Below, in pieces: positions 1-64,000 of a DNA stretch of 64,000 bases. The notes beneath the pieces are model-generated. The model was given only the letters and a program-made list of their open reading frames with translations, was not told where the DNA came from and ran no database searches. Made by a program: the position numbers and the translations under genes. The stretch comes from Arenicola marina (lineage: Eukaryota > Annelida > Polychaeta > Arenicolidae): NCBI GenBank assembly GCA_964019135.1, contig OZ025249.1, positions 33,121,759 to 33,185,758 of the forward strand, given 5' to 3'. Each line of letters begins with the position of its first letter. The first letter of the stretch is position 1.

Positions 1-67
1 CGCTCCATGCAATTGTCCTATTCTAGGGCGAAATATTTTGCCCCTGGCGTTTCGAACTTACGGGCCC
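1..67. mobile_element. Right half of a 108 bp foldback (MITE-like) element, cut by the window edge
   Basis: Positions 1-25 match the loop and 26-67 match the right arm of the foldback seen complete at 35304-35411. The arm ends in TTCGAACTTACGGGCCC. The left arm lies outside the window. The same site in the F2 and F4 segments (near 20120 and 53135) lacks it. Confidence 0.75.
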
Positions 68-600
68 AGGTCTTTCTGCGACCAGCGTAGGCGTCATCCC
101 AGGGGTCATGACATGACACGATGCTCTATCATTCATCATCTTCATTGACGCCGCATGACCTTGCTAGATATCAAATATCCTTCCCCAACCAGCTGCATGC
201 CGCCATATACTTACATACCGCCGTAGTGGTGGGCAAGCTCCCATTCATTACGGTGAACCTCCTCTCGATCCTCCGCGCAGCTCAGCTGGGTCCCCGAGCA
301 ATCATTTATCAAAATGGCGGGCTAGATTCTCAATGTATTGATAGAGGAAATGTACGAAAACAGATATACATACCGCGACGCCTAGCGGTGGAATGGGTCA
401 AGTATGGAGATTGACTGTTGTTAAGGAAAGGAAACCGGATGTTGGCTTACGGGAACGCACGCGTTGGAGACCAGCGGGTGAAGCTAAGACAGATCCAGAA
501 TTTTCAATTATGTTAGGGGCCACTTTGGGTAACAGGAGGACTTCCATGAAACCTAAGGCGAGAAAGAGGAAGATGACATTTGGTATTGAAAAGGGCAGCG

Positions 601-745
601 ACATTTATCGTGACAAGAATCCTAACATTCATTGTAACATGATTCGTGACATTAATCGTGACACAATTCTTGACATTAATCGTGACACAATTCCTGATAT
701 TAATCGTGACACGGTTCATGACATTAATCGTGACATCATCTATAT
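601..745. repeat. 24 bp minisatellite, about 6 copies (F1)
   Basis: Imperfect copies of a 24 bp unit read as CGTGACACAATTCCTGACAT plus TAAT. The unit is 8 codons long, so a DINRDTIP-like frame stays open by chance. The arrays at 20640, 35957 and 53655 are the same satellite with different copy number. Confidence 0.9.
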
Positions 746-894
746 CACGTGGCGATTTACATTGCGTAATAAGTTTGTGACACATTGAAGTGACACTCTT
801 AGCCCACCTCAGCCATTGACGACACTTCACTGAAAGCGCTGGGTTCACCTGGCACAGTGGGTTCATGAATCTCCATCTCACCGTCTGGTTAAAT

Positions 895-1125
895 AATGAC
901 GTAAGGTCGCATACGGCAGTCACACGTCTGTCTGTGTAGTCTCAGCCATATAGATGGCGCTAGGGTGTCGGTATAAATCTCATCGATTGGGTCGTGTTTT
1001 TGTTATCTCTTGGGTAACAACTTGTAGCATTGGGCATCACTGAGACTGATTGGTGACGCCACGCGATTGTGACGCATAGCCGTGGCACGTGATTGAGTCA
1101 CGTGACTGTGTCACGGCGTGACTGG
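895..1125 (+). promoter_or_regulatory. Candidate regulatory cluster in F1: CRE-like site, CTCF-like core, TATA, E-box palindromes
   Basis: The sequence shows TGACGTAA at 897-904, TAGATGGCGC at 951-960, TATAAAT at 972-978, CACGTG at 1086-1091, the palindrome GTCACGTGAC at 1097-1106 and GTCACGGCGTGAC at 1110-1122. TAGATGGCGC and TATAAAT recur with the same spacing in F2, F3 and F4. CACGTG is the classical bHLH-zip E-box. A promoter role is inferred from motifs only; no downstream ORF supports a gene. Confidence 0.3.
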
Positions 1126-1372
1126 CGCCTGGAATCTATCTTGTCCGGAGTTTTTTAAACACTTTTTAGCATTTTTGTATGTAATTTTCTGTCGGTTCCA
1201 GCGTTGGTTGTGGGGGTCTGTAAATGGTTTGTCGTGGACCAATACGTTGTCAGCATGTCATTATTGCCTCAACCATACTTGATTTTTGCAGTAAATAGTT
1301 CCGGCTTTGTGTGCAAGTCATGCCCCGTCCCCGCTCCATTTGATGATTCCTTTAGACCAAGAGATTCAGAAC

Positions 1373-1494
1373 ATCGCGACATCGGGAAGGCGGTGCGGAG
1401 ATGGTTTCAGGCAAGCGCCGTGTCTGGCTTACAACGCGGGGGGGGGGGCGGGTGGTGGGGGTGAAATCCGGGGATGGAAACATGACTGATATCA
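1373..1494. other. Left flank of GC minisatellite, type shared only with unit 4
   Basis: The stretch from about 1380 to 1490 matches 60585-60700 (shared words gggaaggcggtg and ctggcttacaacgc) and not the flanks of the GC minisatellites at 27600 or 40400. It includes a poly-G run at 1439-1448. It marks a recombination joint between F1 and a unit-4-type G segment. Confidence 0.7.
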
Positions 1495-4233
1495 GCACTG
1501 AGGCCAGGGCTGTGGCCAGGGCTGCGGCTGAGGCTGAGGCCGGGGCTGAGGCCGGGGGTTGGGGCCGAGGCCGGGGCTGAGGCCGGGGGTTGGGGCTGAG
1601 GCTGGAGCTGAGGCCGGGGGTTGGGGCTGAGGCCGGGGCTGAGGCTGAGGCTGAGGCCGGGACTGAGGCTGAGGCCGGGGCTGAGGCAGGGGCTGAGGCC
1701 GGGGCTGAGGCCGGGGCTGAGGCCGGGGCTGCTGGCAGCTGAGGCCGGGGGTTGGGGCTGAGGCCGGGGCTGAGGCTGAGGCTGAGGCCGGGACTGAGGC
1801 TGAGGCCAGGGCTGAGGCAGGGGCTGAGGCCGGGGCTGAGGCCGGGGCTGAGGCTGGGGCTGCTGGCAGCTGAGGCCGGGGGTTGGGGCTGAGGCTGAGC
1901 CCGGGGCTGAGGCCGGGACTGCTGGGAGCTGAGCCCGGGGGTTGGGGCTGAGGCCGGGGCTGGGGCTGAGGCCGGGGCTGAGGCCGAGGCTGAGGCCGGG
2001 GCTGAGGCTGAGGCTAAGGCCGGGGCTGAGGCCGGGGCTGAGGCCGGGGCTGAGGCCGGGGCTGAGGCCGGGGCTGCTGGCAGCTGAGGCCGGGGCTGCT
2101 GGCAGCTGAGGCCGGGGGTAAGGGCTGAGGCCGGGGCTGATGCCAGGGCTGAGGCCGGGGCTGAGGCCGGGGCTGAGGCCGGGGCTGAGGCCGGGGCTGA
2201 GGCCGGGGCTGCGGCCGGGGCTGCTGGCAGCTGAGGCCGGGGGTAAGGGCTGAGGCCGGGGCTAAGGCCGGGGCTGCTGGCAGCTGAGGCCGGGGTCCGG
2301 GCTGAGGCAGAGGCTGAGGCCGGGGCTGAGGCCGGGGCTGAGGCCGGGGCTGAGGCCGGGGCTGCTGGCAGCTGAGGCCGGGGCTTGGGGCTGAGGCTGA
2401 GCCCGGGGCTGAGGCCGGGGCTACTGGGAGCTGAGGCCGGGGGTTGGGGCTGAGGCCGGGGCTGGGGCTGAGGCCGGGGCAGAGGCCAAGGCTGAGGCCG
2501 AGGCAGAGGTCGGGGCTGAGGCCGGGTTGAGGCCGGGGCTGAGGACGACGCTTAGGCCGAAGCTGAGGCCGGGGCTGAGGCCGGGGCTGAGGCCGGGGCT
2601 GCCGGGGCTGAGGCCGAGGCTTAGGCCGAGGCTGAGGCCGAGACTTAGGCCGAGGCTGAGGCCGGGGGGGCTGAAGCCGGTGCTGAGGCCGGGGCTGCCG
2701 GGGCGGCTGGGAGCTGAGGCCGGAGCTGAGGCCGGTGGGTGGGGCTGAGGCCGATGGGTGGGGCTGAGGCCGGGTCTGAGGCCGGGGCTGAGGCCGGGGC
2801 TGAGGCCCGGTCTGAGGCCAAGGCTGAGGCCGGGGCTGAGGCCGGGGCTGCTGGGAGCTAGGCCGGGGGTTGGTGCTGAGGCTGGGGCTGGGGCTGAGGC
2901 CGGGGCTGAGGCCGGGGCTGAGGCCGGGGCTGAGGCCGGGTCTGAGGCCGGGTCTGAGGCAGGGGCTGAGGCCGGGGCTGAGGCCGGGGCTGAGGCCGGG
3001 GCTGAGACCGGGGCTGAGGCCAAGACTGAGGGCGAGGATGAGGCCGGGGCTGAGGCCGGGGCTGAGGCCGGGGCTGCCGGGGCTGCTGGGAGCTGAGGCC
3101 GGGGTTTGGGGCTGAAGCCGGGGCTGGGGTTGAGGCCGGGGCTGAGGCCGGGGCTGAGGCCGGGGCTGAGGCCGGGGCTGAGGCCGGGGCTGAGGCCGGG
3201 GTGTGGTGAGGCCTGGGCTGAGGCCGGGGCTGAGGCCGGGGCTGAGGCCGGGGCTGAGGCCGGGGCTGAGGCCGGGGCTGCTGGCAGCTGAGGCCGGGGC
3301 TTGGGGCTGAGGCTGAGCCCGGGGCTGAGGCCGGGGCTACTGGGAGCTGAGGCCGGGGGTTGGGGCTGAGGCCGGGGCTGGGGCTGAGGCCGGGGCAGAG
3401 GCCAAGGCTGAGGCCGAGGCAGAGGTCGGGGCTGAGGCCGGGTTGAGGCCGGGGCTGAGGACGACGCTTAGGCCGAAGCTGAGGCCGGGGCTGAGGCCGG
3501 GGCTGAGGCCGGGGCTGCCGGGGCTGAGGCCGAGGCTTAGGCCGAGGCTGAGGCCGAGACTTAGGCCGAGGCTGAGGCCGGGGGGGCTGAAGCCGGTGCT
3601 GAGGCCGGGGCTGCCGGGGCGGCTGGGAGCTGAGGCCGGAGCTGAGGCCGGTGGGTGGGGCTGAGGCCGATGGGTGGGGCTGAGGCCGGGTCTGAGGCCG
3701 GGGCTGAGGCCGGGGCTGAGGCCCGGTCTGAGGCCAAGGCTGAGGCCGGGGCTGAGGCCGGGGCTGCTGGGAGCTAGGCCGGGGGTTGGTGCTGAGGCCG
3801 GGGCTGGGGCTGAGGCCGGGGCTGAGGCCGGGGCTGAGGCCGGGGCTGAGGCCGGGTCTGAGGCCGGGTCTGAGGCAGGGGCTGAGGCCGGGGCTGAGGC
3901 CGGGGCTGAGGCCGGGGCTGAGACCGGGGCTGAGGCCAAGACTGAGGGCGAGGATGAGGCCGGGGCTGAGGCCGGGGCTGAGGCCGGGGCTGCCGGGGCT
4001 GCTGGGAGCTGAGGCCGGGGTTTGGGGCTGAAGCCGGGGCTGGGGTTGAGGCCGGGGCTGAGGCCGGGGCTGAGGCCGGGGCTGAGGCCGGGGCTAAGGC
4101 CGGGGCTGAGGCCGGGGCTGAGGCCGGGGCTGAGGCCGGGGCTGAGGCCGGGGTGTGGTGAGGCCTGGGCTGAGGCCGGGGCTGAGGCCGGGGCTGAGGC
4201 CGGGGCTGAGGCCGGGGCTGAGGCCGGAGCTGA
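1495..4233. repeat. GC-rich 12 bp minisatellite G1 (GAGGCCGGGGCT)n with a 916 bp higher-order duplication
   Basis: About 2.7 kb of the 12 bp unit GAGGCCGGGGCT and variants, broken every few dozen units by GCTGGCAGCTGAGG-type spacers. Positions from about 2368 to 3284 recur at about 3284-4200 with a constant 916 bp offset: three separate variant landmarks (2527/3443, 2758/3674, 2870/3786) agree. Every unit carries GGGG and one CpG, so G-quadruplex formation and dense methylation are plausible. Because 12 is a multiple of 3, GAEA, RPGL and APAS-type frames are open on both strands without being genes. Confidence 0.95.
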
Positions 4234-5056
4234 AGCCGAGCCGTCAGCCTTCGTAACCTCATTGCGCTTTCCCTTTATATCTCGATCGTCTTGGACGTCT
4301 AAATAATGAATAATTATATAACTGTTGGTGGTTCGCTTTTTCTCTGTCCTTTGACCGTGGCGCACCCTGAGCCAGGGCGTGGACTACATGAACAATAAGA
4401 GCTTTTGAGGGGAAGTTCGATGCGTCTGTGGGGTGACAGACGTTGGACATGGCGGAGCCATTGGGTTTTAAGAACCAATATACCGCATGGTGCGGATGTA
4501 ATAAGGCCTTCATTGGCTTCACCAGCCGCTGCAGGAATCGGTTAATCGGGTTGAACAATGGTTTTACCTCCCAGTTTGTGAAATTTTGCGTAGACATAGT
4601 CTGACATGAAGTTACGTTTCCCTACTGATTCGATTCCGATAGCACATCGAAAGGATGTCAGCATATCTGAAATATTTCCCTTTGATTGGTTATATGGTTG
4701 GTACCTCGAAATTACATCTGTGGCTCGCAAACGCAGTTGTCTGGCATTGTCACGTGTGTTTCGGATGTGCCATTGTCACGGTTAACTTAGGTCGTTATGA
4801 GACTCCACCACAATGTAGGAATGGGCGCAGAGGTGATGTGGGTGGTCCATGTCCAAAATACTAACGAGGGTGGGTGGGGCGGGATGGGGATTGGCGGTTT
4901 GTTGTCGGCTTGGCAAGCACAACAGACCGGCATGACGAGTCGATCAATATCTGGAAAGCCAAGAAAGCTGGCAGGATATTTTACCAATTGTTCGCGCTTT
5001 ATCGCTAACATTTGTATTCAACGTCCAACACAAAACGAGATTTACCTCTGCTCTAT

Positions 5057-5059
<3 letters not shown>
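4234..5059. repeat. Segmental duplication H, copy 1
   Basis: Non-satellite flank directly after the GC minisatellite, collinear with 28114-28925, 41193-42015 and 61109-61885. H1 and H3 are the closest pair. ORFs of 69 aa (+) and 112 aa (-) are open here but are broken or lose their start in H2 and H4, so I do not annotate them as genes. Confidence 0.9.

Positions 5060-5089
<30 letters not shown>
5060..5089. repeat. (TA)n microsatellite, left side of the 7.5 kb insertion
   Basis: About 15 TA repeats. In units 2 and 3 the matching TA tract (28926-28951, 42016-42032) runs straight into GCGTGTGCACGCGTCATGAC. Here it is followed by private sequence, and the shared sequence resumes after a second TA tract at 12607-12632. 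Confidence 0.9.
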
Positions 5090-5382
5090 ACAATATAGAC
5101 GACATTAGGACAACGGCTGGAATTAGGTCAACCGGAGGGTATTAGGTCAACGGCGCTATATATCCCACTCAGCCATCGTTTTTGTGACTTTTTTTTTTAT
5201 TAATGTATTCATTTGGGCGTAATTAACTCTCAGGCCAATTATTATTCATTTCTGTTGCATATTAAAAGATATATGGTCGAGCGTTGTCCTAAGACCGTTG
5301 ACCTAAAACTGTTGTCCTAATGTCAAAAGTGTTCTACAACACAGACGACATTAGGTCAACAGGTTGACTTAATACCATATAT

Positions 5383-5665
5383 GTTTCGCGTTGTCTTAAT
5401 ACCGTATATATTTCGCGTTGCCTTAATACCGTATATATTTAGAGTTGCAATAATACTACGTTTCGCATTGCCTTGATACCGTAGATGTTTCGAGTTGCGG
5501 TAATACTACAGGTTTCGCATTGCCTTAATACCGCCTATATTTCGCGTTGCGTTAATACCGTAATGTTTCGAGTTGCGTTAATACTACAGATTTCGCATTG
5601 CCTAGCATATATTTCGCGTTGCCTTACTACGGTATAAGTTTCGGGTTGCCTTAATACCATATAGA
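5383..5665. repeat. 27 bp tandem repeat (TTTCGCGTTGCCTTAATACC...), about 11 diverged copies
   Basis: Units start TTTCGCGTTGCCTTAATACC followed by GTATATA, with alternating variants TTTCGAGTTGCGTTAATACTAC. The array lies just inside the left end of the 7.5 kb block and shares the GTTG...TTAA core with the terminal words. Confidence 0.8.
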
Positions 5666-6054
5666 ATTATGATCTAAATTAACACGATTTTAATCATTGA
5701 TTATAATCTTTATACCAGGCCCAAGCCGGGGAGACAATTGATACGACTATCGTGTAAGTCTTGTACGTCAGAATTATGTAAGAGACTGCGCATTATAAAT
5801 CCGAATACTATAGCAAAAACAATTATGATGCATCAACAAGATGTATTTATCAAATTTTGATCATTGTCTGAAATGTGAGGTTCACGGCAGTGAGGTAATA
5901 AATCTGAGGGCAAGCAGATACAACAATACATGGATTAGAGTATTAGAAATTGAAACTTTTATTTCTTCCTGTTCCAGAATATGGAAATAATGCAATTAAC
6001 ATGATAGAAGATAATATAGCATTATAGCGTATCGTGAGTTCGAGAATACGGAAG

Positions 6055-7770
6055 CGGGATGATCGAATACCCCGGTTCGTACGCCTAAGGTATTCCTGCC
6101 TGCTGCCCCCACCCCCCTGCACCCGCCACCGCTTCCTACGCCAAATGTACTCCTGTCTCCTGTCCCCCATTCCTTCGCCTAAAACACTCCTGCGTCCTAC
6201 CGTCCCCCGCCCCCGGTCCCTACGCCTAAAATACTCCAGCTTCCTACCCCCCCGCCCCCCCAAACCAGTTCCTGGTTCTTACGCCTAAGATACTCCGGCT
6301 TCCTGGAACCCTCTCGATTCTTAGCCTATCATACTTGTCCTTCCACCCCCCCCCCCCGCTTCACCCTCCCAGGCCCTCCGGCTCCGCCGATTCGTATGCC
6401 TGCTTCTGCCCCCCCCCCCCCCTCCACCCCATCCCCCGTTCAAACGCCTATAAGCCACTCCTGCCTCCTGGCCCCCGGTTTCTAAGCCTAAGGTACCCCT
6501 GGCTCCTGGCCTCCCGATTCCTACGCATAAGATACCCCTGTATCATAGACCCCCGGTTCCTACGCCTAAGATATTCATGCCTCCTGGCCCCCCGGTTTCT
6601 ACGCCTAAGATACCCCTGTCGCCTGGGCCCCCGGTTCCTAAGTGTAAGACACTCCTGCCTCCTGGCCCCCGGTTCCTAAGCCTAAGACACTCCTGCCTCC
6701 TGGCCCCCCGGTTCCCACGCCTAAAAGACACACTTGCCTCCTGGCCCCCGGTTTCTACGCCAAAGATACGCCTGCCTCCTGGCCCCCTGGTTTCCACGCA
6801 AAAAACACTCTTGCCCCCTAGCCCCCCGGTTCCCACGCCTAAAAGACACACTTGCCTCCTGCCCCCCCGGTTTCTACGCCAACGACACTCCTGCCCCTTA
6901 GCCCCCCGGTTACTACGCCTAAGATACGCCTGCCTCATGGGCCCCCGGTTCCTACACCTAAGATACGCCTGCCTCCTGGCCTCCCAGTTTCTACGCCTAA
7001 GATACCCCTAGCTCCTGGCCCCCCGGTTCCTACGCAAAAGACACTCATGCCTCCTGGCCCACCGGTTCCAATGCAGAAGATACGCCTGCCTCCTGGCCCC
7101 CGGTTCCCACGCCTAAGATACGCCTCCCTCCTGGCCCCCCGGTTCCTATGCCTAAGATACTCGTAGCTCCTGGCCCCCCGGTTCCTACGCCAAAGACACT
7201 CATGCCTCCTGGCCCACCGGTACCTATGCCTGAGATACGCCTGCCTCCTGGACCCCCGGTTCCTACGCCTAAGATACCCCTGGCTGCTGGCCCCCCGGTT
7301 CCTACGCCAAAGACACTCATGCCTCTTGGTCCTCCGGTTTCTACGCCAAAGACACTGCTACCTCCTGGTCCCCGGTTCCTACGCCTAAGATACGCCTGCC
7401 TCCTCGGACTCCAGTTCCTACGCCAAAGACACTCATGCCTCCTGGTCCCCCGATTCCTAAGCCTAAGATACCCCTGGCTCCTGGGCCCCCGGGGTTCTAC
7501 GCATAAGATACGCCTGCCCAATAGCCCACCGATTTCTATACTTAAGATATACTCCTGCCTCCTGGCCCCCGGTTTCCACGCCTATAAGTCCCTCCTGCCT
7601 CGTGCCTCTCCGGTTCCTAGCTACGCCTAAGATATATTGCTGCCTCCTGGCCCCCTGGTTGCCCCGCCTAAGATACGCCTCCCTCTTGGATCCCCGGTTC
7701 CCACGCCTAAGATATACTCCTGCCCCCCCCCCCCCGGTTCTCACGCCTAAGATACGCATCCCTGCTTGCT
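6055..7770. repeat. 39 bp C-rich minisatellite, about 40 copies
   Basis: The unit is close to CCTCCTGGCCCCCCGGTTCC followed by TACGCCTAAGATACGCCTG. Thirteen codons per unit keep several frames open (PPGPPVPTPK-type on +, GVGTGGPGG-type on -). Frames change between units because poly-C runs vary, which argues against coding. This satellite occurs only inside the 7.5 kb block. Confidence 0.9.
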
Positions 7771-8643
7771 GATACCACGGGCGGATGGACATATACCACT
7801 GGACGCCCACTGGGTCAGACAATATATCATAAGAAATACCATGAACAGAATAAGTTTGAACTTTAACGGGGAACACGTAGTATGTACATCAAAGGTGTAG
7901 GGAATCAAAATATGACTGTATGCATACATCCTTAAACATTAAATATATTCATCATGCATACAGATTGATATTGATATTGTAGATATATTGCGCCGCGAAT
8001 AACGCCATCCGTCGCCCGGCATCTTCGACCATCGGGTGTATATGCCCTCTCCTTCAAAAGAAAATACCCGAACATCAGGAGCACGGACATTAAAAGTGCC
8101 AACGTCATGGCGAAAACTATAGAGACTGATTAATTTTTAACAGAAACCAATTTTATTAGCATAGCTTCGATTCCACCTCATTTAAGTACTGCCTCCTGCC
8201 CGTTTGATTGGTATACTTATCATCGTACGTTCTTTTCATGACGATCGAGATACGAGTTCGCCATTTTAGTTTATTACATCAGTATAGCCTAGTCTAAAAC
8301 CTATCATATCAGTATACATAAGCACCTCAGGCACTTAATTTAAGCTGCCAAAACATTTATAAGCTTATACAAAATTCAAACGCTGAATTGCACAAGCGCT
8401 TCCCAGCTTTCAGAATGAAGTTTTCACGATGCCATATAAAACGTTTGATTAAGGTTTGATCAATATACATATGAATATCCTCCATTGCTAAACACAACGA
8501 ATATGTACAAACAGAATGAATAGAAAAATTCCACAGAGGTGGCCGATTTTAATACAATTTTTTTTAATTGGCCAAGAAAATTAAGTAGAATATATTGCAT
8601 CTCTGTTTATAGTTATCAATTATAATTGATATGTGCATTCGCA

Positions 8644-8687
8644 ACACATGATCAGGTTAAACACTAAAGTTTAACCTGATCATGTGT
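8644..8687. repeat. Perfect 19 bp inverted repeat with 6 nt loop
   Basis: Left arm ACACATGATCAGGTTAAAC at 8644-8662 and its exact reverse complement at 8669-8687, loop actaaa. It could be a foldback remnant or an RNA hairpin. Confidence 0.9.
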
Positions 8688-10741
8688 ATACTCTTAACAA
8701 CTGCTTCATATTAACATATATATTGCATTGCAGTCAATGTGTTAAGCCATCTGTGCATGGCAAGAATAACTGTTATGTGAAGACAATGTAATAAACATAT
8801 TCTTCTATAATAGAAATCCACAATGCACCTTAATGCACAACAAAAGTCAGTACTTGTGCAAGTTGTAATTTACAGTGATGGTTGTCAGGGTAACTTGTAG
8901 AGCTCGGGGGAAGGTCATTGGTCAAATCCATGAATCAATAAATTATAGTTTTTCGACATTAGTACAGATATAGTTAGAATGTAACCTATGTGCAATAATT
9001 AGTTAACTTTTAATATTAGTGGCATCAATTTATAGGTGGGGATTAATTATGACAAATTAATTGCTGCATTCACAAACTGGTGCATACTCAAATGGAAGAG
9101 ATTAAAACATGAATAAAAAGCTCATAGGGATCATCAGTCAGATCAGGAATTTGTGCAGTATGTAAATTGTTAAGAGAATGCTACTGTATTTGCAGTACCA
9201 GTACATCCTGTTAGGTACAGTCACAGTTAATTTGTGATAGCTTGTTCAGTTATAAGAATGTTGACAATTACATATGTTAATGCTCTACATGTTTTTAAAT
9301 TTATATGTCACCAGTTGTGCCTGCGGGACATAGGTTAATTATGTATGATTGAGATAACATTATGATTTATTGCAGCACAACATTTTTTAAATGATAGTTC
9401 TGGTTGTTACATTTGTTCCATAAACTTGATAACAATTGATTACATAAGGTATATATTTCAGTAAAGTATTATACAGATAATACTAACCAAAATACAATTG
9501 CATGATCTACTGGTTCCACAATTGTTTGAACATACAATGAACATGATAATTAAATTTAAAAATAAAATGATTCTGTGGATCGAATATGACAAAGGAGCTT
9601 AAGTTTGCAATATTACAAAAATACTCGGGAATAAGAGGTGTTCAAGAAAACTGTATATCTGCAACTATAAATCAAACTATATGCAATAATAACAATGAGA
9701 AATTAAGTCATATATATCTTGATATTGCATAACCTATATACAGGTTATTATTACTTGGTCTACTTTATCCATGTAATTTAATCCTTTATCTTTAATACCA
9801 TATCATTCACAGGAGATGTATGATTGTATGATTTCTCAATGGAAATTGTTATGAAACTTCTACATGGTAAATAATACCAAATTGTAAAGAAGATGTTCCA
9901 GTGCACATCATATATAGCAATTGCAATAACCCTAATAACATTAATAATATATGGCTACACAGCCAAATAATTGTGCTCCTTTAGGTCTGAACAAGAGATT
10001 CTTTTGGTTAGGTATTTGCAACAAAATTGTTCTGGTCTAGTTCAGGTACAGAAAGCAATGTTGGCCATCAAGACAACTTACACATGCTTTCGGACTTCAA
10101 CATGCCTATAATTAAGTTGCACACTACAGGCAAAAGACATTAATTATTCCTTTGAAGGGAGTCCTTTCCATTTATATCTCAGATTCTTTATGTGAATACC
10201 ATTATGACTGCAGGAGTGCATAATTTTGTTTTTAAATTGCAGTAAAATGATATTGATATAGGATCTAAGTATTATGATACATACTCATTACAATTATAAT
10301 TTTGTATTTATTAGTATACAATACTATCTTTTTTAATATATTGTTACCAGTGCATAAATGCATACCCAGTACTATTTGGTCATTTCACGCCTGCCAAATC
10401 AATTGTTTGTCTATAAAAACTTAGTCATATATAAAATATATTGCATTGTCACCTACAAAAATGCCCTTGCAATATTACAATCAGTTTAATCAACTTTATG
10501 TCAATTCATATTAAAAGCTGACAGTTTAGCTACTTTATCACCCACCCTAAATGGCCTAAAAATGACAGATTAATTAAACCGTAGTACTTAATTATTAGTA
10601 TTTACATATCCATCATACTGGCAGGCAATATCACTTGTACTTGATAAACGGATAAGGTTTAATGTCAAGCTCTGCTCAGTTCAGGTCTTAATTTAATTAT
10701 TAACTGATTTTTCCAAATTGTTGTATTACATGTCATAAGAA

Positions 10742-10848
10742 ATACAGCCCAGACAGGTACTCAGATTTGTTGACAAACAACACCCTTAGATGCTCAACCC
10801 TTGTGGTGTTATTTGTCAACAATTTTAAATGCATGTGCCAGGCTGTAT
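10742..10848. repeat. Imperfect inverted repeat with arms of about 43 bp
   Basis: Arms 10742-10784 and 10805-10848. The outer ends pair as ATACAGCC with GGCTGTAT. The inner part pairs TTGTTGACAAACAACACC with GGTGTTATTTGTCAACAA, one mismatch. The middle of the arms is poorly paired. A MITE remnant is most likely; a pre-miRNA-like transcript is possible but unsupported. Confidence 0.75.
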
Positions 10849-10954
10849 ATGGTATAGCCTATTTGTCAAATTAGTGATACAATCTATTTTCTTATTAATG
10901 GAATTAAAATTAGATGATCTTAGACATGACCAGATTGCAATAGCAAGCCCTGTA

Positions 10955-11030
10955 GGATTGTTGGAGGAGGGGAGGGGGGCGAAGGAAAGGGAGAGGGGAG
11001 GCGGCTAGGGGGAGGGGGGATCGCATTTCC
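10955..11030. repeat. G-rich purine tract
   Basis: A long G/A run with several GGGG blocks, able in principle to form triplex or G-quadruplex DNA. It is followed by a poly-T run at 11045-11054. Confidence 0.7.
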
Positions 11031-11436
11031 AAATCATGAGGATTTTTTTTTTTCCAGGTCACAGTGAATTAAATGGAGAACTCACAGCATACAATAGAAG
11101 GAACTGATAATACAGATTGACAATTTCTCAATTCTCAGTTCACAATTAATGAAAATCATTGATCACGACGGTCAGCTAATATCTCAATCCCAGTTCATGA
11201 AGAATTATTTTTCTAATTCCCAGTTCACAGTGACATGAAAAGCCTATTCCTGAGTACCTAGGAATGTGAATACTCCTTGCACCCCCCAACCACCCCCACC
11301 CCTGCTTGTAAGATGTAAATCTGTGTACTGAAGCTTTTATTGTTTTAGTGTAGCCTGTATGTAGGCCAACTGTCACTGTCACTGGGTGCCAGTGCTGATA
11401 CTTGATACTACTAGGCTACTGCCCACTGGCTGCCGT

Positions 11437-11478
11437 GGCGTTTCTGGTTAGGCCTACACCGGTCTAGCCAGAAACGCC
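11437..11478. repeat. 18 bp inverted repeat with 6 nt loop
   Basis: GGCGTTTCTGGTTAGGCC pairs with GGTCTAGCCAGAAACGCC with two mismatches; loop tacacc. Confidence 0.85.
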
Positions 11479-12127
11479 AAACGGACGAACTTTAGCTATT
11501 TACAGCCCTTACCTCTTACCTCTATATCTAAGTCTTACCTCTACTATGTCAAATTAGACTCATCAATTGGTAGCCTCACAATCACAAGCTTTGTAGACTA
11601 AATTTTGTCAAGTTGCAAGCAAATGAAATGGGTTAATCTATCAAACACGTCAAAGCTAACTCGTTGCCGGGCATGAGCGATAAAAGAGAATCTGGGTCGA
11701 AGCAGGTCAGGAGCAGCCCTCCCCCCCCCCCACAAGCACCACCCCCTCCCAATCACTCTCCCAGCGCTGAGGCTAGTTCCCTTGGTCACCTTGCTAGCCA
11801 TCGTTGATGGGGGTTATTGGGTTAATGCGTTGGGGTTTCCATTTAAACTTTTTAAGCTGGACTGTCGGCCAACACTGATCATAAAAGTGCGATGGTTCCG
11901 AAACTTGCGAAGGCACTTTTTGGCAGGTGGGCCCACCCCTCCCGCTTAAGCGGGGCGCTCGTTTTTAGTGTTGAAATGGGCCCATGCAAGTTGCTCCATT
12001 AATCATAGGTTAAACTTGATATCACAGAATACAGAGAATATGTTACTGGTTACTTACCGGGGAGCGAAACGTCGTCTGCTGGTCACACCAAGTCGAAGCG
12101 CGCTTATTGACGTCGGAAATTTGTTGG

Positions 12128-12142
12128 CCGCCAGATGGCGCC
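12128..12142 (+). promoter_or_regulatory. CTCF-like motif CCGCCAGATGGCGCC
   Basis: It fits the bilaterian CTCF consensus CCNSYAGRKGGC at every position. It lies near the right end of the 7.5 kb block. Binding is an inference from the motif alone. Confidence 0.35.
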
Positions 12143-12511
12143 ACCAAAGAGCTCACTCCAACAGTTAGATCGTTAGGCGTTAGGAAATTTACCGTATATT
12201 CATATATTTCTTATTTTAAGCACAATCTCCTTAATTTTAGATAAAAACTCTGCAGGTTGTCAAATGTTATCGCATAAAGCAATGCGCGTTCAGATATACG
12301 CTGTTAATTGTAAAATATAACGTTGTTTATATTCACGTCCCAAGATATATGATCCGGAGAAAGTCGAATGTTTACAAGGCTCTAAAATTCGTAATTATTG
12401 TCGACCCCCCATAATTTAAAGTTTACATTCTTCAGAACAACGTGTTTAATCATTTGGATCATCTCTCTCTGACGTGGACTGCTCCTTCTCCTTTTGTCAG
12501 AGTGTGGAATA

Positions 12512-12599
12512 TTAGGACAACGCGATATGCGTTGTCCTAAAACTCTATGGTGTATAAAATGGTCTTAGGGCAACGTAGCGTTGACCTAAGGTAGCATGT
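12512..12599. repeat. Two adjacent palindromes at the right end of the 7.5 kb block
   Basis: TTAGGACAACGC and its exact reverse complement flank a 5 nt centre at 12512-12540. TTAGGGCAACG and CGTTGACCTAA flank a 3 nt centre at 12575-12599. The same word occurs at the left end from 5106 to about 5365. Confidence 0.9.
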
Positions 12600-12606
12600 A
12601 TAGATC

Positions 12607-12632
12607 TATATATATATATATATATATATATA
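12607..12632. repeat. (TA)n microsatellite, right side of the 7.5 kb insertion
   Basis: Thirteen TA repeats, then TTTGCGTGTGCACGCGTCAT, which in units 2 and 3 directly follows the single TA tract. Confidence 0.9.
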
Positions 12633-15106
12633 TTTGCGTGTGCACGCGTCATGACTTGTAATGGTCGTGTAATACAGCGACATTTTATTGTATATTATTG
12701 TATATGTTGGACCCCCTGCCTCGGCTCACGACCCTCATTTCTCGCGCTGGAGGCAGACCGGAAGTAGTAGTTCTGATGGGTTACTGGTGTCGTGCCCCGC
12801 AGTATACAAGCCATCCCAATCTGCTGACGACTTCTCCCTCGTGGGGGGAAGGGGGGGGGGCAGGGACTACAGGATCCATAACAGAGGTCACGTGACGTTT
12901 AAATTAATGGGACCGAGGTCAGTATTAACCATGGGGTATTATTGGATCTTAAACTGATGACTGGGGATGGCATGCCGGGCGCGAATTGTAGGCCCTGGAG
13001 GCGCGGGGTCAGGCGGAACCGGCACTTCAAAGGGCAGGGTGTCACACTTTTATTATATGAAATGTAGGTTGTTATATGAACTGTGCGTGAGCGTGCCTGT
13101 GGTTAACAGGACCAGCATGCCTCCCCCCCCCCCCAACACGCACGTATGCTGTTGTAATTGACACAATTGTAGAGATAAAACCGACGTGCCTATAAACTTG
13201 AAATCGATGTTTTCCGGGAAGAGACGTAAAGACTGTAAATGATATTCGCGCGCCATACGTTCCGGGTGATATTGACATTCCCAGCAAATCTCGATTCTGA
13301 TCTAGACTAATTCCTAAAATATCTCGGACTTTTGTCTTTTTGTGTCTACTTGTTTGACTGCCGGCAAAGTGTAATATAGTCAACTTTTGATACTGTGTTT
13401 GATATCGATTTGAGACGCACACACGACTGACGCAGCTGTGGACAGCTGTCATGAGATCCTCTGCTGCCTGGGTCAGGTAGCGGGCAATGCGAGCCATCGC
13501 TCACGGATAGGGAGTGTCGCTATATATGACGTACTTCAGGCTAATTAAAATAAACTAAAATAAACTTCATCAAAAAGTCAGGATCATTCGTGTGCACGCT
13601 AGGCCTAGGAACACGTATTTCACTTGCTTCAACCTTTCTCTTCTTTCAAAGCCCATGAAAGCGCTGTTAGTTGCAACATGCACGCAATTAGGCTCTGTGG
13701 CCAATGTGGATAAAATCGATTAAAATGTGTATCGGCGAATCAATAAATATGACATAAAAATAGATAACTTGGATAATGAGCTTGATTTAAGTCTCTTTTG
13801 CAACAGCCCTGCCCATATCATACATCTGTATGTCTATAGTTGAATGTAGCATTGCTCTTCGACACGTTTGCACAAACGGGGGTGCGTTTAGGTTTAGGTC
13901 CTTTTCTCGGATGATGATTCTGCTGTTTTTGCGCCCCGTTTGACTTTCAGAATAGAATGCGTATACTCGCTCCTCGACACCACAAAAGATGCCTGATAAA
14001 AACGACTCCTGCATGCACCAATGGTTGTCCCAGTTCTAATACTAACGGGCTTGTTATGTAGCATGGGAATTTTTTCCTCTTCTGTCCGGTCGTCAACATA
14101 GGACGGCTATTACGTTCTATTCCCTGCATCTGTCTCTTTGCCTTCTCCTGACTGTTTCTGTTCTTTTTTTGTCTTGATTACTCGTTCATCTGCACCCGTG
14201 TCCCTCTCAATCTCTGTCATTCATCTCGCTGTGCATTCAAATACATTCCAATACAACCGGTCGAGTATTCGTATTCGAATAGTTTTCTTTAAAGCAATAT
14301 ACTTACATGCGCCATCTTAGATTTGTTACATTTTAGAATCAATAATAAAAGTATCTCAAAATTATGATGCATATATTATTTATCTCTTTGAGTTTGTAAA
14401 ACAACAATTTCAACATAAAACTACGCGGTTTATTTATATCGCACGTCCTAGCGAGCCACGGTCGACATCCCAGAGGATACCGAACGGGCCTCGATATAAC
14501 GCGGAATACCTGCACAAGTATGCGGAATACTGCGAAAAACTTCGGAGTTTCCCCTGCGAAGAAGTTTTTCTCAGTATTCCGCGTTTTATTGATGACCATA
14601 TCGTACAGCGAACAGGCGCGCAGGGATATAAAGCCGGCCACCAACTTCTGCTCCGGTGAAAAAATCTGCTTCTCTCCGGATAGCCCAAGGGCTTCAGGAT
14701 TTAAATTAAGGCAGAATTTATTTATTTGACATGGAGAAGAGGTTGGTAAAAAAAGATACAGAATACATTGCTTTATTATTGCAATTATATGCTAGTATTC
14801 GTGAATCCTAACATAACTGTAATTGTATTCGTCTAATCTAAAATCGAAGTATTTGTACTCGAAATTTGTACTATTTGTATTGCCCACGGAACCCTTATGT
14901 TCACTTCAATTTTACTAGTGATCAAGAGGAATTCACGTGGCTTCAGCGTGCGACCTTCAAAACTGTAAGACGCCGAAACTGATCTGTCTTTGACCAAGAA
15001 CCCTCACTTACCGGTCACTGGTCACACTTTTCTTGACCCTTATAGAAGCCCGACTTGCATGGTTTGATTTTACCTCGGGATACCCACTACTTTGTCCCTC
15101 AGTTCA

Positions 15107-15120
15107 TCGGTAGAGGGCGC
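15107..15120 (+). promoter_or_regulatory. CTCF-like core TCGGTAGAGGGCGC
   Basis: It matches CCNSYAGRKGGC at 11 of 12 positions. The unit 3 copy at 46149-46162 reads TCGGTAGATGGCGC: the single change falls on the K position, which allows G or T. The unit 2 copy is deleted. Confidence 0.3.
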
Positions 15121-15768
15121 TGCCCGTGGAGTACGAAGAAGCCAAAGAACAACAGCAATGCCTTCTATTGAGAACCAGGCTACTTTCTCAGGCACCATGC
15201 AGCACTCTCCAGACAAATATGGCGCCGGCTTTGCACACTGATGCTCCATTAAACGTCTGATCTGTGCCAAAATGTGTTCTTCAACCCCACTGTGCCGCCA
15301 GATAAATCAAGATCTTCAAATGAGCCTATTATTTTTGAAAACCTCCATCCAAAATATTAGCTGGAAGAGAGAGCCTACGGAATGGTCTCCCAAGGCTGGG
15401 TTGAGCACGTGACATGAGTGAGATAGAGGCGAGGAAGAGGTTGTTGCAGAACTTACAGCGGACGCGTCACAAGTGCCGCTCGGGAGGGGTTCAAGGCGAA
15501 GAGCGCCCAAGGGCTTCCAACGACCCCCGACCACGGCTGCCAGTGATGTCTGAGGAGGGGACGGGGAGGGGGGGGGGGCTGCGGGTGGAGGTGCGGGAGG
15601 GGGGGGGGGGCATTTGTCACTGGTAATAATTAGGCATCGCACACCATCAAGGCAAAGACGTTTTTATTTTCTTCTGAGAAAATAAATACCTGTTGCCATA
15701 TTAGAGGTGTTTACTTCGTCCTGCCGACATTTTTTTTTCTCGTCTATTCTACACCCCCAATCCCTCTC

Positions 15769-15800
<32 letters not shown>

Positions 15801-15976
15801 CCATCATTACCACCGAGAAATAGCCTTCAAGGAATTGGGCCTTGCGTTTCTTGAAGTAATAACTTAATGGCCCTGACTGGTACGGTCGTGTTCTTTACAA
15901 GATGCCTTATAGCGAGCGCAAGCGAGCTCTTAAGGTGACATGCATGCATATTCAAAGTCCATTTCAAGCATAGGCT

Positions 15977-16300
15977 TAGGACTTTCATTTCGCGTAACAG
16001 CCCCCGTGAGACGTTTTCGGATTCGGAGTAAATATCAGCGGTACATACATAAATTCAAGCAAAGAGAGGTCGAAGCATATTATGTCATGTCTTTAATAAT
16101 TAAATCAGCTGCCCCACAAAAATTAACGAACAAATTATTCAATGTTAACAATGGATGTATCTATTTAAAATTAAAGTTAATTTATAAGCGATGCGCTAAA
16201 TGTCTGATGCCAAGCTCCAAGCAGAGCATATTGAGTAGTTGTGACGTCAAAATGTTATAAACATGACGTCACAATGGGAGTTCTTAAGCAACCGCATGAT
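15977..16300. other. About 320 bp private to K1, with twin CRE inverted repeat
   Basis: In units 2 and 3 AGCATAGGCTTAG runs directly into CATATGTCACAAGCACGTGC. Here about 320 bp intervene. They include TTGTGACGTCA (16239-16249) and TGACGTCACAA (16264-16274), a perfect 11 bp inverted repeat in which each arm holds a full TGACGTCA cAMP-response-type site. Insertion here or deletion in the other units is undecided. Confidence 0.65.
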
Positions 16301-16661
16301 ATTTCACAAGCACGTGCACGGTATACTTCATCCCGCCAAGGATATGCGTTATGGCAAGCCGAAGTGAGATTAATTTGAATATTAATCTAGATGTACTCAC
16401 TCGGAATATCTGAATTAATAAATATACGCTCGCATTTCTTGGGTCGCACCTATCAATATCATATGCTTGTATGCTATATCGGGCAATGTCGTCTCTTTTT
16501 TAACTTTAGTTACCTGTGTCCAAACATTACAAAAACATTCAATACTGGCCAAACTACCAGTGACGTTGACGAGTGATCAAATGCAAAAAAAGGAGCAAAA
16601 CGTGGATAGCCATGATGCAATTTGTTCAAGGAATATTCCCTCTAATATGCCGACACTACCC

Positions 16662-17285
16662 GAGGAGTTCCGACACTGACCAAAAGCGCCGATAGTGACC
16701 TAAAAGAGCTGGCATTAACCGAGGAGTGCCGACAGTGACCGAGGAGTGCCGACAGTGTTCGATGAGTGCCGATAGTGTCCGATGAGTGCCGACAGTGACC
16801 TAACAGAGCCGAAAATGACCATAAAGGGCCGACAGTGTCCGAGGAGCGCCGACAGTGACCGAGGAGTGCCGACAGTGGTCGAAGAGTGCCGACACTGACC
16901 GAAAAATGCCGACAGTGCCCGAGGAGTGCCGATAATGTCCGATGAGTACCGACAGTGGTCTAGGAGTGCCAACAGTGACCGAGGAGTGCTGATTGTGGTC
17001 GAGGAGTGCCGACAGTGACCGAGGAGTGCCGATAGTGACCTAAAAGAGCCGACAATGACCGAAAAGTGCCCACAGTGACTGAGTAGTGCCGACACTGACC
17101 GAGGAGTGCCGACAGTGACCGAGAAGTACCGACAGTGACCGAGGGGTGCCGACAGTGACCGAGGAGAGCCGATAGTTACCTAAAAGAGCCGACAGTGACC
17201 GAGGAGTACCGACAGTGGCCGAGGACTGCCGACAGTGACAGAGAAGTACCGACAGTGGCCTAAAAGAGCCGACAGTGATCGAACT
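16662..17285. repeat. 20 bp minisatellite L1 (GAGGAGTGCCGACAGTGACC)n, about 31 copies
   Basis: Near-perfect 20 bp units with variants CTAAAAGAGCCGACAGTGA. Reading 60 bp gives a 20-residue SLSALLGHCRHSSVTVGTPR-type frame on the minus strand, a by-product of the array. The same satellite is at 31416 and 47416. Confidence 0.95.
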
Positions 17286-18340
17286 GATGTCAGTGACATA
17301 CAGAATTTACATAGAAACACTTGGGTGCGTAACCTAGCATACTTGAAGCTGGCGCAAATCATATCTAACAGGATTTGTTTTGTTTCCCTGTTGTGACATC
17401 AAATCTCCACATTTGAAATTTGCGGCCTGCATGTGATGCGCAGTCTTGATGAAGCTACTTGATAGTTTCTACCCTGCCATTGAGAAGCAGGGTAAGAATT
17501 CCACGTAAACATGCTTAGTTCCGCTTAGTGTGCTAAGAGTTCCAAGAGTCTACCGTTGCTAGACACAGGACCAACCATGCTGATGGACAATGCTATCGTC
17601 AGACCCACAGGAGAGACCCACACACCCCAGTGGCTTCATCTGTCGATCGTCACGGCCGTCCCGATTAACTCCCCATAATACTTACCCTGGCTCTGCAACT
17701 GTTCAGCTACGCCCCCAGGGGATACCCTCCAAAAACCTTTGAAAATGCGCCTCTGATTGGCAATTAGTCAAGGTTTGCAGGCGACACAGAATGCCGCCAC
17801 CCCCCACCCCCTCCCTCCGCCCACACGCCCCCCCCTTCCCCACCCTCCGCCCCACTCCGGTCCTTGGGGGTAACTTCTCAGTGTCGATGGCTTCAAAACC
17901 CAATTCGCCTTCAGCTTCGGTGTACCTGTCCGGGGTGAACCCCGGGGGTTAGGGACTGGTCGCGAGTTGCCAAGGACACGGCCATCCATAGATGATACGG
18001 GTTCGGGGAAAGCATAAACCGTGCTAATTCCTGCTGACTTTCATCTCACACGCCGACAAGTCGCTTTTCCCGACGCCCCTTGCGCGCCATCTCTCTGCCG
18101 TGGAAGGGTCGATGCGAACTTCGGCGACGCACGCTTCGATGCAGTGTCCGGAGATTTAGGCAATTATCTCAGGCTTCAACATTGTGTCAGGTGACTTGGC
18201 CCGCGCCACCGCTATACGCCCCCCCCCCCTCCTACCCGCCGCTTCTTGCTGGTACCACCGGCGGCGTCTTCGCCCGCCGAGCCACGAGAAGCGTTGACGG
18301 CATTCCCCGGAGCGCCAGAGGGGCCACACGGTGCGTGGCA
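17286..18340. repeat. Segmental duplication M, copy 1
   Basis: Collinear with 31986-32945 and 48236-49290. It holds a small perfect hairpin (TACCCTGC...GCAGGGTA at 17470-17494) kept in all three copies, and long C-runs at 17800-17850 and 18219-18230 whose lengths differ between copies. A + strand ORF at 18080-18433 is open but shifts frame after the C-run in the sister copies. M2 and M3 resemble each other more than M1. Confidence 0.88.
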
Positions 18341-18535
18341 CCATGGGGAATTATATCATGGTTACTGAAAGAACACCATGATTACTGCAAGGACACCATG
18401 GTTACCGTAGTGACACCATGGTTACTGAAATGACACCATGGTTACTGCAAGGACACCACGATTACTGTAATGACACCATGGTTACTGAAATGACACCATG
18501 GAGAATGACACCATGGTTACCGTAATGATAATACG
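18341..18535. repeat. 20 bp minisatellite N1 (ACCATGGTTACTGAAATGAC)n, about 9 copies
   Basis: Units alternate TTACTGAAATGACACCATGG and TTACCGTAATGACACCATGG types. Larger arrays are at 32950 and 49291. Confidence 0.92.
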
Positions 18536-19275
18536 GTTGATTACAATGACACCAGATTGACGACGAAGATAACATAGGTTGGCCGGATGCACTGCTGCTT
18601 ACAGCACTGTAACCGTATGGTGCTTACCGTAAAACAATGTTCCTACAGTAACACCATGTTGCCCACGGTAACACCATAATTCCTACAGAAACATCATGCT
18701 ACCTACATTAAAACCATGCTGCCTACGGTAACATCACATGCCAAAAACTGATTTATTCTTCAAACTATTCAACCTTTCATTTGATTTCGGAAAATGACGG
18801 TCTAAGTAATATTCCATTATCCAGTCCAGACGATGTCGCTGTTGCTCAGCAACTAGGTAGATAAGCGCTGACACCCGGCAGACAGGCAGGGGCGGAAGTG
18901 ACAAGGCGGCGGCAACGTGACCTTTATACGCTGGAAGTTGTCGGCTAATGCATTTGAAACCTTAAAAGGGGGACCCTCTAAAAACTTTATATGATGATGT
19001 AGGGATTTCTAATAAACTTTATATGATGATGTAGGGATTTCTAATAAATTATGAGATATTTCATATATCCGTATGCAAGACGACACATCAAGTCAAATGA
19101 GCAATGATGAGGTCGATAAGTGGCAAGCAAAACACCAATATTGTTCAGATGGGATTTACAGGGCTAATGATTTATAACGTAATCTCTATTTCGCACGATA
19201 AATACGTCCAAAACGGGCGCCAAAACTTTAAAAATAAATATAACCTGCATTCGCCAAAATATATGTTTGTCCACA
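18536..19275. repeat. Segmental duplication O, copy 1
   Basis: Collinear with 33311-34140 and 49591-50418. It contains a 32 bp tandem duplication near 18984-19047 that the other copies lack. No gene is seen. Confidence 0.85.
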
Positions 19276-19845
19276 ACATACCATACGGCGTCCCCAATTC
19301 ACCATACGGCGTCTCAAAGGCACCATACGGTGTCCCTAAGTCGCCATATAGCGTCCCCGAGTCACCAAACGGCGTCCCCAAGGCACCATACGGCGTCACC
19401 AAGTCACCATACGGCGTCCCCTAGTCACCATACGGCGTCCCAAAGGCACCATACGGTGTCCCCAAGTCACCATACGGCGTCCATAAGTCACCATACGGCG
19501 TCCCCAAGTCACCATACGACGTCCCTAAGTCACCATACGGCGTCCCCAAGTCACCATACGGCGTCCCCAAGTCACAATGCGGATTCCCCAAGTCACCACA
19601 TGGCGTCTCCAAGTTACCACACGGTGCGCCCAGGTCACCATACGGCGTCCCCAAGTCACCATACGACGTCCCTAAATCAGCATACGGCGTCCCTAAGTCA
19701 CCATACGGCGTCCCCAAGTCACCATACGGCGTCCCCAAGTCACCATACGGTGTCCCCGAGTCACCATGCGGCGTCCCCAAGTCACCACACGGCGTCTCCA
19801 AGTCACAATACGGCGTTCCCAAACCACCATACGGCGTCCCCAATT
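19276..19845. repeat. 21 bp minisatellite P1 (CCATACGGCGTCCCCAAGTCA)n, about 27 copies
   Basis: Seven codons per unit keep SPYGVPK, HHTASPS (+) and LGTPYGD (-) frames open; the 292 aa ORF at 19267-20145 is one of these running out into F2. It joins F2 directly at about 19846 without the Q segment found after P2 and P3. Confidence 0.95.
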
Positions 19846-20639
19846 TTGTGTCGTTCTTTTTCTTCTAAATTGCCATTACTTGTGTCGATGACGCTTTCAG
19901 ATCCTCAGTGTCGGAATTTGGGCGTCAATGTCGATTTTTCAAATATGCCCGCATCGCGAGCCGTCATTTACCCCTTCAGACCACGTTTTCACGACGTGGC
20001 CCTGACCGTTGACGACCAGGGCTCCTCTGGTGACCGGATGTCGATGGGCGGGAGCAAGAAGCTACCGTCGCGAGGTTTCCCAAACCGCCCGGTGGTTAGC
20101 ACACACGGTTTGTTAAGCTTCCATGTCTTTCTGCGTCCAGTGTAGGCGTCATTCCAGCGGTCATGACATGACACGATGCTCTGTCATTCATCATGTTCAT
20201 TGACACCGCATGACCTCGCTAGATATTAAAGTGTCCTTCTCCAGCCAGCTGTATACGGTCATACACCTATATACCGACGTACTGGTGGGCTAGCTCCCAT
20301 ACGTTACGGTGGACCTCCGCTCCTAGGCTCTGTTCAGGTGGGTCCTCCGGCAATCAGTTATAAAAATGGCGGGGCTTAATTCACAATGCATTGATAGCGG
20401 ATATACAGATATACATACAGCGACGCCTAGCGAAGGGATATGTCGATGATGGAGATTGACTGTTAAGGGATCCCGGATGTTGGCTTACAGAGTTTGAGAC
20501 CAGCAGTGAAGGTTTGACAGATCGAGGATTTTCAACGTTGTTGGGGGCCACTTTGTTTAACAGATAAAACCTAAGGCGAGGAAAATGGAGGGGCCACACC
20601 TTAAATGATATTTAGGATTAAAAAAGGGTAGCCTCAAGA

Positions 20640-20995
20640 TTTATCGTGACACGATTCCTGACATTATTTGTGACATGATTCCTAACATTAATCATGACAC
20701 AATTTCTGACATTAATCGGGACACAATTACTGACATTAATTGTGACACAATTCCTGACAGTAATCGTGACACAATTCCTGACATTAATCGGGACACAATT
20801 ACTGACATTAATCGTGACACAATTCCTGACAGTAATCTGACACAATTCCTGACATTAATCGTGACACAATTCCTGACATTAATCGGGACACAATTACGGA
20901 CATGAATCGTGACACAATTACTGACATTAATCGTGACACAACTCCTGACATTAATCGTGACACAATTCCTGACATTAATCGGGATATAATCGTGA
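20640..20995. repeat. 24 bp minisatellite in F2, about 14 copies
   Basis: Same unit as at 601-745, expanded roughly threefold. The F4 array is expanded to a similar size. Confidence 0.92.
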
Positions 20996-21382
20996 TGATT
21001 TGTGACACATTTCGGGACATGAAGTGACACCCTTAGCCCACCTCAACCATTTACGGCACTTCGCTGACAGGGCTGGGCTCCTCTGGCACAGTGGTCCCAT
21101 ACATCTCAATCTCACCGTCTGGTTAAATAATGGCGTAAGGTCGCACCAGCTGATGATACCCACTGACCAATCCAATCCCTGACTTACGTGTGTAGGCGGA
21201 CAAAATGGGTTTAACATTTTAGGACTTGTCCCACCCGACGTCACGAACACATGTCTATGTAACGAAGGTGCTAAACCTTGTCATCGGTGTGGTCTTAAAA
21301 ACCTACGACTTACTTTCGCTTCTGCCGTTACGGGCTTTACGTTTACGGCAGTCACATGTCTGTCTGTGTAGTCTCAGCCTCA

Positions 21383-21410
21383 TAGATGGCGCTAGGGTGT
21401 CGGTATAAAT
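21383..21410 (+). promoter_or_regulatory. CTCF-like core plus TATAAAT in F2
   Basis: TAGATGGCGC at 21383-21392 and TATAAAT at 21404-21410, same order and spacing as F1. Downstream GTCACGGCGTGAC is also kept near 21530. Confidence 0.3.
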
Positions 21411-22699
21411 CTCACCGATTACGTCGTATTCTCGTTATGTCTTGGGTAAAAACATGTAACATGGGGCAGCACTGAGACTGATTGGTGGCCCCACACGATG
21501 GTGACGCATAGCCGTGGCACGTGGCTGTGTCACGGCGTGACTGGCGCGGCAGGAATCTATCTTGTCTTTTTTTTAACACTTTTTAGCCTTTTTATATGTA
21601 ATTTTTTGTCGGTTCCAGCGTTGGTTATGGAGGTCTGTGGATGGCTTATCATGCACCAATATGATATTAGCATGTCAGTATTGCCTCAACAATTCTTGAT
21701 TTCTTCAGTAAATAGTTCCGGCTTTGTGTGCCTGTCACCCCCCGTCCCCATTCCATTCGATGATTACATACAGATCGTAATTTTATTTCAATCTCATACT
21801 CCACACACCCTGGTTCCGATCCTCTGCAGTCCACCTCCTCGTAGCCCTGGTCATGTGGCTGTGGGAAGGGCAAAAATCGGACAGGTTCCATGCTAACCTC
21901 CCCCCACGGCTGTCTCCCCAAATGGAAGCCCTCGTAACTCCTGCGATAGCACGCTGAGCTTTAGACCAAGAGATTCACATCCTATTGCTCATCTTCTCGA
22001 CCTTTATCCCATTGTTCCCCGTGGATGGCCCATGTGTACACAGAGCTGGAATAGAACATGAATCTATGCCGCCCCCCGATTTCAGCCAATATCAATGGGA
22101 ACACGGTGAAAGCACCGAGTCGTTTCATTCAGTCTTTCCCTGCGTGTCGCCGCCGGGAGGCAGGAATCGTTCGTGCAGCGGTGGCATTAACTGGGGAGGT
22201 TTCATGGGGAATGGTATATATTATTAACATCGAAAGACTGGCGGTTACAGTTACTTTTTGTGGTCAGTCGCTCGCAGTAATACAGTCCACGCCTAATCTG
22301 CTTCGCGGTAAATGTATCAATGCTCAGCCTCACCACCCATTCTGATTCGCTGTCACCATTTCAATCTCATCCGTCTCTGTTTTTATCTCTCGCTCTTTCC
22401 TCTACTTTTTTCTTCTTTCTGTTACGGTGTTGTTTTCGCCAGCTAATATATTTAGATATTGTGATCGGCCGCTAGCCGCCGGGAAATCGATAATAAATGT
22501 CGATATTTCTTGCATGCCAAATTAAGTTCAATCCTTTAATCGTCAGCTCGTATATCGTCTAACTACCTCGCTGGTACATAGGACACCCAGAACCTTTTCA
22601 GTAAGGTATTGGTGCCATTGTTATTTACTGGTGAGCCACCTGAACCTCGCATCGCTGCTGTGGGCGCGCATGGTCAGTCGCACGGCATTTGATTATTGT

Positions 22700-23238
22700 A
22701 GTTGAAAGCGTTCGTGCCACGATTTCGTCTTGCTCAGAGTTAACTTGGTTTAGGGAATGTAACCAAATAACAATTTGTTTTAATGGGAGTTTACATTGTT
22801 TTTATTTCCGATATCACTATAAACGCGTTCGTCAAAGTATCAAAAGTGAGATCCGGCGGGTTTATTTCTGGGAGCATTGCATTTGAGTGTTATTTAAAAC
22901 TTCTCCAATGATGTCACAAGATTGACATGTGAGCTTTGATGCAGTGCGTTTGATCTGTGGTCGAGAGCGTGTATTGTTTTTATGGTTGAATGCGTTTCGT
23001 TGAGTTCAAGCCAATGAGCAGAGAGAATCTGAGTCTCAATATAAAAGCACATGCGTTTGTATTCCCCTTTGACGTCACTTTCCTCGTTGGCAAAAGTTAA
23101 ATTGATAGGTGCGAAAACAAGTGGAAAATGTATGCCCTTCTACTATTTGGGGCTTTGCAGCTCGATAATGTAAGCGTGGAAACACAGCAGATTAATATGA
23201 GCTAAAGTTGTTTTGGCGTGGCACGAACACTTTAACTG
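22700..23238. mobile_element. Possible MITE-like element with diverged terminal inverted repeats
   Basis: GTTGAAAGCGTTCGTGCCAC at the left pairs with GTGGCACGAACACTTTAACT at the right, about 18 of 22 positions. The span is about 540 bp. No target duplication is clear. Confidence 0.4.
23011..23169 (+). promoter_or_regulatory. Putative core promoter and short first exon
   Basis: CCAAT at 23011, TATAAAAG at 23040-23047, an initiator-like TCACTTT at 23075-23081 and a TGACGTCA-type site at 23070-23077. An ATG at 23128 opens MYALLLFGALQLDN, a hydrophobic signal-peptide-like start, and reaches a consensus 5' splice site AAT|GTAAGC at 23169/23170 in phase 0. All elements are visible, but no second exon could be found and the whole lies inside the possible MITE-like element, so chance is a real alternative. 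Confidence 0.22.
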
Positions 23239-23484
23239 ATTGTCCAAGCCGGTCTGGACGAATATGGTGCCGCCCGATCACCATTGCTCCAGTTGCATAA
23301 ATTAACGCAGTTTCCATATAAGCAGTAAACTATTTAGCTACAAAGACAGAAACATCATCAGGGAGAGAGAGAAGAGACGGACGCTGTGGAGCAGTGAAGG
23401 CAGAAGCACGCCGGGCGGGGGTCTGACGTCGCCATCATCACTCACAACGGGGTTCCCGTGTATGGGTCTGGAATGGGGGATCCA

Positions 23485-23638
23485 GTATCCAGTGTCGATT
23501 TTTCAAAATTGTTAGTGTCGAATGTCAATTATTTATGACGTTCCGTGTCACTTTTTGGCTAAGTTTAGTGTCGTTTTTTTAAATCTGTGTCGCTGTCGCT
23601 TTTTAAGACCCTCAGTGTCAGAATTCGGGGGTCAATGT
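23485..23638. repeat. GTGTCG-rich dispersed repeat, copy in unit 2
   Basis: Shares TTTTTGGCTAAGTTTAGTGT and TCGCTGTCGCTTTTTAAGA with 55500-55690; shorter relatives lie at 19846-19950 and 52871-53020. Confidence 0.8.
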
Positions 23639-23718
23639 CTGTGGCCATGTCTATCGCACGATAACGATCCCATATCCTTCTTCGTAAAGGTTAGGGGGTT
23701 ACCCCTTTGGACATGACT
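23639..23718 (+). mobile_element. SINE (CCAA-tail family), 5' fragment
   Basis: Matches the body of the SINE at 38682-38932 from the GTGGCCATGTCT word to TTTGGACATGACT. The tRNA-like head is missing. The rest of the body resumes at 25012 after a 1.3 kb insertion. Confidence 0.8.
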
Positions 23719-25011
23719 TAGCCATGAATCCATGGCTATGGTTGAAGAATAGTAGAACCATGTAGCATTCTATAGTGAAAAATCAACTTCACAAATTGAA
23801 TTGTTTAAAGCGGGTGCCCAACCTAATTTAATCGCGACCTGCACCGAACGTTAACATCTTAAAATAAAATTGACGAGTGTTAATGCTTCGTTTTGGCGGA
23901 CTGGTAAGGAGGAAAAAACTAAGGCAACCCGCCCCCAGCAAGGTCAAGCAGAGCGCCATTTTGCCGGGAGCAGTGACGCGCATTGTGACTATTCACGTGG
24001 CACCGCCTTACGTTATCACTCGCGGAGAGAGAGATCAGGGCCGCGATTTACAGATGAACAGCGGCAGTTTCAAGCCGCGCAGTAGACCATGATCTTAGTG
24101 GTTCATGGAAAAGTACCTTCCAAACAAATTGATATACGTCTTGCGACGAGTAACTCTGCAACAATGCCATGATTGGAGTTAGAATCGCAGCTATTTATAT
24201 TAGTGATGATCACGCGCTCTACTTTTGCTCACACAATAGGCGCAATTTCCGGTTTGAATGAATTAGAATATCGCTTCCTGATTGGCCAATCACGGACACA
24301 CCTCCAAAAAGGGCTGCCGCCCGAGTAGGCGGCGAAATCGTGCCCAGCGTCACTTCTAAGTTTTATTGTGAGCTATAGATAGGACGCAAAATTCTGTACA
24401 AAAAAATTTGGAGGATAGACAATTGGGTATTATATGAATCGGTAAAGCAGCGTTAGAGGCCAGACTAGCGGTTCCCTTTAAGTATAGCTTTCATAAATAG
24501 TTTCAATAATGTAATAGTACTTTTCTATATATAATTGCTGATGTATGAACTCTTCCCATGTTGTTAAAGTCTTCAAAATGAGCTATAATTGTCTCCTGGC
24601 AAAAAAAAATGGACAATAACATGCCACCATTTTTTTACAGGAAGTTGTTCACTGCACATGTGCAAGGTCATCACATGATATTATAAGCCATGCTAATTGG
24701 TTCATTGTTCAGGGACCCAGTCATCGGGTCAGTGAAAACACATGTTTTCATGTGAATTTCTGGTGACCGACTGGACTATTTTTGTCTTTCAAGAAAGGTT
24801 ACTTATGTGATTAGTCATTACTCGTCAGGAACTAATAAGAAAAGGATTAAGGGTTGTTTCTGTTATAAAACTTTTCCCACGGCAAAGGTGAATCAGAGCT
24901 ACACTTGGTCAGAATCAAACAACCCTGAAATGGGGTTGTTCCAGAGCAGAATTTTACTATGCAATGCGACTAGGCTGTGTTTCAGCCCACACAGCCTAGG
25001 GTTATGGGCGA
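23719..25011. mobile_element. 1.29 kb insertion splitting a SINE, flanked by 9 bp direct repeat GACATGACT
   Basis: GACATGACT occurs at 23710-23718 and 25012-25020 and only once in the uninterrupted SINE copies. The insert starts TAGCCATGAATCC and ends TTATGGGCGA. An 8-9 bp target duplication would suit a hAT-like element, but terminal inverted repeats are weak. It contains a repeat (24625-25010) also found at 63299-63695. It has no long ORF. Confidence 0.65.
24625..25010. repeat. Dispersed repeat X, copy 1
   Basis: Diverged but collinear with 63299-63695; shared words include TGTGCAAGGTCATCACATGA, TTACTTATGTGATTAGTCAT and TGTTATAAAACTTTTCCCA. It ends with an 11 bp perfect hairpin CTAGGCTGTGT...ACACAGCCTAG (24970-24999). 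Confidence 0.85.
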
Positions 25012-25105
25012 GACATGACTCCCCTCTTCCTTCCTTCTCCCATTGCCGCGATTTGATCAAAAGTGGTTAAAGCGTCCTAAATATACAACCAACCAACCAA
25101 CCAAC
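25012..25105 (+). mobile_element. SINE (CCAA-tail family), 3' fragment with tail
   Basis: Continues the fragment at 23639-23718: CCCCTCTTCCTTCCTTCTCC, then GTGGTTAAAGCGTCC and a (CCAA)n tail at 25087-25105. Confidence 0.8.
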
Positions 25106-26578
25106 ATAACATACTAAAAGTTGACCAAGCCCCCTCCCCCTACCCCCCTCTCGCTATCACGCTCACTCTCTACATTTCACGCTTCTCACCAATGAATGTT
25201 ATCCAGCCAACAGGTCCCACGATATTATATATTGTCAATATTATTTGGAGTTCCCATTGCTAAGAAGACTCACAACTGACAATGGCGGTAGAATCTCTTA
25301 TGCCTCGGTTAATATTATCTCGTGAACCGCATTTCGGGATCGAGGTCTTTATTCCGTAGTTGGAGGGTGCAAGAGCCGCGAAAGCAGATGGCTGGCGGAA
25401 GAATAGACCAATCGCTACTCCGAGACTAAGCCCCCCGCCCACGCATGAGTTCCTTAATCGTGGGTATGAAATTGACAATCATAGCGGATGGTAGGTACAA
25501 GTGAGAAGTACTCATTTCTGAAACTAACAAGAAAGTGACATGGGGCTCCGTTTGTCCGACTTGCTTGTGGGACATAACGTACACGAAAGCCGTTTTTCAC
25601 CACGTGCTTGGATAACAGCAACAGTGACGTCAGCGAATGATTGACAGCCTGGATCGGAGTATTGTTTGGCAGAGGTTAGGGTTAGGGTTAGGGTTAGGGT
25701 TAGGGTTAGGGTTATGTTTGTTTGCAATGACTGGATTTCACGGCCGCGAGAAGCCAGGGTCGTAAGCGGGCAGCCTATACCAATGGCGCCTAAGCGTGTT
25801 GGTCGCCATCAGTGGGCGCTTCGTTCGGGATTTCACGACTATATACTGTATACAGCGGACTTGGTTCGGGAGACAGCGCTCTCACCCTTAGACTGAGGCT
25901 TGTTACTCCCTGTACACATTACCTCCACTTGGGGGGTCTCTCTCTAGTGGGAGGGACGGTCCCTCTCGTCTGACCCCCCCCCCCCTCCAGAACCTAAATC
26001 CTGCGTCCAACCCCGGAGCCAGTAAACCATCACCACCCCTAACATGGAGAGAAGTGCCAATTATGCCCATGAGTAGGCGCTCTATACCGACTGCTGAGGA
26101 CTTACTTCCATCGATTAGATGGGGCTAGGGGTACAGGCAACGCGCCCGTCTTACTGATGAAGCTGGACCCCACAGGACATGCCATTTTCCGGCGCCTGCA
26201 GCCTGTAGGCAATTTATGGCGGTAAAACGGGTAAGGGATTTTGAAATCGGTGACGTGTGTGTGTATTGGAGCAGTTCCAGTGGAGTAAAAATGAACTTTC
26301 AAGACAAAATGTCGTTCCAAAATTCGCTGAAAAAAACCGTTAAAAAGTAACCAAACTAGGTGTCTATTTTGGCTATTTTCCCGGTTAGAGCGCGTCATTG
26401 TTAGCTGCTTAAATGCCGACTACCTACGTCCATTATTAAGCGGTTTGATCATATAGCTTTCCATATTTTCCCATAGGCTCATGATTGGTCAGCAAAGCGG
26501 AAGAATTCGGTCTGCTACGGCGCCTGCAAATACTGACTTGATTTTCGTCAATATTAAGTCGTTGATAATCGTCATTAA
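25106..26578. repeat. Segmental duplication S, copy 2
   Basis: Collinear with 38933-40395 and, more diverged, 57173-59215. It contains an interstitial telomere-like tract and a poly-C run at 25974-25985. A minus ORF at 26102-26398 is shared with S3, but nearly all differences change amino acids. Confidence 0.88.
25676..25711 (+). repeat. Interstitial telomeric repeat, six perfect TTAGGG
   Basis: Six perfect hexamers followed by TTATG. The same site has TTAGTG x2 plus TTAGGG x3 in S3 (39469-39498) and none in S4 (near 58073). Confidence 0.97.
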
Positions 26579-27589
26579 GGTAAGGAGAATGCCCATGTAA
26601 CAGTACATTCTTGAAAAAGAATGTACGAGACGCAAGCCGCGTACATATCTTTTCAAGAATGAACTGTTACACGGGTATTCTCTGACTTAAAGTACGGTCA
26701 CTGAGCCTCACCTGGTCCATGTAGCGTGAATAAGAGTTCTTTTAAGATGCACATTGCATCTCTCGCTTCCGAAACCAATAAAATAGCTGACTGAAGTCTG
26801 TTCATATTCTATCTGAGAATCCACGAAATGTATTGTTGTGGCAATGGTAAACTTGAGTCATACGTGAGCTAAGCTGAAACAGTGGTTCGCCCTGACATGG
26901 AAGAACGTCGGACGCTGCAGCCACAAGTCAGTTTAGTACATCTTCAGATTGTAAGAATGAAGTCGTGTTTCGCATCAAGACGCGTAGGCCTCTTCGCATG
27001 GATTATGTGTCATTATACAGACGATAATGGTCATTTGAATGTGGAATATGATACAATCGTTCAAATTATTAGATACTGAAAGGATATGATACGCAGAGAT
27101 ATTGCCATGGTGTTTGAAACAAGTAACACCCAGTGTGTTGTTGATGGATAGGATACGCTTTGCAACCGAGTTCTGTGGGATTCACGAGAAAGAAAAATGA
27201 TTTCTAGTGTCACTATAGGATATAAGGGAATGTCGGTATGTATTTTACATATGAATTACATATGATCTCAAATTCAGTTTTTAAAGTGGATTTTGTGATT
27301 TATGCTTGTTTTGATGAGAAATGTGTATCTGTTTTTGCTGGGGCTTTCCATCGGGCGTCAAGTTTCCAGTTCATCATCCATGGTGATTGTGACCTGTTTC
27401 AGACAAGCTCACTTATTGCTCATGATTGGCATTGACTGCGATTGTCGATTTCGTAACAGAAGAACGATTGTTCAACAGAAAGTTTTGTTGGTATCCGTGA
27501 GTCAATCGCAATTTATCAGCTCGCTAAAATAGTACATTCGTGAAAATTAATGTACAGTTTAGACAATAGAATGACGTCATAGCAGTACT
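26579..27589. mobile_element. 1,011 bp non-autonomous element flanked by TTAA, piggyBac/Kolobok-like
   Basis: TTAA at 26575-26578 and 27590-27593 flank the insert; sister sites in S3 (40355-40395) and S4 (near 59200) read GTCATTAATAAGTCG with one TTAA. TTAA duplication is the hallmark of piggyBac and Kolobok elements. The left end is a 43 bp foldback. A related AGTACATTCGTGAAAATTAA word lies near the right end at about 27533-27553. Classical terminal inverted repeats are not obvious. Short ORFs (26882-27079, 27238-27435) are unrecognised. Confidence 0.65.
26585..26682. repeat. Foldback with 43 bp arms and 12 nt loop
   Basis: Arms 26585-26627 and 26640-26682 pair with about five mismatches; shared cores include GTAACAGT and CATTCTTGAAAA. 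It lies at the left end of the TTAA-flanked element. Confidence 0.92.
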
Positions 27590-27599
27590 TTAATAAGTC

Positions 27600-28113
27600 G
27601 TATGAGGCTGAGGCCAGGGCTGAGACTGAGGCTGAGGCCGGGGCTGAGGCCGGGGCTGAGGCCGGAGCTGAGGCCGGGGTAGCCCGAAAACAAGACGTTA
27701 CAGTCGTAAGACAGTTAGGGGATGGGACGTCCCATCCCCTAACTGTCTTACGACTGTAACGTCTTGTTTTCAGGCTAAGGCCGGGGCTGAGGCCGGGGCT
27801 GCTAGGAGCTGAGGCCGGGGGTTGGGGCTGAGGCCGGGGCTAGGGCTGAGGCCGGGGCTGAGGCCGGGGCTGAAGTCGGGGCTGAAGCCGGGGGTTGGGG
27901 CTGAGGCCGGGGCTGAGGCTGGGGCTGAGGCTGGGGCTGAGGCCGGGGGTTGGAGCTGAGGCCGGGGCTGAAGCTGGCGCTGAGGCCGGGGCTGAGGCTA
28001 GGGCTGAGGCTGGGGCTGAGGCCGGGGCTGAGGCCGGGGCTGAGGCCGGGGCGGAGGCCGGGGCGGAGGCCGGGGCTGAGGCCGGGGCTGAGGCCGGGGC
28101 TGAGGCCGAGCCG
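27600..28113. repeat. GC-rich 12 bp minisatellite G2, interrupted by a palindrome
   Basis: Same GAGGCCGGGGCT unit as G1 but only about 0.5 kb. The run is broken by the palindromic insert at 27681-27776. Confidence 0.95.
27681..27776. mobile_element. 96 bp near-perfect palindrome inserted in minisatellite G2
   Basis: Left arm 27681-27728 and right arm 27729-27776 are reverse complements over 48 bp with a single mismatch and no spacer; the centre is GGGACGTCCC. The outer bases T27680 and A27777 also pair. The ends read AGCCCGAAAACAAGACG and CGTCTTGTTTTCAGGCT. It resembles a tiny foldback MITE; a TA target is possible but not proven. Confidence 0.93.
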
Positions 28114-28925
28114 TCAGCCTTCGTAACCTCATTGCGCTTTCCCTTTATATGTCAATCGTCTTTGACGTCTAAATAATGAATAATTATATAACTGTTGGGG
28201 GTTCGCTTTTTCTCTGTCATTTGAACGTGGGCCAGGGCGTGGAATACATAAACAATAAGAGCTTTTGAGGAGAAGTTCGATGCGTCTGTGTGGTGACAGA
28301 CGTTGGACATGGCGGAGCCATTGGGTTTTAAGAACCAATATACCGCATTGTGCGGATGTAATAAGGCCTTGATTGGCTTCACCAGCCGCTGCAGGAATCG
28401 GTTAATCGGGCTGAACAATGGTTTTACCTCCCAGCTTGTGAAATTTTGCGTAGACTTAGTCTGACATGAAGTTACGTTTCCCTACTGATTCGATTCCGAT
28501 GGCACATCGAAAGGATGTCAGCATATCTGAAATATTTCCATTTGATTGGTTATACGGTTGGTACCTCAAAATTACATCTGTGGCTCGCAAACGCAGTTGT
28601 CTGGCTTTGTCAGGTGTGTTTCGGATGTGCCATTGTCACGGTTAACTTATGTCGTTATGTGAGACTCCACCACAATGTAGGAATGGGCGCAGAGGTGATG
28701 TGGGTGGTCCATGTTCAAAATACTAACGAGTGTGGGTGGGGTGGGATGGGAATTGGTGGTTTGTTGCCGGCTTGGCAAACACAACAGACCGGCATGACGA
28801 GTCGATCGATATCTTGAAAGCCAACAAAGCTGGCAGGAAATTTTACCAATTCGCGTTCGCGCTTTATCCCTAACATTTGTATTCAACGTCCAACACAAAA
28901 CGACATTTAACGCTGCTCTATACAG
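28114..28925. repeat. Segmental duplication H, copy 2
   Basis: Collinear with H1 and H3 with small private indels, such as loss of CGCCCTGA near 28230 and an added GT near 28660. Confidence 0.9.
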
Positions 28926-28951
28926 ATATATATATATATATATATATATTT
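28926..28951. repeat. (TA)n microsatellite, uninterrupted
   Basis: Empty-site counterpart of the 7.5 kb insertion in unit 1. Confidence 0.9.
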
Positions 28952-31415
28952 GCGTGTGCACGCGTCATGACTTGTAATGGTCTTGTAATACAATGACATT
29001 TAATTGTATATTATTGTATATGTTGGACCCCCTGCCTCGGCTCACGACCCTCATTTCTCGCGCTGGAGGCAGACCGGAAGTAGTAGTTCTGATGGGCTAC
29101 TGGTGTCGTGCCCTGCACGTATACAAGCCATCCCAATCTGCTGGCGACGTCTCCCGCGTGGGGGGAGGGGGGAGGGACCACAGGACCCATAACAGAGGTC
29201 ACGTGACGTTTTAATTGATTGGACCGAGGTCAGTATTAACCATGGGGTATTATTGGATATGAAACTGATAACTGGGGATGGCATGCCGGGTGCGAATTGT
29301 AAGCCCTGGAGGCGCGGGGTCAGGCGGGACCGGAACTTCAAAGTGCAGGGTGTCACACTTTTATTATATGAAATGTAGGTTGTTATATGAACTGTGCGTG
29401 AGCGTGCCTGTGGTTAACAGGACCAGCATGCCCCCCCCCTCCCCCCCCACCAACACACACGTATGCTGACGTAACTGACACAATTGAGATAAAACCGACG
29501 TGCCTATGAACTCGAAAACGATGTTTTCCGGGAAGAGACGTAAAGACTGTACATGATATTCGCGCGCCATACGTGCCCCCCCCCCCCTCCCCCACCCTGC
29601 CTCCCCCCTGCACGCTGATGCAACGGGTGATCGTAAATGTGCGTATAACAACAATAATCCTTGTACAGCGGTGAGCCAACTTCATGCAGTTGGTGTCCAG
29701 CCAGTATTATTTATATTTATATTTCCAAAAAATTGTGACCGATTTAATTATGTTTTTTCTCTCTTCTCCGGCACGTCAGTACGGGTTAAAGTCGACCATA
29801 CATTTTGATATCTCAGTTAAATGGCCCCCTGGATCAACTCCTGAATCGACTGCAGAGGACCATCTTAAGAACCCTTATTTCCGGGTGATATTGACATTCT
29901 CAGCAAATCTCGATCTAGGCTAACTGCTGAAATGTCTCAGGTTTTTGTCTTTTTGTGTCTACTTGTTTGACTGCCGGCAAAGTGCAAAATAGTCAACTTT
30001 TGATACTGTGTTTGATATCGATTTGAAACGCACACACAGTTGACGCAGCTGTGGACGGCTGTCATGAGATCCTCTGCTGCATGGGTCAGGTAGCGGGGAA
30101 TACGAGCCATCGCCCACGGAGAGGGAGTGCCGCTATGACGCACTTCAGGCTAATTAAAATAAACTAAACTAAAGAAACTTCAACAAAAAGTAAGGATCAT
30201 TCGTGTGCACGCTAGGCCTAGGAACACGTATTTCACTTGCTTCAAGCTTTCTCTTCTTTCAAAGCCCATGACACGCTGTTATTTTCAACATGCACGTAAT
30301 TAGGCTTTGTGGCCAATGTGGATAAATCGATTAAAATGTGTATCGGCGATTCAATAAATATGACAGAACAAAAGATAACTTGTATAATGAGCTTGATTTA
30401 AGTCTCTTTTGCAACAGCCCTGCCCATATCATACGTTTAATATGATATGTCTAATAGTTGAATGTAGCATTGCTCTTCGACACGTTTGCACAAACGGGGG
30501 TGCGTTTAGGTCCTTTTCTCGGTATGATGATTCTGCTTATTTTGCACCCCGTTTGACTTTCAGAATAGAGTGCGTATACTCGCTCCTATCTACCACGAAA
30601 CATGCCTGATAAAAGCGACTCCTGCATTCACCACTTGTTGCCCTGGTTCTAATACGAACGGCTTGTTATGTAGCATGTGAAGCGCTACTGTTATGGGGGG
30701 GGGGGGCATTTGTCACTGGTAATAATTAGGCATCGCACATCAAGGCAAAGACGTTTTTTTTTTCTTCTGAGAAAATAAATACCTGTTGCCATATTAGAAA
30801 TGTTTACTTCGTTCTGCCGACGTTTGTTTTTCTATTCTATTCTACACCCCCAATCCCTCTCCTCCACTACCACCACCACCACCACCGCCATCATTACCAC
30901 CGAGAAATAGCCTTCAAGGAATTGGGCCTTGCGTTTCTTGAAATAATAACTTAATGGCCCTGACTGGTACGGTCGTGTTCTTTACAAGATGCCTTATAGC
31001 GAGCGCAAGCGAGCTCTTAAGGTAACATGCATGCATATTCAAAGTCCATTTCAAGCATAGGCTTAGCATATGTCACAAGCACGTGCACGGTATACTTCAT
31101 TCCGCCAAAGATATGCGTTATGGCAAGCCGAAGTGAGATTAATTTTGAATAATTATCTAGATGTACCCACTCGGAATATCTGAATTAATAAATATACGCT
31201 CGCATTTTTTTAGGTCACACCTATCAATATTATATGCTTGTATGCTATATCGGGCAATGTCGTCTCTTTTTTAACTTTAGTTACCTATGTCCAAACATTA
31301 CAAAAACATTCAATACTAGCCAAACTACCAGTGACGTTGACGAGTGATCAAATGCAAAAAAAGGAGCAAAACGTGGATAGCCACGATACAATTTGTTCAA
31401 GGAATATTCCCTCTA
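28952..31415. repeat. Segmental duplication I-J-K, copy 2, with internal deletion
   Basis: Collinear with I1 and I3 up to CTACTGTTATG at 30695. It then jumps through a poly-G run to CATTTGTCACTGGTAATAAT at 30708, which in unit 3 lies about 1.45 kb further on. J is therefore missing. It also has a private C-run and about 300 bp at 29575-29880 absent from I1 and I3. Confidence 0.85.
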
Positions 31416-31985
31416 ATATGCCGACACTACCCGAGGAGTTCCGACACTGACCAAAAGTGCCGATAGTGACCTAAAAGAGCTGGCATTAACCGAGGAGTGC
31501 CGACAGTGACCGAGGAGTGCCGACAGTGTCCGATGAGTGCCGATAGTGTCCGATGAGTGCCGACAGTGACCTAACAGAGCCGAAAATGACCATAAAGGGC
31601 CGACAGTGTCCGAGGAGCGCCGACAGTGACCGAGGAGTGCTGACAGTGGTCAAAGAGTGCCGACACTGACCGAAAAATGCCGACAGTTCCCGAGGAGTGC
31701 CGATAGTGTCCGATGAGTGCCGACAGTGGTCTAGGAGTGCCGACAGTGACCGAGGAGTGCTAATAGTGGTCGAGGAGTGCCGACAGTGACCGAGGAGTAC
31801 CGACAGTGACCTAACAGAGCCGACAATGACCGAAAAGTGCCCACAGTGACCGAGTAGTGACGACACTGACCGAGGAGTGCCGACAGTGACCGACGAGTAC
31901 CGACAGTGACCGAGGAGTGCCGACAGTGACCGAGGAGAGCCAATAGTGACCTAAAAGAGCCGACAGTGACCGAACTGATGTCGGT
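31416..31985. repeat. 20 bp minisatellite L2, about 28 copies
   Basis: Same unit as L1. It lacks the last three or four units of L1 and L3 (GACTGCCGACAGTGACAGAG type). Confidence 0.95.
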
Positions 31986-32949
31986 GACATACAGAATTTA
32001 CATCGAAACACTTGGGTGCGTAACCTAGCATACTTGAAGCTGGCGCAAATCATATCTAACAGGATTTGTTTTGTTTCCCTGTTGTGACATCAAATCTCCA
32101 CATTTGAAATATGCGGCCTGCATGTGATGCGCAGTCTTGATGAAGCTACTTGATAGTTTCTACCCTGCCATTGAGAAGCAGGGTAAGAATTCCACGTAAA
32201 CATGCTTAGTTTCGCTTAGTGTGCTAAGAGTTCCAAGAGCCTACAGTTGCTTGACACAGGACCAACCATGCTGATGGACAATGCTATCGTCAGACCCATA
32301 GGAGAGACCCACACACCCCAGTGGCTCTATCTGTCGATCGTCACGGCCGTCCCGCGTAACTCCTCATAATACTTACCCTGGCTCTGCAACTGTTCAGCTA
32401 CGCCCCCAGGGGATACCCTCCAAAAACCTTTGAAAACGCGCCTCTGATTGGCAATTAGTCAAGGTTTGCAGGTGACACAGAATGCCGCCACCCCCCCCCC
32501 TCCCTCCGCCCACACGCCCCCCCCCCCCTCCGCCGCCCCACTCCGGTCCTTGGGGGTAACTTCTCAGCGTCGGTGGCTTCAAAACCCAATTCGCCTTCAG
32601 GTTCCGTTTACCTGTCCGGGGTGAACCTCGGGGGTTAGGGACTAGTTGCCAGTTGCCAAGGACACGGCCATCCAAAGGTAATGTGGGTTCGGGGGAAGCA
32701 TAAACCGTATTAATTCCTGCTGACTTTCATCCCACACGCCGACAAGTCGCTTCTCCCGTCGCCCTTGCACGCCATCTCTCTGCCGTGGAAGGGTCGATGC
32801 GACCTTCGGCGACGCACGCCTCGACGCAGTGTCCGGAGATTTAGGCAATTATCTCAGGCTTCAACAGTGTGTCAGGTGACTTGGCCCGCGCCACCGCTAT
32901 ACCCCCCCCCCCCGGCATTCCCCCGACCGCCAGAGGAGCCACACGGTGC
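31986..32949. repeat. Segmental duplication M, copy 2
   Basis: Close to M3. The 8 bp hairpin is at 32161-32185. A stretch of about 60 bp after the C-run at 32903 is missing compared with M1 and M3. Confidence 0.88.
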
Positions 32950-33310
32950 TTGGCACCATGGAGAATTATATCATGGTTACTGAAAGGACGCCATGGTTAC
33001 TGCAAGGACACCATGGTTACTGCAAGGTCACCTTAGTTACCGTAATGACACCATGGTTACTGAAAGGACGCCATGGTTACTGCGAGGACACCGTGGTTAC
33101 CGTAATGACACCATAGTTACCGTAAGGACACCATAGTTACCGTAAGGACATCATGGATAATCATATCATGGTTACCGTACTGACACCATGGTTACTGCGA
33201 GGACACCGTGGTTACCGTAATGACACCATGATTACTGCGAGGATACCGTGGTTGCCGTAATGACACCATGGTTACCGTAAGGACACCATGGAGAATGACA
33301 CCATGGTTAC
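32950..33310. repeat. 20 bp minisatellite N2, about 17 copies
   Basis: Same family as N1 with more copies; includes GTTACTGCGAGGACACCGTG variants not seen in N1. Confidence 0.92.
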
Positions 33311-34140
33311 CGCAATGATAATACGGTTGATTACAATGACACCAGATTGACTACGAAGATAACACGATTGACTACAATGACCCCAGATTGACGACAAAGA
33401 TAACATAGGTTGGCCGGATTGACTGCTGCTTACAGCACTGTAACCGTATGGTGCTTACAGTAAAACAATGTTCCTACAGTAACACAATGTTACCCACGGT
33501 AACACCATAATTCCTACAGAAACACCATGCTACCTACATTAAAACCATGCTGCCTACGGTAACATCACATGCCAAAAACTGATTTATTCTTCAAACCATT
33601 CAACCTTTCATTTGATTTCGGAAAATGACGGTCAAAGAAATATTCCATTATCCAGTCCAGACGATGTCGCTGTTGCTCAGCCACCAAGTGGATAAGCGCT
33701 GACACCCGGCAGACAGACAGTGGCGGAAGTGACATGGCGGCGGCAACATGACCTTTATACGTTGGAAGTTGTTGGCTAATGCATTTGAAACCTTAAAAGG
33801 GGGACCCTCTAAAAAAAAACTTTATATGATGATGTAGGGATTTCTAATAAATTATGAGATATTTAATATATGCGTATGCAAGACGACATATTAAATCCAA
33901 TGAGCAATGATGAGGAAGTCGACCTCCGTGATAAGAGGCAAGCAAAACACTAATAGTGTTCAGATGGGATATACAGGGCTAGTTAATACCCGTATTAACA
34001 TTAAGTCATTGGTGAGATTTACAGGGCTGATGAATTATAACGTAATCTCTATTTCGCACGATAAATACGTCCAAAACGGGCGCCAAAAGTCTAAAAGTAA
34101 GTGTAACCCGCATTCGCAAAAATATCTGTTCGTTCACAAC
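33311..34140. repeat. Segmental duplication O, copy 2
   Basis: Collinear with O1 and O3; carries an extra 30-60 bp near 33330-33390 and 33980-34020. Confidence 0.85.
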
Positions 34141-34470
34141 ATACCATACGGCGTCCCCAAGTCACCATACGGCGTCCTCGAGTCACCATACCGCGTCCCC
34201 AAGTCACCATACGGCGTCCCCAAGTCACCATACGGCGTCCCCAAGTCACCATACGCCGTCCCCAAAGCACCATACCGCGTCTCTAACTCACCATACGGCG
34301 TCCCCAAGTCACCATGCGGCGTCCCCAAGTCACCATGCGGTGTCCTCAAGTCACCATACGGCGTCCCCAAATCACCATACGGTTTCCCCAAGTCACCATA
34401 CGGCGTCCACAAGTCACCATACGGTGTCCCCAAGTCACCATACGGCGTCCCCAAGTCACCATACGGCGCA
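34141..34470. repeat. 21 bp minisatellite P2, about 15 copies
   Basis: Same unit as P1. A 244 aa ORF (33907-34641) runs through it with SPYGVPK repeats and continues into Q2. P1 and P3 do not preserve the same frame with the same flanks. Confidence 0.95.
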
Positions 34471-34737
34471 AATTCTCGTCCGGCTGTGGAATCTGCTTTG
34501 GATACATCCAGTCACACCACATACGGGTTCCTACGTCAGACGACGCTTCCCAGCGCCATCGCGGTGGGCGGACGAGTTGTCACAATGATCAGCAATCTTA
34601 TTCCCTTCATACAATATTCATGCGCCACGCTTATGGCGTAATTGTCAGTGCCTCGGTATCTAGGCAACCACATAGGCTGCTTGACAATGGTCAAGGCCTT
34701 CACTGGCTTATCACGTGATTTACAGTGGTGTCATGGA

Positions 34738-34773
<36 letters not shown>

Positions 34774-35303
34774 CGGAGAGAGAGAGGAGAGAATAGAAAG
34801 CAAGTTAGGGAAATGAGGAGAAGAAAAAAGAGACAGAGAGAGAGACAATACTCAATTAAGCAACATTTAGGAAGAGGCAATCCTTATGATGGAAGCACGA
34901 TGTAATTAGCGACCACAATGTGTAACACTTAAAACAGGAGTAGGAAGTTGGGGAGGGAAAATAACAATTGTCCACGTAGTGTCTTCTCGTTCTTTCCACC
35001 CCCCCCCCCCCACACCCACCCATCCCCTCTCTCTTGGCGTCTACCGCCCGTTGGTCGGTTTCCTGAGCCGCTCACTTGTCGACCACCCCCGCCCCCCTAA
35101 ACCTCCACCACCACCCCAAACCCGGCGGTCGTGGCACCATAAGCCGCATATGGCAACAAAGATGTACTGGAGCCCGTTGGTGCCAATTATTACCTGGCGG
35201 CCGCTTCCAGGTCTTTCTGCGACCAGTGTAGGCGTCATCCCAGGGGTCACGACATGACACGATGCTCAGTGATGGTTAGCACACACGGTTTGTTAAGCTT
35301 CCA
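34471..35303. repeat. Segmental duplication Q, copy 2
   Basis: Collinear with 51504-52190; begins GCAAATTCTCGTCCGGCTG. It contains a (TA)n tract at 34738-34773 followed by a GA-rich tract, poly-C at 34999-35009 and, at 35212-35273, a duplicate of about 60 bp of the F start. Confidence 0.85.
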
Positions 35304-35411
35304 GGGCCCGTAAGTTCGAACGGCGGGGGCCAAATATTTCGCCCCGCTCCATGCAATTGTCCTATTCTAGGGCGAAATATTTTGCCCCTGGCGTTTCGAA
35401 CTTACGGGCCC
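35304..35411. mobile_element. Complete 108 bp foldback (MITE-like) element
   Basis: Left arm 35304-35345 starts GGGCCCGTAAGTTCGAA; right arm 35370-35411 ends TTCGAACTTACGGGCCC; loop of 24 nt. Arms pair over about 42 bp with few mismatches. F2 and F4 read AAGCTTCCATGTCTTTCTG across the site, so this is an insertion. The target duplication is short or absent; CCA is possible. Confidence 0.85.
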
Positions 35412-35956
35412 AGGTCTTTCTGCGACCAGCGTAGGCGTCATCCCAGGGGTCATGACATGACACGATGCTCTATCATTCATCATCTTCATTGACGCCGCAT
35501 GACCTTGCTAGATATCAAATATCCTTCCCCAACCAGCTGCATGCCGCCATATACTTATATACCGCCGTACTGGTGGGCAAGCTCCCATTCATTACGGTGA
35601 ATCTCCTCTCGATCCTCCGCGCAGCTCAGCTGGGTCCCCCAGTAATCATTTATCAAAATGTTGTGCTAGATTCTCAATGTATTGATAGAGGAAATGTACG
35701 AAGACAGATATACATACCGCGACGCCTAGCGGTGGAATGGGTCAAGTATGGAGATTGACTGTTGTTAAGGAAAGGACACCGGATGTTGGCTTACGGGAAC
35801 GCACACGTTGGAGACCAGCGGGTGAAGCTAAGACAGATCCAGAATTTTCAATAATGTTCGGGCCACTTTGGGTATAAGGAGGACTTCCATGAAACCTAAG
35901 GCGAGAGAGAGGGAGGGGCCACACCTAAGATGACATTTGGTTTTGAAAAGGGCAGC

Positions 35957-36100
35957 GACATTTATCGTGACAAGAATCCTGACACTCATTGCAACATGAT
36001 TCGTGACATTAATCGTGACACAATTCTTGACATTAATCGTGACACAACTCCTGACATTAATCATGACACGGTTCATGACATTAATCGTGACATAATCTAT
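35957..36100. repeat. 24 bp minisatellite in F3, about 6 copies
   Basis: Same short form as in F1. Confidence 0.9.
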
Positions 36101-36307
36101 ATCACGTGGCGATTTACATCGCGTGATAAGGTTGTGACACATTGAAGTGACACTCTTAGCCCACCTCAGCCATTGACGACACTTCACTGACAGCGCTGGG
36201 TTCACCTGGCACAGTGGCTTCATAATTCTCCATCTCACCGTCTGGTTAAATAATGACGTAAGGTCGCATACGGCCGTCACACGTCTGTCTGTGTAGTCTC
36301 AGTCATA

Positions 36308-36335
36308 TAGATGGCGCTAGGGTGTCGGTATAAAT
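36308..36335 (+). promoter_or_regulatory. CTCF-like core plus TATAAAT in F3
   Basis: TAGATGGCGC at 36308-36317 and TATAAAT at 36329-36335, followed by GTCACGTGAC and GTCACGGCGTGAC near 36455-36480 as in F1. Confidence 0.3.
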
Positions 36336-37527
36336 CTCATCGATTGGGTCGTGTTTTTGTTATCTCTTGGGTAACAACTTGTAGCATTGGGCATCACTGA
36401 GACTGATTGGTGACGGAACGCGATTGTGACGCATAGCCGTGGCACGTGATTGAGTCACGTGACTGTGTCACGGCGTGACTGGCGCCTGGAATCTATCTTG
36501 TCCGGAGTTTTTTAAACACTTTTTAGCATTTTTGTATGTAATTTTCTGTCGGTTCCAGCGTTGGTTATGGGGGTCTGTAAATGGTTTGTCATGGACCAAT
36601 ACGTTGTCAGCATGTCATTATTGCCTCAACAATACTTGATTTTTGCAGTAAATAGTTCCGGCTTTGTGTGCATGTCATCCCCCGTCCCCGCTCCATTTGA
36701 TGATTCCTTTAGACCAAGAGATTCACATCCTCTCGCACGTCTTCTCGACCTTTATCTCATTGTCTTCCGTGGATGGCCCATGTGTGCACAGAGCTGGCAT
36801 AGAACATGAATCTATGCCGCCCCCGATTTCGGCCAGTATCAATGGGAACACGGTATAAGCACCGAGTCGTGTTTCGTTCAGTCTTTCTCTGCGTGTCGCC
36901 GCCGGGGAGGCAGAAATCGTTCGTGCAGCGGTGGCATTAACTGGGGAGGTTTCATGGGGAATGGTATATATTATTAACATCGAAAGACTGGCGGTTACAA
37001 TTACTTTTTGTGGTCAGTCGCTCGCAGTAATCCAGTCCACGCCTTGTCTGCTTCGCGGTAAATGTATCAACCCTCAGTCTCACAACCCATTCTGACTCGC
37101 TGTCACAGATTATTTGGGCACGTTTGGTTACCAGACAACCGTTCCGTCTCTATCAACCACCCAATCGCAACCATGGTGACCCTCCACCCTCCACAGGAAG
37201 GGACACCTGCATGGGCGCATATATCTGGCACTTTATCCTCTCTCTGTCGATGTTAACATTTGGCTGTCCCTCTCACCATTTCAATCTCTTTCTATCTCTC
37301 TATCTATCTCTCGCTCTTTCTTCTACTTTTTTCTTCTTTCTCTTTCTGTTACGGTGTTGTTTTCGCCAGCTAATATATTTAAATATTGTGATCGGCCGCT
37401 AGCCGCCAGGAAATCGGTAATAAATGTCGATATTTCTTGCATGCCAAATTAAGTTTAATCCTTCAATTGTTAGCTCGCAATCGCGTAGCAGAGCAGCTGG
37501 CGTGTTCGGTTAATTCTGGTGTGCGTT

Positions 37528-37690
37528 GCTAGATTTAGCTAGGCCAGCCCAAAGGCCCGGTACGTGGTTCGAATCCCATCTGTGTACATGTTTATGCAGG
37601 ATCCTTCAGCACAGAGAGTAGGGGAGTATTCCCCGCTCCTCCCTGCCTTGACTCGTCCCAATGCCGCGATCTAATGCATACTTCTAGTGT
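37528..37690 (+). mobile_element. Degenerate tRNA-derived SINE (GCTAGGCCAGCCCAA type)
   Basis: B-box-like GGTTCGAATCCC and the words GCTAGGCCAGCCCAA and TTTATGCAGGATCC match the head of the SINE at 38282. A near copy is at 55785-55930. Confidence 0.6.
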
Positions 37691-37740
37691 TTCCTCGGAG
37701 TCCTGTTGTGCCGGTAAGGACCTGCGGACCCTGAGCAGGC

Positions 37741-37812
37741 GGTCATTATTTTCCCAGAGCAGGTCATTATAGTTCCGTCACAATAATGACCCACACAGGG
37801 AAAATAATAACC
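37741..37812. repeat. Nested inverted repeat, 72 bp
   Basis: Outer pair GGTCATTATTTTCCC / GGGAAAATAATAACC (one mismatch) encloses an inner pair GGTCATTAT / AATAATGACC. The same structure is at 55990-56061 in unit 4. Confidence 0.85.
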
Positions 37813-38281
37813 AGGTGCTTACGTGTTACGTGTGCCATGTGTTGTACCAGATTGTTCTTCATATGACACATGTTACAACGTGCAATACACCAAAATGACC
37901 CACAAACAACTACGGATTCACGGACAAAATACTTTTTAATAAACACTATACAGGCCTACACAATATCCATGCCTTGCTATGCAACATATTTTGCTTGAAT
38001 CGAAGCATACGGATCCCCCCATGAACGCTTATTACTGAATTCACTATTGTTCACATTTGGTTCTCAGTTGCGCTGGAACCAGATCTGAATTATCTTTTTT
38101 TGGGTTTATATGTGAAGGTTTTGGCATTTGACACGACTGCCTCTGTGCCATGTTCCTCATTCTCCTGTATGACCCGAGGCTCATGCAATTATAAAATTCA
38201 CGTTTCTTTCTAACGATCATGCGTTTCTAAAAACGTCTTCGTGAATTTAGCTGCATACGTCAGTATTGTCCTTAAGCGCCA

Positions 38282-38530
38282 CCTCATGGCCTAGTAGGTA
38301 GCTTCGGTTATTGTCAGGTGCCTTCTGCTAGGCCAGCCCAAGCTGGCGGTGCGTGGTTCAAATCTCACCTGTGCAAATCTCAACGTTTGTGCAGGATAAA
38401 GATTCAATGCGTTTCTTCTAAAACAGTATGCGGTCACACAGAAGACAAAGCTCCTCTTTTAATTGATCCTTCTCATTTTCGCAAAATGATTTATACGACA
38501 CAGGTTAAAGCGTCATTAAATTAAATTAAA
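38282..38530 (+). mobile_element. tRNA-derived SINE with TTAAA tail
   Basis: The tRNA-like head CTCATGGCCTAGTAGGTAGC is followed by a B box GGTTCAAATCTC at 38355-38366, a body of about 150 bp and a (TTAAA)n tail. The copy at 56520-56780 has a better B box GGTTCAAATCC. Confidence 0.75.
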
Positions 38531-38681
38531 CCGTGTTGTAGGCCGTTTTTGTACATATAAGGGTTAAACTGTGCGAAGGAACCCCCAGGGACGGTGAAGG
38601 ATAAATGGACGAGACATGCCTAAGTGAGGATTCGAACCCGGGACCCATTGGTCTGCGGTAAAGCGCGCTAATCATTACAGC
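38531..38681 (-). mobile_element. tRNA-derived SINE, minus strand, head-to-head with the next SINE
   Basis: On the minus strand the head contains AATGATTAGCGCGCTTTACC and the B box GGGTTCGAATCC. The body (CCTTCACCGTCCCTGGGGGT and on) matches the SINE at 47618-47809. Confidence 0.7.
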
Positions 38682-38932
38682 AGGGTTAGAGCGCTCGCCT
38701 TCAGTGCTTTGGCCGCCTGAGAGCCTACCGGGCGTGGATCGATGGTTCGAGCCCCGTTGTGGCCATGTCTGTGTGGTCGCAGGATAAAGATCCCATATCC
38801 TTCTTCGTAAAGAGTAGGGGGTTACCCCTTTGGACATGGCTCCCCTCTTCCTTCCTTCTCCCATTGTCGCGATGTGATCAAAAGTGGTTAAAGAGTTCTA
38901 AATATACTACCAACCAACCAACATAACATACT
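38682..38932 (+). mobile_element. tRNA-derived SINE with (CCAA)n tail
   Basis: A box region GGGTTAGAGCGCTCGCCT, B box GGTTCGAGCCCC at 38744-38755, a body with TCCCATATCCTTCTTCGTAA and GTTACCCCTTTGGACATGG, and a CCAACCAACCAAC tail. It is 250 bp, typical for a tRNA SINE. Copies lie at 56932-57172 and, split, at 23639-25105. Confidence 0.85.
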
Positions 38933-40395
38933 AAAAGTTGACCAAGCCCCCTCCCCCTACCCCCCTCTCGCTATCACGCTCACTCTCTACATTTCACGCT
39001 TCTCACCAATGAATGTTATCCAGCAGCTCCCACGATATTATATATTGTCAATATTATTCGGAGTTCCCATTGCTAGGAAGACTCACAACTGACAATGGCG
39101 GTAGAATCTCTTATGCCTCAGTTAATATTATCTCGTGAACCGCATTTCGGGATCGAGGTCTTTATTCCGTAGTTGGAGGGTGCAAGAGCCGCGAAAGCAG
39201 ATGGCTGGCGGAAGAATAGACCAATCGCTACTCCGAGACTAAGCCCCCCGCCCACGCCTGAGTTCCTCGTGGGTATGAAATTGACAATCATAGCGGATGG
39301 TAGGTCATTTCTGAAACTAACAAGAAAGTGACATGGTGCTCTGTTTGTCCGACTTGCTTGTCGGACATAACGTACACGAAAGCCGTTTTTCACCACGTGC
39401 TTGGATAACAGCAACAGTGACGTCAGCGAATGATTGACAGCCTGGATCGGAGTATTGTTTAGCAGAGGTTAGTGTTAGTGTTAGGGTTAGGGTTAGGGTT
39501 ATGTTTGTTTGCAATGACTGGATTTCACGGCCGCGAGAAGCCAGGGTCGTAAGCAGGCAGCCTATACCAATGGCGCCTAAGCATGTTGGTCGCCATCAGT
39601 GGGCGCTTCGTTCGTGATTTCACAACTATATACTGTATACAGCGGACTTGGTTCGGGAGACAGCGCTCTCACCCTTAGACTGAGGCTTGTTACTCCCTGT
39701 ACACCTTACCTCCACTTGGGGGGTCTCTCTCTAGTGGGAGAGACGGTCCCTCTCGTCTGACCCCCCCCCCCCCCGAACCTAAATCCTGCGTCCAACCCCG
39801 GAGCCAGTAAACCATCACCACCCCTAACATGGAGAGAAGTGCCAATTATGCCCATGAGTAGGCGCTCTATACCGACTGCTGAGGACTTACTTCCATCGAT
39901 TACATGGGCCTAGGGGTACAGGCAACGCGGACGTCTTACTAATGAGGCTGGACCCCAAAGGACATGCCATGTTCCGGCGCCTGCAGCTTGTAGGCAATTC
40001 ATGGCGGTAAAACGGGTAAGGGATTTTGCAATTGGTGACGTGTGTGTGTATTGGGGCATTTCCAGTGTAGTAAAAATGAACTTTCAAGACAAAATGTCGT
40101 TCCAAAATTCGCAGAAGAAACCCGTTAAAAAGTAACCAAACTCGGTGTCTATTTTGGCTATTTTCCCGGTTAGAGCGCGTCATTGTTAGCTGCTTAAATG
40201 CCGACAACCTACGTCCATTATTAAGCGGTTTGATCATATAGCTTTCCATATTTTCCCATAGGCTCATGATTGGTCAGCAAAGCGGAAGAATTCGGTCTGC
40301 TACGGCGCCTTCAAATACTGACTTGATTTTTGTCAATATTAAGTCGTTGATAATCGTCATTAATAAGTCGTTGATAATCGTCATTAATAAGTCGT
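38933..40395. repeat. Segmental duplication S, copy 3
   Basis: Close to S2. Its TTAA site near 40360 is empty. A short 27 bp tandem duplication (GTCGTTGATAATCGTCATTA) sits at about 40340-40395. Confidence 0.9.
39469..39498 (+). repeat. Interstitial telomere-like tract, 2 TTAGTG + 3 TTAGGG
   Basis: Same site as 25676-25711, one hexamer shorter and with two variant units at its left. Confidence 0.95.
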
Positions 40396-41192
40396 ATGAG
40401 GCTGAGGCTAAGGCCGGGGCTGAGACTGAGGCTGAGGCCGGGGCTGAGGCCGGAGCTGAGGCCGGGGCTGAGGCCGGGGTTGCTGGGAGCTGAGGCCGGG
40501 GGTTGGGGCTGAGGCCGGGGTTGATGGGAGCTGGGGCCGGGGGTTGGGGCTGAGGCCGGGGTTGATGGGAGCTGAGGCCGGGGGTTGGGGCTGAGGCCGG
40601 GGTTGATGGGAGCTGGGGCCGGGGGTTGGGGCTGAGGCCGGGGCTGGGGCTGAGACCGGGGCTGAGGCCGGGACTGACGCCGGGGCTGTGGCCGGGACTG
40701 ACGCCGGGGCTGAGGCCGGGGCTGAGGCCAGGACTGACGCCGGGGCTGAGGCCGGGGCTGAGGCCGGGGGTTGGAGCTGAGGCCGGGGCTGAGGCCAGGA
40801 CTGACGCCGGGGCTGAGGCCGGGGCTGAGGCCGGGGGTTGGAGCTGAGGCCGGGGCTGAGGCCGGGGCTGAGGCCGGGGCTGAGGCCGGGGCTGAGGCGG
40901 GGGCTGAGGCCGGGGCTGAGGCCGGGGCTGAGGCCGGGGCTGAGGCTGGGGCTGAGGCCGGGGCTGAGGGCAGAGCTGGGAGTTGAGGACGGCGCTGAGG
41001 CCGGGGCTGAGGCCGGGGCTGAGGCCGGGGCTGAGGCCGGGGCTGAGGCCGGGGCTGAGGCCGGGGCTGAGGCCGGGGCTGAGGCTGGGGCTGAGGCCGG
41101 GGCTGAGGGCAGAGCTGGGAGTTGAGGACGGCGCTGAGGCCGGGGCTGAGGCCGGGGCTGAGGCCGGGGCTGAGGCCAGGGCTGAGGCCGAG
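40396..41192. repeat. GC-rich 12 bp minisatellite G3
   Basis: About 0.8 kb of GAGGCCGGGGCT with longer sub-repeats (GTTGATGGGAGCTGGGGCCG cassettes near 40505-40620; a 122-130 bp duplication around 40975 and 41110). Confidence 0.95.
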
Positions 41193-42015
41193 CCGTTAGC
41201 CTTCCTAACCCCATTGCGCTTTCCCTTTATATCTCAATCGCCTTGGACGTCTAAATAATGAATAATTATATAACTGTTGGGGGTTCGCTTTTTCTCTGTC
41301 CTTCGACCGTGGCGCCCCCTGAGCCAGGGCGTGGAATACATAAACAATAAGAGCTTTTGAGGGGAAGTTCGATGCGACTGTTTGGTGACAGACGTTGGAC
41401 ATGGCCGAGCCAGTGGGTTTTAAGAACCAATATACCGCATGGTGCGGATGTAATAAGGCCTTCATTGGCTTCACCAGCCGCTGCAGGAATCGGTTAATCG
41501 GGCTGAACAATGGTTTTACCTCCCAGTTTGTGAAAATTTGCGTAGACATAGTCTGACATGAAGTTACGTTTCCCTACTGATTCGATTCCGATGGCACATC
41601 GAAAGGATGTCAGCATATCTGAAATATTTTCATTTGATTGGTTATATGGTTGGTACCTCGAAATTACATCTGTGGCTCGCAAACGCAGTTGTCTGGCTTT
41701 GTCACGTGTGTTTCGGATGTGCCATTGTCACGGTTAACTTAGGTCGTTATGAGACTCCACCACAATGTAGGAATGGGCGCAGAGGTGATGTGGGTGGTCC
41801 ATGTCCAAAATACTAACGAGGGTGGGTGGGGCGGGATGGGGATTGACGGTTTGTTGTCGGCTTGGCAAGCACAACAGACCGGCATGACGAGTCGATCAAT
41901 ATCTGGAAAGCCAAGGAAGCTGGCAGGTCATTTTACCAATTGTTCACGCTTTATCGCTAACATTTGTATTCAACGACCAACAAAACGAGATTTACCCCTG
42001 CTCTATACAAACATA
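41193..42015. repeat. Segmental duplication H, copy 3
   Basis: Nearly identical to H1. The minus-strand 114 aa ORF and plus-strand 69 aa ORF persist here but not in H2 or H4. Confidence 0.9.
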
Positions 42016-42032
42016 CATATATATATATATAT
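42016..42032. repeat. (TA)n microsatellite, uninterrupted
   Basis: Shortest of the three TA tracts; leads directly into GCGTGTGCACGCGTCATGAC. Confidence 0.9.
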
Positions 42033-42783
42033 GCGTGTGCACGCGTCATGACTTTTAATGGTCTCGTAATACAGCGACATTTTATTGTATATTATTGTAT
42101 ATGTTGGACCCCCTGCCTCGGCTCACGACCCTCATTTCTCACGCTGGAGGCAGACCGGAAGTAGTAGTCCTGATGGGCTACTGGTGTCGTGCCCCGCAGT
42201 ATACAAGCCATCCCAATCTGCTGACGACTTCACCCTCGTGGGGGAGGGGGGAGGGGGGGTAGGGACCACAGGATCCATAACAGAGGTCACGTAACGTTTT
42301 AATTAATGGGACCGAGGTCAAACCATGGGGTATTATTGGATATGAAACTGATGACTGGGGATGGCATGCTGGCCCGAATTGTAGGCCTTGGAGGCGCGGG
42401 GGTCAGGCGGGACCGGCACTTTAAAGGGCAGGTGTCACACTTTTATTATATGAAATGTAGGTTGTTATATGAACTGTGCGTGAGCGTGCCTGTGGTTAAC
42501 AGGACCAGCATGCCCCCCCCCCCGCTCCCCCCACCCCCAACACACACGTATGCTGTTGTAATTGACACAATTGTAGAGATAAAACCGACGTGCCTATAAA
42601 CTCGAAATCGATGTTTTCCGGGAAGAGACGTGAAGACTGTAAATGATATTCGCGCGCCATACGTTCCGGGTGATATTGACATTCCCAGCAAATCTCGATC
42701 CTGATCTAGGCTAACTCCTGAAATGTCTCGGACTTTTGTCTTTTAGTGTCTACTTGTTTACCGGCAAAGTGCAAAATAGTCAA
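42033..42783. repeat. Segmental duplication I, copy 3, left of the LINE
   Basis: Collinear with 12633-13384. It ends with the LINE target site AGTGCAAAATAGTCAA (42768-42783). Confidence 0.9.
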
Positions 42784-44447
42784 GCGGACGACACCTCATC
42801 GTTCCTGGCTGATGAAAAATCCGCAGAAAATCTTTTGAAAAAAATCAATGATTTCTCCAAAATATCAGGTTTAAAGTGCGATTTGGAGAAAACAGAAGCC
42901 ATCTGGATTGGATCTAATGCAAGCAACTGTCCCGAAACTTTAAAAGTCAAATGGTGTAAAACTCAGTGTTTCTCTACATTAGGAATAGTTTTCACTTTAG
43001 ACGAAAATGAGATGGCAACTTTAAATTTAGGCTCAAAGCTTGAGTCTCTCAAAAAGTGTCTTAACCTCTGGAAAATGCGTGAATTAACTCTAATAGGTCG
43101 AATCTTAGTCTTGAAATCCCTGGCATCGTCGAAGCTACATATATAGCAACGAACATGTATCTACCAATCCAAACAATAAATGAAATTCAGAGTGTAATAA
43201 ATTCGTTCCTGTGGAAAAACTCAACACCTAAAGTTAAATTACAAGTTATGGCTCAGCCAATAAATGAAGGAGGCTTGAAAGCTCCTATTTATATTAACCA
43301 AGTTAAATCACTCAGATTAAGGTTTATTAAGAGAATTTGCAATGATGAAAAGAAAGCATGGAAGGACTGCGCACAGACTTTCTTTCCATATATACTAATG
43401 AATGATTTATTTAGCACCAGATGCGCGGTTCCTGTCTCGTTTTTAAATGATTTACCAATGTTTTATAAAAAAGTTGTTCTCTTCTGGGCTGAGTTAAAGT
43501 CAAAGAAGGCCCCTGTTACAAAAAGCGAAATTTTATCCGAGTCGCTATGGTTTAATCCGTTTATTAAAATAAATGGCAATACAGTGTTTTATGAGCATTG
43601 GTACAGCAAACGCGTCAAGACTATACATGACATCATTGGCGGTGATAATTCGCTGCTCTCAGATGACCAGTTAAGGTTGAGATATGGAGTACATTTTTAC
43701 TTTTTAGAATACTATGGCCTGAGGTCAGCTATACCCCGCAGTTGGAAGATAACCCTCCAAGGTGGAGAACGAATAGGCTCGATAAATCTGAATTGTGAAA
43801 CAGAATACACATGTAGAAGTATTTATTGGAAACTCACTCCGAAACCAATAACTATTATACAGCGCAATAAATGGATGGAAATGTTTAGTTTTTCAGAAAA
43901 TGAATGGTCTAATTACTGTTTATTACCATTTAAAAATAGTTTTGAGACCAAATTACAGTCGTTTCAATTCTCTGTACTATATAGGTTTGTACCATATAAG
44001 AGCCGGCTGCATAAAATGGGATTTGTGCAATGCCCTGTGGTAGAACGTTTCTGGAATTGTTTTGTGCACTGGTGGGAAAATATAATTAAGGACAGGATCG
44101 ATCTGTCGGAAAAACGAATAATTCTAGGTGATGGGACGGACAATTATACATTAAATAACTGCTTGTTGCTTGGAAAACATTTCATTCATACACAGAAATG
44201 CAAGACCCAACCAATCAGCTTCCCTGGGCTTAAGGTAATCTTGCAGTACCATATTCTTATGGAGAAACACATCCTACTAATGAGAGGGCAGGCAAATATA
44301 TTTCAAGAAAGATGGTCTTTTTTCAGCCTCCTTCATCTGAGTCCTAATTTAATTTATCAAGCTCAAGTAAATGGTGTATGTGTTATGCTATCGTCAACTG
44401 CGCAACGACGTTCTGTAACAAAACTGCATTGGAACAATATTGTATGA
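42784..44447 (+). pseudogene. C-terminal part of a LINE ORF2 (reverse transcriptase, thumb and C-terminal region)
   Basis: The frame opens at ADDTSSFLAD, the catalytic YADD box of reverse transcriptase, cut so that the tyrosine and everything upstream (endonuclease and most of the RT) are missing. SGLKCDLEKTEAIWIGS and LWKMRELTLIGRILVLKSL follow, both typical of L1/Tx1-type elements. A stop at 43144-43146 and resumption in another frame reading YIATNMYLPIQTINEIQ indicate a one-base loss near 43136. The second part (43155-44447, 430 aa) has GGLKAPIYINQVKSLRLRFI and LRSAIPRSWK. At about 44030 it passes from MGFVQ straight to CPVVERFWN where relatives normally have a CCHC finger ending HLFxxC, so an in-frame deletion is likely. 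It cannot be active by itself. Confidence 0.88.
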
Positions 44448-44480
44448 CTATCATTTCAACGAAAAAAAAAAAAAAAAAAA
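42784..44480 (+). mobile_element. 5'-truncated L1/Tx1-type LINE with poly-A tail and 16 bp target duplication
   Basis: The 1.7 kb insert ends in a 19 A run (44462-44480). AGTGCAAAATAGTCAA at 42768-42783 recurs as AGTGCAAAATTGTCAA at 44481-44496, one mismatch. Units 1 and 2 have the empty site with a single copy (near 13365-13385 and 29978-29998). This is the standard signature of target-primed reverse transcription with 5' truncation. The insertion is younger than the duplication that made unit 3 and is absent from units 1 and 2. Confidence 0.95.
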
Positions 44481-47415
44481 AGTGCAAAATTGTCAACTTT
44501 GATACTGTGTTTGATATCGATTTGAGACGTACACACGACTGACGCAGCTGTGGACAGCTGTCATGAGATCCTCTGCTGCCTGGGTCAGGTAGCGGGCAAT
44601 GCGAGCCATCGCTCACAGAGAGGGAGTGTCGCTATGTCGTATTTCAGGCTAATTAAAATAAACTAAAAGAAACTTCAACAAAACGTTAGGATCATTCGTG
44701 TGCACGCTAGGCCTAGGAACACGTATTTCACTTGCTTCAACCTTTCTCTTCTTTCAAAGCCCATGACACGCTGTTAGTTGCAACATGCACGTTATTAGGC
44801 TCTGTCACCAATGTGGATAAATCGATTAAAATGTGTATCGGTGATTCAATAAATGTGACATAAAAATAGATAAATTGGATAATGAGCTTGATTTAAGTGT
44901 CTTTTGCAACAGCCCTGCCCATATCATACATCTGTATGTCTAATAGTTGTATGTAGCATTGCTCTTCGACACGTTTGCACAAACGGGGGTGCGTTTAGGT
45001 CCTTTTCTCGGTATGATGATTCTGCTTATTTTGCACCCCGTTTGGCTTTCAGAATAGAGTGCGTATACTCGCTCCTATCTACCACGAAGCATGCCTGATA
45101 AAAGCGGCTCCTGCATTCACCACTGGTTGCCCTGGTTCTAATACTAACGGCTTGTTATGTAGCATGTGAAGCGCTACTGTTATGACATTTTTTCTTCTTC
45201 TGTCCGGTCGTCAACATAGCACGGCTATTACGTTATATTCCCTTCATCTGTCTCTTTGCCTTCTCCTGACTGTTTCTGTTCTTTTTTTGTCTTGATTACT
45301 CGTCCATCTGCACCCGTGTCCCTCTCAATCTCTGTCGGTCATCTCGCTGTGCATTCGAATACATTCCAATACAACCGGTCGAGTATTCGTATTCGAATAG
45401 TTTTCTTTAAAGCAATATATTTACATGCGCCGTCTTAGATTTGTTACATTTTAGAATCAATAATAAAAGTATCTCAAAATTATGATGCATATATTATTTA
45501 TCTCTTTGAGTTTGTAAAACAACAGTTTCAACATGACACTACGCGGTTTATTTATATCGCACGTCCTAGCGCGCCACGGTCGACATCCCAGAGGATACCG
45601 AACGGGCCTCGATATAACGCGGAATACCTGCACAAGTATGCGGAATACCGCGAAAAACTTCGGGGTTTTCGCTGCGAAGAAGTTTTTCAAAGTTTTTCGC
45701 AGTATTCCGCGTTTTATTGATGACCCTATCGTACAGCGAACAGGCGCGCAGGGATATAAAGCCGGCCACCAACTTCTGCTCTGGTGAAAAAAATCTGCTT
45801 CTCTCTGGATAGCACAAGGGCTTTCAGGATTTAAATAAGGGCAGAATTTATTTATTTGACATGGAGAAGAGGTTGGTAAAAAAACTTCAGAATATATTGC
45901 TTTATTATTGCAAATATATGCTAGTATTCGTGAACCTTATGTTCACTTCAATCTTACTACTGATCAAGAGGAATCCACGTGGCTTCAGCGTGCAACCTTC
46001 AAAACTGTAAGACGCCGAAACTGATCTGTCTTTGACCAAGAACCCTCACTTACCGGTCACTGGTCACACTTTTCTTGACCCTTATAGAAGCCCGACTTGC
46101 ATGGTTTGATTTTACCTCGGGATACCCACTACTTTGTGTCTCGGTTCATCGGTAGATGGCGCTGCCTGTGGAGTACGAAGAAGCCAAAGAACAACAGCAA
46201 TGCCTTCTGTTGAGAACCAGGCTACTTTCTCAGGCACCATGCAGCACCCTCTAGACAAATATGGCGCCGGCTTTGCACACTGATGCTCCATAAAACGTCT
46301 GATCTATACAAAAATTTGTTCTTCAACCCCACTGTGCCGCCAGATAAATCAAAATCTTCAAATGAGCCTATTATTTTTTTAAACCTCCATCCAAAATATT
46401 GGCTACAGAGAGACCCTACGGAATGGTTCCCCGAGGCTGGGTTGAGCATGTGACATGAGTGAGATAGAGGCGAGGAAGAGGTTCTCCCAGAGCTTACAGC
46501 GTATGCGTCACAAGTGCTGCTCGGGAGGGGTTCAAAGCGAACAGCTTACAAGGGCTTCCGACGACCCCCGACCACGGCTGCCAGTGATGTCTGAGGAGGG
46601 GCTGGGGGGGGGGGGGGGCTGCGGGTGGAGGTGCGGGAGGGGGGGCCATTTGTCACTGGTAATAATTAGGCATCGCACATCATCAAGGCAAAGACGTTTT
46701 TATTTTCTTCTGAGAAAATAAATACCTGTTGCCATATTAGAGGTGTTTACTTCGTCCTGCCGACGTTTGTTTTTCTATTCTACTCTACACCCCCAATCCC
46801 TCTCCTCCACTACCACCACCACCACCACCGCCATCATTACCACCGAGAAATAGCCTTCAAGGAATTGGGCCTTACGTTTCTTGAAATAATAACTTAATGG
46901 CCCTGACTGGTACGGTCGTGTTCTTTACAAGATGCCTTATAGCGAGCGCAAGCGAGCTCTTAAGGTAACATGCATGCATATTCAAAGTCCATTTCAAGCA
47001 TAGGCTTAGCATATGTCACAAGCACGTGCACGATATACTTCATCCCGCCAAAGATATGCGTTATGGCATGGCATATGTCACAAGCACGTGCACGGTATAC
47101 TTCATCCCGCCAAAGATATGCGTTATGGCAAGCCGAAGTGAGATTAATTTTGAACAATTATCTAGATGTACCCACTCGGAATATCTGAATTAATAAATAT
47201 ACGATCGCATTTTTTAGGTCGCACCTATCAATATTATATGCTTGTATGCTATATCGGGCTCTTTTTTAACTTTAGTTACCTATGTCCAAACATTACAGAA
47301 ACATTCAATACTAGCCAAACTACCAGTGACGTTGACGAGTGATCAAATGCAATAAAAGGAGCAAAACGTGGATAGCCACGATGCAATTTGTTCAAGGAAT
47401 TTTCCCTCTATTATG
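44481..47415. repeat. Segmental duplication I-J-K, copy 3, right of the LINE
   Basis: Collinear with 13370-16661. It keeps J, which unit 2 lost. A 62 bp tandem duplication (47009-47070 and 47071-47130, starting GCATATGTCACAAGCACGTG) is private to this copy. Confidence 0.88.
46149..46162 (+). promoter_or_regulatory. CTCF-like core TCGGTAGATGGCGC
   Basis: Paralogue of the motif at 15107-15120. Confidence 0.3.
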
Positions 47416-48235
47416 CCGACACTACCCGAGGAGTTCCGACACTGACCAAAAGTGCCGATAGTGACCTAAAAGAGCTGGCATTAACCGAGGAATGCCGACA
47501 GTGACCGAGGAGTGCCGACAGTGTCCGATGAGTGCCGATAGTGTCCGATGAGTGCCGACAGTGACCTAACAGAGCCGAAAATGACCATAAAGGGCCGACA
47601 GTGTCCGAGGAGCGCCGCGGGGGCCTCCCTGGTGTAGTGGTTAGCGCACTAGACCGCAGATCAATAGGTCCTGGGTTCGAATCCGGGCTCGGGCACCTAA
47701 TCTGGGGCATGTTTCATTCCTTCATCCTTCATCGTCTCGGGAGGTTCCTTGGCCCAATTTAGCCTGTATGTGCACAAAAGTGGCCTAAAACACCAACATT
47801 CCATTCCATTCCGAGGAGCGCCGACAGTGACTGAGGAGTGCTGACAGTGGTCGAAGAGTGCCGACACTGACCGAAAAATGCCGACAGTTCCCGAGGAGTG
47901 CCGATAGTGTCTGATGAGAGCCGACAGTGACCGAGGAGTGTTAATAGTGGTCGAGGAGTGCCGACAGTGACCGAGGAGTACCGACAGTGACCTAACAGAG
48001 CCGACAATGACCGAAAAGTGCTCACAGTGACCGAGTAGTGCCGACACTGACCGAGGAGTGCCGACAGTGACCGAGGAGTACCGACAATGACCGAGGAGTG
48101 CCGACAGTGACCGAGGAGAGCCAATAGTGACCTAAAAGAGCCGACAGTGACCGAGGAGTACCGACAATGGCCGAGGACTGCCGACAGTGACAGAGAAGTA
48201 CCGATAGTGGCCTAAAAGAGCCGACAGTGACCGAA
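47416..48235. repeat. 20 bp minisatellite L3, about 30 copies, interrupted by a SINE
   Basis: Same unit as L1 and L2. The array is split at 47617/47824 by a SINE and its target duplication. Confidence 0.95.
47618..47809 (+). mobile_element. tRNA-derived SINE with ATTCC tail, 14 bp target duplication
   Basis: TCCGAGGAGCGCCG at 47604-47617 is repeated at 47810-47823; L1 and L2 carry the site once. The head CCTGGTGTAGTGGTTAGCGC has an A box and GGGTTCGAATCC is a B box, so the pol III promoter looks intact. The body ends ATTCCATTCCATT. Length 192 bp. A diverged minus-strand copy is at 38531-38681. Confidence 0.93.
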
Positions 48236-49290
48236 CTGATGTCGGTGACATACAGAATTTACATAGAAACACTTGGGAGCGTGACCTAGCATACTTGAAG
48301 CTGGCGCAAATCATATCTAACAGGATTTGTTTTGTTTCCCTGTTGTGACATCAAATCTCCACATTTGAAATATGCGGCCTGCATGTGATGCGCAGTCTTG
48401 ATGAAGCTACTTGATAGTTTCTACCCTGCCATTGAGAAGCAGGGTAAGAATTCCACGTAAACATGCTTAGTTCCGCTTAATGTGCTAAGAGTTCCAAGAG
48501 CCTACAGTTGCTAGACACAGGACCAACCATGCTGATGGACAATGCTATCGTCAGACCCATAGGAGAGACCCACACACCCCAGTGGCTCTATCTGTCGATC
48601 GTCACGGCCGTCCCGAGTAACTCCTCATAATACTTACCCTGGCTCTGCAACTGTTCAGCTACGCCCCCAGGGGATACCCTCCAAAAAGCTTTGAAAACGC
48701 GCCTCTGATTGGCAATTAGTAAAGGTTTGCAGGCGACACAGAATGCCGCCCCCCCACCTCCCTCCGCCCACACGCCCCCCCCCCCCCCCTCCGCCGCCCC
48801 ACTCCGGTCCTTGGGGGTAACTTCTCAGCGTCGGTGGCTTCAAAACCCAAGTCGCCTTCAGGTTCCGTTTACCTGTCCGGGGTGAACCTCGGGGGTTAGG
48901 GACTAGTCGCCAGTTGCCAAGGACACGGCCATCCGAAGGTAATGTGGGTTCGGGGGAAGCATAAACCGTATTAATTCCTGCTGACTTGCATCCCACACGC
49001 CGACAAGTTGCTTCTCCCGTCGCCCTTGCACGCCATCTCTCTGCCGTGGAAGGGTCGATGCGACCTTCGGCGACGCACGCCTCGACGCAGTGTCCGGAGA
49101 TTTAGGCAATTATCTCAGGCTTCAACAGTGTGTCAGGTGACTTGGCCCGCGCCACCGCTATACCCACCCATCCCCCCCCCCCCTCCTGCCCGCCGCTTTT
49201 TGCTCGTACCACCGGCCGCGTCTCCGCCCGCCGAGCCACGAGAAGCGTTGGCGGCATTCCCCGGACCGCCAGAGGGGCCCCACGGTGTTT
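48236..49290. repeat. Segmental duplication M, copy 3
   Basis: Close to M2. Hairpin at 48422-48446. C-runs at 48750-48790 and 49170-49182 differ in length from the other copies. Confidence 0.88.
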
Positions 49291-49605
49291 GACACCATGG
49301 AGAATGGTTACTGAAAGGACGCCATGGTTACCGAAAGCACACCATGGTTACCGTAATGACACCATGGTTACCGTAATGACACCATTGTTACTGAAATGAC
49401 ACCATGGCTACTGAAATGACACCATGGTTACCGTTATGACGCCATGGTTACTGAAATGACACCATGGTTACTGAAATGACCCCCTGGCTACTGAAATGAC
49501 ACCATGGTTACCGTTATGACGCCATGGTTACTGAAATGACATCATGGTTAATAATATCATGGTTACTGTAATGATACCATGGATAATGACACCATGGTTA
49601 CCGTA
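49291..49605. repeat. 20 bp minisatellite N3, about 15 copies
   Basis: CCATGGTTACTGAAATGACA units, with a two-unit block (ATGGCTACTGAAATGACACC) repeated near 49405 and 49490. Confidence 0.92.
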
Positions 49606-50418
49606 ATGATAACACAGCTGACTACAATGACACCAGATTGAAGCCGAAGATAACACGGTTGACTACAATGACACCAGATTGACGACGAAGATAACACAGC
49701 TGACTACAATGACACCAGATTGACGACGAAGATAACATAGGTTGGCCGGATTGACTGCTGCTTACAGCACTGTAACCGTATGTTGCTTACAGTACAACAA
49801 TGTTCCTACAGTAACACAATGTTGCCCACGGTAACACCATAATTCCTACAGAAACATCATCTTACCTACATTAAAACCATGCTGCCTACGGTAACATCAC
49901 ATGCCCAAAAATGATTTATTCTTCAAACCATTCAACCTTTCATTCGATTTCGGAAAATGACGGTCAAAGAAATATTCCATTATCCAGTCCAGACGATGTC
50001 GCTGTTGCTCAGCAACTAGATAGATAAGCGCTGACACCCGGCAGACAGGCCGGGGCGGAAGTGACATGGCAGCGGCAACGTGACCCTTGCACGCTGGAGG
50101 TTGTTGGCTAATGCATTTAAAACTTTAAAAGAGGGGCCCTCTAAAAAGAAAAAAAAATATATGATGATGTAGGGATTTCTAATAAATTATGAGATATTTA
50201 ATATATGCGTATGCAAGACGACATCTTATAAATCGAATGAGCAACGAGCAAGGACGTCGACCTCAATGATAAGAGGCAAGCAAAACACAAATGTTGTTCA
50301 GATGGGATTACAGGGCTAACGAATAATAATGTAATCTCTATTTCGTCCAAAACGGACGCCAAACTTTGAAAAAATAAAAATAACCTGCATTCACAAAAAT
50401 ATATGTTTGTCCACAACG
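49606..50418. repeat. Segmental duplication O, copy 3
   Basis: Collinear with O1 and O2; has an additional 51-52 bp duplication of a GACTACAATGACACCAGATT block near 49618-49730. Confidence 0.85.
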
Positions 50419-51503
50419 TATCATACGGCGCCCCAAGTCACCATACGGCGTCTCAAAGGCACCACACGGCGTCCCCAAAATCACCATACGGTGTCCATAA
50501 AGTCACCATACGGCGTCCCCAAGTCACCATACGTCATCCCAAACGCACCATAGGGAGTCCCAAATTCACCATACGGCGTCCCCAAGTCACCTAACGGCGT
50601 GTCTAACTCACCATAGGGAGTTCCCAAGTCACCATACGGCGCCCCCAGGTCACCATACGGCGTCTCCAAGTCACCATACGGCGTCTCCAAGTCACCATAC
50701 GGTGTCCCGAAGTCACCTTACGGTGTGTCCAAGTCACTAAACGGCGTCCCCAAGTCGCCATACGGCGTCCCCAAGTCACCATACGACGTCCTTAAGTCAC
50801 CATACGGCGTCCCCAAGTCACCATACGACGTCCCTAACTCACCATGCGGCTTCCCCAAGTCACCACATGGCGTCTCCAAGTTACCACACGGCGCGCCCAG
50901 GTCACCATACGGCGTCCCCAAGTCACCATACGGCGTGTCTAACTCACCGGCGGGAGTCCCCAAGTCACCATACGGCGCCCCAGGTCACCATACGGCGTCT
51001 CCAAGTCACTAAACGGCGTCCCCAAGTCGCCATACGGCGTCCCCAAGTCACCATACGGCGTCCTTAGGTCACCATACGGCGTCCCCAAGTCACCATACGA
51101 CGTCCCTAAATCACCATGCGGCTTCCCCAAGTCACCACACGGCGTCCCCAAGTCACCATGCGGCGTTCCCAAACCACCATACGGCGTCCCCAAGTCACCA
51201 TACGACGTCCCTAAATCACCATGCGGCTTCCCCAAGTCACCACACGGCGTCCCCAAGTCACCATGCGGCGTTCCCAAACCACCATACGGCGTCCCCAAGT
51301 CACCATACGACGTCCCTAAATCACCATGCGGCTTCCCCAAGTCACCACACGGCGTCCCCAAGTCACCATACGGCGTCCCCAAGTCACCATACGGCGTCCC
51401 CAAGTCACCATACGGCGTCCCCAAGTCACCATACGGCGTCCCCAAACCACCACACGGCGTCCCCAAGTCACCATACGGCGTCCCCAAGTCACCATACGGC
51501 GCA
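50419..51503. repeat. 21 bp minisatellite P3, about 51 copies, with a 105 bp higher-order repeat
   Basis: The longest P array. From about 51080 to 51360 a block of five variant units (105 bp, including CATACGACGTCCCTAAATCA and CATGCGGCTTCCCCAAGTCA) is repeated about 2.7 times. ORFs here are by-products of the 7-codon unit. Confidence 0.95.
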
Positions 51504-52870
51504 AATTCTCGTCCGGCTGTGGAATCTGCTTTGGATGCATCCAGTCACACCACATACGGGTTCCTACGTCAGACGACGCTTACCAGCGCCATCGCGGTGG
51601 GCGGACGAGTTGGTCACAATGATCGGCAATCTTATTCCCTTCATACAATATTCATGTGCCACCTTTATGGCGTAATTGTCAGTGCCTCGAGATCTAGGCT
51701 ACCACATCGGCTGCTTGACAATGGTCAAGGCCTTCACTGGCTTGTGGGCTTATCCCGTTCTTTACCGTAGTGTCATCGAATATAAATATATAGTAGAGAG
51801 AGAGAGAGAGATGTGAGAGTAAAAAGCAAGTCAGAGAAAGGAGGAGAGACAAAAAGACAGGGAGAGAGACAATACTCAATTAAGCAACATTTAGTTGCTG
51901 ACCACAATGTGACACTTAAAACAGAAGTAATAAGCTAAGGAGGGAACAGAATAATTGGCCACATGGTGTCTTCTCGTTCTTTCCATACCTCCCCCCCCCC
52001 CACCCTCCCCCGGGGGCATATACCGCCCGTTGGTCAGTTTCATGAGCCGCTCACGTGTCGACCCCCCCCACCCCTCCCACCACCCGAAACACCCCAAACA
52101 CGGCTGTCGTAGCACCAACAAGTCGTATATGGCAACAATATCTATAACTTGGTCTGTAAGATACGTACGGAAACCCGTTGGTGCCAGATAATCTGTAAAT
52201 AATACAGAAATGTCATCCCACCAACTTCCTTCCGTAGTAAGAGGATGATGCACAGATGAAACCCATACAGATGAAGCCCTGAACATGAACAAAGAACTAC
52301 ATTTTGTAAAACTCTTATCGCGGCAAAAAAAAGCCTACTTAATGCCCGTCGTGACCCCTGTTATATGACATAACAGGATTAACATTAATGTCGTCCGGTT
52401 CCCCGGCAGCAGACCGCTGGAGCAGCCAAAGCAACGTTCTTCGCAGTCGCTTGGCTGAATCCAGAAAGATCACGACTCTGACATTTTAAGTGCAAAGTGT
52501 CTCGCTGATATCAGCGGCATCATGTACCTCCCCCTACCTTTAGGTGTGACTGTATCTCACAAAGGGTAATCATACCTTCTGACGACCTAATGAGATGTGT
52601 GCTTATGACACTGAGCAATGTAATAAACATAATTATGTATTAGCCAATTGTACCGCGTGTGTAATCGGTGTGGCAATGGTAGGGAACGAAGTGAACGCTA
52701 TTCAGAAAACAGAAGAAAAAAAACATGAAATCAACGGAATTATGTAGGAACGTTGGGCACTGAGCTCAACAGATAGGGTGACAAACTATAAGGATGTTGA
52801 CCTGAAAGTGACCGCCTGTCCACAACCACGTGCGTGCAAGTCCATACCCAGGGTTCTGGACGGGCGGGGT
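51504..52870. repeat. Segmental duplication Q, copy 3, then private sequence
   Basis: 51504-52190 is collinear with Q2. The (TA)n of Q2 is only a short TATAAATATATAG here, and poly-C is at 51991-52000. About 52200-52870 has no counterpart in the window and shows no ORF of 60 aa. Confidence 0.8.
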
Positions 52871-53654
52871 CCAGTGTCGATTTAAAAAAATTCTAAGCGT
52901 CGAATGTCGATTTTGTAGCCCATTTTGTGTCGTTTTTTTTTTCTTCTAAATTGTCATTACTTGTGTCGATGACGCTTTCAGATCCTCAGTGTCGGAATTT
53001 GGGCGTCAATGTCGATTGTCGACCGTTGACGACCAGGGCTCCTCTGGTGACCGGATGTGGATGGGCGGGAGCAAGAAGCTACCGTCGCGAGGTTCCCCAA
53101 ACCGCCCGGTGGTTAGCACACACGGTTTGTTAAGCTTCCATGTCTTTCTGCGACCAGTGTAGGCGTCATCCCAGGGGTCATGACATGACACGATGCTCAA
53201 TCATCCATCGTGTTCATTGACACCGCATGACCTTGCTAGATATTAAAGTGTCCTTCTCCAGCCAGCTGTATACGGCCATACACCTCTATACCGACGTACT
53301 GGTGGGCTAGCTCCCATACGTTACGGTGAACCTCCGCTCCTAGGCTCAGTTCAGCTGGGTCCTCCGGCAATCAGTTATAAAAATGGAGGGGCTTAACTCT
53401 CAATGCATTGATAGAGGATATATAGATATACATACCGCGACGCCTAGCGAAGGGATGTGTCGATGATGGAGATTGACTGTTAAGGGATCCCGGATGTTGG
53501 CTTACAGAGTTTGAGACCAGCAGTGAAGTTACGACAGATTCAGGATTTTCAACGTTGTTGGGGGCCATTTTGTTTAACAGATAAAACCTAAAGCGAGGAA
53601 AATGGAGGGGCCACACCTTAAATGATATTTAGGATTGAAAAAGGGTAGCCTCAA

Positions 53655-53990
53655 CATTTATCGTGACACGATTCCTGACATTAATCGTGACACAATTCCT
53701 GACATTAATCGTGACACAATTCCTGACATTAATCGTGACACAATTCCTGACATTAATCGGGACATACTTACTGACATTAATCGTGACACAATTCCTGACA
53801 TTAATCGGGACACATTTACTGACATTAATCGTGACACAATTTCCGACATTAATCGTGACAAATTCCTGACATGATTCGTGACACAATTTCAGACATTAAT
53901 CGTGACACGATTTCTGACATTAATTGGGACACAATATCTGACATTAATCGTGACACGATTTCTGACATTAATCGTGATATAATCGTGATG
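53655..53990. repeat. 24 bp minisatellite in F4, about 14 copies
   Basis: Expanded as in F2. Confidence 0.92.
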
Positions 53991-54391
53991 ATTTACATCA
54001 TGATAAGTTTGTGACACATTTCGGGACATGAAGTGACACCCTTAGCTCACCTCAGCCATTGACGGCACTTCGCTGACAGCGCTGGGCTCCTCTGGCACAG
54101 TGGTCCCATACATCTCAATCTCACCGTCTGGTTAAATAATGACGTAAGGTCGCAAAAGCTGATGATACCCACGGACCAATACAATCCCTGACTTACGTGT
54201 GTAGTCGGACAAAAGGAGTTTAACATTTTAGGACCTGTCCCACCCGACGTCCCGAACACATGTCTATGTGATGAAGGTGCTAAACCTTGTCTCCGGTGTG
54301 GTCTTAACAATCTACGACTTACTTTCGCTTCTGCCGTTACGGGCTTTACGTTTACGGCAGTCACACGTCTGTCTGTGTAGTCTCAGCCTCA

Positions 54392-54419
54392 TAGATGGCG
54401 CTAGGGTGTCGGTATAAAT
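54392..54419 (+). promoter_or_regulatory. CTCF-like core plus TATAAAT in F4
   Basis: TAGATGGCGC at 54392-54401 and TATAAAT at 54413-54419. The E-box GTCACGTGAC is kept near 54524. Confidence 0.3.
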
Positions 54420-55499
54420 CTCACCGATTACGTCGTGTTCTCGTTATCTCTTGCGTAAAAACTTGTAACATGGGGCAGCACTGAGACTGATTGGTGGCGC
54501 CATAGCCGATGCACTTGACTGAGTCACGTGACTGTGTCACGGCGTGACTGGCGCCTGGAATCTATCTTGTCTTTTTTTTAACACTTTTTAGCATTTTTAT
54601 ATGTAATTTTCTGTCGGTTCCAGCGTTGGTTGTGGGGGTCTGTGGATGGCGTGTCATGCACCAATATGATATCAGCATGTCAGTAGTGCCTCAACAATTC
54701 TTGATTTTTGCAGATACAGCCACAGACCCGGGGCTAACTTCCCCCCGCGGCTGTCTCCCCAAATGGAAGCCCTCGTAACTCCTGCGATAGCACGCTGACC
54801 TTCAGACCAAGAGATTCACCTCCTATCGCTCGTCTTCTCGACCTTTATCCCATTGTTCCCCGTGGATGGCCCATGTGTACACAGAGCTGGCATAGAACGT
54901 GAATCTATGCCGCCCCCCGATTTCAGCCAATATCAATGGGAACACGATGAAAGCACCGAGTCGTGTTTCATTCAGTCTTTCCCTGCGTGTGGCCGCCAGG
55001 AGGCAGAAATCATTGGTGCAGCGGTGGCATTAACTGGCGAGGCACGAGGGAATGGTATATATTATTAACATCGAAAGACTGGCGGTTACAATTGCTTTTT
55101 GTGGTCAGTCGCTCGCAGTAATCCAGTCCACGCCTTGTCTGCATCGCGGTAAATGCATCAACACTCAGCCTCACAACCCACTCTGATTCGCTGTCATTCC
55201 GTCATATTTGGACACGTTTGGCTACCAGACAACCGTTCCGTCTCTCTCAACCACCCAGTCGCAACCATGGCGACCCCTTCACCCGCCACGGAAAGAGACA
55301 CCTGCATGGATGCATATACCAGGCACTTTATCCTCATTTCCATCTCTCTATCTCTCGCTCTTTCTTCTATTTTTTTTTCGTTCTTCTTTCTCTTTCTGTT
55401 ACGGTGTTGCATTCGCCAGCTAATATATCTAAATATTGTAACCGGCCACTAACCGCCGGAAAATCGATAATAAATGTCACTATATCTTGCAGGCCAAAT

Positions 55500-55690
55500 T
55501 AAGTGTCAGTCAGTGTCGAATGTCAACTTTTCATGACGTTCCGTGTCGCTTTTTGGCTAGGTTTAGTGTCGTTTTTTTAAAAATCTGTGTCGCTGTCGCT
55601 TTTTAAGATCCTCAGTGTCGGAATTCGGGGGTCAATGTCTAATGTCGATTTTTCAAATATGCCCGTGTCGCGTGGTGCCATTTACGTCTT
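55500..55690. repeat. GTGTCG-rich dispersed repeat after F4
   Basis: Matches 23485-23638 with GTGTCGCTGTCGCTTTTTAA and continues with AATGTCGATTTTTCAAATAT, also seen at 19931. Confidence 0.8.
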
Positions 55691-55784
55691 CCAGACCTGT
55701 CCGTGTAACGCCGCCCGAAGAATAAAGTAAATCAAACACTAAGTACGAAGAGACCAGTTGTTCTTTTCTGTGCGTTGCTAGACT

Positions 55785-55930
55785 TAGCTAGGCCAGCCCA
55801 AAGGCCCGGTACGTGGTTCGAATCCCATCTGTGTACATGTTTATGCAGGATCCTTCAGCACAGAGAGTAGGGGAGTATTCCCCGCTCCTCCCTGCCTTGA
55901 CTCGTCCCAATGCCGCGATCTAATGCATAC
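55785..55930 (+). mobile_element. Degenerate tRNA-derived SINE, copy in unit 4
   Basis: Near-identical to 37528-37690. Confidence 0.6.
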
Positions 55931-55989
55931 TTCTAGTGTTTCCTCGGAGTCCTGTTGTGCCGGTAAGGACCTGCGGACCCTGAGCAGGC

Positions 55990-56061
55990 GGTCATTATTT
56001 TCCCAGAGCAGGTCATTATAGTTCCGTCACAATAATGACCCACACAGGGAAAATAATAACC
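55990..56061. repeat. Nested inverted repeat, copy in unit 4
   Basis: Same 72 bp structure as at 37741-37812; both pairs are preserved. Confidence 0.85.
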
Positions 56062-56519
56062 AGGTGCTTACGTGTTACGTGTGCCATGTGTTGTACCAGA
56101 TTGTTCTTCATATGACACATGTTATAACGTGCAGTACACCAAAATGACCCACAAACAACTACGGATTCACGGACAAAATACTTTTTAATAAACACTATAC
56201 AGGCCTACACAATATCCATGCCTTGCTATGCAACATATATTGCTTGAATCGAAGCATACGGATCCCCCCATGAACGCTTATTACTGAATTCACTATTGTT
56301 CACGTTTGGTTCTCAGTTGCGCTGGAACCAGATCTGAATTTTCTTTTTGGGGGTTTATATGTGAAGGTTTTGGCATTTGACGCCACTGCCCCTGTGCCAT
56401 GTTCCCCTTTCTCGACCCGAGGCTCTTGCAATTATAAAATTCACGTTTCTTTCTAACGATCATGCGTTTCTAAAAACGTCTTCGTGAATTTAGCTGCAAA
56501 CGTCAGTATTGTCCTTAAG

Positions 56520-56780
56520 CGTCACCTCATGGCCTAGTAGATAGCTTTTCGGCTATTGTCAGGTGTCTCCTGCTAGGCCAGCCCAAGCTGGCGGTGCGTG
56601 GTTCAAATCCCACCTGTGCAAATCTCAATGTTTGTGCAGGATAAAGATTCCATGCGTTTCTTCTAAAACAGTACGCGGTCACACAGAAGACAAAGCTCCT
56701 CTTTTAATTGATCCTTCCCATTGTCGCAAAATGACTTCTGCTACATAGGTTAAAGCGTCATTAAAATAAATTAAATTAAA
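56520..56780 (+). mobile_element. tRNA-derived SINE with TTAAA tail, copy in unit 4
   Basis: B box GGTTCAAATCC at 56600-56610 fits the consensus. The tail is (ATTAAA)n at about 56757-56780. Confidence 0.75.
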
Positions 56781-56931
56781 CTGTGTTGTAGGCCGCTTTT
56801 GTACATATAAGGGTTAAACTGTGCGAAGGAACCCCCAGGGACAGTGAAGGATGAATGGACGAAAGAGGCTTAAATGAGGATTCGAACCTGGGACCCATTG
56901 GTCTGCGGTAAAGCGCGCTAATCATTACAGC
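56781..56931 (-). mobile_element. tRNA-derived SINE, minus strand, copy in unit 4
   Basis: Paralogue of 38531-38681; again head-to-head with the next SINE. Confidence 0.7.
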
Positions 56932-57172
56932 AGGGTTAGAGCGCTCGCCTTGAGTGCTCTGGCCGCCTGAGAGCCTAACGGCGCGTGGATCGGTGGTTCA
57001 AGCCCCGCTGTGGCCATATCTGTGTGGTCGCAGGATAAAGATCCCATACCCTTCTTCGTAAAGAGTAGGGGGTTACCCCTTTGGACATGACTCCCCTCTT
57101 CCTTCCTTCTCCCATTGACGCGATGTGATCAAAAGTGGTTAAAGCGTCCTGAATATGCAAACAACCAACCAA
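56932..57172 (+). mobile_element. tRNA-derived SINE with (CCAA)n tail, copy in unit 4
   Basis: Paralogue of 38682-38932 with a weaker B box (GGTTCAAGCCCC). Confidence 0.8.
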
Positions 57173-59215
57173 CATAACATATTAAAGTTGATCAAGCCCC
57201 CTCTCCCTACTCCCCCCCCCCCCTCCCCTCTCGCTATCACGCTCACTCCATAGGGGCGTGTTCGTTTTACATGAAACCGGTTTGCTGAACCGACTGTTCG
57301 ACAAGAGAAGAACCGAAACCGGTTTGGTCGAAACCGTTCCGCGGAACTGTCAGTTCAATCAACACATACACTATAGTTAATCATAAATGTTATGAATAGA
57401 GACTTATTGACAAAAGTATGACACAGATTTATTTATGGACAGTCCAATCGCGGGTAGAAAATGAAACAGATGGCATATTTATTCTGGCATAACTTTATAA
57501 GCACATGGCCATTGCCAACATACATGATGAAACTGTAAACAAATGAAACTATGCGTTCGCGTTTAGGTGGGCAAACCGCTGAAACCGGTTTCGGTTTCCA
57601 GACGGTTTCAGGTAAATCGAACACAGCCTAGATCGCACGCGTCTCTCCAATGAATGTTATCCAACAGCTCCCACGATATTATATATTGTCAATATTATTT
57701 CCCATTGCTAGGAAGACTCACAACTGACAATGGCTGTAGATTATCTTACGCCTCGGTTAATATTATCTCGTGAACCGCATTTCGGGATCGAGGTCATTAT
57801 TCTGTAGTTCTAGGGCGCAAGAGCAGCGAAAACAGAAGGCTGGTGGAGGAATAGAACGATCCAGGTTGGAAATTGACAACCATAGCTGATGGTAGGTACA
57901 AGTGAGAAGTACTCATTTCTGAAAGTAACAAGGAAGTGACATGCTGCTTTGTTTGTCCGACTTGTTCGTCGGACATAACGTACATGGAAGACATTTTTCA
58001 CCGCATGATTGGATAAAAGCAACATTGACGTCAGCGAATGATTGACAGCCTGGATAGGTCTATTGATTAGCAGAGGTTGTGTTTGTTTGCAATGACTGGA
58101 TTTCACGGCTGCGGGAAGTACGGGTCGTAAGCAGCCAGCCTATACCAATGGCGCCTAAGCCTTACTGCATGTTGGTCGCCATACAGTGGATTTAGTTCGG
58201 GAGACAGCGCTCACCCTTAGACTGAGGCTTGTTACTTCCTGTACACATTACGTCCACTTAGTGGGTCCTCTATAGTGGGAGAGATGGTCCCTCTCGTCTG
58301 ACTCCCCTCAGAACCCCCACTCCCCCCCACCCCCGGAGCCAGTAAGCCATCACCACCCCTAACATTGAGAGATGTGAAATGCCAATTATGCCCATGAGTA
58401 GCGCTCTATACCGACTGCTAACGACTTACTTCCATCGATTACTTGGGGCCAGGGGTACAGGCAACGCGGACGTCTTACTAATGAGGTTGGACCCCGAAGA
58501 ACATGCCATGTTCCGGCGCCTGCAGCTTGTAAGCAAATCATGGCCGTTACATTTAAGGACGGGTCCTGGAATTTTGAAATTGGTGAGGTGTGTTTATATT
58601 GGGACATTTCCAGTGGAGTAAAAATAAACTTTCAAGGCAACATGTCGTTCCAATTTCGCAGAAAAAAACTATTTCTAGTCTAATTTAAATCCCGACTTCC
58701 TACGTTCCTTATTAAGCGGTTTAATCATAGGCTCCCCATATTTTCCCATAGGCTCATGATTGGTCACCAAAGCGGAAGAATTCGGTCCGCGACGGCGCCT
58801 TCTAGCGCTGACACCAAGTGCATGTATCCTGGGCTAACAACGAAGGCAAAACACCAACCGAAGTCAACAGTTCCCCAAATCTTTACCGTTCGGTGTCCCA
58901 GCGACATGACTAAGTGACTGGCGTCAATTCGAACTGTTAAGAGGCGCGACCCGACATCCCAGGTGACTCATCATGGGCGACCGAGCATGGGGGAGGGGGC
59001 GGGATCTTTCAAGCGTTATAGCCAAATCGTCAAAAAAAAACATCCGGCACTGACATTATTCTACGTCCAATTCCATATCAAGCACGAATGTCTCAATTAA
59101 TTTTGATTAAATTAAAAAAACATAAAATGCAACGTCACGCGAGGATGACCAACTTGAGAGAAATAGGCCGTTGATTTTCGTCCGTATTAAGTTGATAATC
59201 GTCATTAATAAGTCG
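57173..59215. repeat. Segmental duplication S, copy 4 (most diverged)
   Basis: Collinear with S2 and S3 but with many indels. It lacks the TTAGGG tract near 58073 and has a 380 bp MITE-like insertion (57251-57630) and about 400 bp of extra sequence at 58790-59160. Confidence 0.85.
57251..57630. mobile_element. 380 bp MITE-like element with about 27 bp terminal inverted repeats
   Basis: Left end TAGGGGCGTGTTCGTTTTAC pairs with the right end, which reads TAGGCTGTGTTCGATTTACC on the minus strand. TGAAACCG continues both. The interior is rich in AAACCGGTTT palindromes. S2 and S3 lack it. Ends of the TAGGG type with GTGTTCG recall hAT MITEs, but no 8 bp target duplication is visible. Confidence 0.75.
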
Positions 59216-60580
59216 TTCCTAATTGCGTAGCCAAGCAACTTTTGACACTAAGGCCAGATCACTACCTGCAAACGCTATTGTTGGCTTGGTGACCGGCGGC
59301 ATGACTTCTAAGGTAGCTGCGATTTGGCAATTTGGGTCTGCGGTAGAGAACACTACCTCGCGACCACGGCGGATTCCATAAAAAAGCAAATCGGTAATCG
59401 AAATTAAGCTTGGCACGACTTAAATTCTTGGTCAAATGTCAAGAGAATTTGGAACGACTTTGGTTTTCACGATGTTGTAAACCGAGCACCGTAGCATTCA
59501 AAAAGAGGGGTGCCACTAAAATGAGGAAGCAATGAGGGTTGCATGACAAAAGTTCATGGCTCACCTGAATGAGGGTAGGATTAACAATATAAAGGGGACT
59601 CCTCTCTCGCACGGACGGGGGAGGGGGGTGGGGGCGATATTGGACGCATCGGCCCCCTCCTCCCCCTCCCTGCCCACTCTGTCAGCACATACCCTCCGTT
59701 TGCTGCCACAAATGATCTAGATTAATTACTTCATTGTGTCCGATAATTACAGCGATCATTAACTAAACCGCGAATTAGTCGCAGATCGAGTGTCATCCTC
59801 GCAGTATGTCATCGAAAAACAGGTCAACTAAACAATCTCTTTCCTAATGTGTTTCTCTGAAAACAGTTTGTGGGTGGCTAGCAGCCACCGGTCGCATCCT
59901 GTAAACATATATATTGCGAAAGGAACTTGCCTAGACCATCTCTTTTTTTGAGTTGCAAATAAAATTATGCTTATAAGGTCAAACTCCTTCCATTTCCTGT
60001 TGCCATGGCCACGTGTTCGCGGGAACAAAACGTTTCATCAAATAGATCTACGTTTTCCGGACCAGCATTTTCCGAATTGCGTCATATGAAATTTCAAAAA
60101 AACGAAATACCCCAATGGTTTCTAAGTAAATATATATTTATATATATGGAGATAGAGATATTATATGAATTGCATTGTATGTTCGTCGTTGGCTCAGTGT
60201 AAGTAAGGCGCTTCAACAGGTATGATCCTGTGTCGATACCTGTCTAAAGGAATTATGCCGGCATGAGGGTGGCATCGTAAAGGGGATGAGAGGGGAGGGT
60301 GTCCCCATGCCCCCTACTCTGCGCACACAGAGATAATATCCGCAAGACACACTGTACATCACCACATGTGGGTCTTCCCACATGCACCCCACATCACGGA
60401 TTCGTCCTCACATACACAAGCGACAAGGACAGAACGCGCTAGCCACGAAATGAAATGACCGCCACAGCTGGAAACCTTTGGTATACTTCACACGGCGACA
60501 ACATGCAATAAACAGAGCGTATAACCAACATACAAGCCGTCCGTCTTCCGTTTTACGCCCAGACCATAATGCCAGAGACT
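59216..60580. other. Sequence private to unit 4 between S4 and G4
   Basis: No counterpart in the window. It contains (TA)-rich tracts near 60130 and a pyrimidine/purine stretch at 59610-59680. A 65 aa minus ORF at 59219-59416 (VVFSTADPNCQIAATLEVMP) reads like protein but is unrecognised. Confidence 0.6.
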
Positions 60581-61108
60581 GGAGACACCGGGAAGGCGGT
60601 GTGGAGATGTTTTCAGGCCAACGCCGGGCCTGGCTTACAACGCCGGGCGGGGTGGGGGGAGGGCGGGGTGAAATCCGGGGTTGGGAACATGATTGAAATT
60701 AGCACTGAGGCCGGGGCTGAGGCCGAGGCTAAGGCCGGGGCTGAGGCCAGGGCTGAGGCCGGGGCTGAGGCCAGGGCTGAGGCCGGGGCTGAGGCCGAGG
60801 CTAAGGCCGGGGCTGAGGCCGGGGCTGAGGCCGGGGCTGAGCCCGGGGCTGAGGCCGAGGCTAAGGCCGGGGCTGAGGCCAGGGCTGAGGCCGGGGCTGA
60901 GGCCAGGGCTGGGGCCGGGGCTGGGGCTGGGGCTGAGGCCAGGGCTGAGTCCGGGCCTGAGGGCAGAGCTGGGAGCTGAGGTCGGGGCTGAGGCCGGGCC
61001 TGAGGGCAGAGCTGGGAGCTGAGGCCGGGGCTGAGGCCGGGGCTGAGGGCAGAGCTGGGAGTTGAGGACGGGGCTGAGGCCTGGGCTGAGGCCGCGGCTG
61101 AGGCCGAA
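60581..61108. repeat. GC-rich 12 bp minisatellite G4 with left flank
   Basis: The left flank 60585-60700 matches unit 1. The satellite itself (60700-61108) has more GAGGCCAGGGCT and GAGGCCGAGGCTAA variants. Confidence 0.93.
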
Positions 61109-61885
61109 CCGTCAGTCTTCCTAACCCCATTGCGTTTCCCTTTATATCTCAATCGCCTTTCACGTCTAAATAACGAAAAATTATATAACTGTTGGGGCTT
61201 CGCTTTTTCTCTGTCCTTTGACCGTGGCGCCCCCTTGGCCAGGGCGTGGAATACATGAACAAGTAACAGTGTCTGTGTGCTGACAGACGTTGAACATTGC
61301 AGAGACATTGGGTGTATGAACCGATACACCGCATGGCGGGGATGCAATAAGGTCCTGATTGGCATCACGAGCTGCCTCAGGAATCGGTCAATCGTGCTGA
61401 ATAATGGTCGAAAGTTGTGCCTCCTAGTTTGTGAAATTTTGCGTCGACATAGTCTGACATGAAGTTACGTTTCCCTACTGATTCGATTCCAATGGCAAAT
61501 CGAAAGGATGTCAGCATATCTGAAATATTTTCCTTTGATTGGTACCTCGAAACTACACATGGGGCTCGCAAACGCAGTTGTCTGGTATTGTCACATGTGT
61601 TTCGGATGTGCCATTGTCACGGTTAAGGTCGTTATGAGACTCCACCACAATGTAGGGATGGGCGCAGGGGTGAGGTGAGAGGTTCATGTCCAAAATACTA
61701 ACGAGGGTGGGTGGGTGGAGTGGGGTGGGGTGGGGTGGGGTGGGGTGGGATTGGCGGATTCTTACCGGCTTGGAAAGCACAAACAGAAGGGCGTGACGAG
61801 TCGATCGAGTTTTGAAAGCTAAGAACGCTGGCAGGAAATTTTACCAATTGTTCGCACATTATCGCTCACATTTGTACATCAACGT
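61109..61885. repeat. Segmental duplication H, copy 4 (most diverged, end of array)
   Basis: Collinear with H1-H3 with several indels and a (GTGGG)n expansion at 61707-61750. Similarity stops after CAACGTCCAACACAAAACG. Confidence 0.88.
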
Positions 61886-62066
61886 CCAACACAAAACGGG
61901 TATACTTGTACTCGTATATGCTTGACATTAATTAACCACGTTTATGCCTTTATTTTATAGCTTCAGTAAAATTTATTTGTGATCCTCGTGTTTCTTTCGT
62001 CGACCCGATAGCTTGGAGCTCTATTCCGGACTGAATGGAGCAGGACTCATGTCTAGACTTTACAGT
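61886..62066. other. Boundary stretch, no feature seen
   Basis: No similarity to other parts of the window and no ORF of note. Confidence 0.6.
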
Positions 62067-62954
62067 ACATGAATTTGCGGTAAAGGGAGTCGGTGAAACA
62101 GGATTAGGGAATTTCCAGACCGTGAGGCAATTTGAAGTGTACATGAATTAGCAGTAAAGGGAGTCGGTGAAACAGGATTAAGGAATTTCCAGACCGTGAG
62201 GCAATTTGAAGTGTACATGAATTAGCAGTAAAGGGAGTCGGTGAAACAGGATTAAGGAATTTCCAGACCGTGAGGCAATTTGAAGAGTACATGAATTAGC
62301 AGTAAAGGGAGTCGGTGAAACTGGATTAAGGGATTTTTAGACCGTGAGGCAATTTGAAGAGTACATGAATTAGGGGTAAAGTGAGTCGGTGAAACTGGAT
62401 TAAGGGATTTTTAGACCGTGAGGCAATTTGAAGAGTACATGAATTAGGGATAAAGTGAGTCGGTGAAACAGGATTAAGGAATTTCCAGACCGTGAGGCAA
62501 TTTGAAGAGTACATGAATTAGCAGTAAAGGGAGTCGGTGAAACAGGATTAAGGAATTTTCAGACCGTGAGGCAATTTGAAGAGTACATGAATTAGCAGTA
62601 AAGGGAGTCGGTGAAACTGGATTAAGGGATTTTTAGACCGTGAGGCACTTTGAAGAGTACATGAATTAGGGGTAAAGTGAGTCGGTGAAACTGGATTAAG
62701 GGATTTTTAGACCGTGAGGCAATTTGAAGAGTACATGAATTAGCAGTAAAGGGAGTCGGTGAAACTGGATTAAGGAATTTTTAGACCGTGAGGCACTTTG
62801 AAAAGTACATGAATTAGGGGTAAAGTGAGTCGGTGAAACTGGATTAAGGGATTTTTAGACCGTGAGGCAATTTGAAGAGTACATGAATTAGCAGTAAAGT
62901 GAGTCGGTGAAACTGGATTAAAGGATTTCACAAACCGTGAGGCAATTTGAAATG
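62067..62954. repeat. 74 bp satellite, exactly 12 copies without indels
   Basis: ACATGAATTAGCAGTAAAGG recurs at 62067, 62141, 62215 and so on to 62881, always 74 bp apart. Units differ by substitutions in two main variants (GCAGTAAAGGGAGTC/ACAGGATTAAGGAATTTCC and GGGGTAAAGTGAGTC/CTGGATTAAGGGATTTTTAG). Minus-strand ORFs of about 62 aa are by-products. Confidence 0.97.
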
Positions 62955-63298
62955 TAATGTTGCCAACGGAACTATTTTTATTATTTAAATATCTCTTTTC
63001 TGTGCCTATTTTGTAAAACACGCGCAATGCGATTTCTAATACACCTGTAAATAATCCTCTCAATTTATTAGGCAAAGAAACCCACGAGACACGTCGACTC
63101 GCTTACCTCCACTGACCTGCCAGATCGGCTTAAAATGAACCCCCCAGGAGGTGAGTGTACAGAACATCGCACATTGCTCAGTGGCACGGAAAAATCATAG
63201 TTAGGGCTTCGGGTAAACCTGGCTGTCAGGTGGGACATTTGCTCTAATAATAGGGTATGTAAGCTGGGTGACGCGACATTCAGGGGAGTGGGTGGACA
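62955..63298. other. Non-repetitive stretch, no gene recognised
   Basis: An 80 aa minus ORF (63068-63310) has no recognisable feature. Confidence 0.5.
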
Positions 63299-63695
63299 AC
63301 ATGGCACCACATTTTATTACAGGAAGTTGATCAATACACATGTGCAAGGTCATCACATGATCACATAAGCCTTGCTAGTTGGTTTATTGATTACTGCCTG
63401 TCCAGGGAAGTGATTAGATTCGTGAAAGCACATGTTTTTTTACGAATTTCTGGTGAGTAGTTTTGCCCTTCGAGTTTACTTATGTGATTAGTCATTACTT
63501 GTCAGGAAGTAATAGCAAAAGAATTAAGGTTTGTTCTGTTATAAAACTTTTCCCATAGTAATGTGACTGAGAGTTACACTTGGTCAAAGTCAAACAGCCC
63601 TAAAATGGGGTTGTTCCAGACATATTTTACTATAGAAGGCGACTAGGCTGTGCATCAACCCACACCTAGCCCAGAGTTCTGGGCTAGGTGTAACA
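63299..63695. repeat. Dispersed repeat X, copy 2
   Basis: Diverged counterpart of 24625-25010. Its end has a 14 bp perfect inverted repeat ACACCTAGCCCAGA / TCTGGGCTAGGTGT (63662-63691). Confidence 0.85.
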
Positions 63696-64000
63696 TGAAC
63701 AAATTGGAAATGTCGTTACCGAGGCTATATTTGATGCAGATAAAGATGAACTTGGTGGCTTCGCGGTGGCTTTTCATGTCGTCATCACTGTCTTGGTTAT
63801 GTACTATTTGATGCTATTTGTCTGCCCAAATTGAGAGTACAGACGGGGGGTGGGGGGTAATACTTTTTTTCGTGATCCGTGATGTGTGATGTGTGATGTG
63901 TGATTCGTGACCTCCGTTTCATTTGTGATCGTGATTTTTGTTCTTTTGCCGTGATTCTCTGCATGTAGTTGCTTGTCTGCTGCTGAAATGAAATTAGCCT
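63696..64000. other. Window end; short TGTGATG microsatellite
   Basis: A 7 bp TGTGATG repeat lies at about 63870-63910. Nothing else is recognised. Confidence 0.7.

Follow-up and report, generated by a model that had tools for sequence, protein, structure and literature searches.

Tandem segmental duplications consist of adjacent blocks of more than 1 kb in the same orientation, with 90% identity as the usual cut-off, and in the ribosomal DNA intergenic spacer a single tandem unit includes several independent subrepeat arrays. For macrosatellites, PMC3081327 gives units of 1-12 kb, places most arrays at one or two chromosomal locations and describes unit number as polymorphic in the population; in the same source, the monomers of one such array, DXZ4, hold three microsatellites. 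Here we analyse a window, the 64,000-bp stretch C2:33,121,759-33,185,758 of the 867-Mb, 762-contig Arenicola marina assembly, together with 100 kb added on each side (264 kb in all). A first-pass annotation of the window had described a macrosatellite-like array of four units, each bearing five minisatellites and no gene. No title or abstract opening found in the literature describes this array, which is not proof that it is unpublished. All inference presented here draws on the sequence of this single assembly. The COX1 frame on its contig C762 contains internal TGA codons, and judging by contexts in other animals AAA would be read as Lys, ATA as Met and AGA as Ser, a tentative argument against an echinoderm or vertebrate source.

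Self-comparison of the window, used together with Tandem Repeats Finder to define minisatellite and repeat anatomy, reveals head-to-tail units whose common segments lie in a single order and orientation, as the first-pass annotation had proposed. After tandem-repeat masking, 73 of the 76 self-matches of at least 60 bp in the window are in the same orientation and three are inverted, and nearly all of the 73 connect equivalent segments of different units with their order kept. The array is complete once the flanks are added: unit homology runs from near window -10,077 to 61,898, placing the start of the first unit about 10.1 kb left of the window, and outside these edges the flanks share only dispersed repeats with the units. 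Within limits that we set, and on which the lengths depend, unit 1 (U1) spans window -10,077 to 5,060 (15.1 kb, its right part being 1-5,060 of the window), unit 2 (U2) 12,634-28,924 (16.3 kb), unit 3 (U3) 28,950-42,010 (13.1 kb) and unit 4 (U4) 42,032-61,898 (19.9 kb, its right end the most diverged), all in the + orientation. The earlier count of four units stands; the sizes given with it, 13-24 kb, give way to a measured range of 13.1-19.9 kb, and the stretch 5,090-12,606 is part of no unit and corresponds to an inserted mobile element. Minisatellites included, the share of sequence matched in one or more other units is 97% for U1, 79% for U2, 99% for U3 and 79% for U4, and the share matched in all three others is 70%, 47%, 60% and 41%, respectively. 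The array contains no N run; across the whole 264 kb the sole one, of 200 bases, occupies window +155,501 to +155,700, beyond the array.

The annotation had also asked for a search of the assembly with unit segments. An 800-bp segment that follows the 12-bp minisatellite has four matches in the 867-Mb assembly, all in the array (4/4 candidates scored); a 1,066-bp segment has six, namely the four units, with U3 in two pieces, and 52 bp on C10; and a 464-bp segment has three (3/3), in units 2-4. All 62 assembly matches to a dimer of the 21-bp repeat at up to three mismatches fall within the array. A dimer of the 12-bp repeat at up to one mismatch yields 157 assembly matches; of the 100 listed, the array accounts for 96, and the remaining four lie on C2 (one, at 57.5 Mb), C6 (two) and C11 (one). 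Across the whole assembly, the unit-specific segments searched are confined to C2:33.11-33.18 Mb but for the 52-bp C10 match. Self-comparison and assembly search together show tandem units, all at one place, in support of the proposed four-unit array.

In its architecture the locus resembles macrosatellites such as DXZ4 and D4Z4, with a large tandem unit at one place and internal short repeats that vary between units. Set beside PMC3081327, its single location falls within the one or two described and its units are head-to-tail, four in number, but at 15.1, 16.3, 13.1 and 19.9 kb they exceed the 1-12 kb range; the label macrosatellite-like thus holds for architecture and fails for unit size. 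The head-to-tail arrangement, single locus, exchanging units and internal tandem repeats would suit a true macrosatellite, polymorphic in copy number, with a chromatin role like that of DXZ4 or D4Z4 and represented here by a short allele. We nevertheless judge this very unlikely, given units of 13.1-19.9 kb, only four copies, unit-specific insertions and a uniformity far below that of the 18 DXZ4 monomers, which are at least 99% alike in PMC3081327. The array works like a small macrosatellite in recombination, and it is not classed as one because unit size was compared and falls outside the range.

As in tandem (intrachromosomal) segmental duplications, the array is kilobase-scale, head-to-tail, confined to a single locus and marked by mosaic exchange, its adjacent same-orientation blocks exceed 1 kb, and its transposons are both common to copies and private. 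It differs in that, although many unit blocks are 90-98% identical, others reach only 72-87%, and in that no gene is established. Since parts of the units fall below the 90% cut-off, the array seems older than the typical catalogued segmental duplication. The ribosomal DNA intergenic spacer is similar in its tandem unit holding several independent subrepeat arrays; the present array differs from it in being not homogenised and in having no Rfam or rRNA match in the window.

The three internal joins, U1/U2 (minus the inserted element), U2/U3 and U3/U4, are nearly alike, each comprising a fixed sequence, an (AT)n run and an identical start of the next unit. The (AT)n runs lie at 28,925-28,949 between U2 and U3, with flanks nearly as at the other two internal junctions, and at 42,011-42,031 between U3 and U4. 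The outer edges of the array are without about 23 bp plus the (AT)n (right) and about 72 bp (left) of the internal join. This extra of about 95 bp plus (AT)n is not predicted by a plain one-step duplication; judging from the joins, either the outer edges would have been lost, or the filler of the first duplication would later have been copied with the array.

Identity between units ranges from 72 to 99% in matched stretches and from 78 to 98% in 500-column blocks, a block divergence of 2-22%. Outside tandem repeats, all four units are represented in 5,273 columns, which yield 205 informative sites, of which 137 group U1+U3 against U2+U4, 50 group U1+U2 against U3+U4 and 18 group U1+U4 against U2+U3; the sites lie in long runs, and the favoured pairing switches between blocks. 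In the region of the 24-bp minisatellite, U1-U3 and U2-U4 are 95.8% and 95.2% alike, versus 82-85% across these pairs. At 25.0-26.5 kb, by comparison, U2 and U3 are 94-98% alike, with U4 at 75-92% to both depending on the stretch; 37,520-38,985 is common to U3 and U4 alone; and the right end of U4 is an outlier, 81-89% identical to the other units. As these alignments indicate, the units are mosaic, the closest pair changing along their length, which is how tandem copies look when they exchange sequence and the end unit is less homogenised.

The pairing of U1 with U3 and of U2 with U4 in part of the unit, clearest in the 24-bp region and favoured by the 137 sites, could also arise if the haplotypes, U1-U2 and U3-U4, of a locus with two units had been stacked in series by misassembly, which the first-pass annotation had named as grounds for rejecting the array. 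The pairing fails, however, at 25.0-26.5 kb and at 37,520-38,985 and does not extend over the full length; no unique flank lies between U2 and U3, whose join is like that of U3 and U4; the array is without a gap; and its block divergence is mostly above the usual divergence between alleles. Because the identical internal junctions have no unique flank, such stacking is disfavoured on sequence grounds, and with the mosaic pairing we consider it extremely improbable.

The 7.5-kb element (5,090-12,606, +) sits inside the (AT)n of the U1/U2 junction and outside any unit. Its 8,100-11,700 portion occurs at no fewer than 13 places at 96% identity or more over at least 3.3 kb, window copy included (40 of 2,551 candidates scored). 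One copy, on C4, is 99.2% identical in an alignment with 5,054-12,633, and the 5' end of the element (5,090-5,362) is found at 29 assembly places (29/29 candidates scored). In all five copies examined, the 5' end meets an (AT)n-like tract followed by differing sequence; the 3' end meets such a tract in four of the five, and the fifth sequence ends where the tract begins. On this evidence it is a recent mobile element that inserted into the U1/U2 junction. The 17 copies of the 5' end at 97% or above (window copy included) are found only on contigs C1-C6 or C19; several lie a few Mb apart, as if spread were mostly intrachromosomal. No frame of at least 130 aa was found in the element outside its minisatellite zone (about 6.2-7.9 kb). 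Minisatellites of 27 and 39 bp are present in it, and TTAGGACAACG-like motifs lie close to its two ends.

Other insertions lie within the units. A LINE fragment (42,784-44,480, end approximate, +), found in U4 only, retains a reverse-transcriptase remnant and a poly(A) tail and is flanked by near-identical repeats of about 16-17 bp recognised by eye; the sole Pfam hit of the analysis, a sub-threshold reverse transcriptase match (E 0.016) in 42,715-43,143, belongs to it. A SINE-like dispersed repeat, so labelled by size and dispersal only, lies at 14,288-14,775 and also in U1 and U4, and is found elsewhere in the assembly (40 of 2,581 candidates scored), as is a repeat near 25,402-25,663 (40 of 3,929). 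A further dispersed repeat of about 240 bp is present in U3 (38,683-38,920) and also in U4, and stretches around it have 72-81% matches on other chromosomes (40 of 6,562 candidates scored). Telomere-like interstitial TTAGGG repeats occur at an equivalent place in U2 (25,674-25,714, six perfect copies) and U3 (39,467-39,505, three) and were not seen at that place in U4. In the right flank, frames at window +134,780 to +139,180 resemble an LTR retroelement remnant (zinc-knuckle and integrase-like, labelled by eye).

Five minisatellites occupy fixed relative positions in the units (Tandem Repeats Finder, with the left part of U1 taken from the flank), which confirms the earlier report of 24-, 12-, 20-, 20- and 21-bp repeats at fixed places, each with its own copy number. 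Three units show the 21-bp array and both 20-bp arrays inside the window, the fourth copy of each lying to the left of it. Copy numbers, counted over the main stretch of each array and given for U1/U2/U3/U4, are 43/32/28/10+21 for the first 20-bp array (16,648-17,283, 31,419-31,973 and 47,414-48,234 in U2-U4), 24/9/16/15 for the second 20-bp array (18,357-18,736, 32,972-33,564 and 49,304-49,899) and 24/27/16/51 for the 21-bp array (19,280-19,843, 34,143-34,468 and 50,422-51,501). The 24-bp array has 6/14/6/14 copies (600-736, 20,639-20,981, 35,957-36,097 and 53,654-53,977 in U1-U4) and the G+C-rich 12-bp array about 230/29/66-69/34 (1,498-4,238, 27,603-28,108, 40,397-41,190 and 60,705-61,106), all of these coordinates being on the + strand. 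The first 20-bp array of U4 is split by a 192-bp insert (47,619-47,810) that is 99.5% like a copy 90 kb rightward, and the 12-bp array of U1 contains an internal duplication with an offset of about 0.9 kb, 89% alike.

Comparison of identity within and between arrays bears on their age. In the first 20-bp array, adjacent repeats are 72-75% alike, and whole-array identity between units is 96.4% for U2-U3, 92.0% for U3-U4, 91.7% for U1-U3, 90.4% for U1-U2, 90.3% for U2-U4 and 86.1% for U1-U4; since identity between units exceeds that between neighbouring repeats, this array predates the duplication. The 24-bp array aligns at 95.6% between U1 and U3, and these identities show both arrays to be older than the duplication. 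In the other three arrays (12-bp, 21-bp and second 20-bp), identity in alignments between units (77-90%) is close to that of alignments within an array, so these arrays have turned over since the duplication. The case for their earlier presence therefore draws on common position, period and consensus, by which these arrays, too, probably predate the duplication. With two arrays older than the duplication, the others probably so, and a neighbourhood rich in minisatellites, a unit holding several independent tandem arrays needs no special mechanism.

Tandem-repeat content in 10-kb blocks across the 264 kb ranges from 1 to 100%, and at nine small loci elsewhere, chosen by repeat match and not at random, it is 12.8% of 31,046 bases. 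The left flank holds a 64-bp minisatellite of 285 copies (18 kb, window -55,029 to -36,801), with 57-bp (136 copies) and 43-bp (131 copies) minisatellites near it, and a 74-bp tandem repeat (12 copies, 93% matches) lies directly outside the array at 62,064-62,951. The right flank contains two arrays of a 232-bp repeat, at window +127,094 to +130,726 and +142,222 to +147,813, which are oppositely oriented judging by their consensus units.

The claim that the units hold no gene stood as far as it was tested, with one weak candidate to set against it. Positions 1 to 61,900 contain 71 stop-to-stop frames that reach 85 aa or more outside tandem repeats; 23 frames were compared with Pfam, and none has a match above the cut-off. 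Scans of the window, outside which the left 10 kb of U1 lies, found no tRNA and no Rfam RNA (rRNA included), leading us to set aside an RNA-gene reading, and no Rfam match appears at E up to 1 in the 15.7-17.8 kb core described below. The candidate is a minus-strand frame of 75 codons at 18,737-18,961 (U2), 33,568-33,792 (U3) and 49,900-50,124 (U4), and of 82 codons at window -3,613 to -3,368 (U1). The frame is uninterrupted in each of the four units, U1 differing by a 3-nt indel, and is absent outside the array (four assembly matches; 5/5 candidates scored).

A codon-position scan of all frames gave 32, 31 and 36 of 521 windows at positions 1, 2 and 3, and a control with one frame per strand gave 21, 25 and 22 of 333. 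The 75-codon frame has the strongest third-position signal, p 6.8e-5 over 521 overlapping windows, a value in which every difference from U4 is counted and U4 changes enter up to three times. With each change counted once, 8, 4 and 18 of 448 windows reach p < 0.05 at positions 1, 2 and 3, and the best windows in the frame give p 0.01 or 0.008; over its 67 comparable codons, changes number 8, 6 and 15 at the three positions (p 0.031). Significance is lost once the 448 windows are allowed for. The dN/dS values of the six pairs are 0.68, 1.13, 0.20, 0.46, 0.42 and 0.16. On these alignments the frame ranks first among the gene candidates, though its coding signal is weak.

Such a frame, unique to the array, with position 3 leading (18 versus 8 and 4) and with a splice-acceptor-like polypyrimidine tract and AG just upstream in U4, is what might be expected if an undetected gene, its exons small or fast-evolving, were clustered here in tandem, with the minisatellites in its introns or at its ends. 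That reading appears improbable, as an in-frame stop lies between the acceptor-like site and the frame, the first ATG is replaced by a CTG-like Leu codon in U2, dN/dS spreads from 0.16 to 1.13, the frame has no Pfam (E up to 5) or PDB match, and 20 further ORFs gave only the sub-threshold reverse transcriptase hit. Two other coding candidates were rejected. Frames through the 21-bp array had a third-position excess in the initial scan that was equal on the opposite strand and driven by few variable sites (91 in-phase repeats, only 26 of the roughly 51 from U4 among them); the longest array, in U4, holds 3 to 26 stops in each frame, and frames past the array differ between units. Indels of 7, 10, 20 and 1 bp disrupt the repeated minus-strand frame that follows the 12-bp array, and that frame has no third-position excess.

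The sequence most alike in all four units is a core at 15,713-17,790 (mean pairwise identity 0.966-0.978), which surrounds the first 20-bp minisatellite and is more uniform than the remaining unit, and constraint could account for this uniformity. We see a small chance that the array is under selection, either with the 75-codon frame as an orphan-gene exon or with this 2-kb core (15.7-17.8 kb) under DNA or RNA constraint. If the core were constrained, the minisatellites might serve as tunable spacers or protein-binding platforms, in the manner of DXZ4-like architectural arrays.

We conclude that the locus most probably arose by low-copy tandem duplication, at one place, of a transposon-bearing and mainly noncoding tract in which several of the minisatellites, and probably all five, were already present. 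Four head-to-tail units, a single place for the segments searched, near-identical internal joins and mosaic relations are observed. In the first duplication, a short A+T-rich filler that included an (AT)n run would have linked one end of the ancestral tract to the other; once the array was homologous, unequal crossing-over may have added units. Conversion or crossover between units could have produced the mosaic, with copies gained and lost independently in each minisatellite; size differences would reflect LINE, SINE-like and other insertions, together with the 7.5-kb element, which may settle in (TA)n tracts. Standing against this account are the internal-join extra of about 95 bp plus (AT)n, the three arrays whose identity between units about equals that within them, the more uniform 15.7-17.8 kb core, and the 75-codon frame open in all units, with dN/dS of 0.16, 0.20 and 0.42 in three pairs, though 1.13 in another.

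The locus looks like an ordinary, fairly old local duplication, for which ordinary mechanisms are sufficient; no new mechanism is called for, and no cellular function need be assumed. It provides a compact natural experiment in which five minisatellites, at matching places in four units, have changed independently, and relative minisatellite turnover can be read from one locus, from a 12-bp array that varies from about 29 to 230 copies to a first 20-bp array that is 86-96% alike between units.
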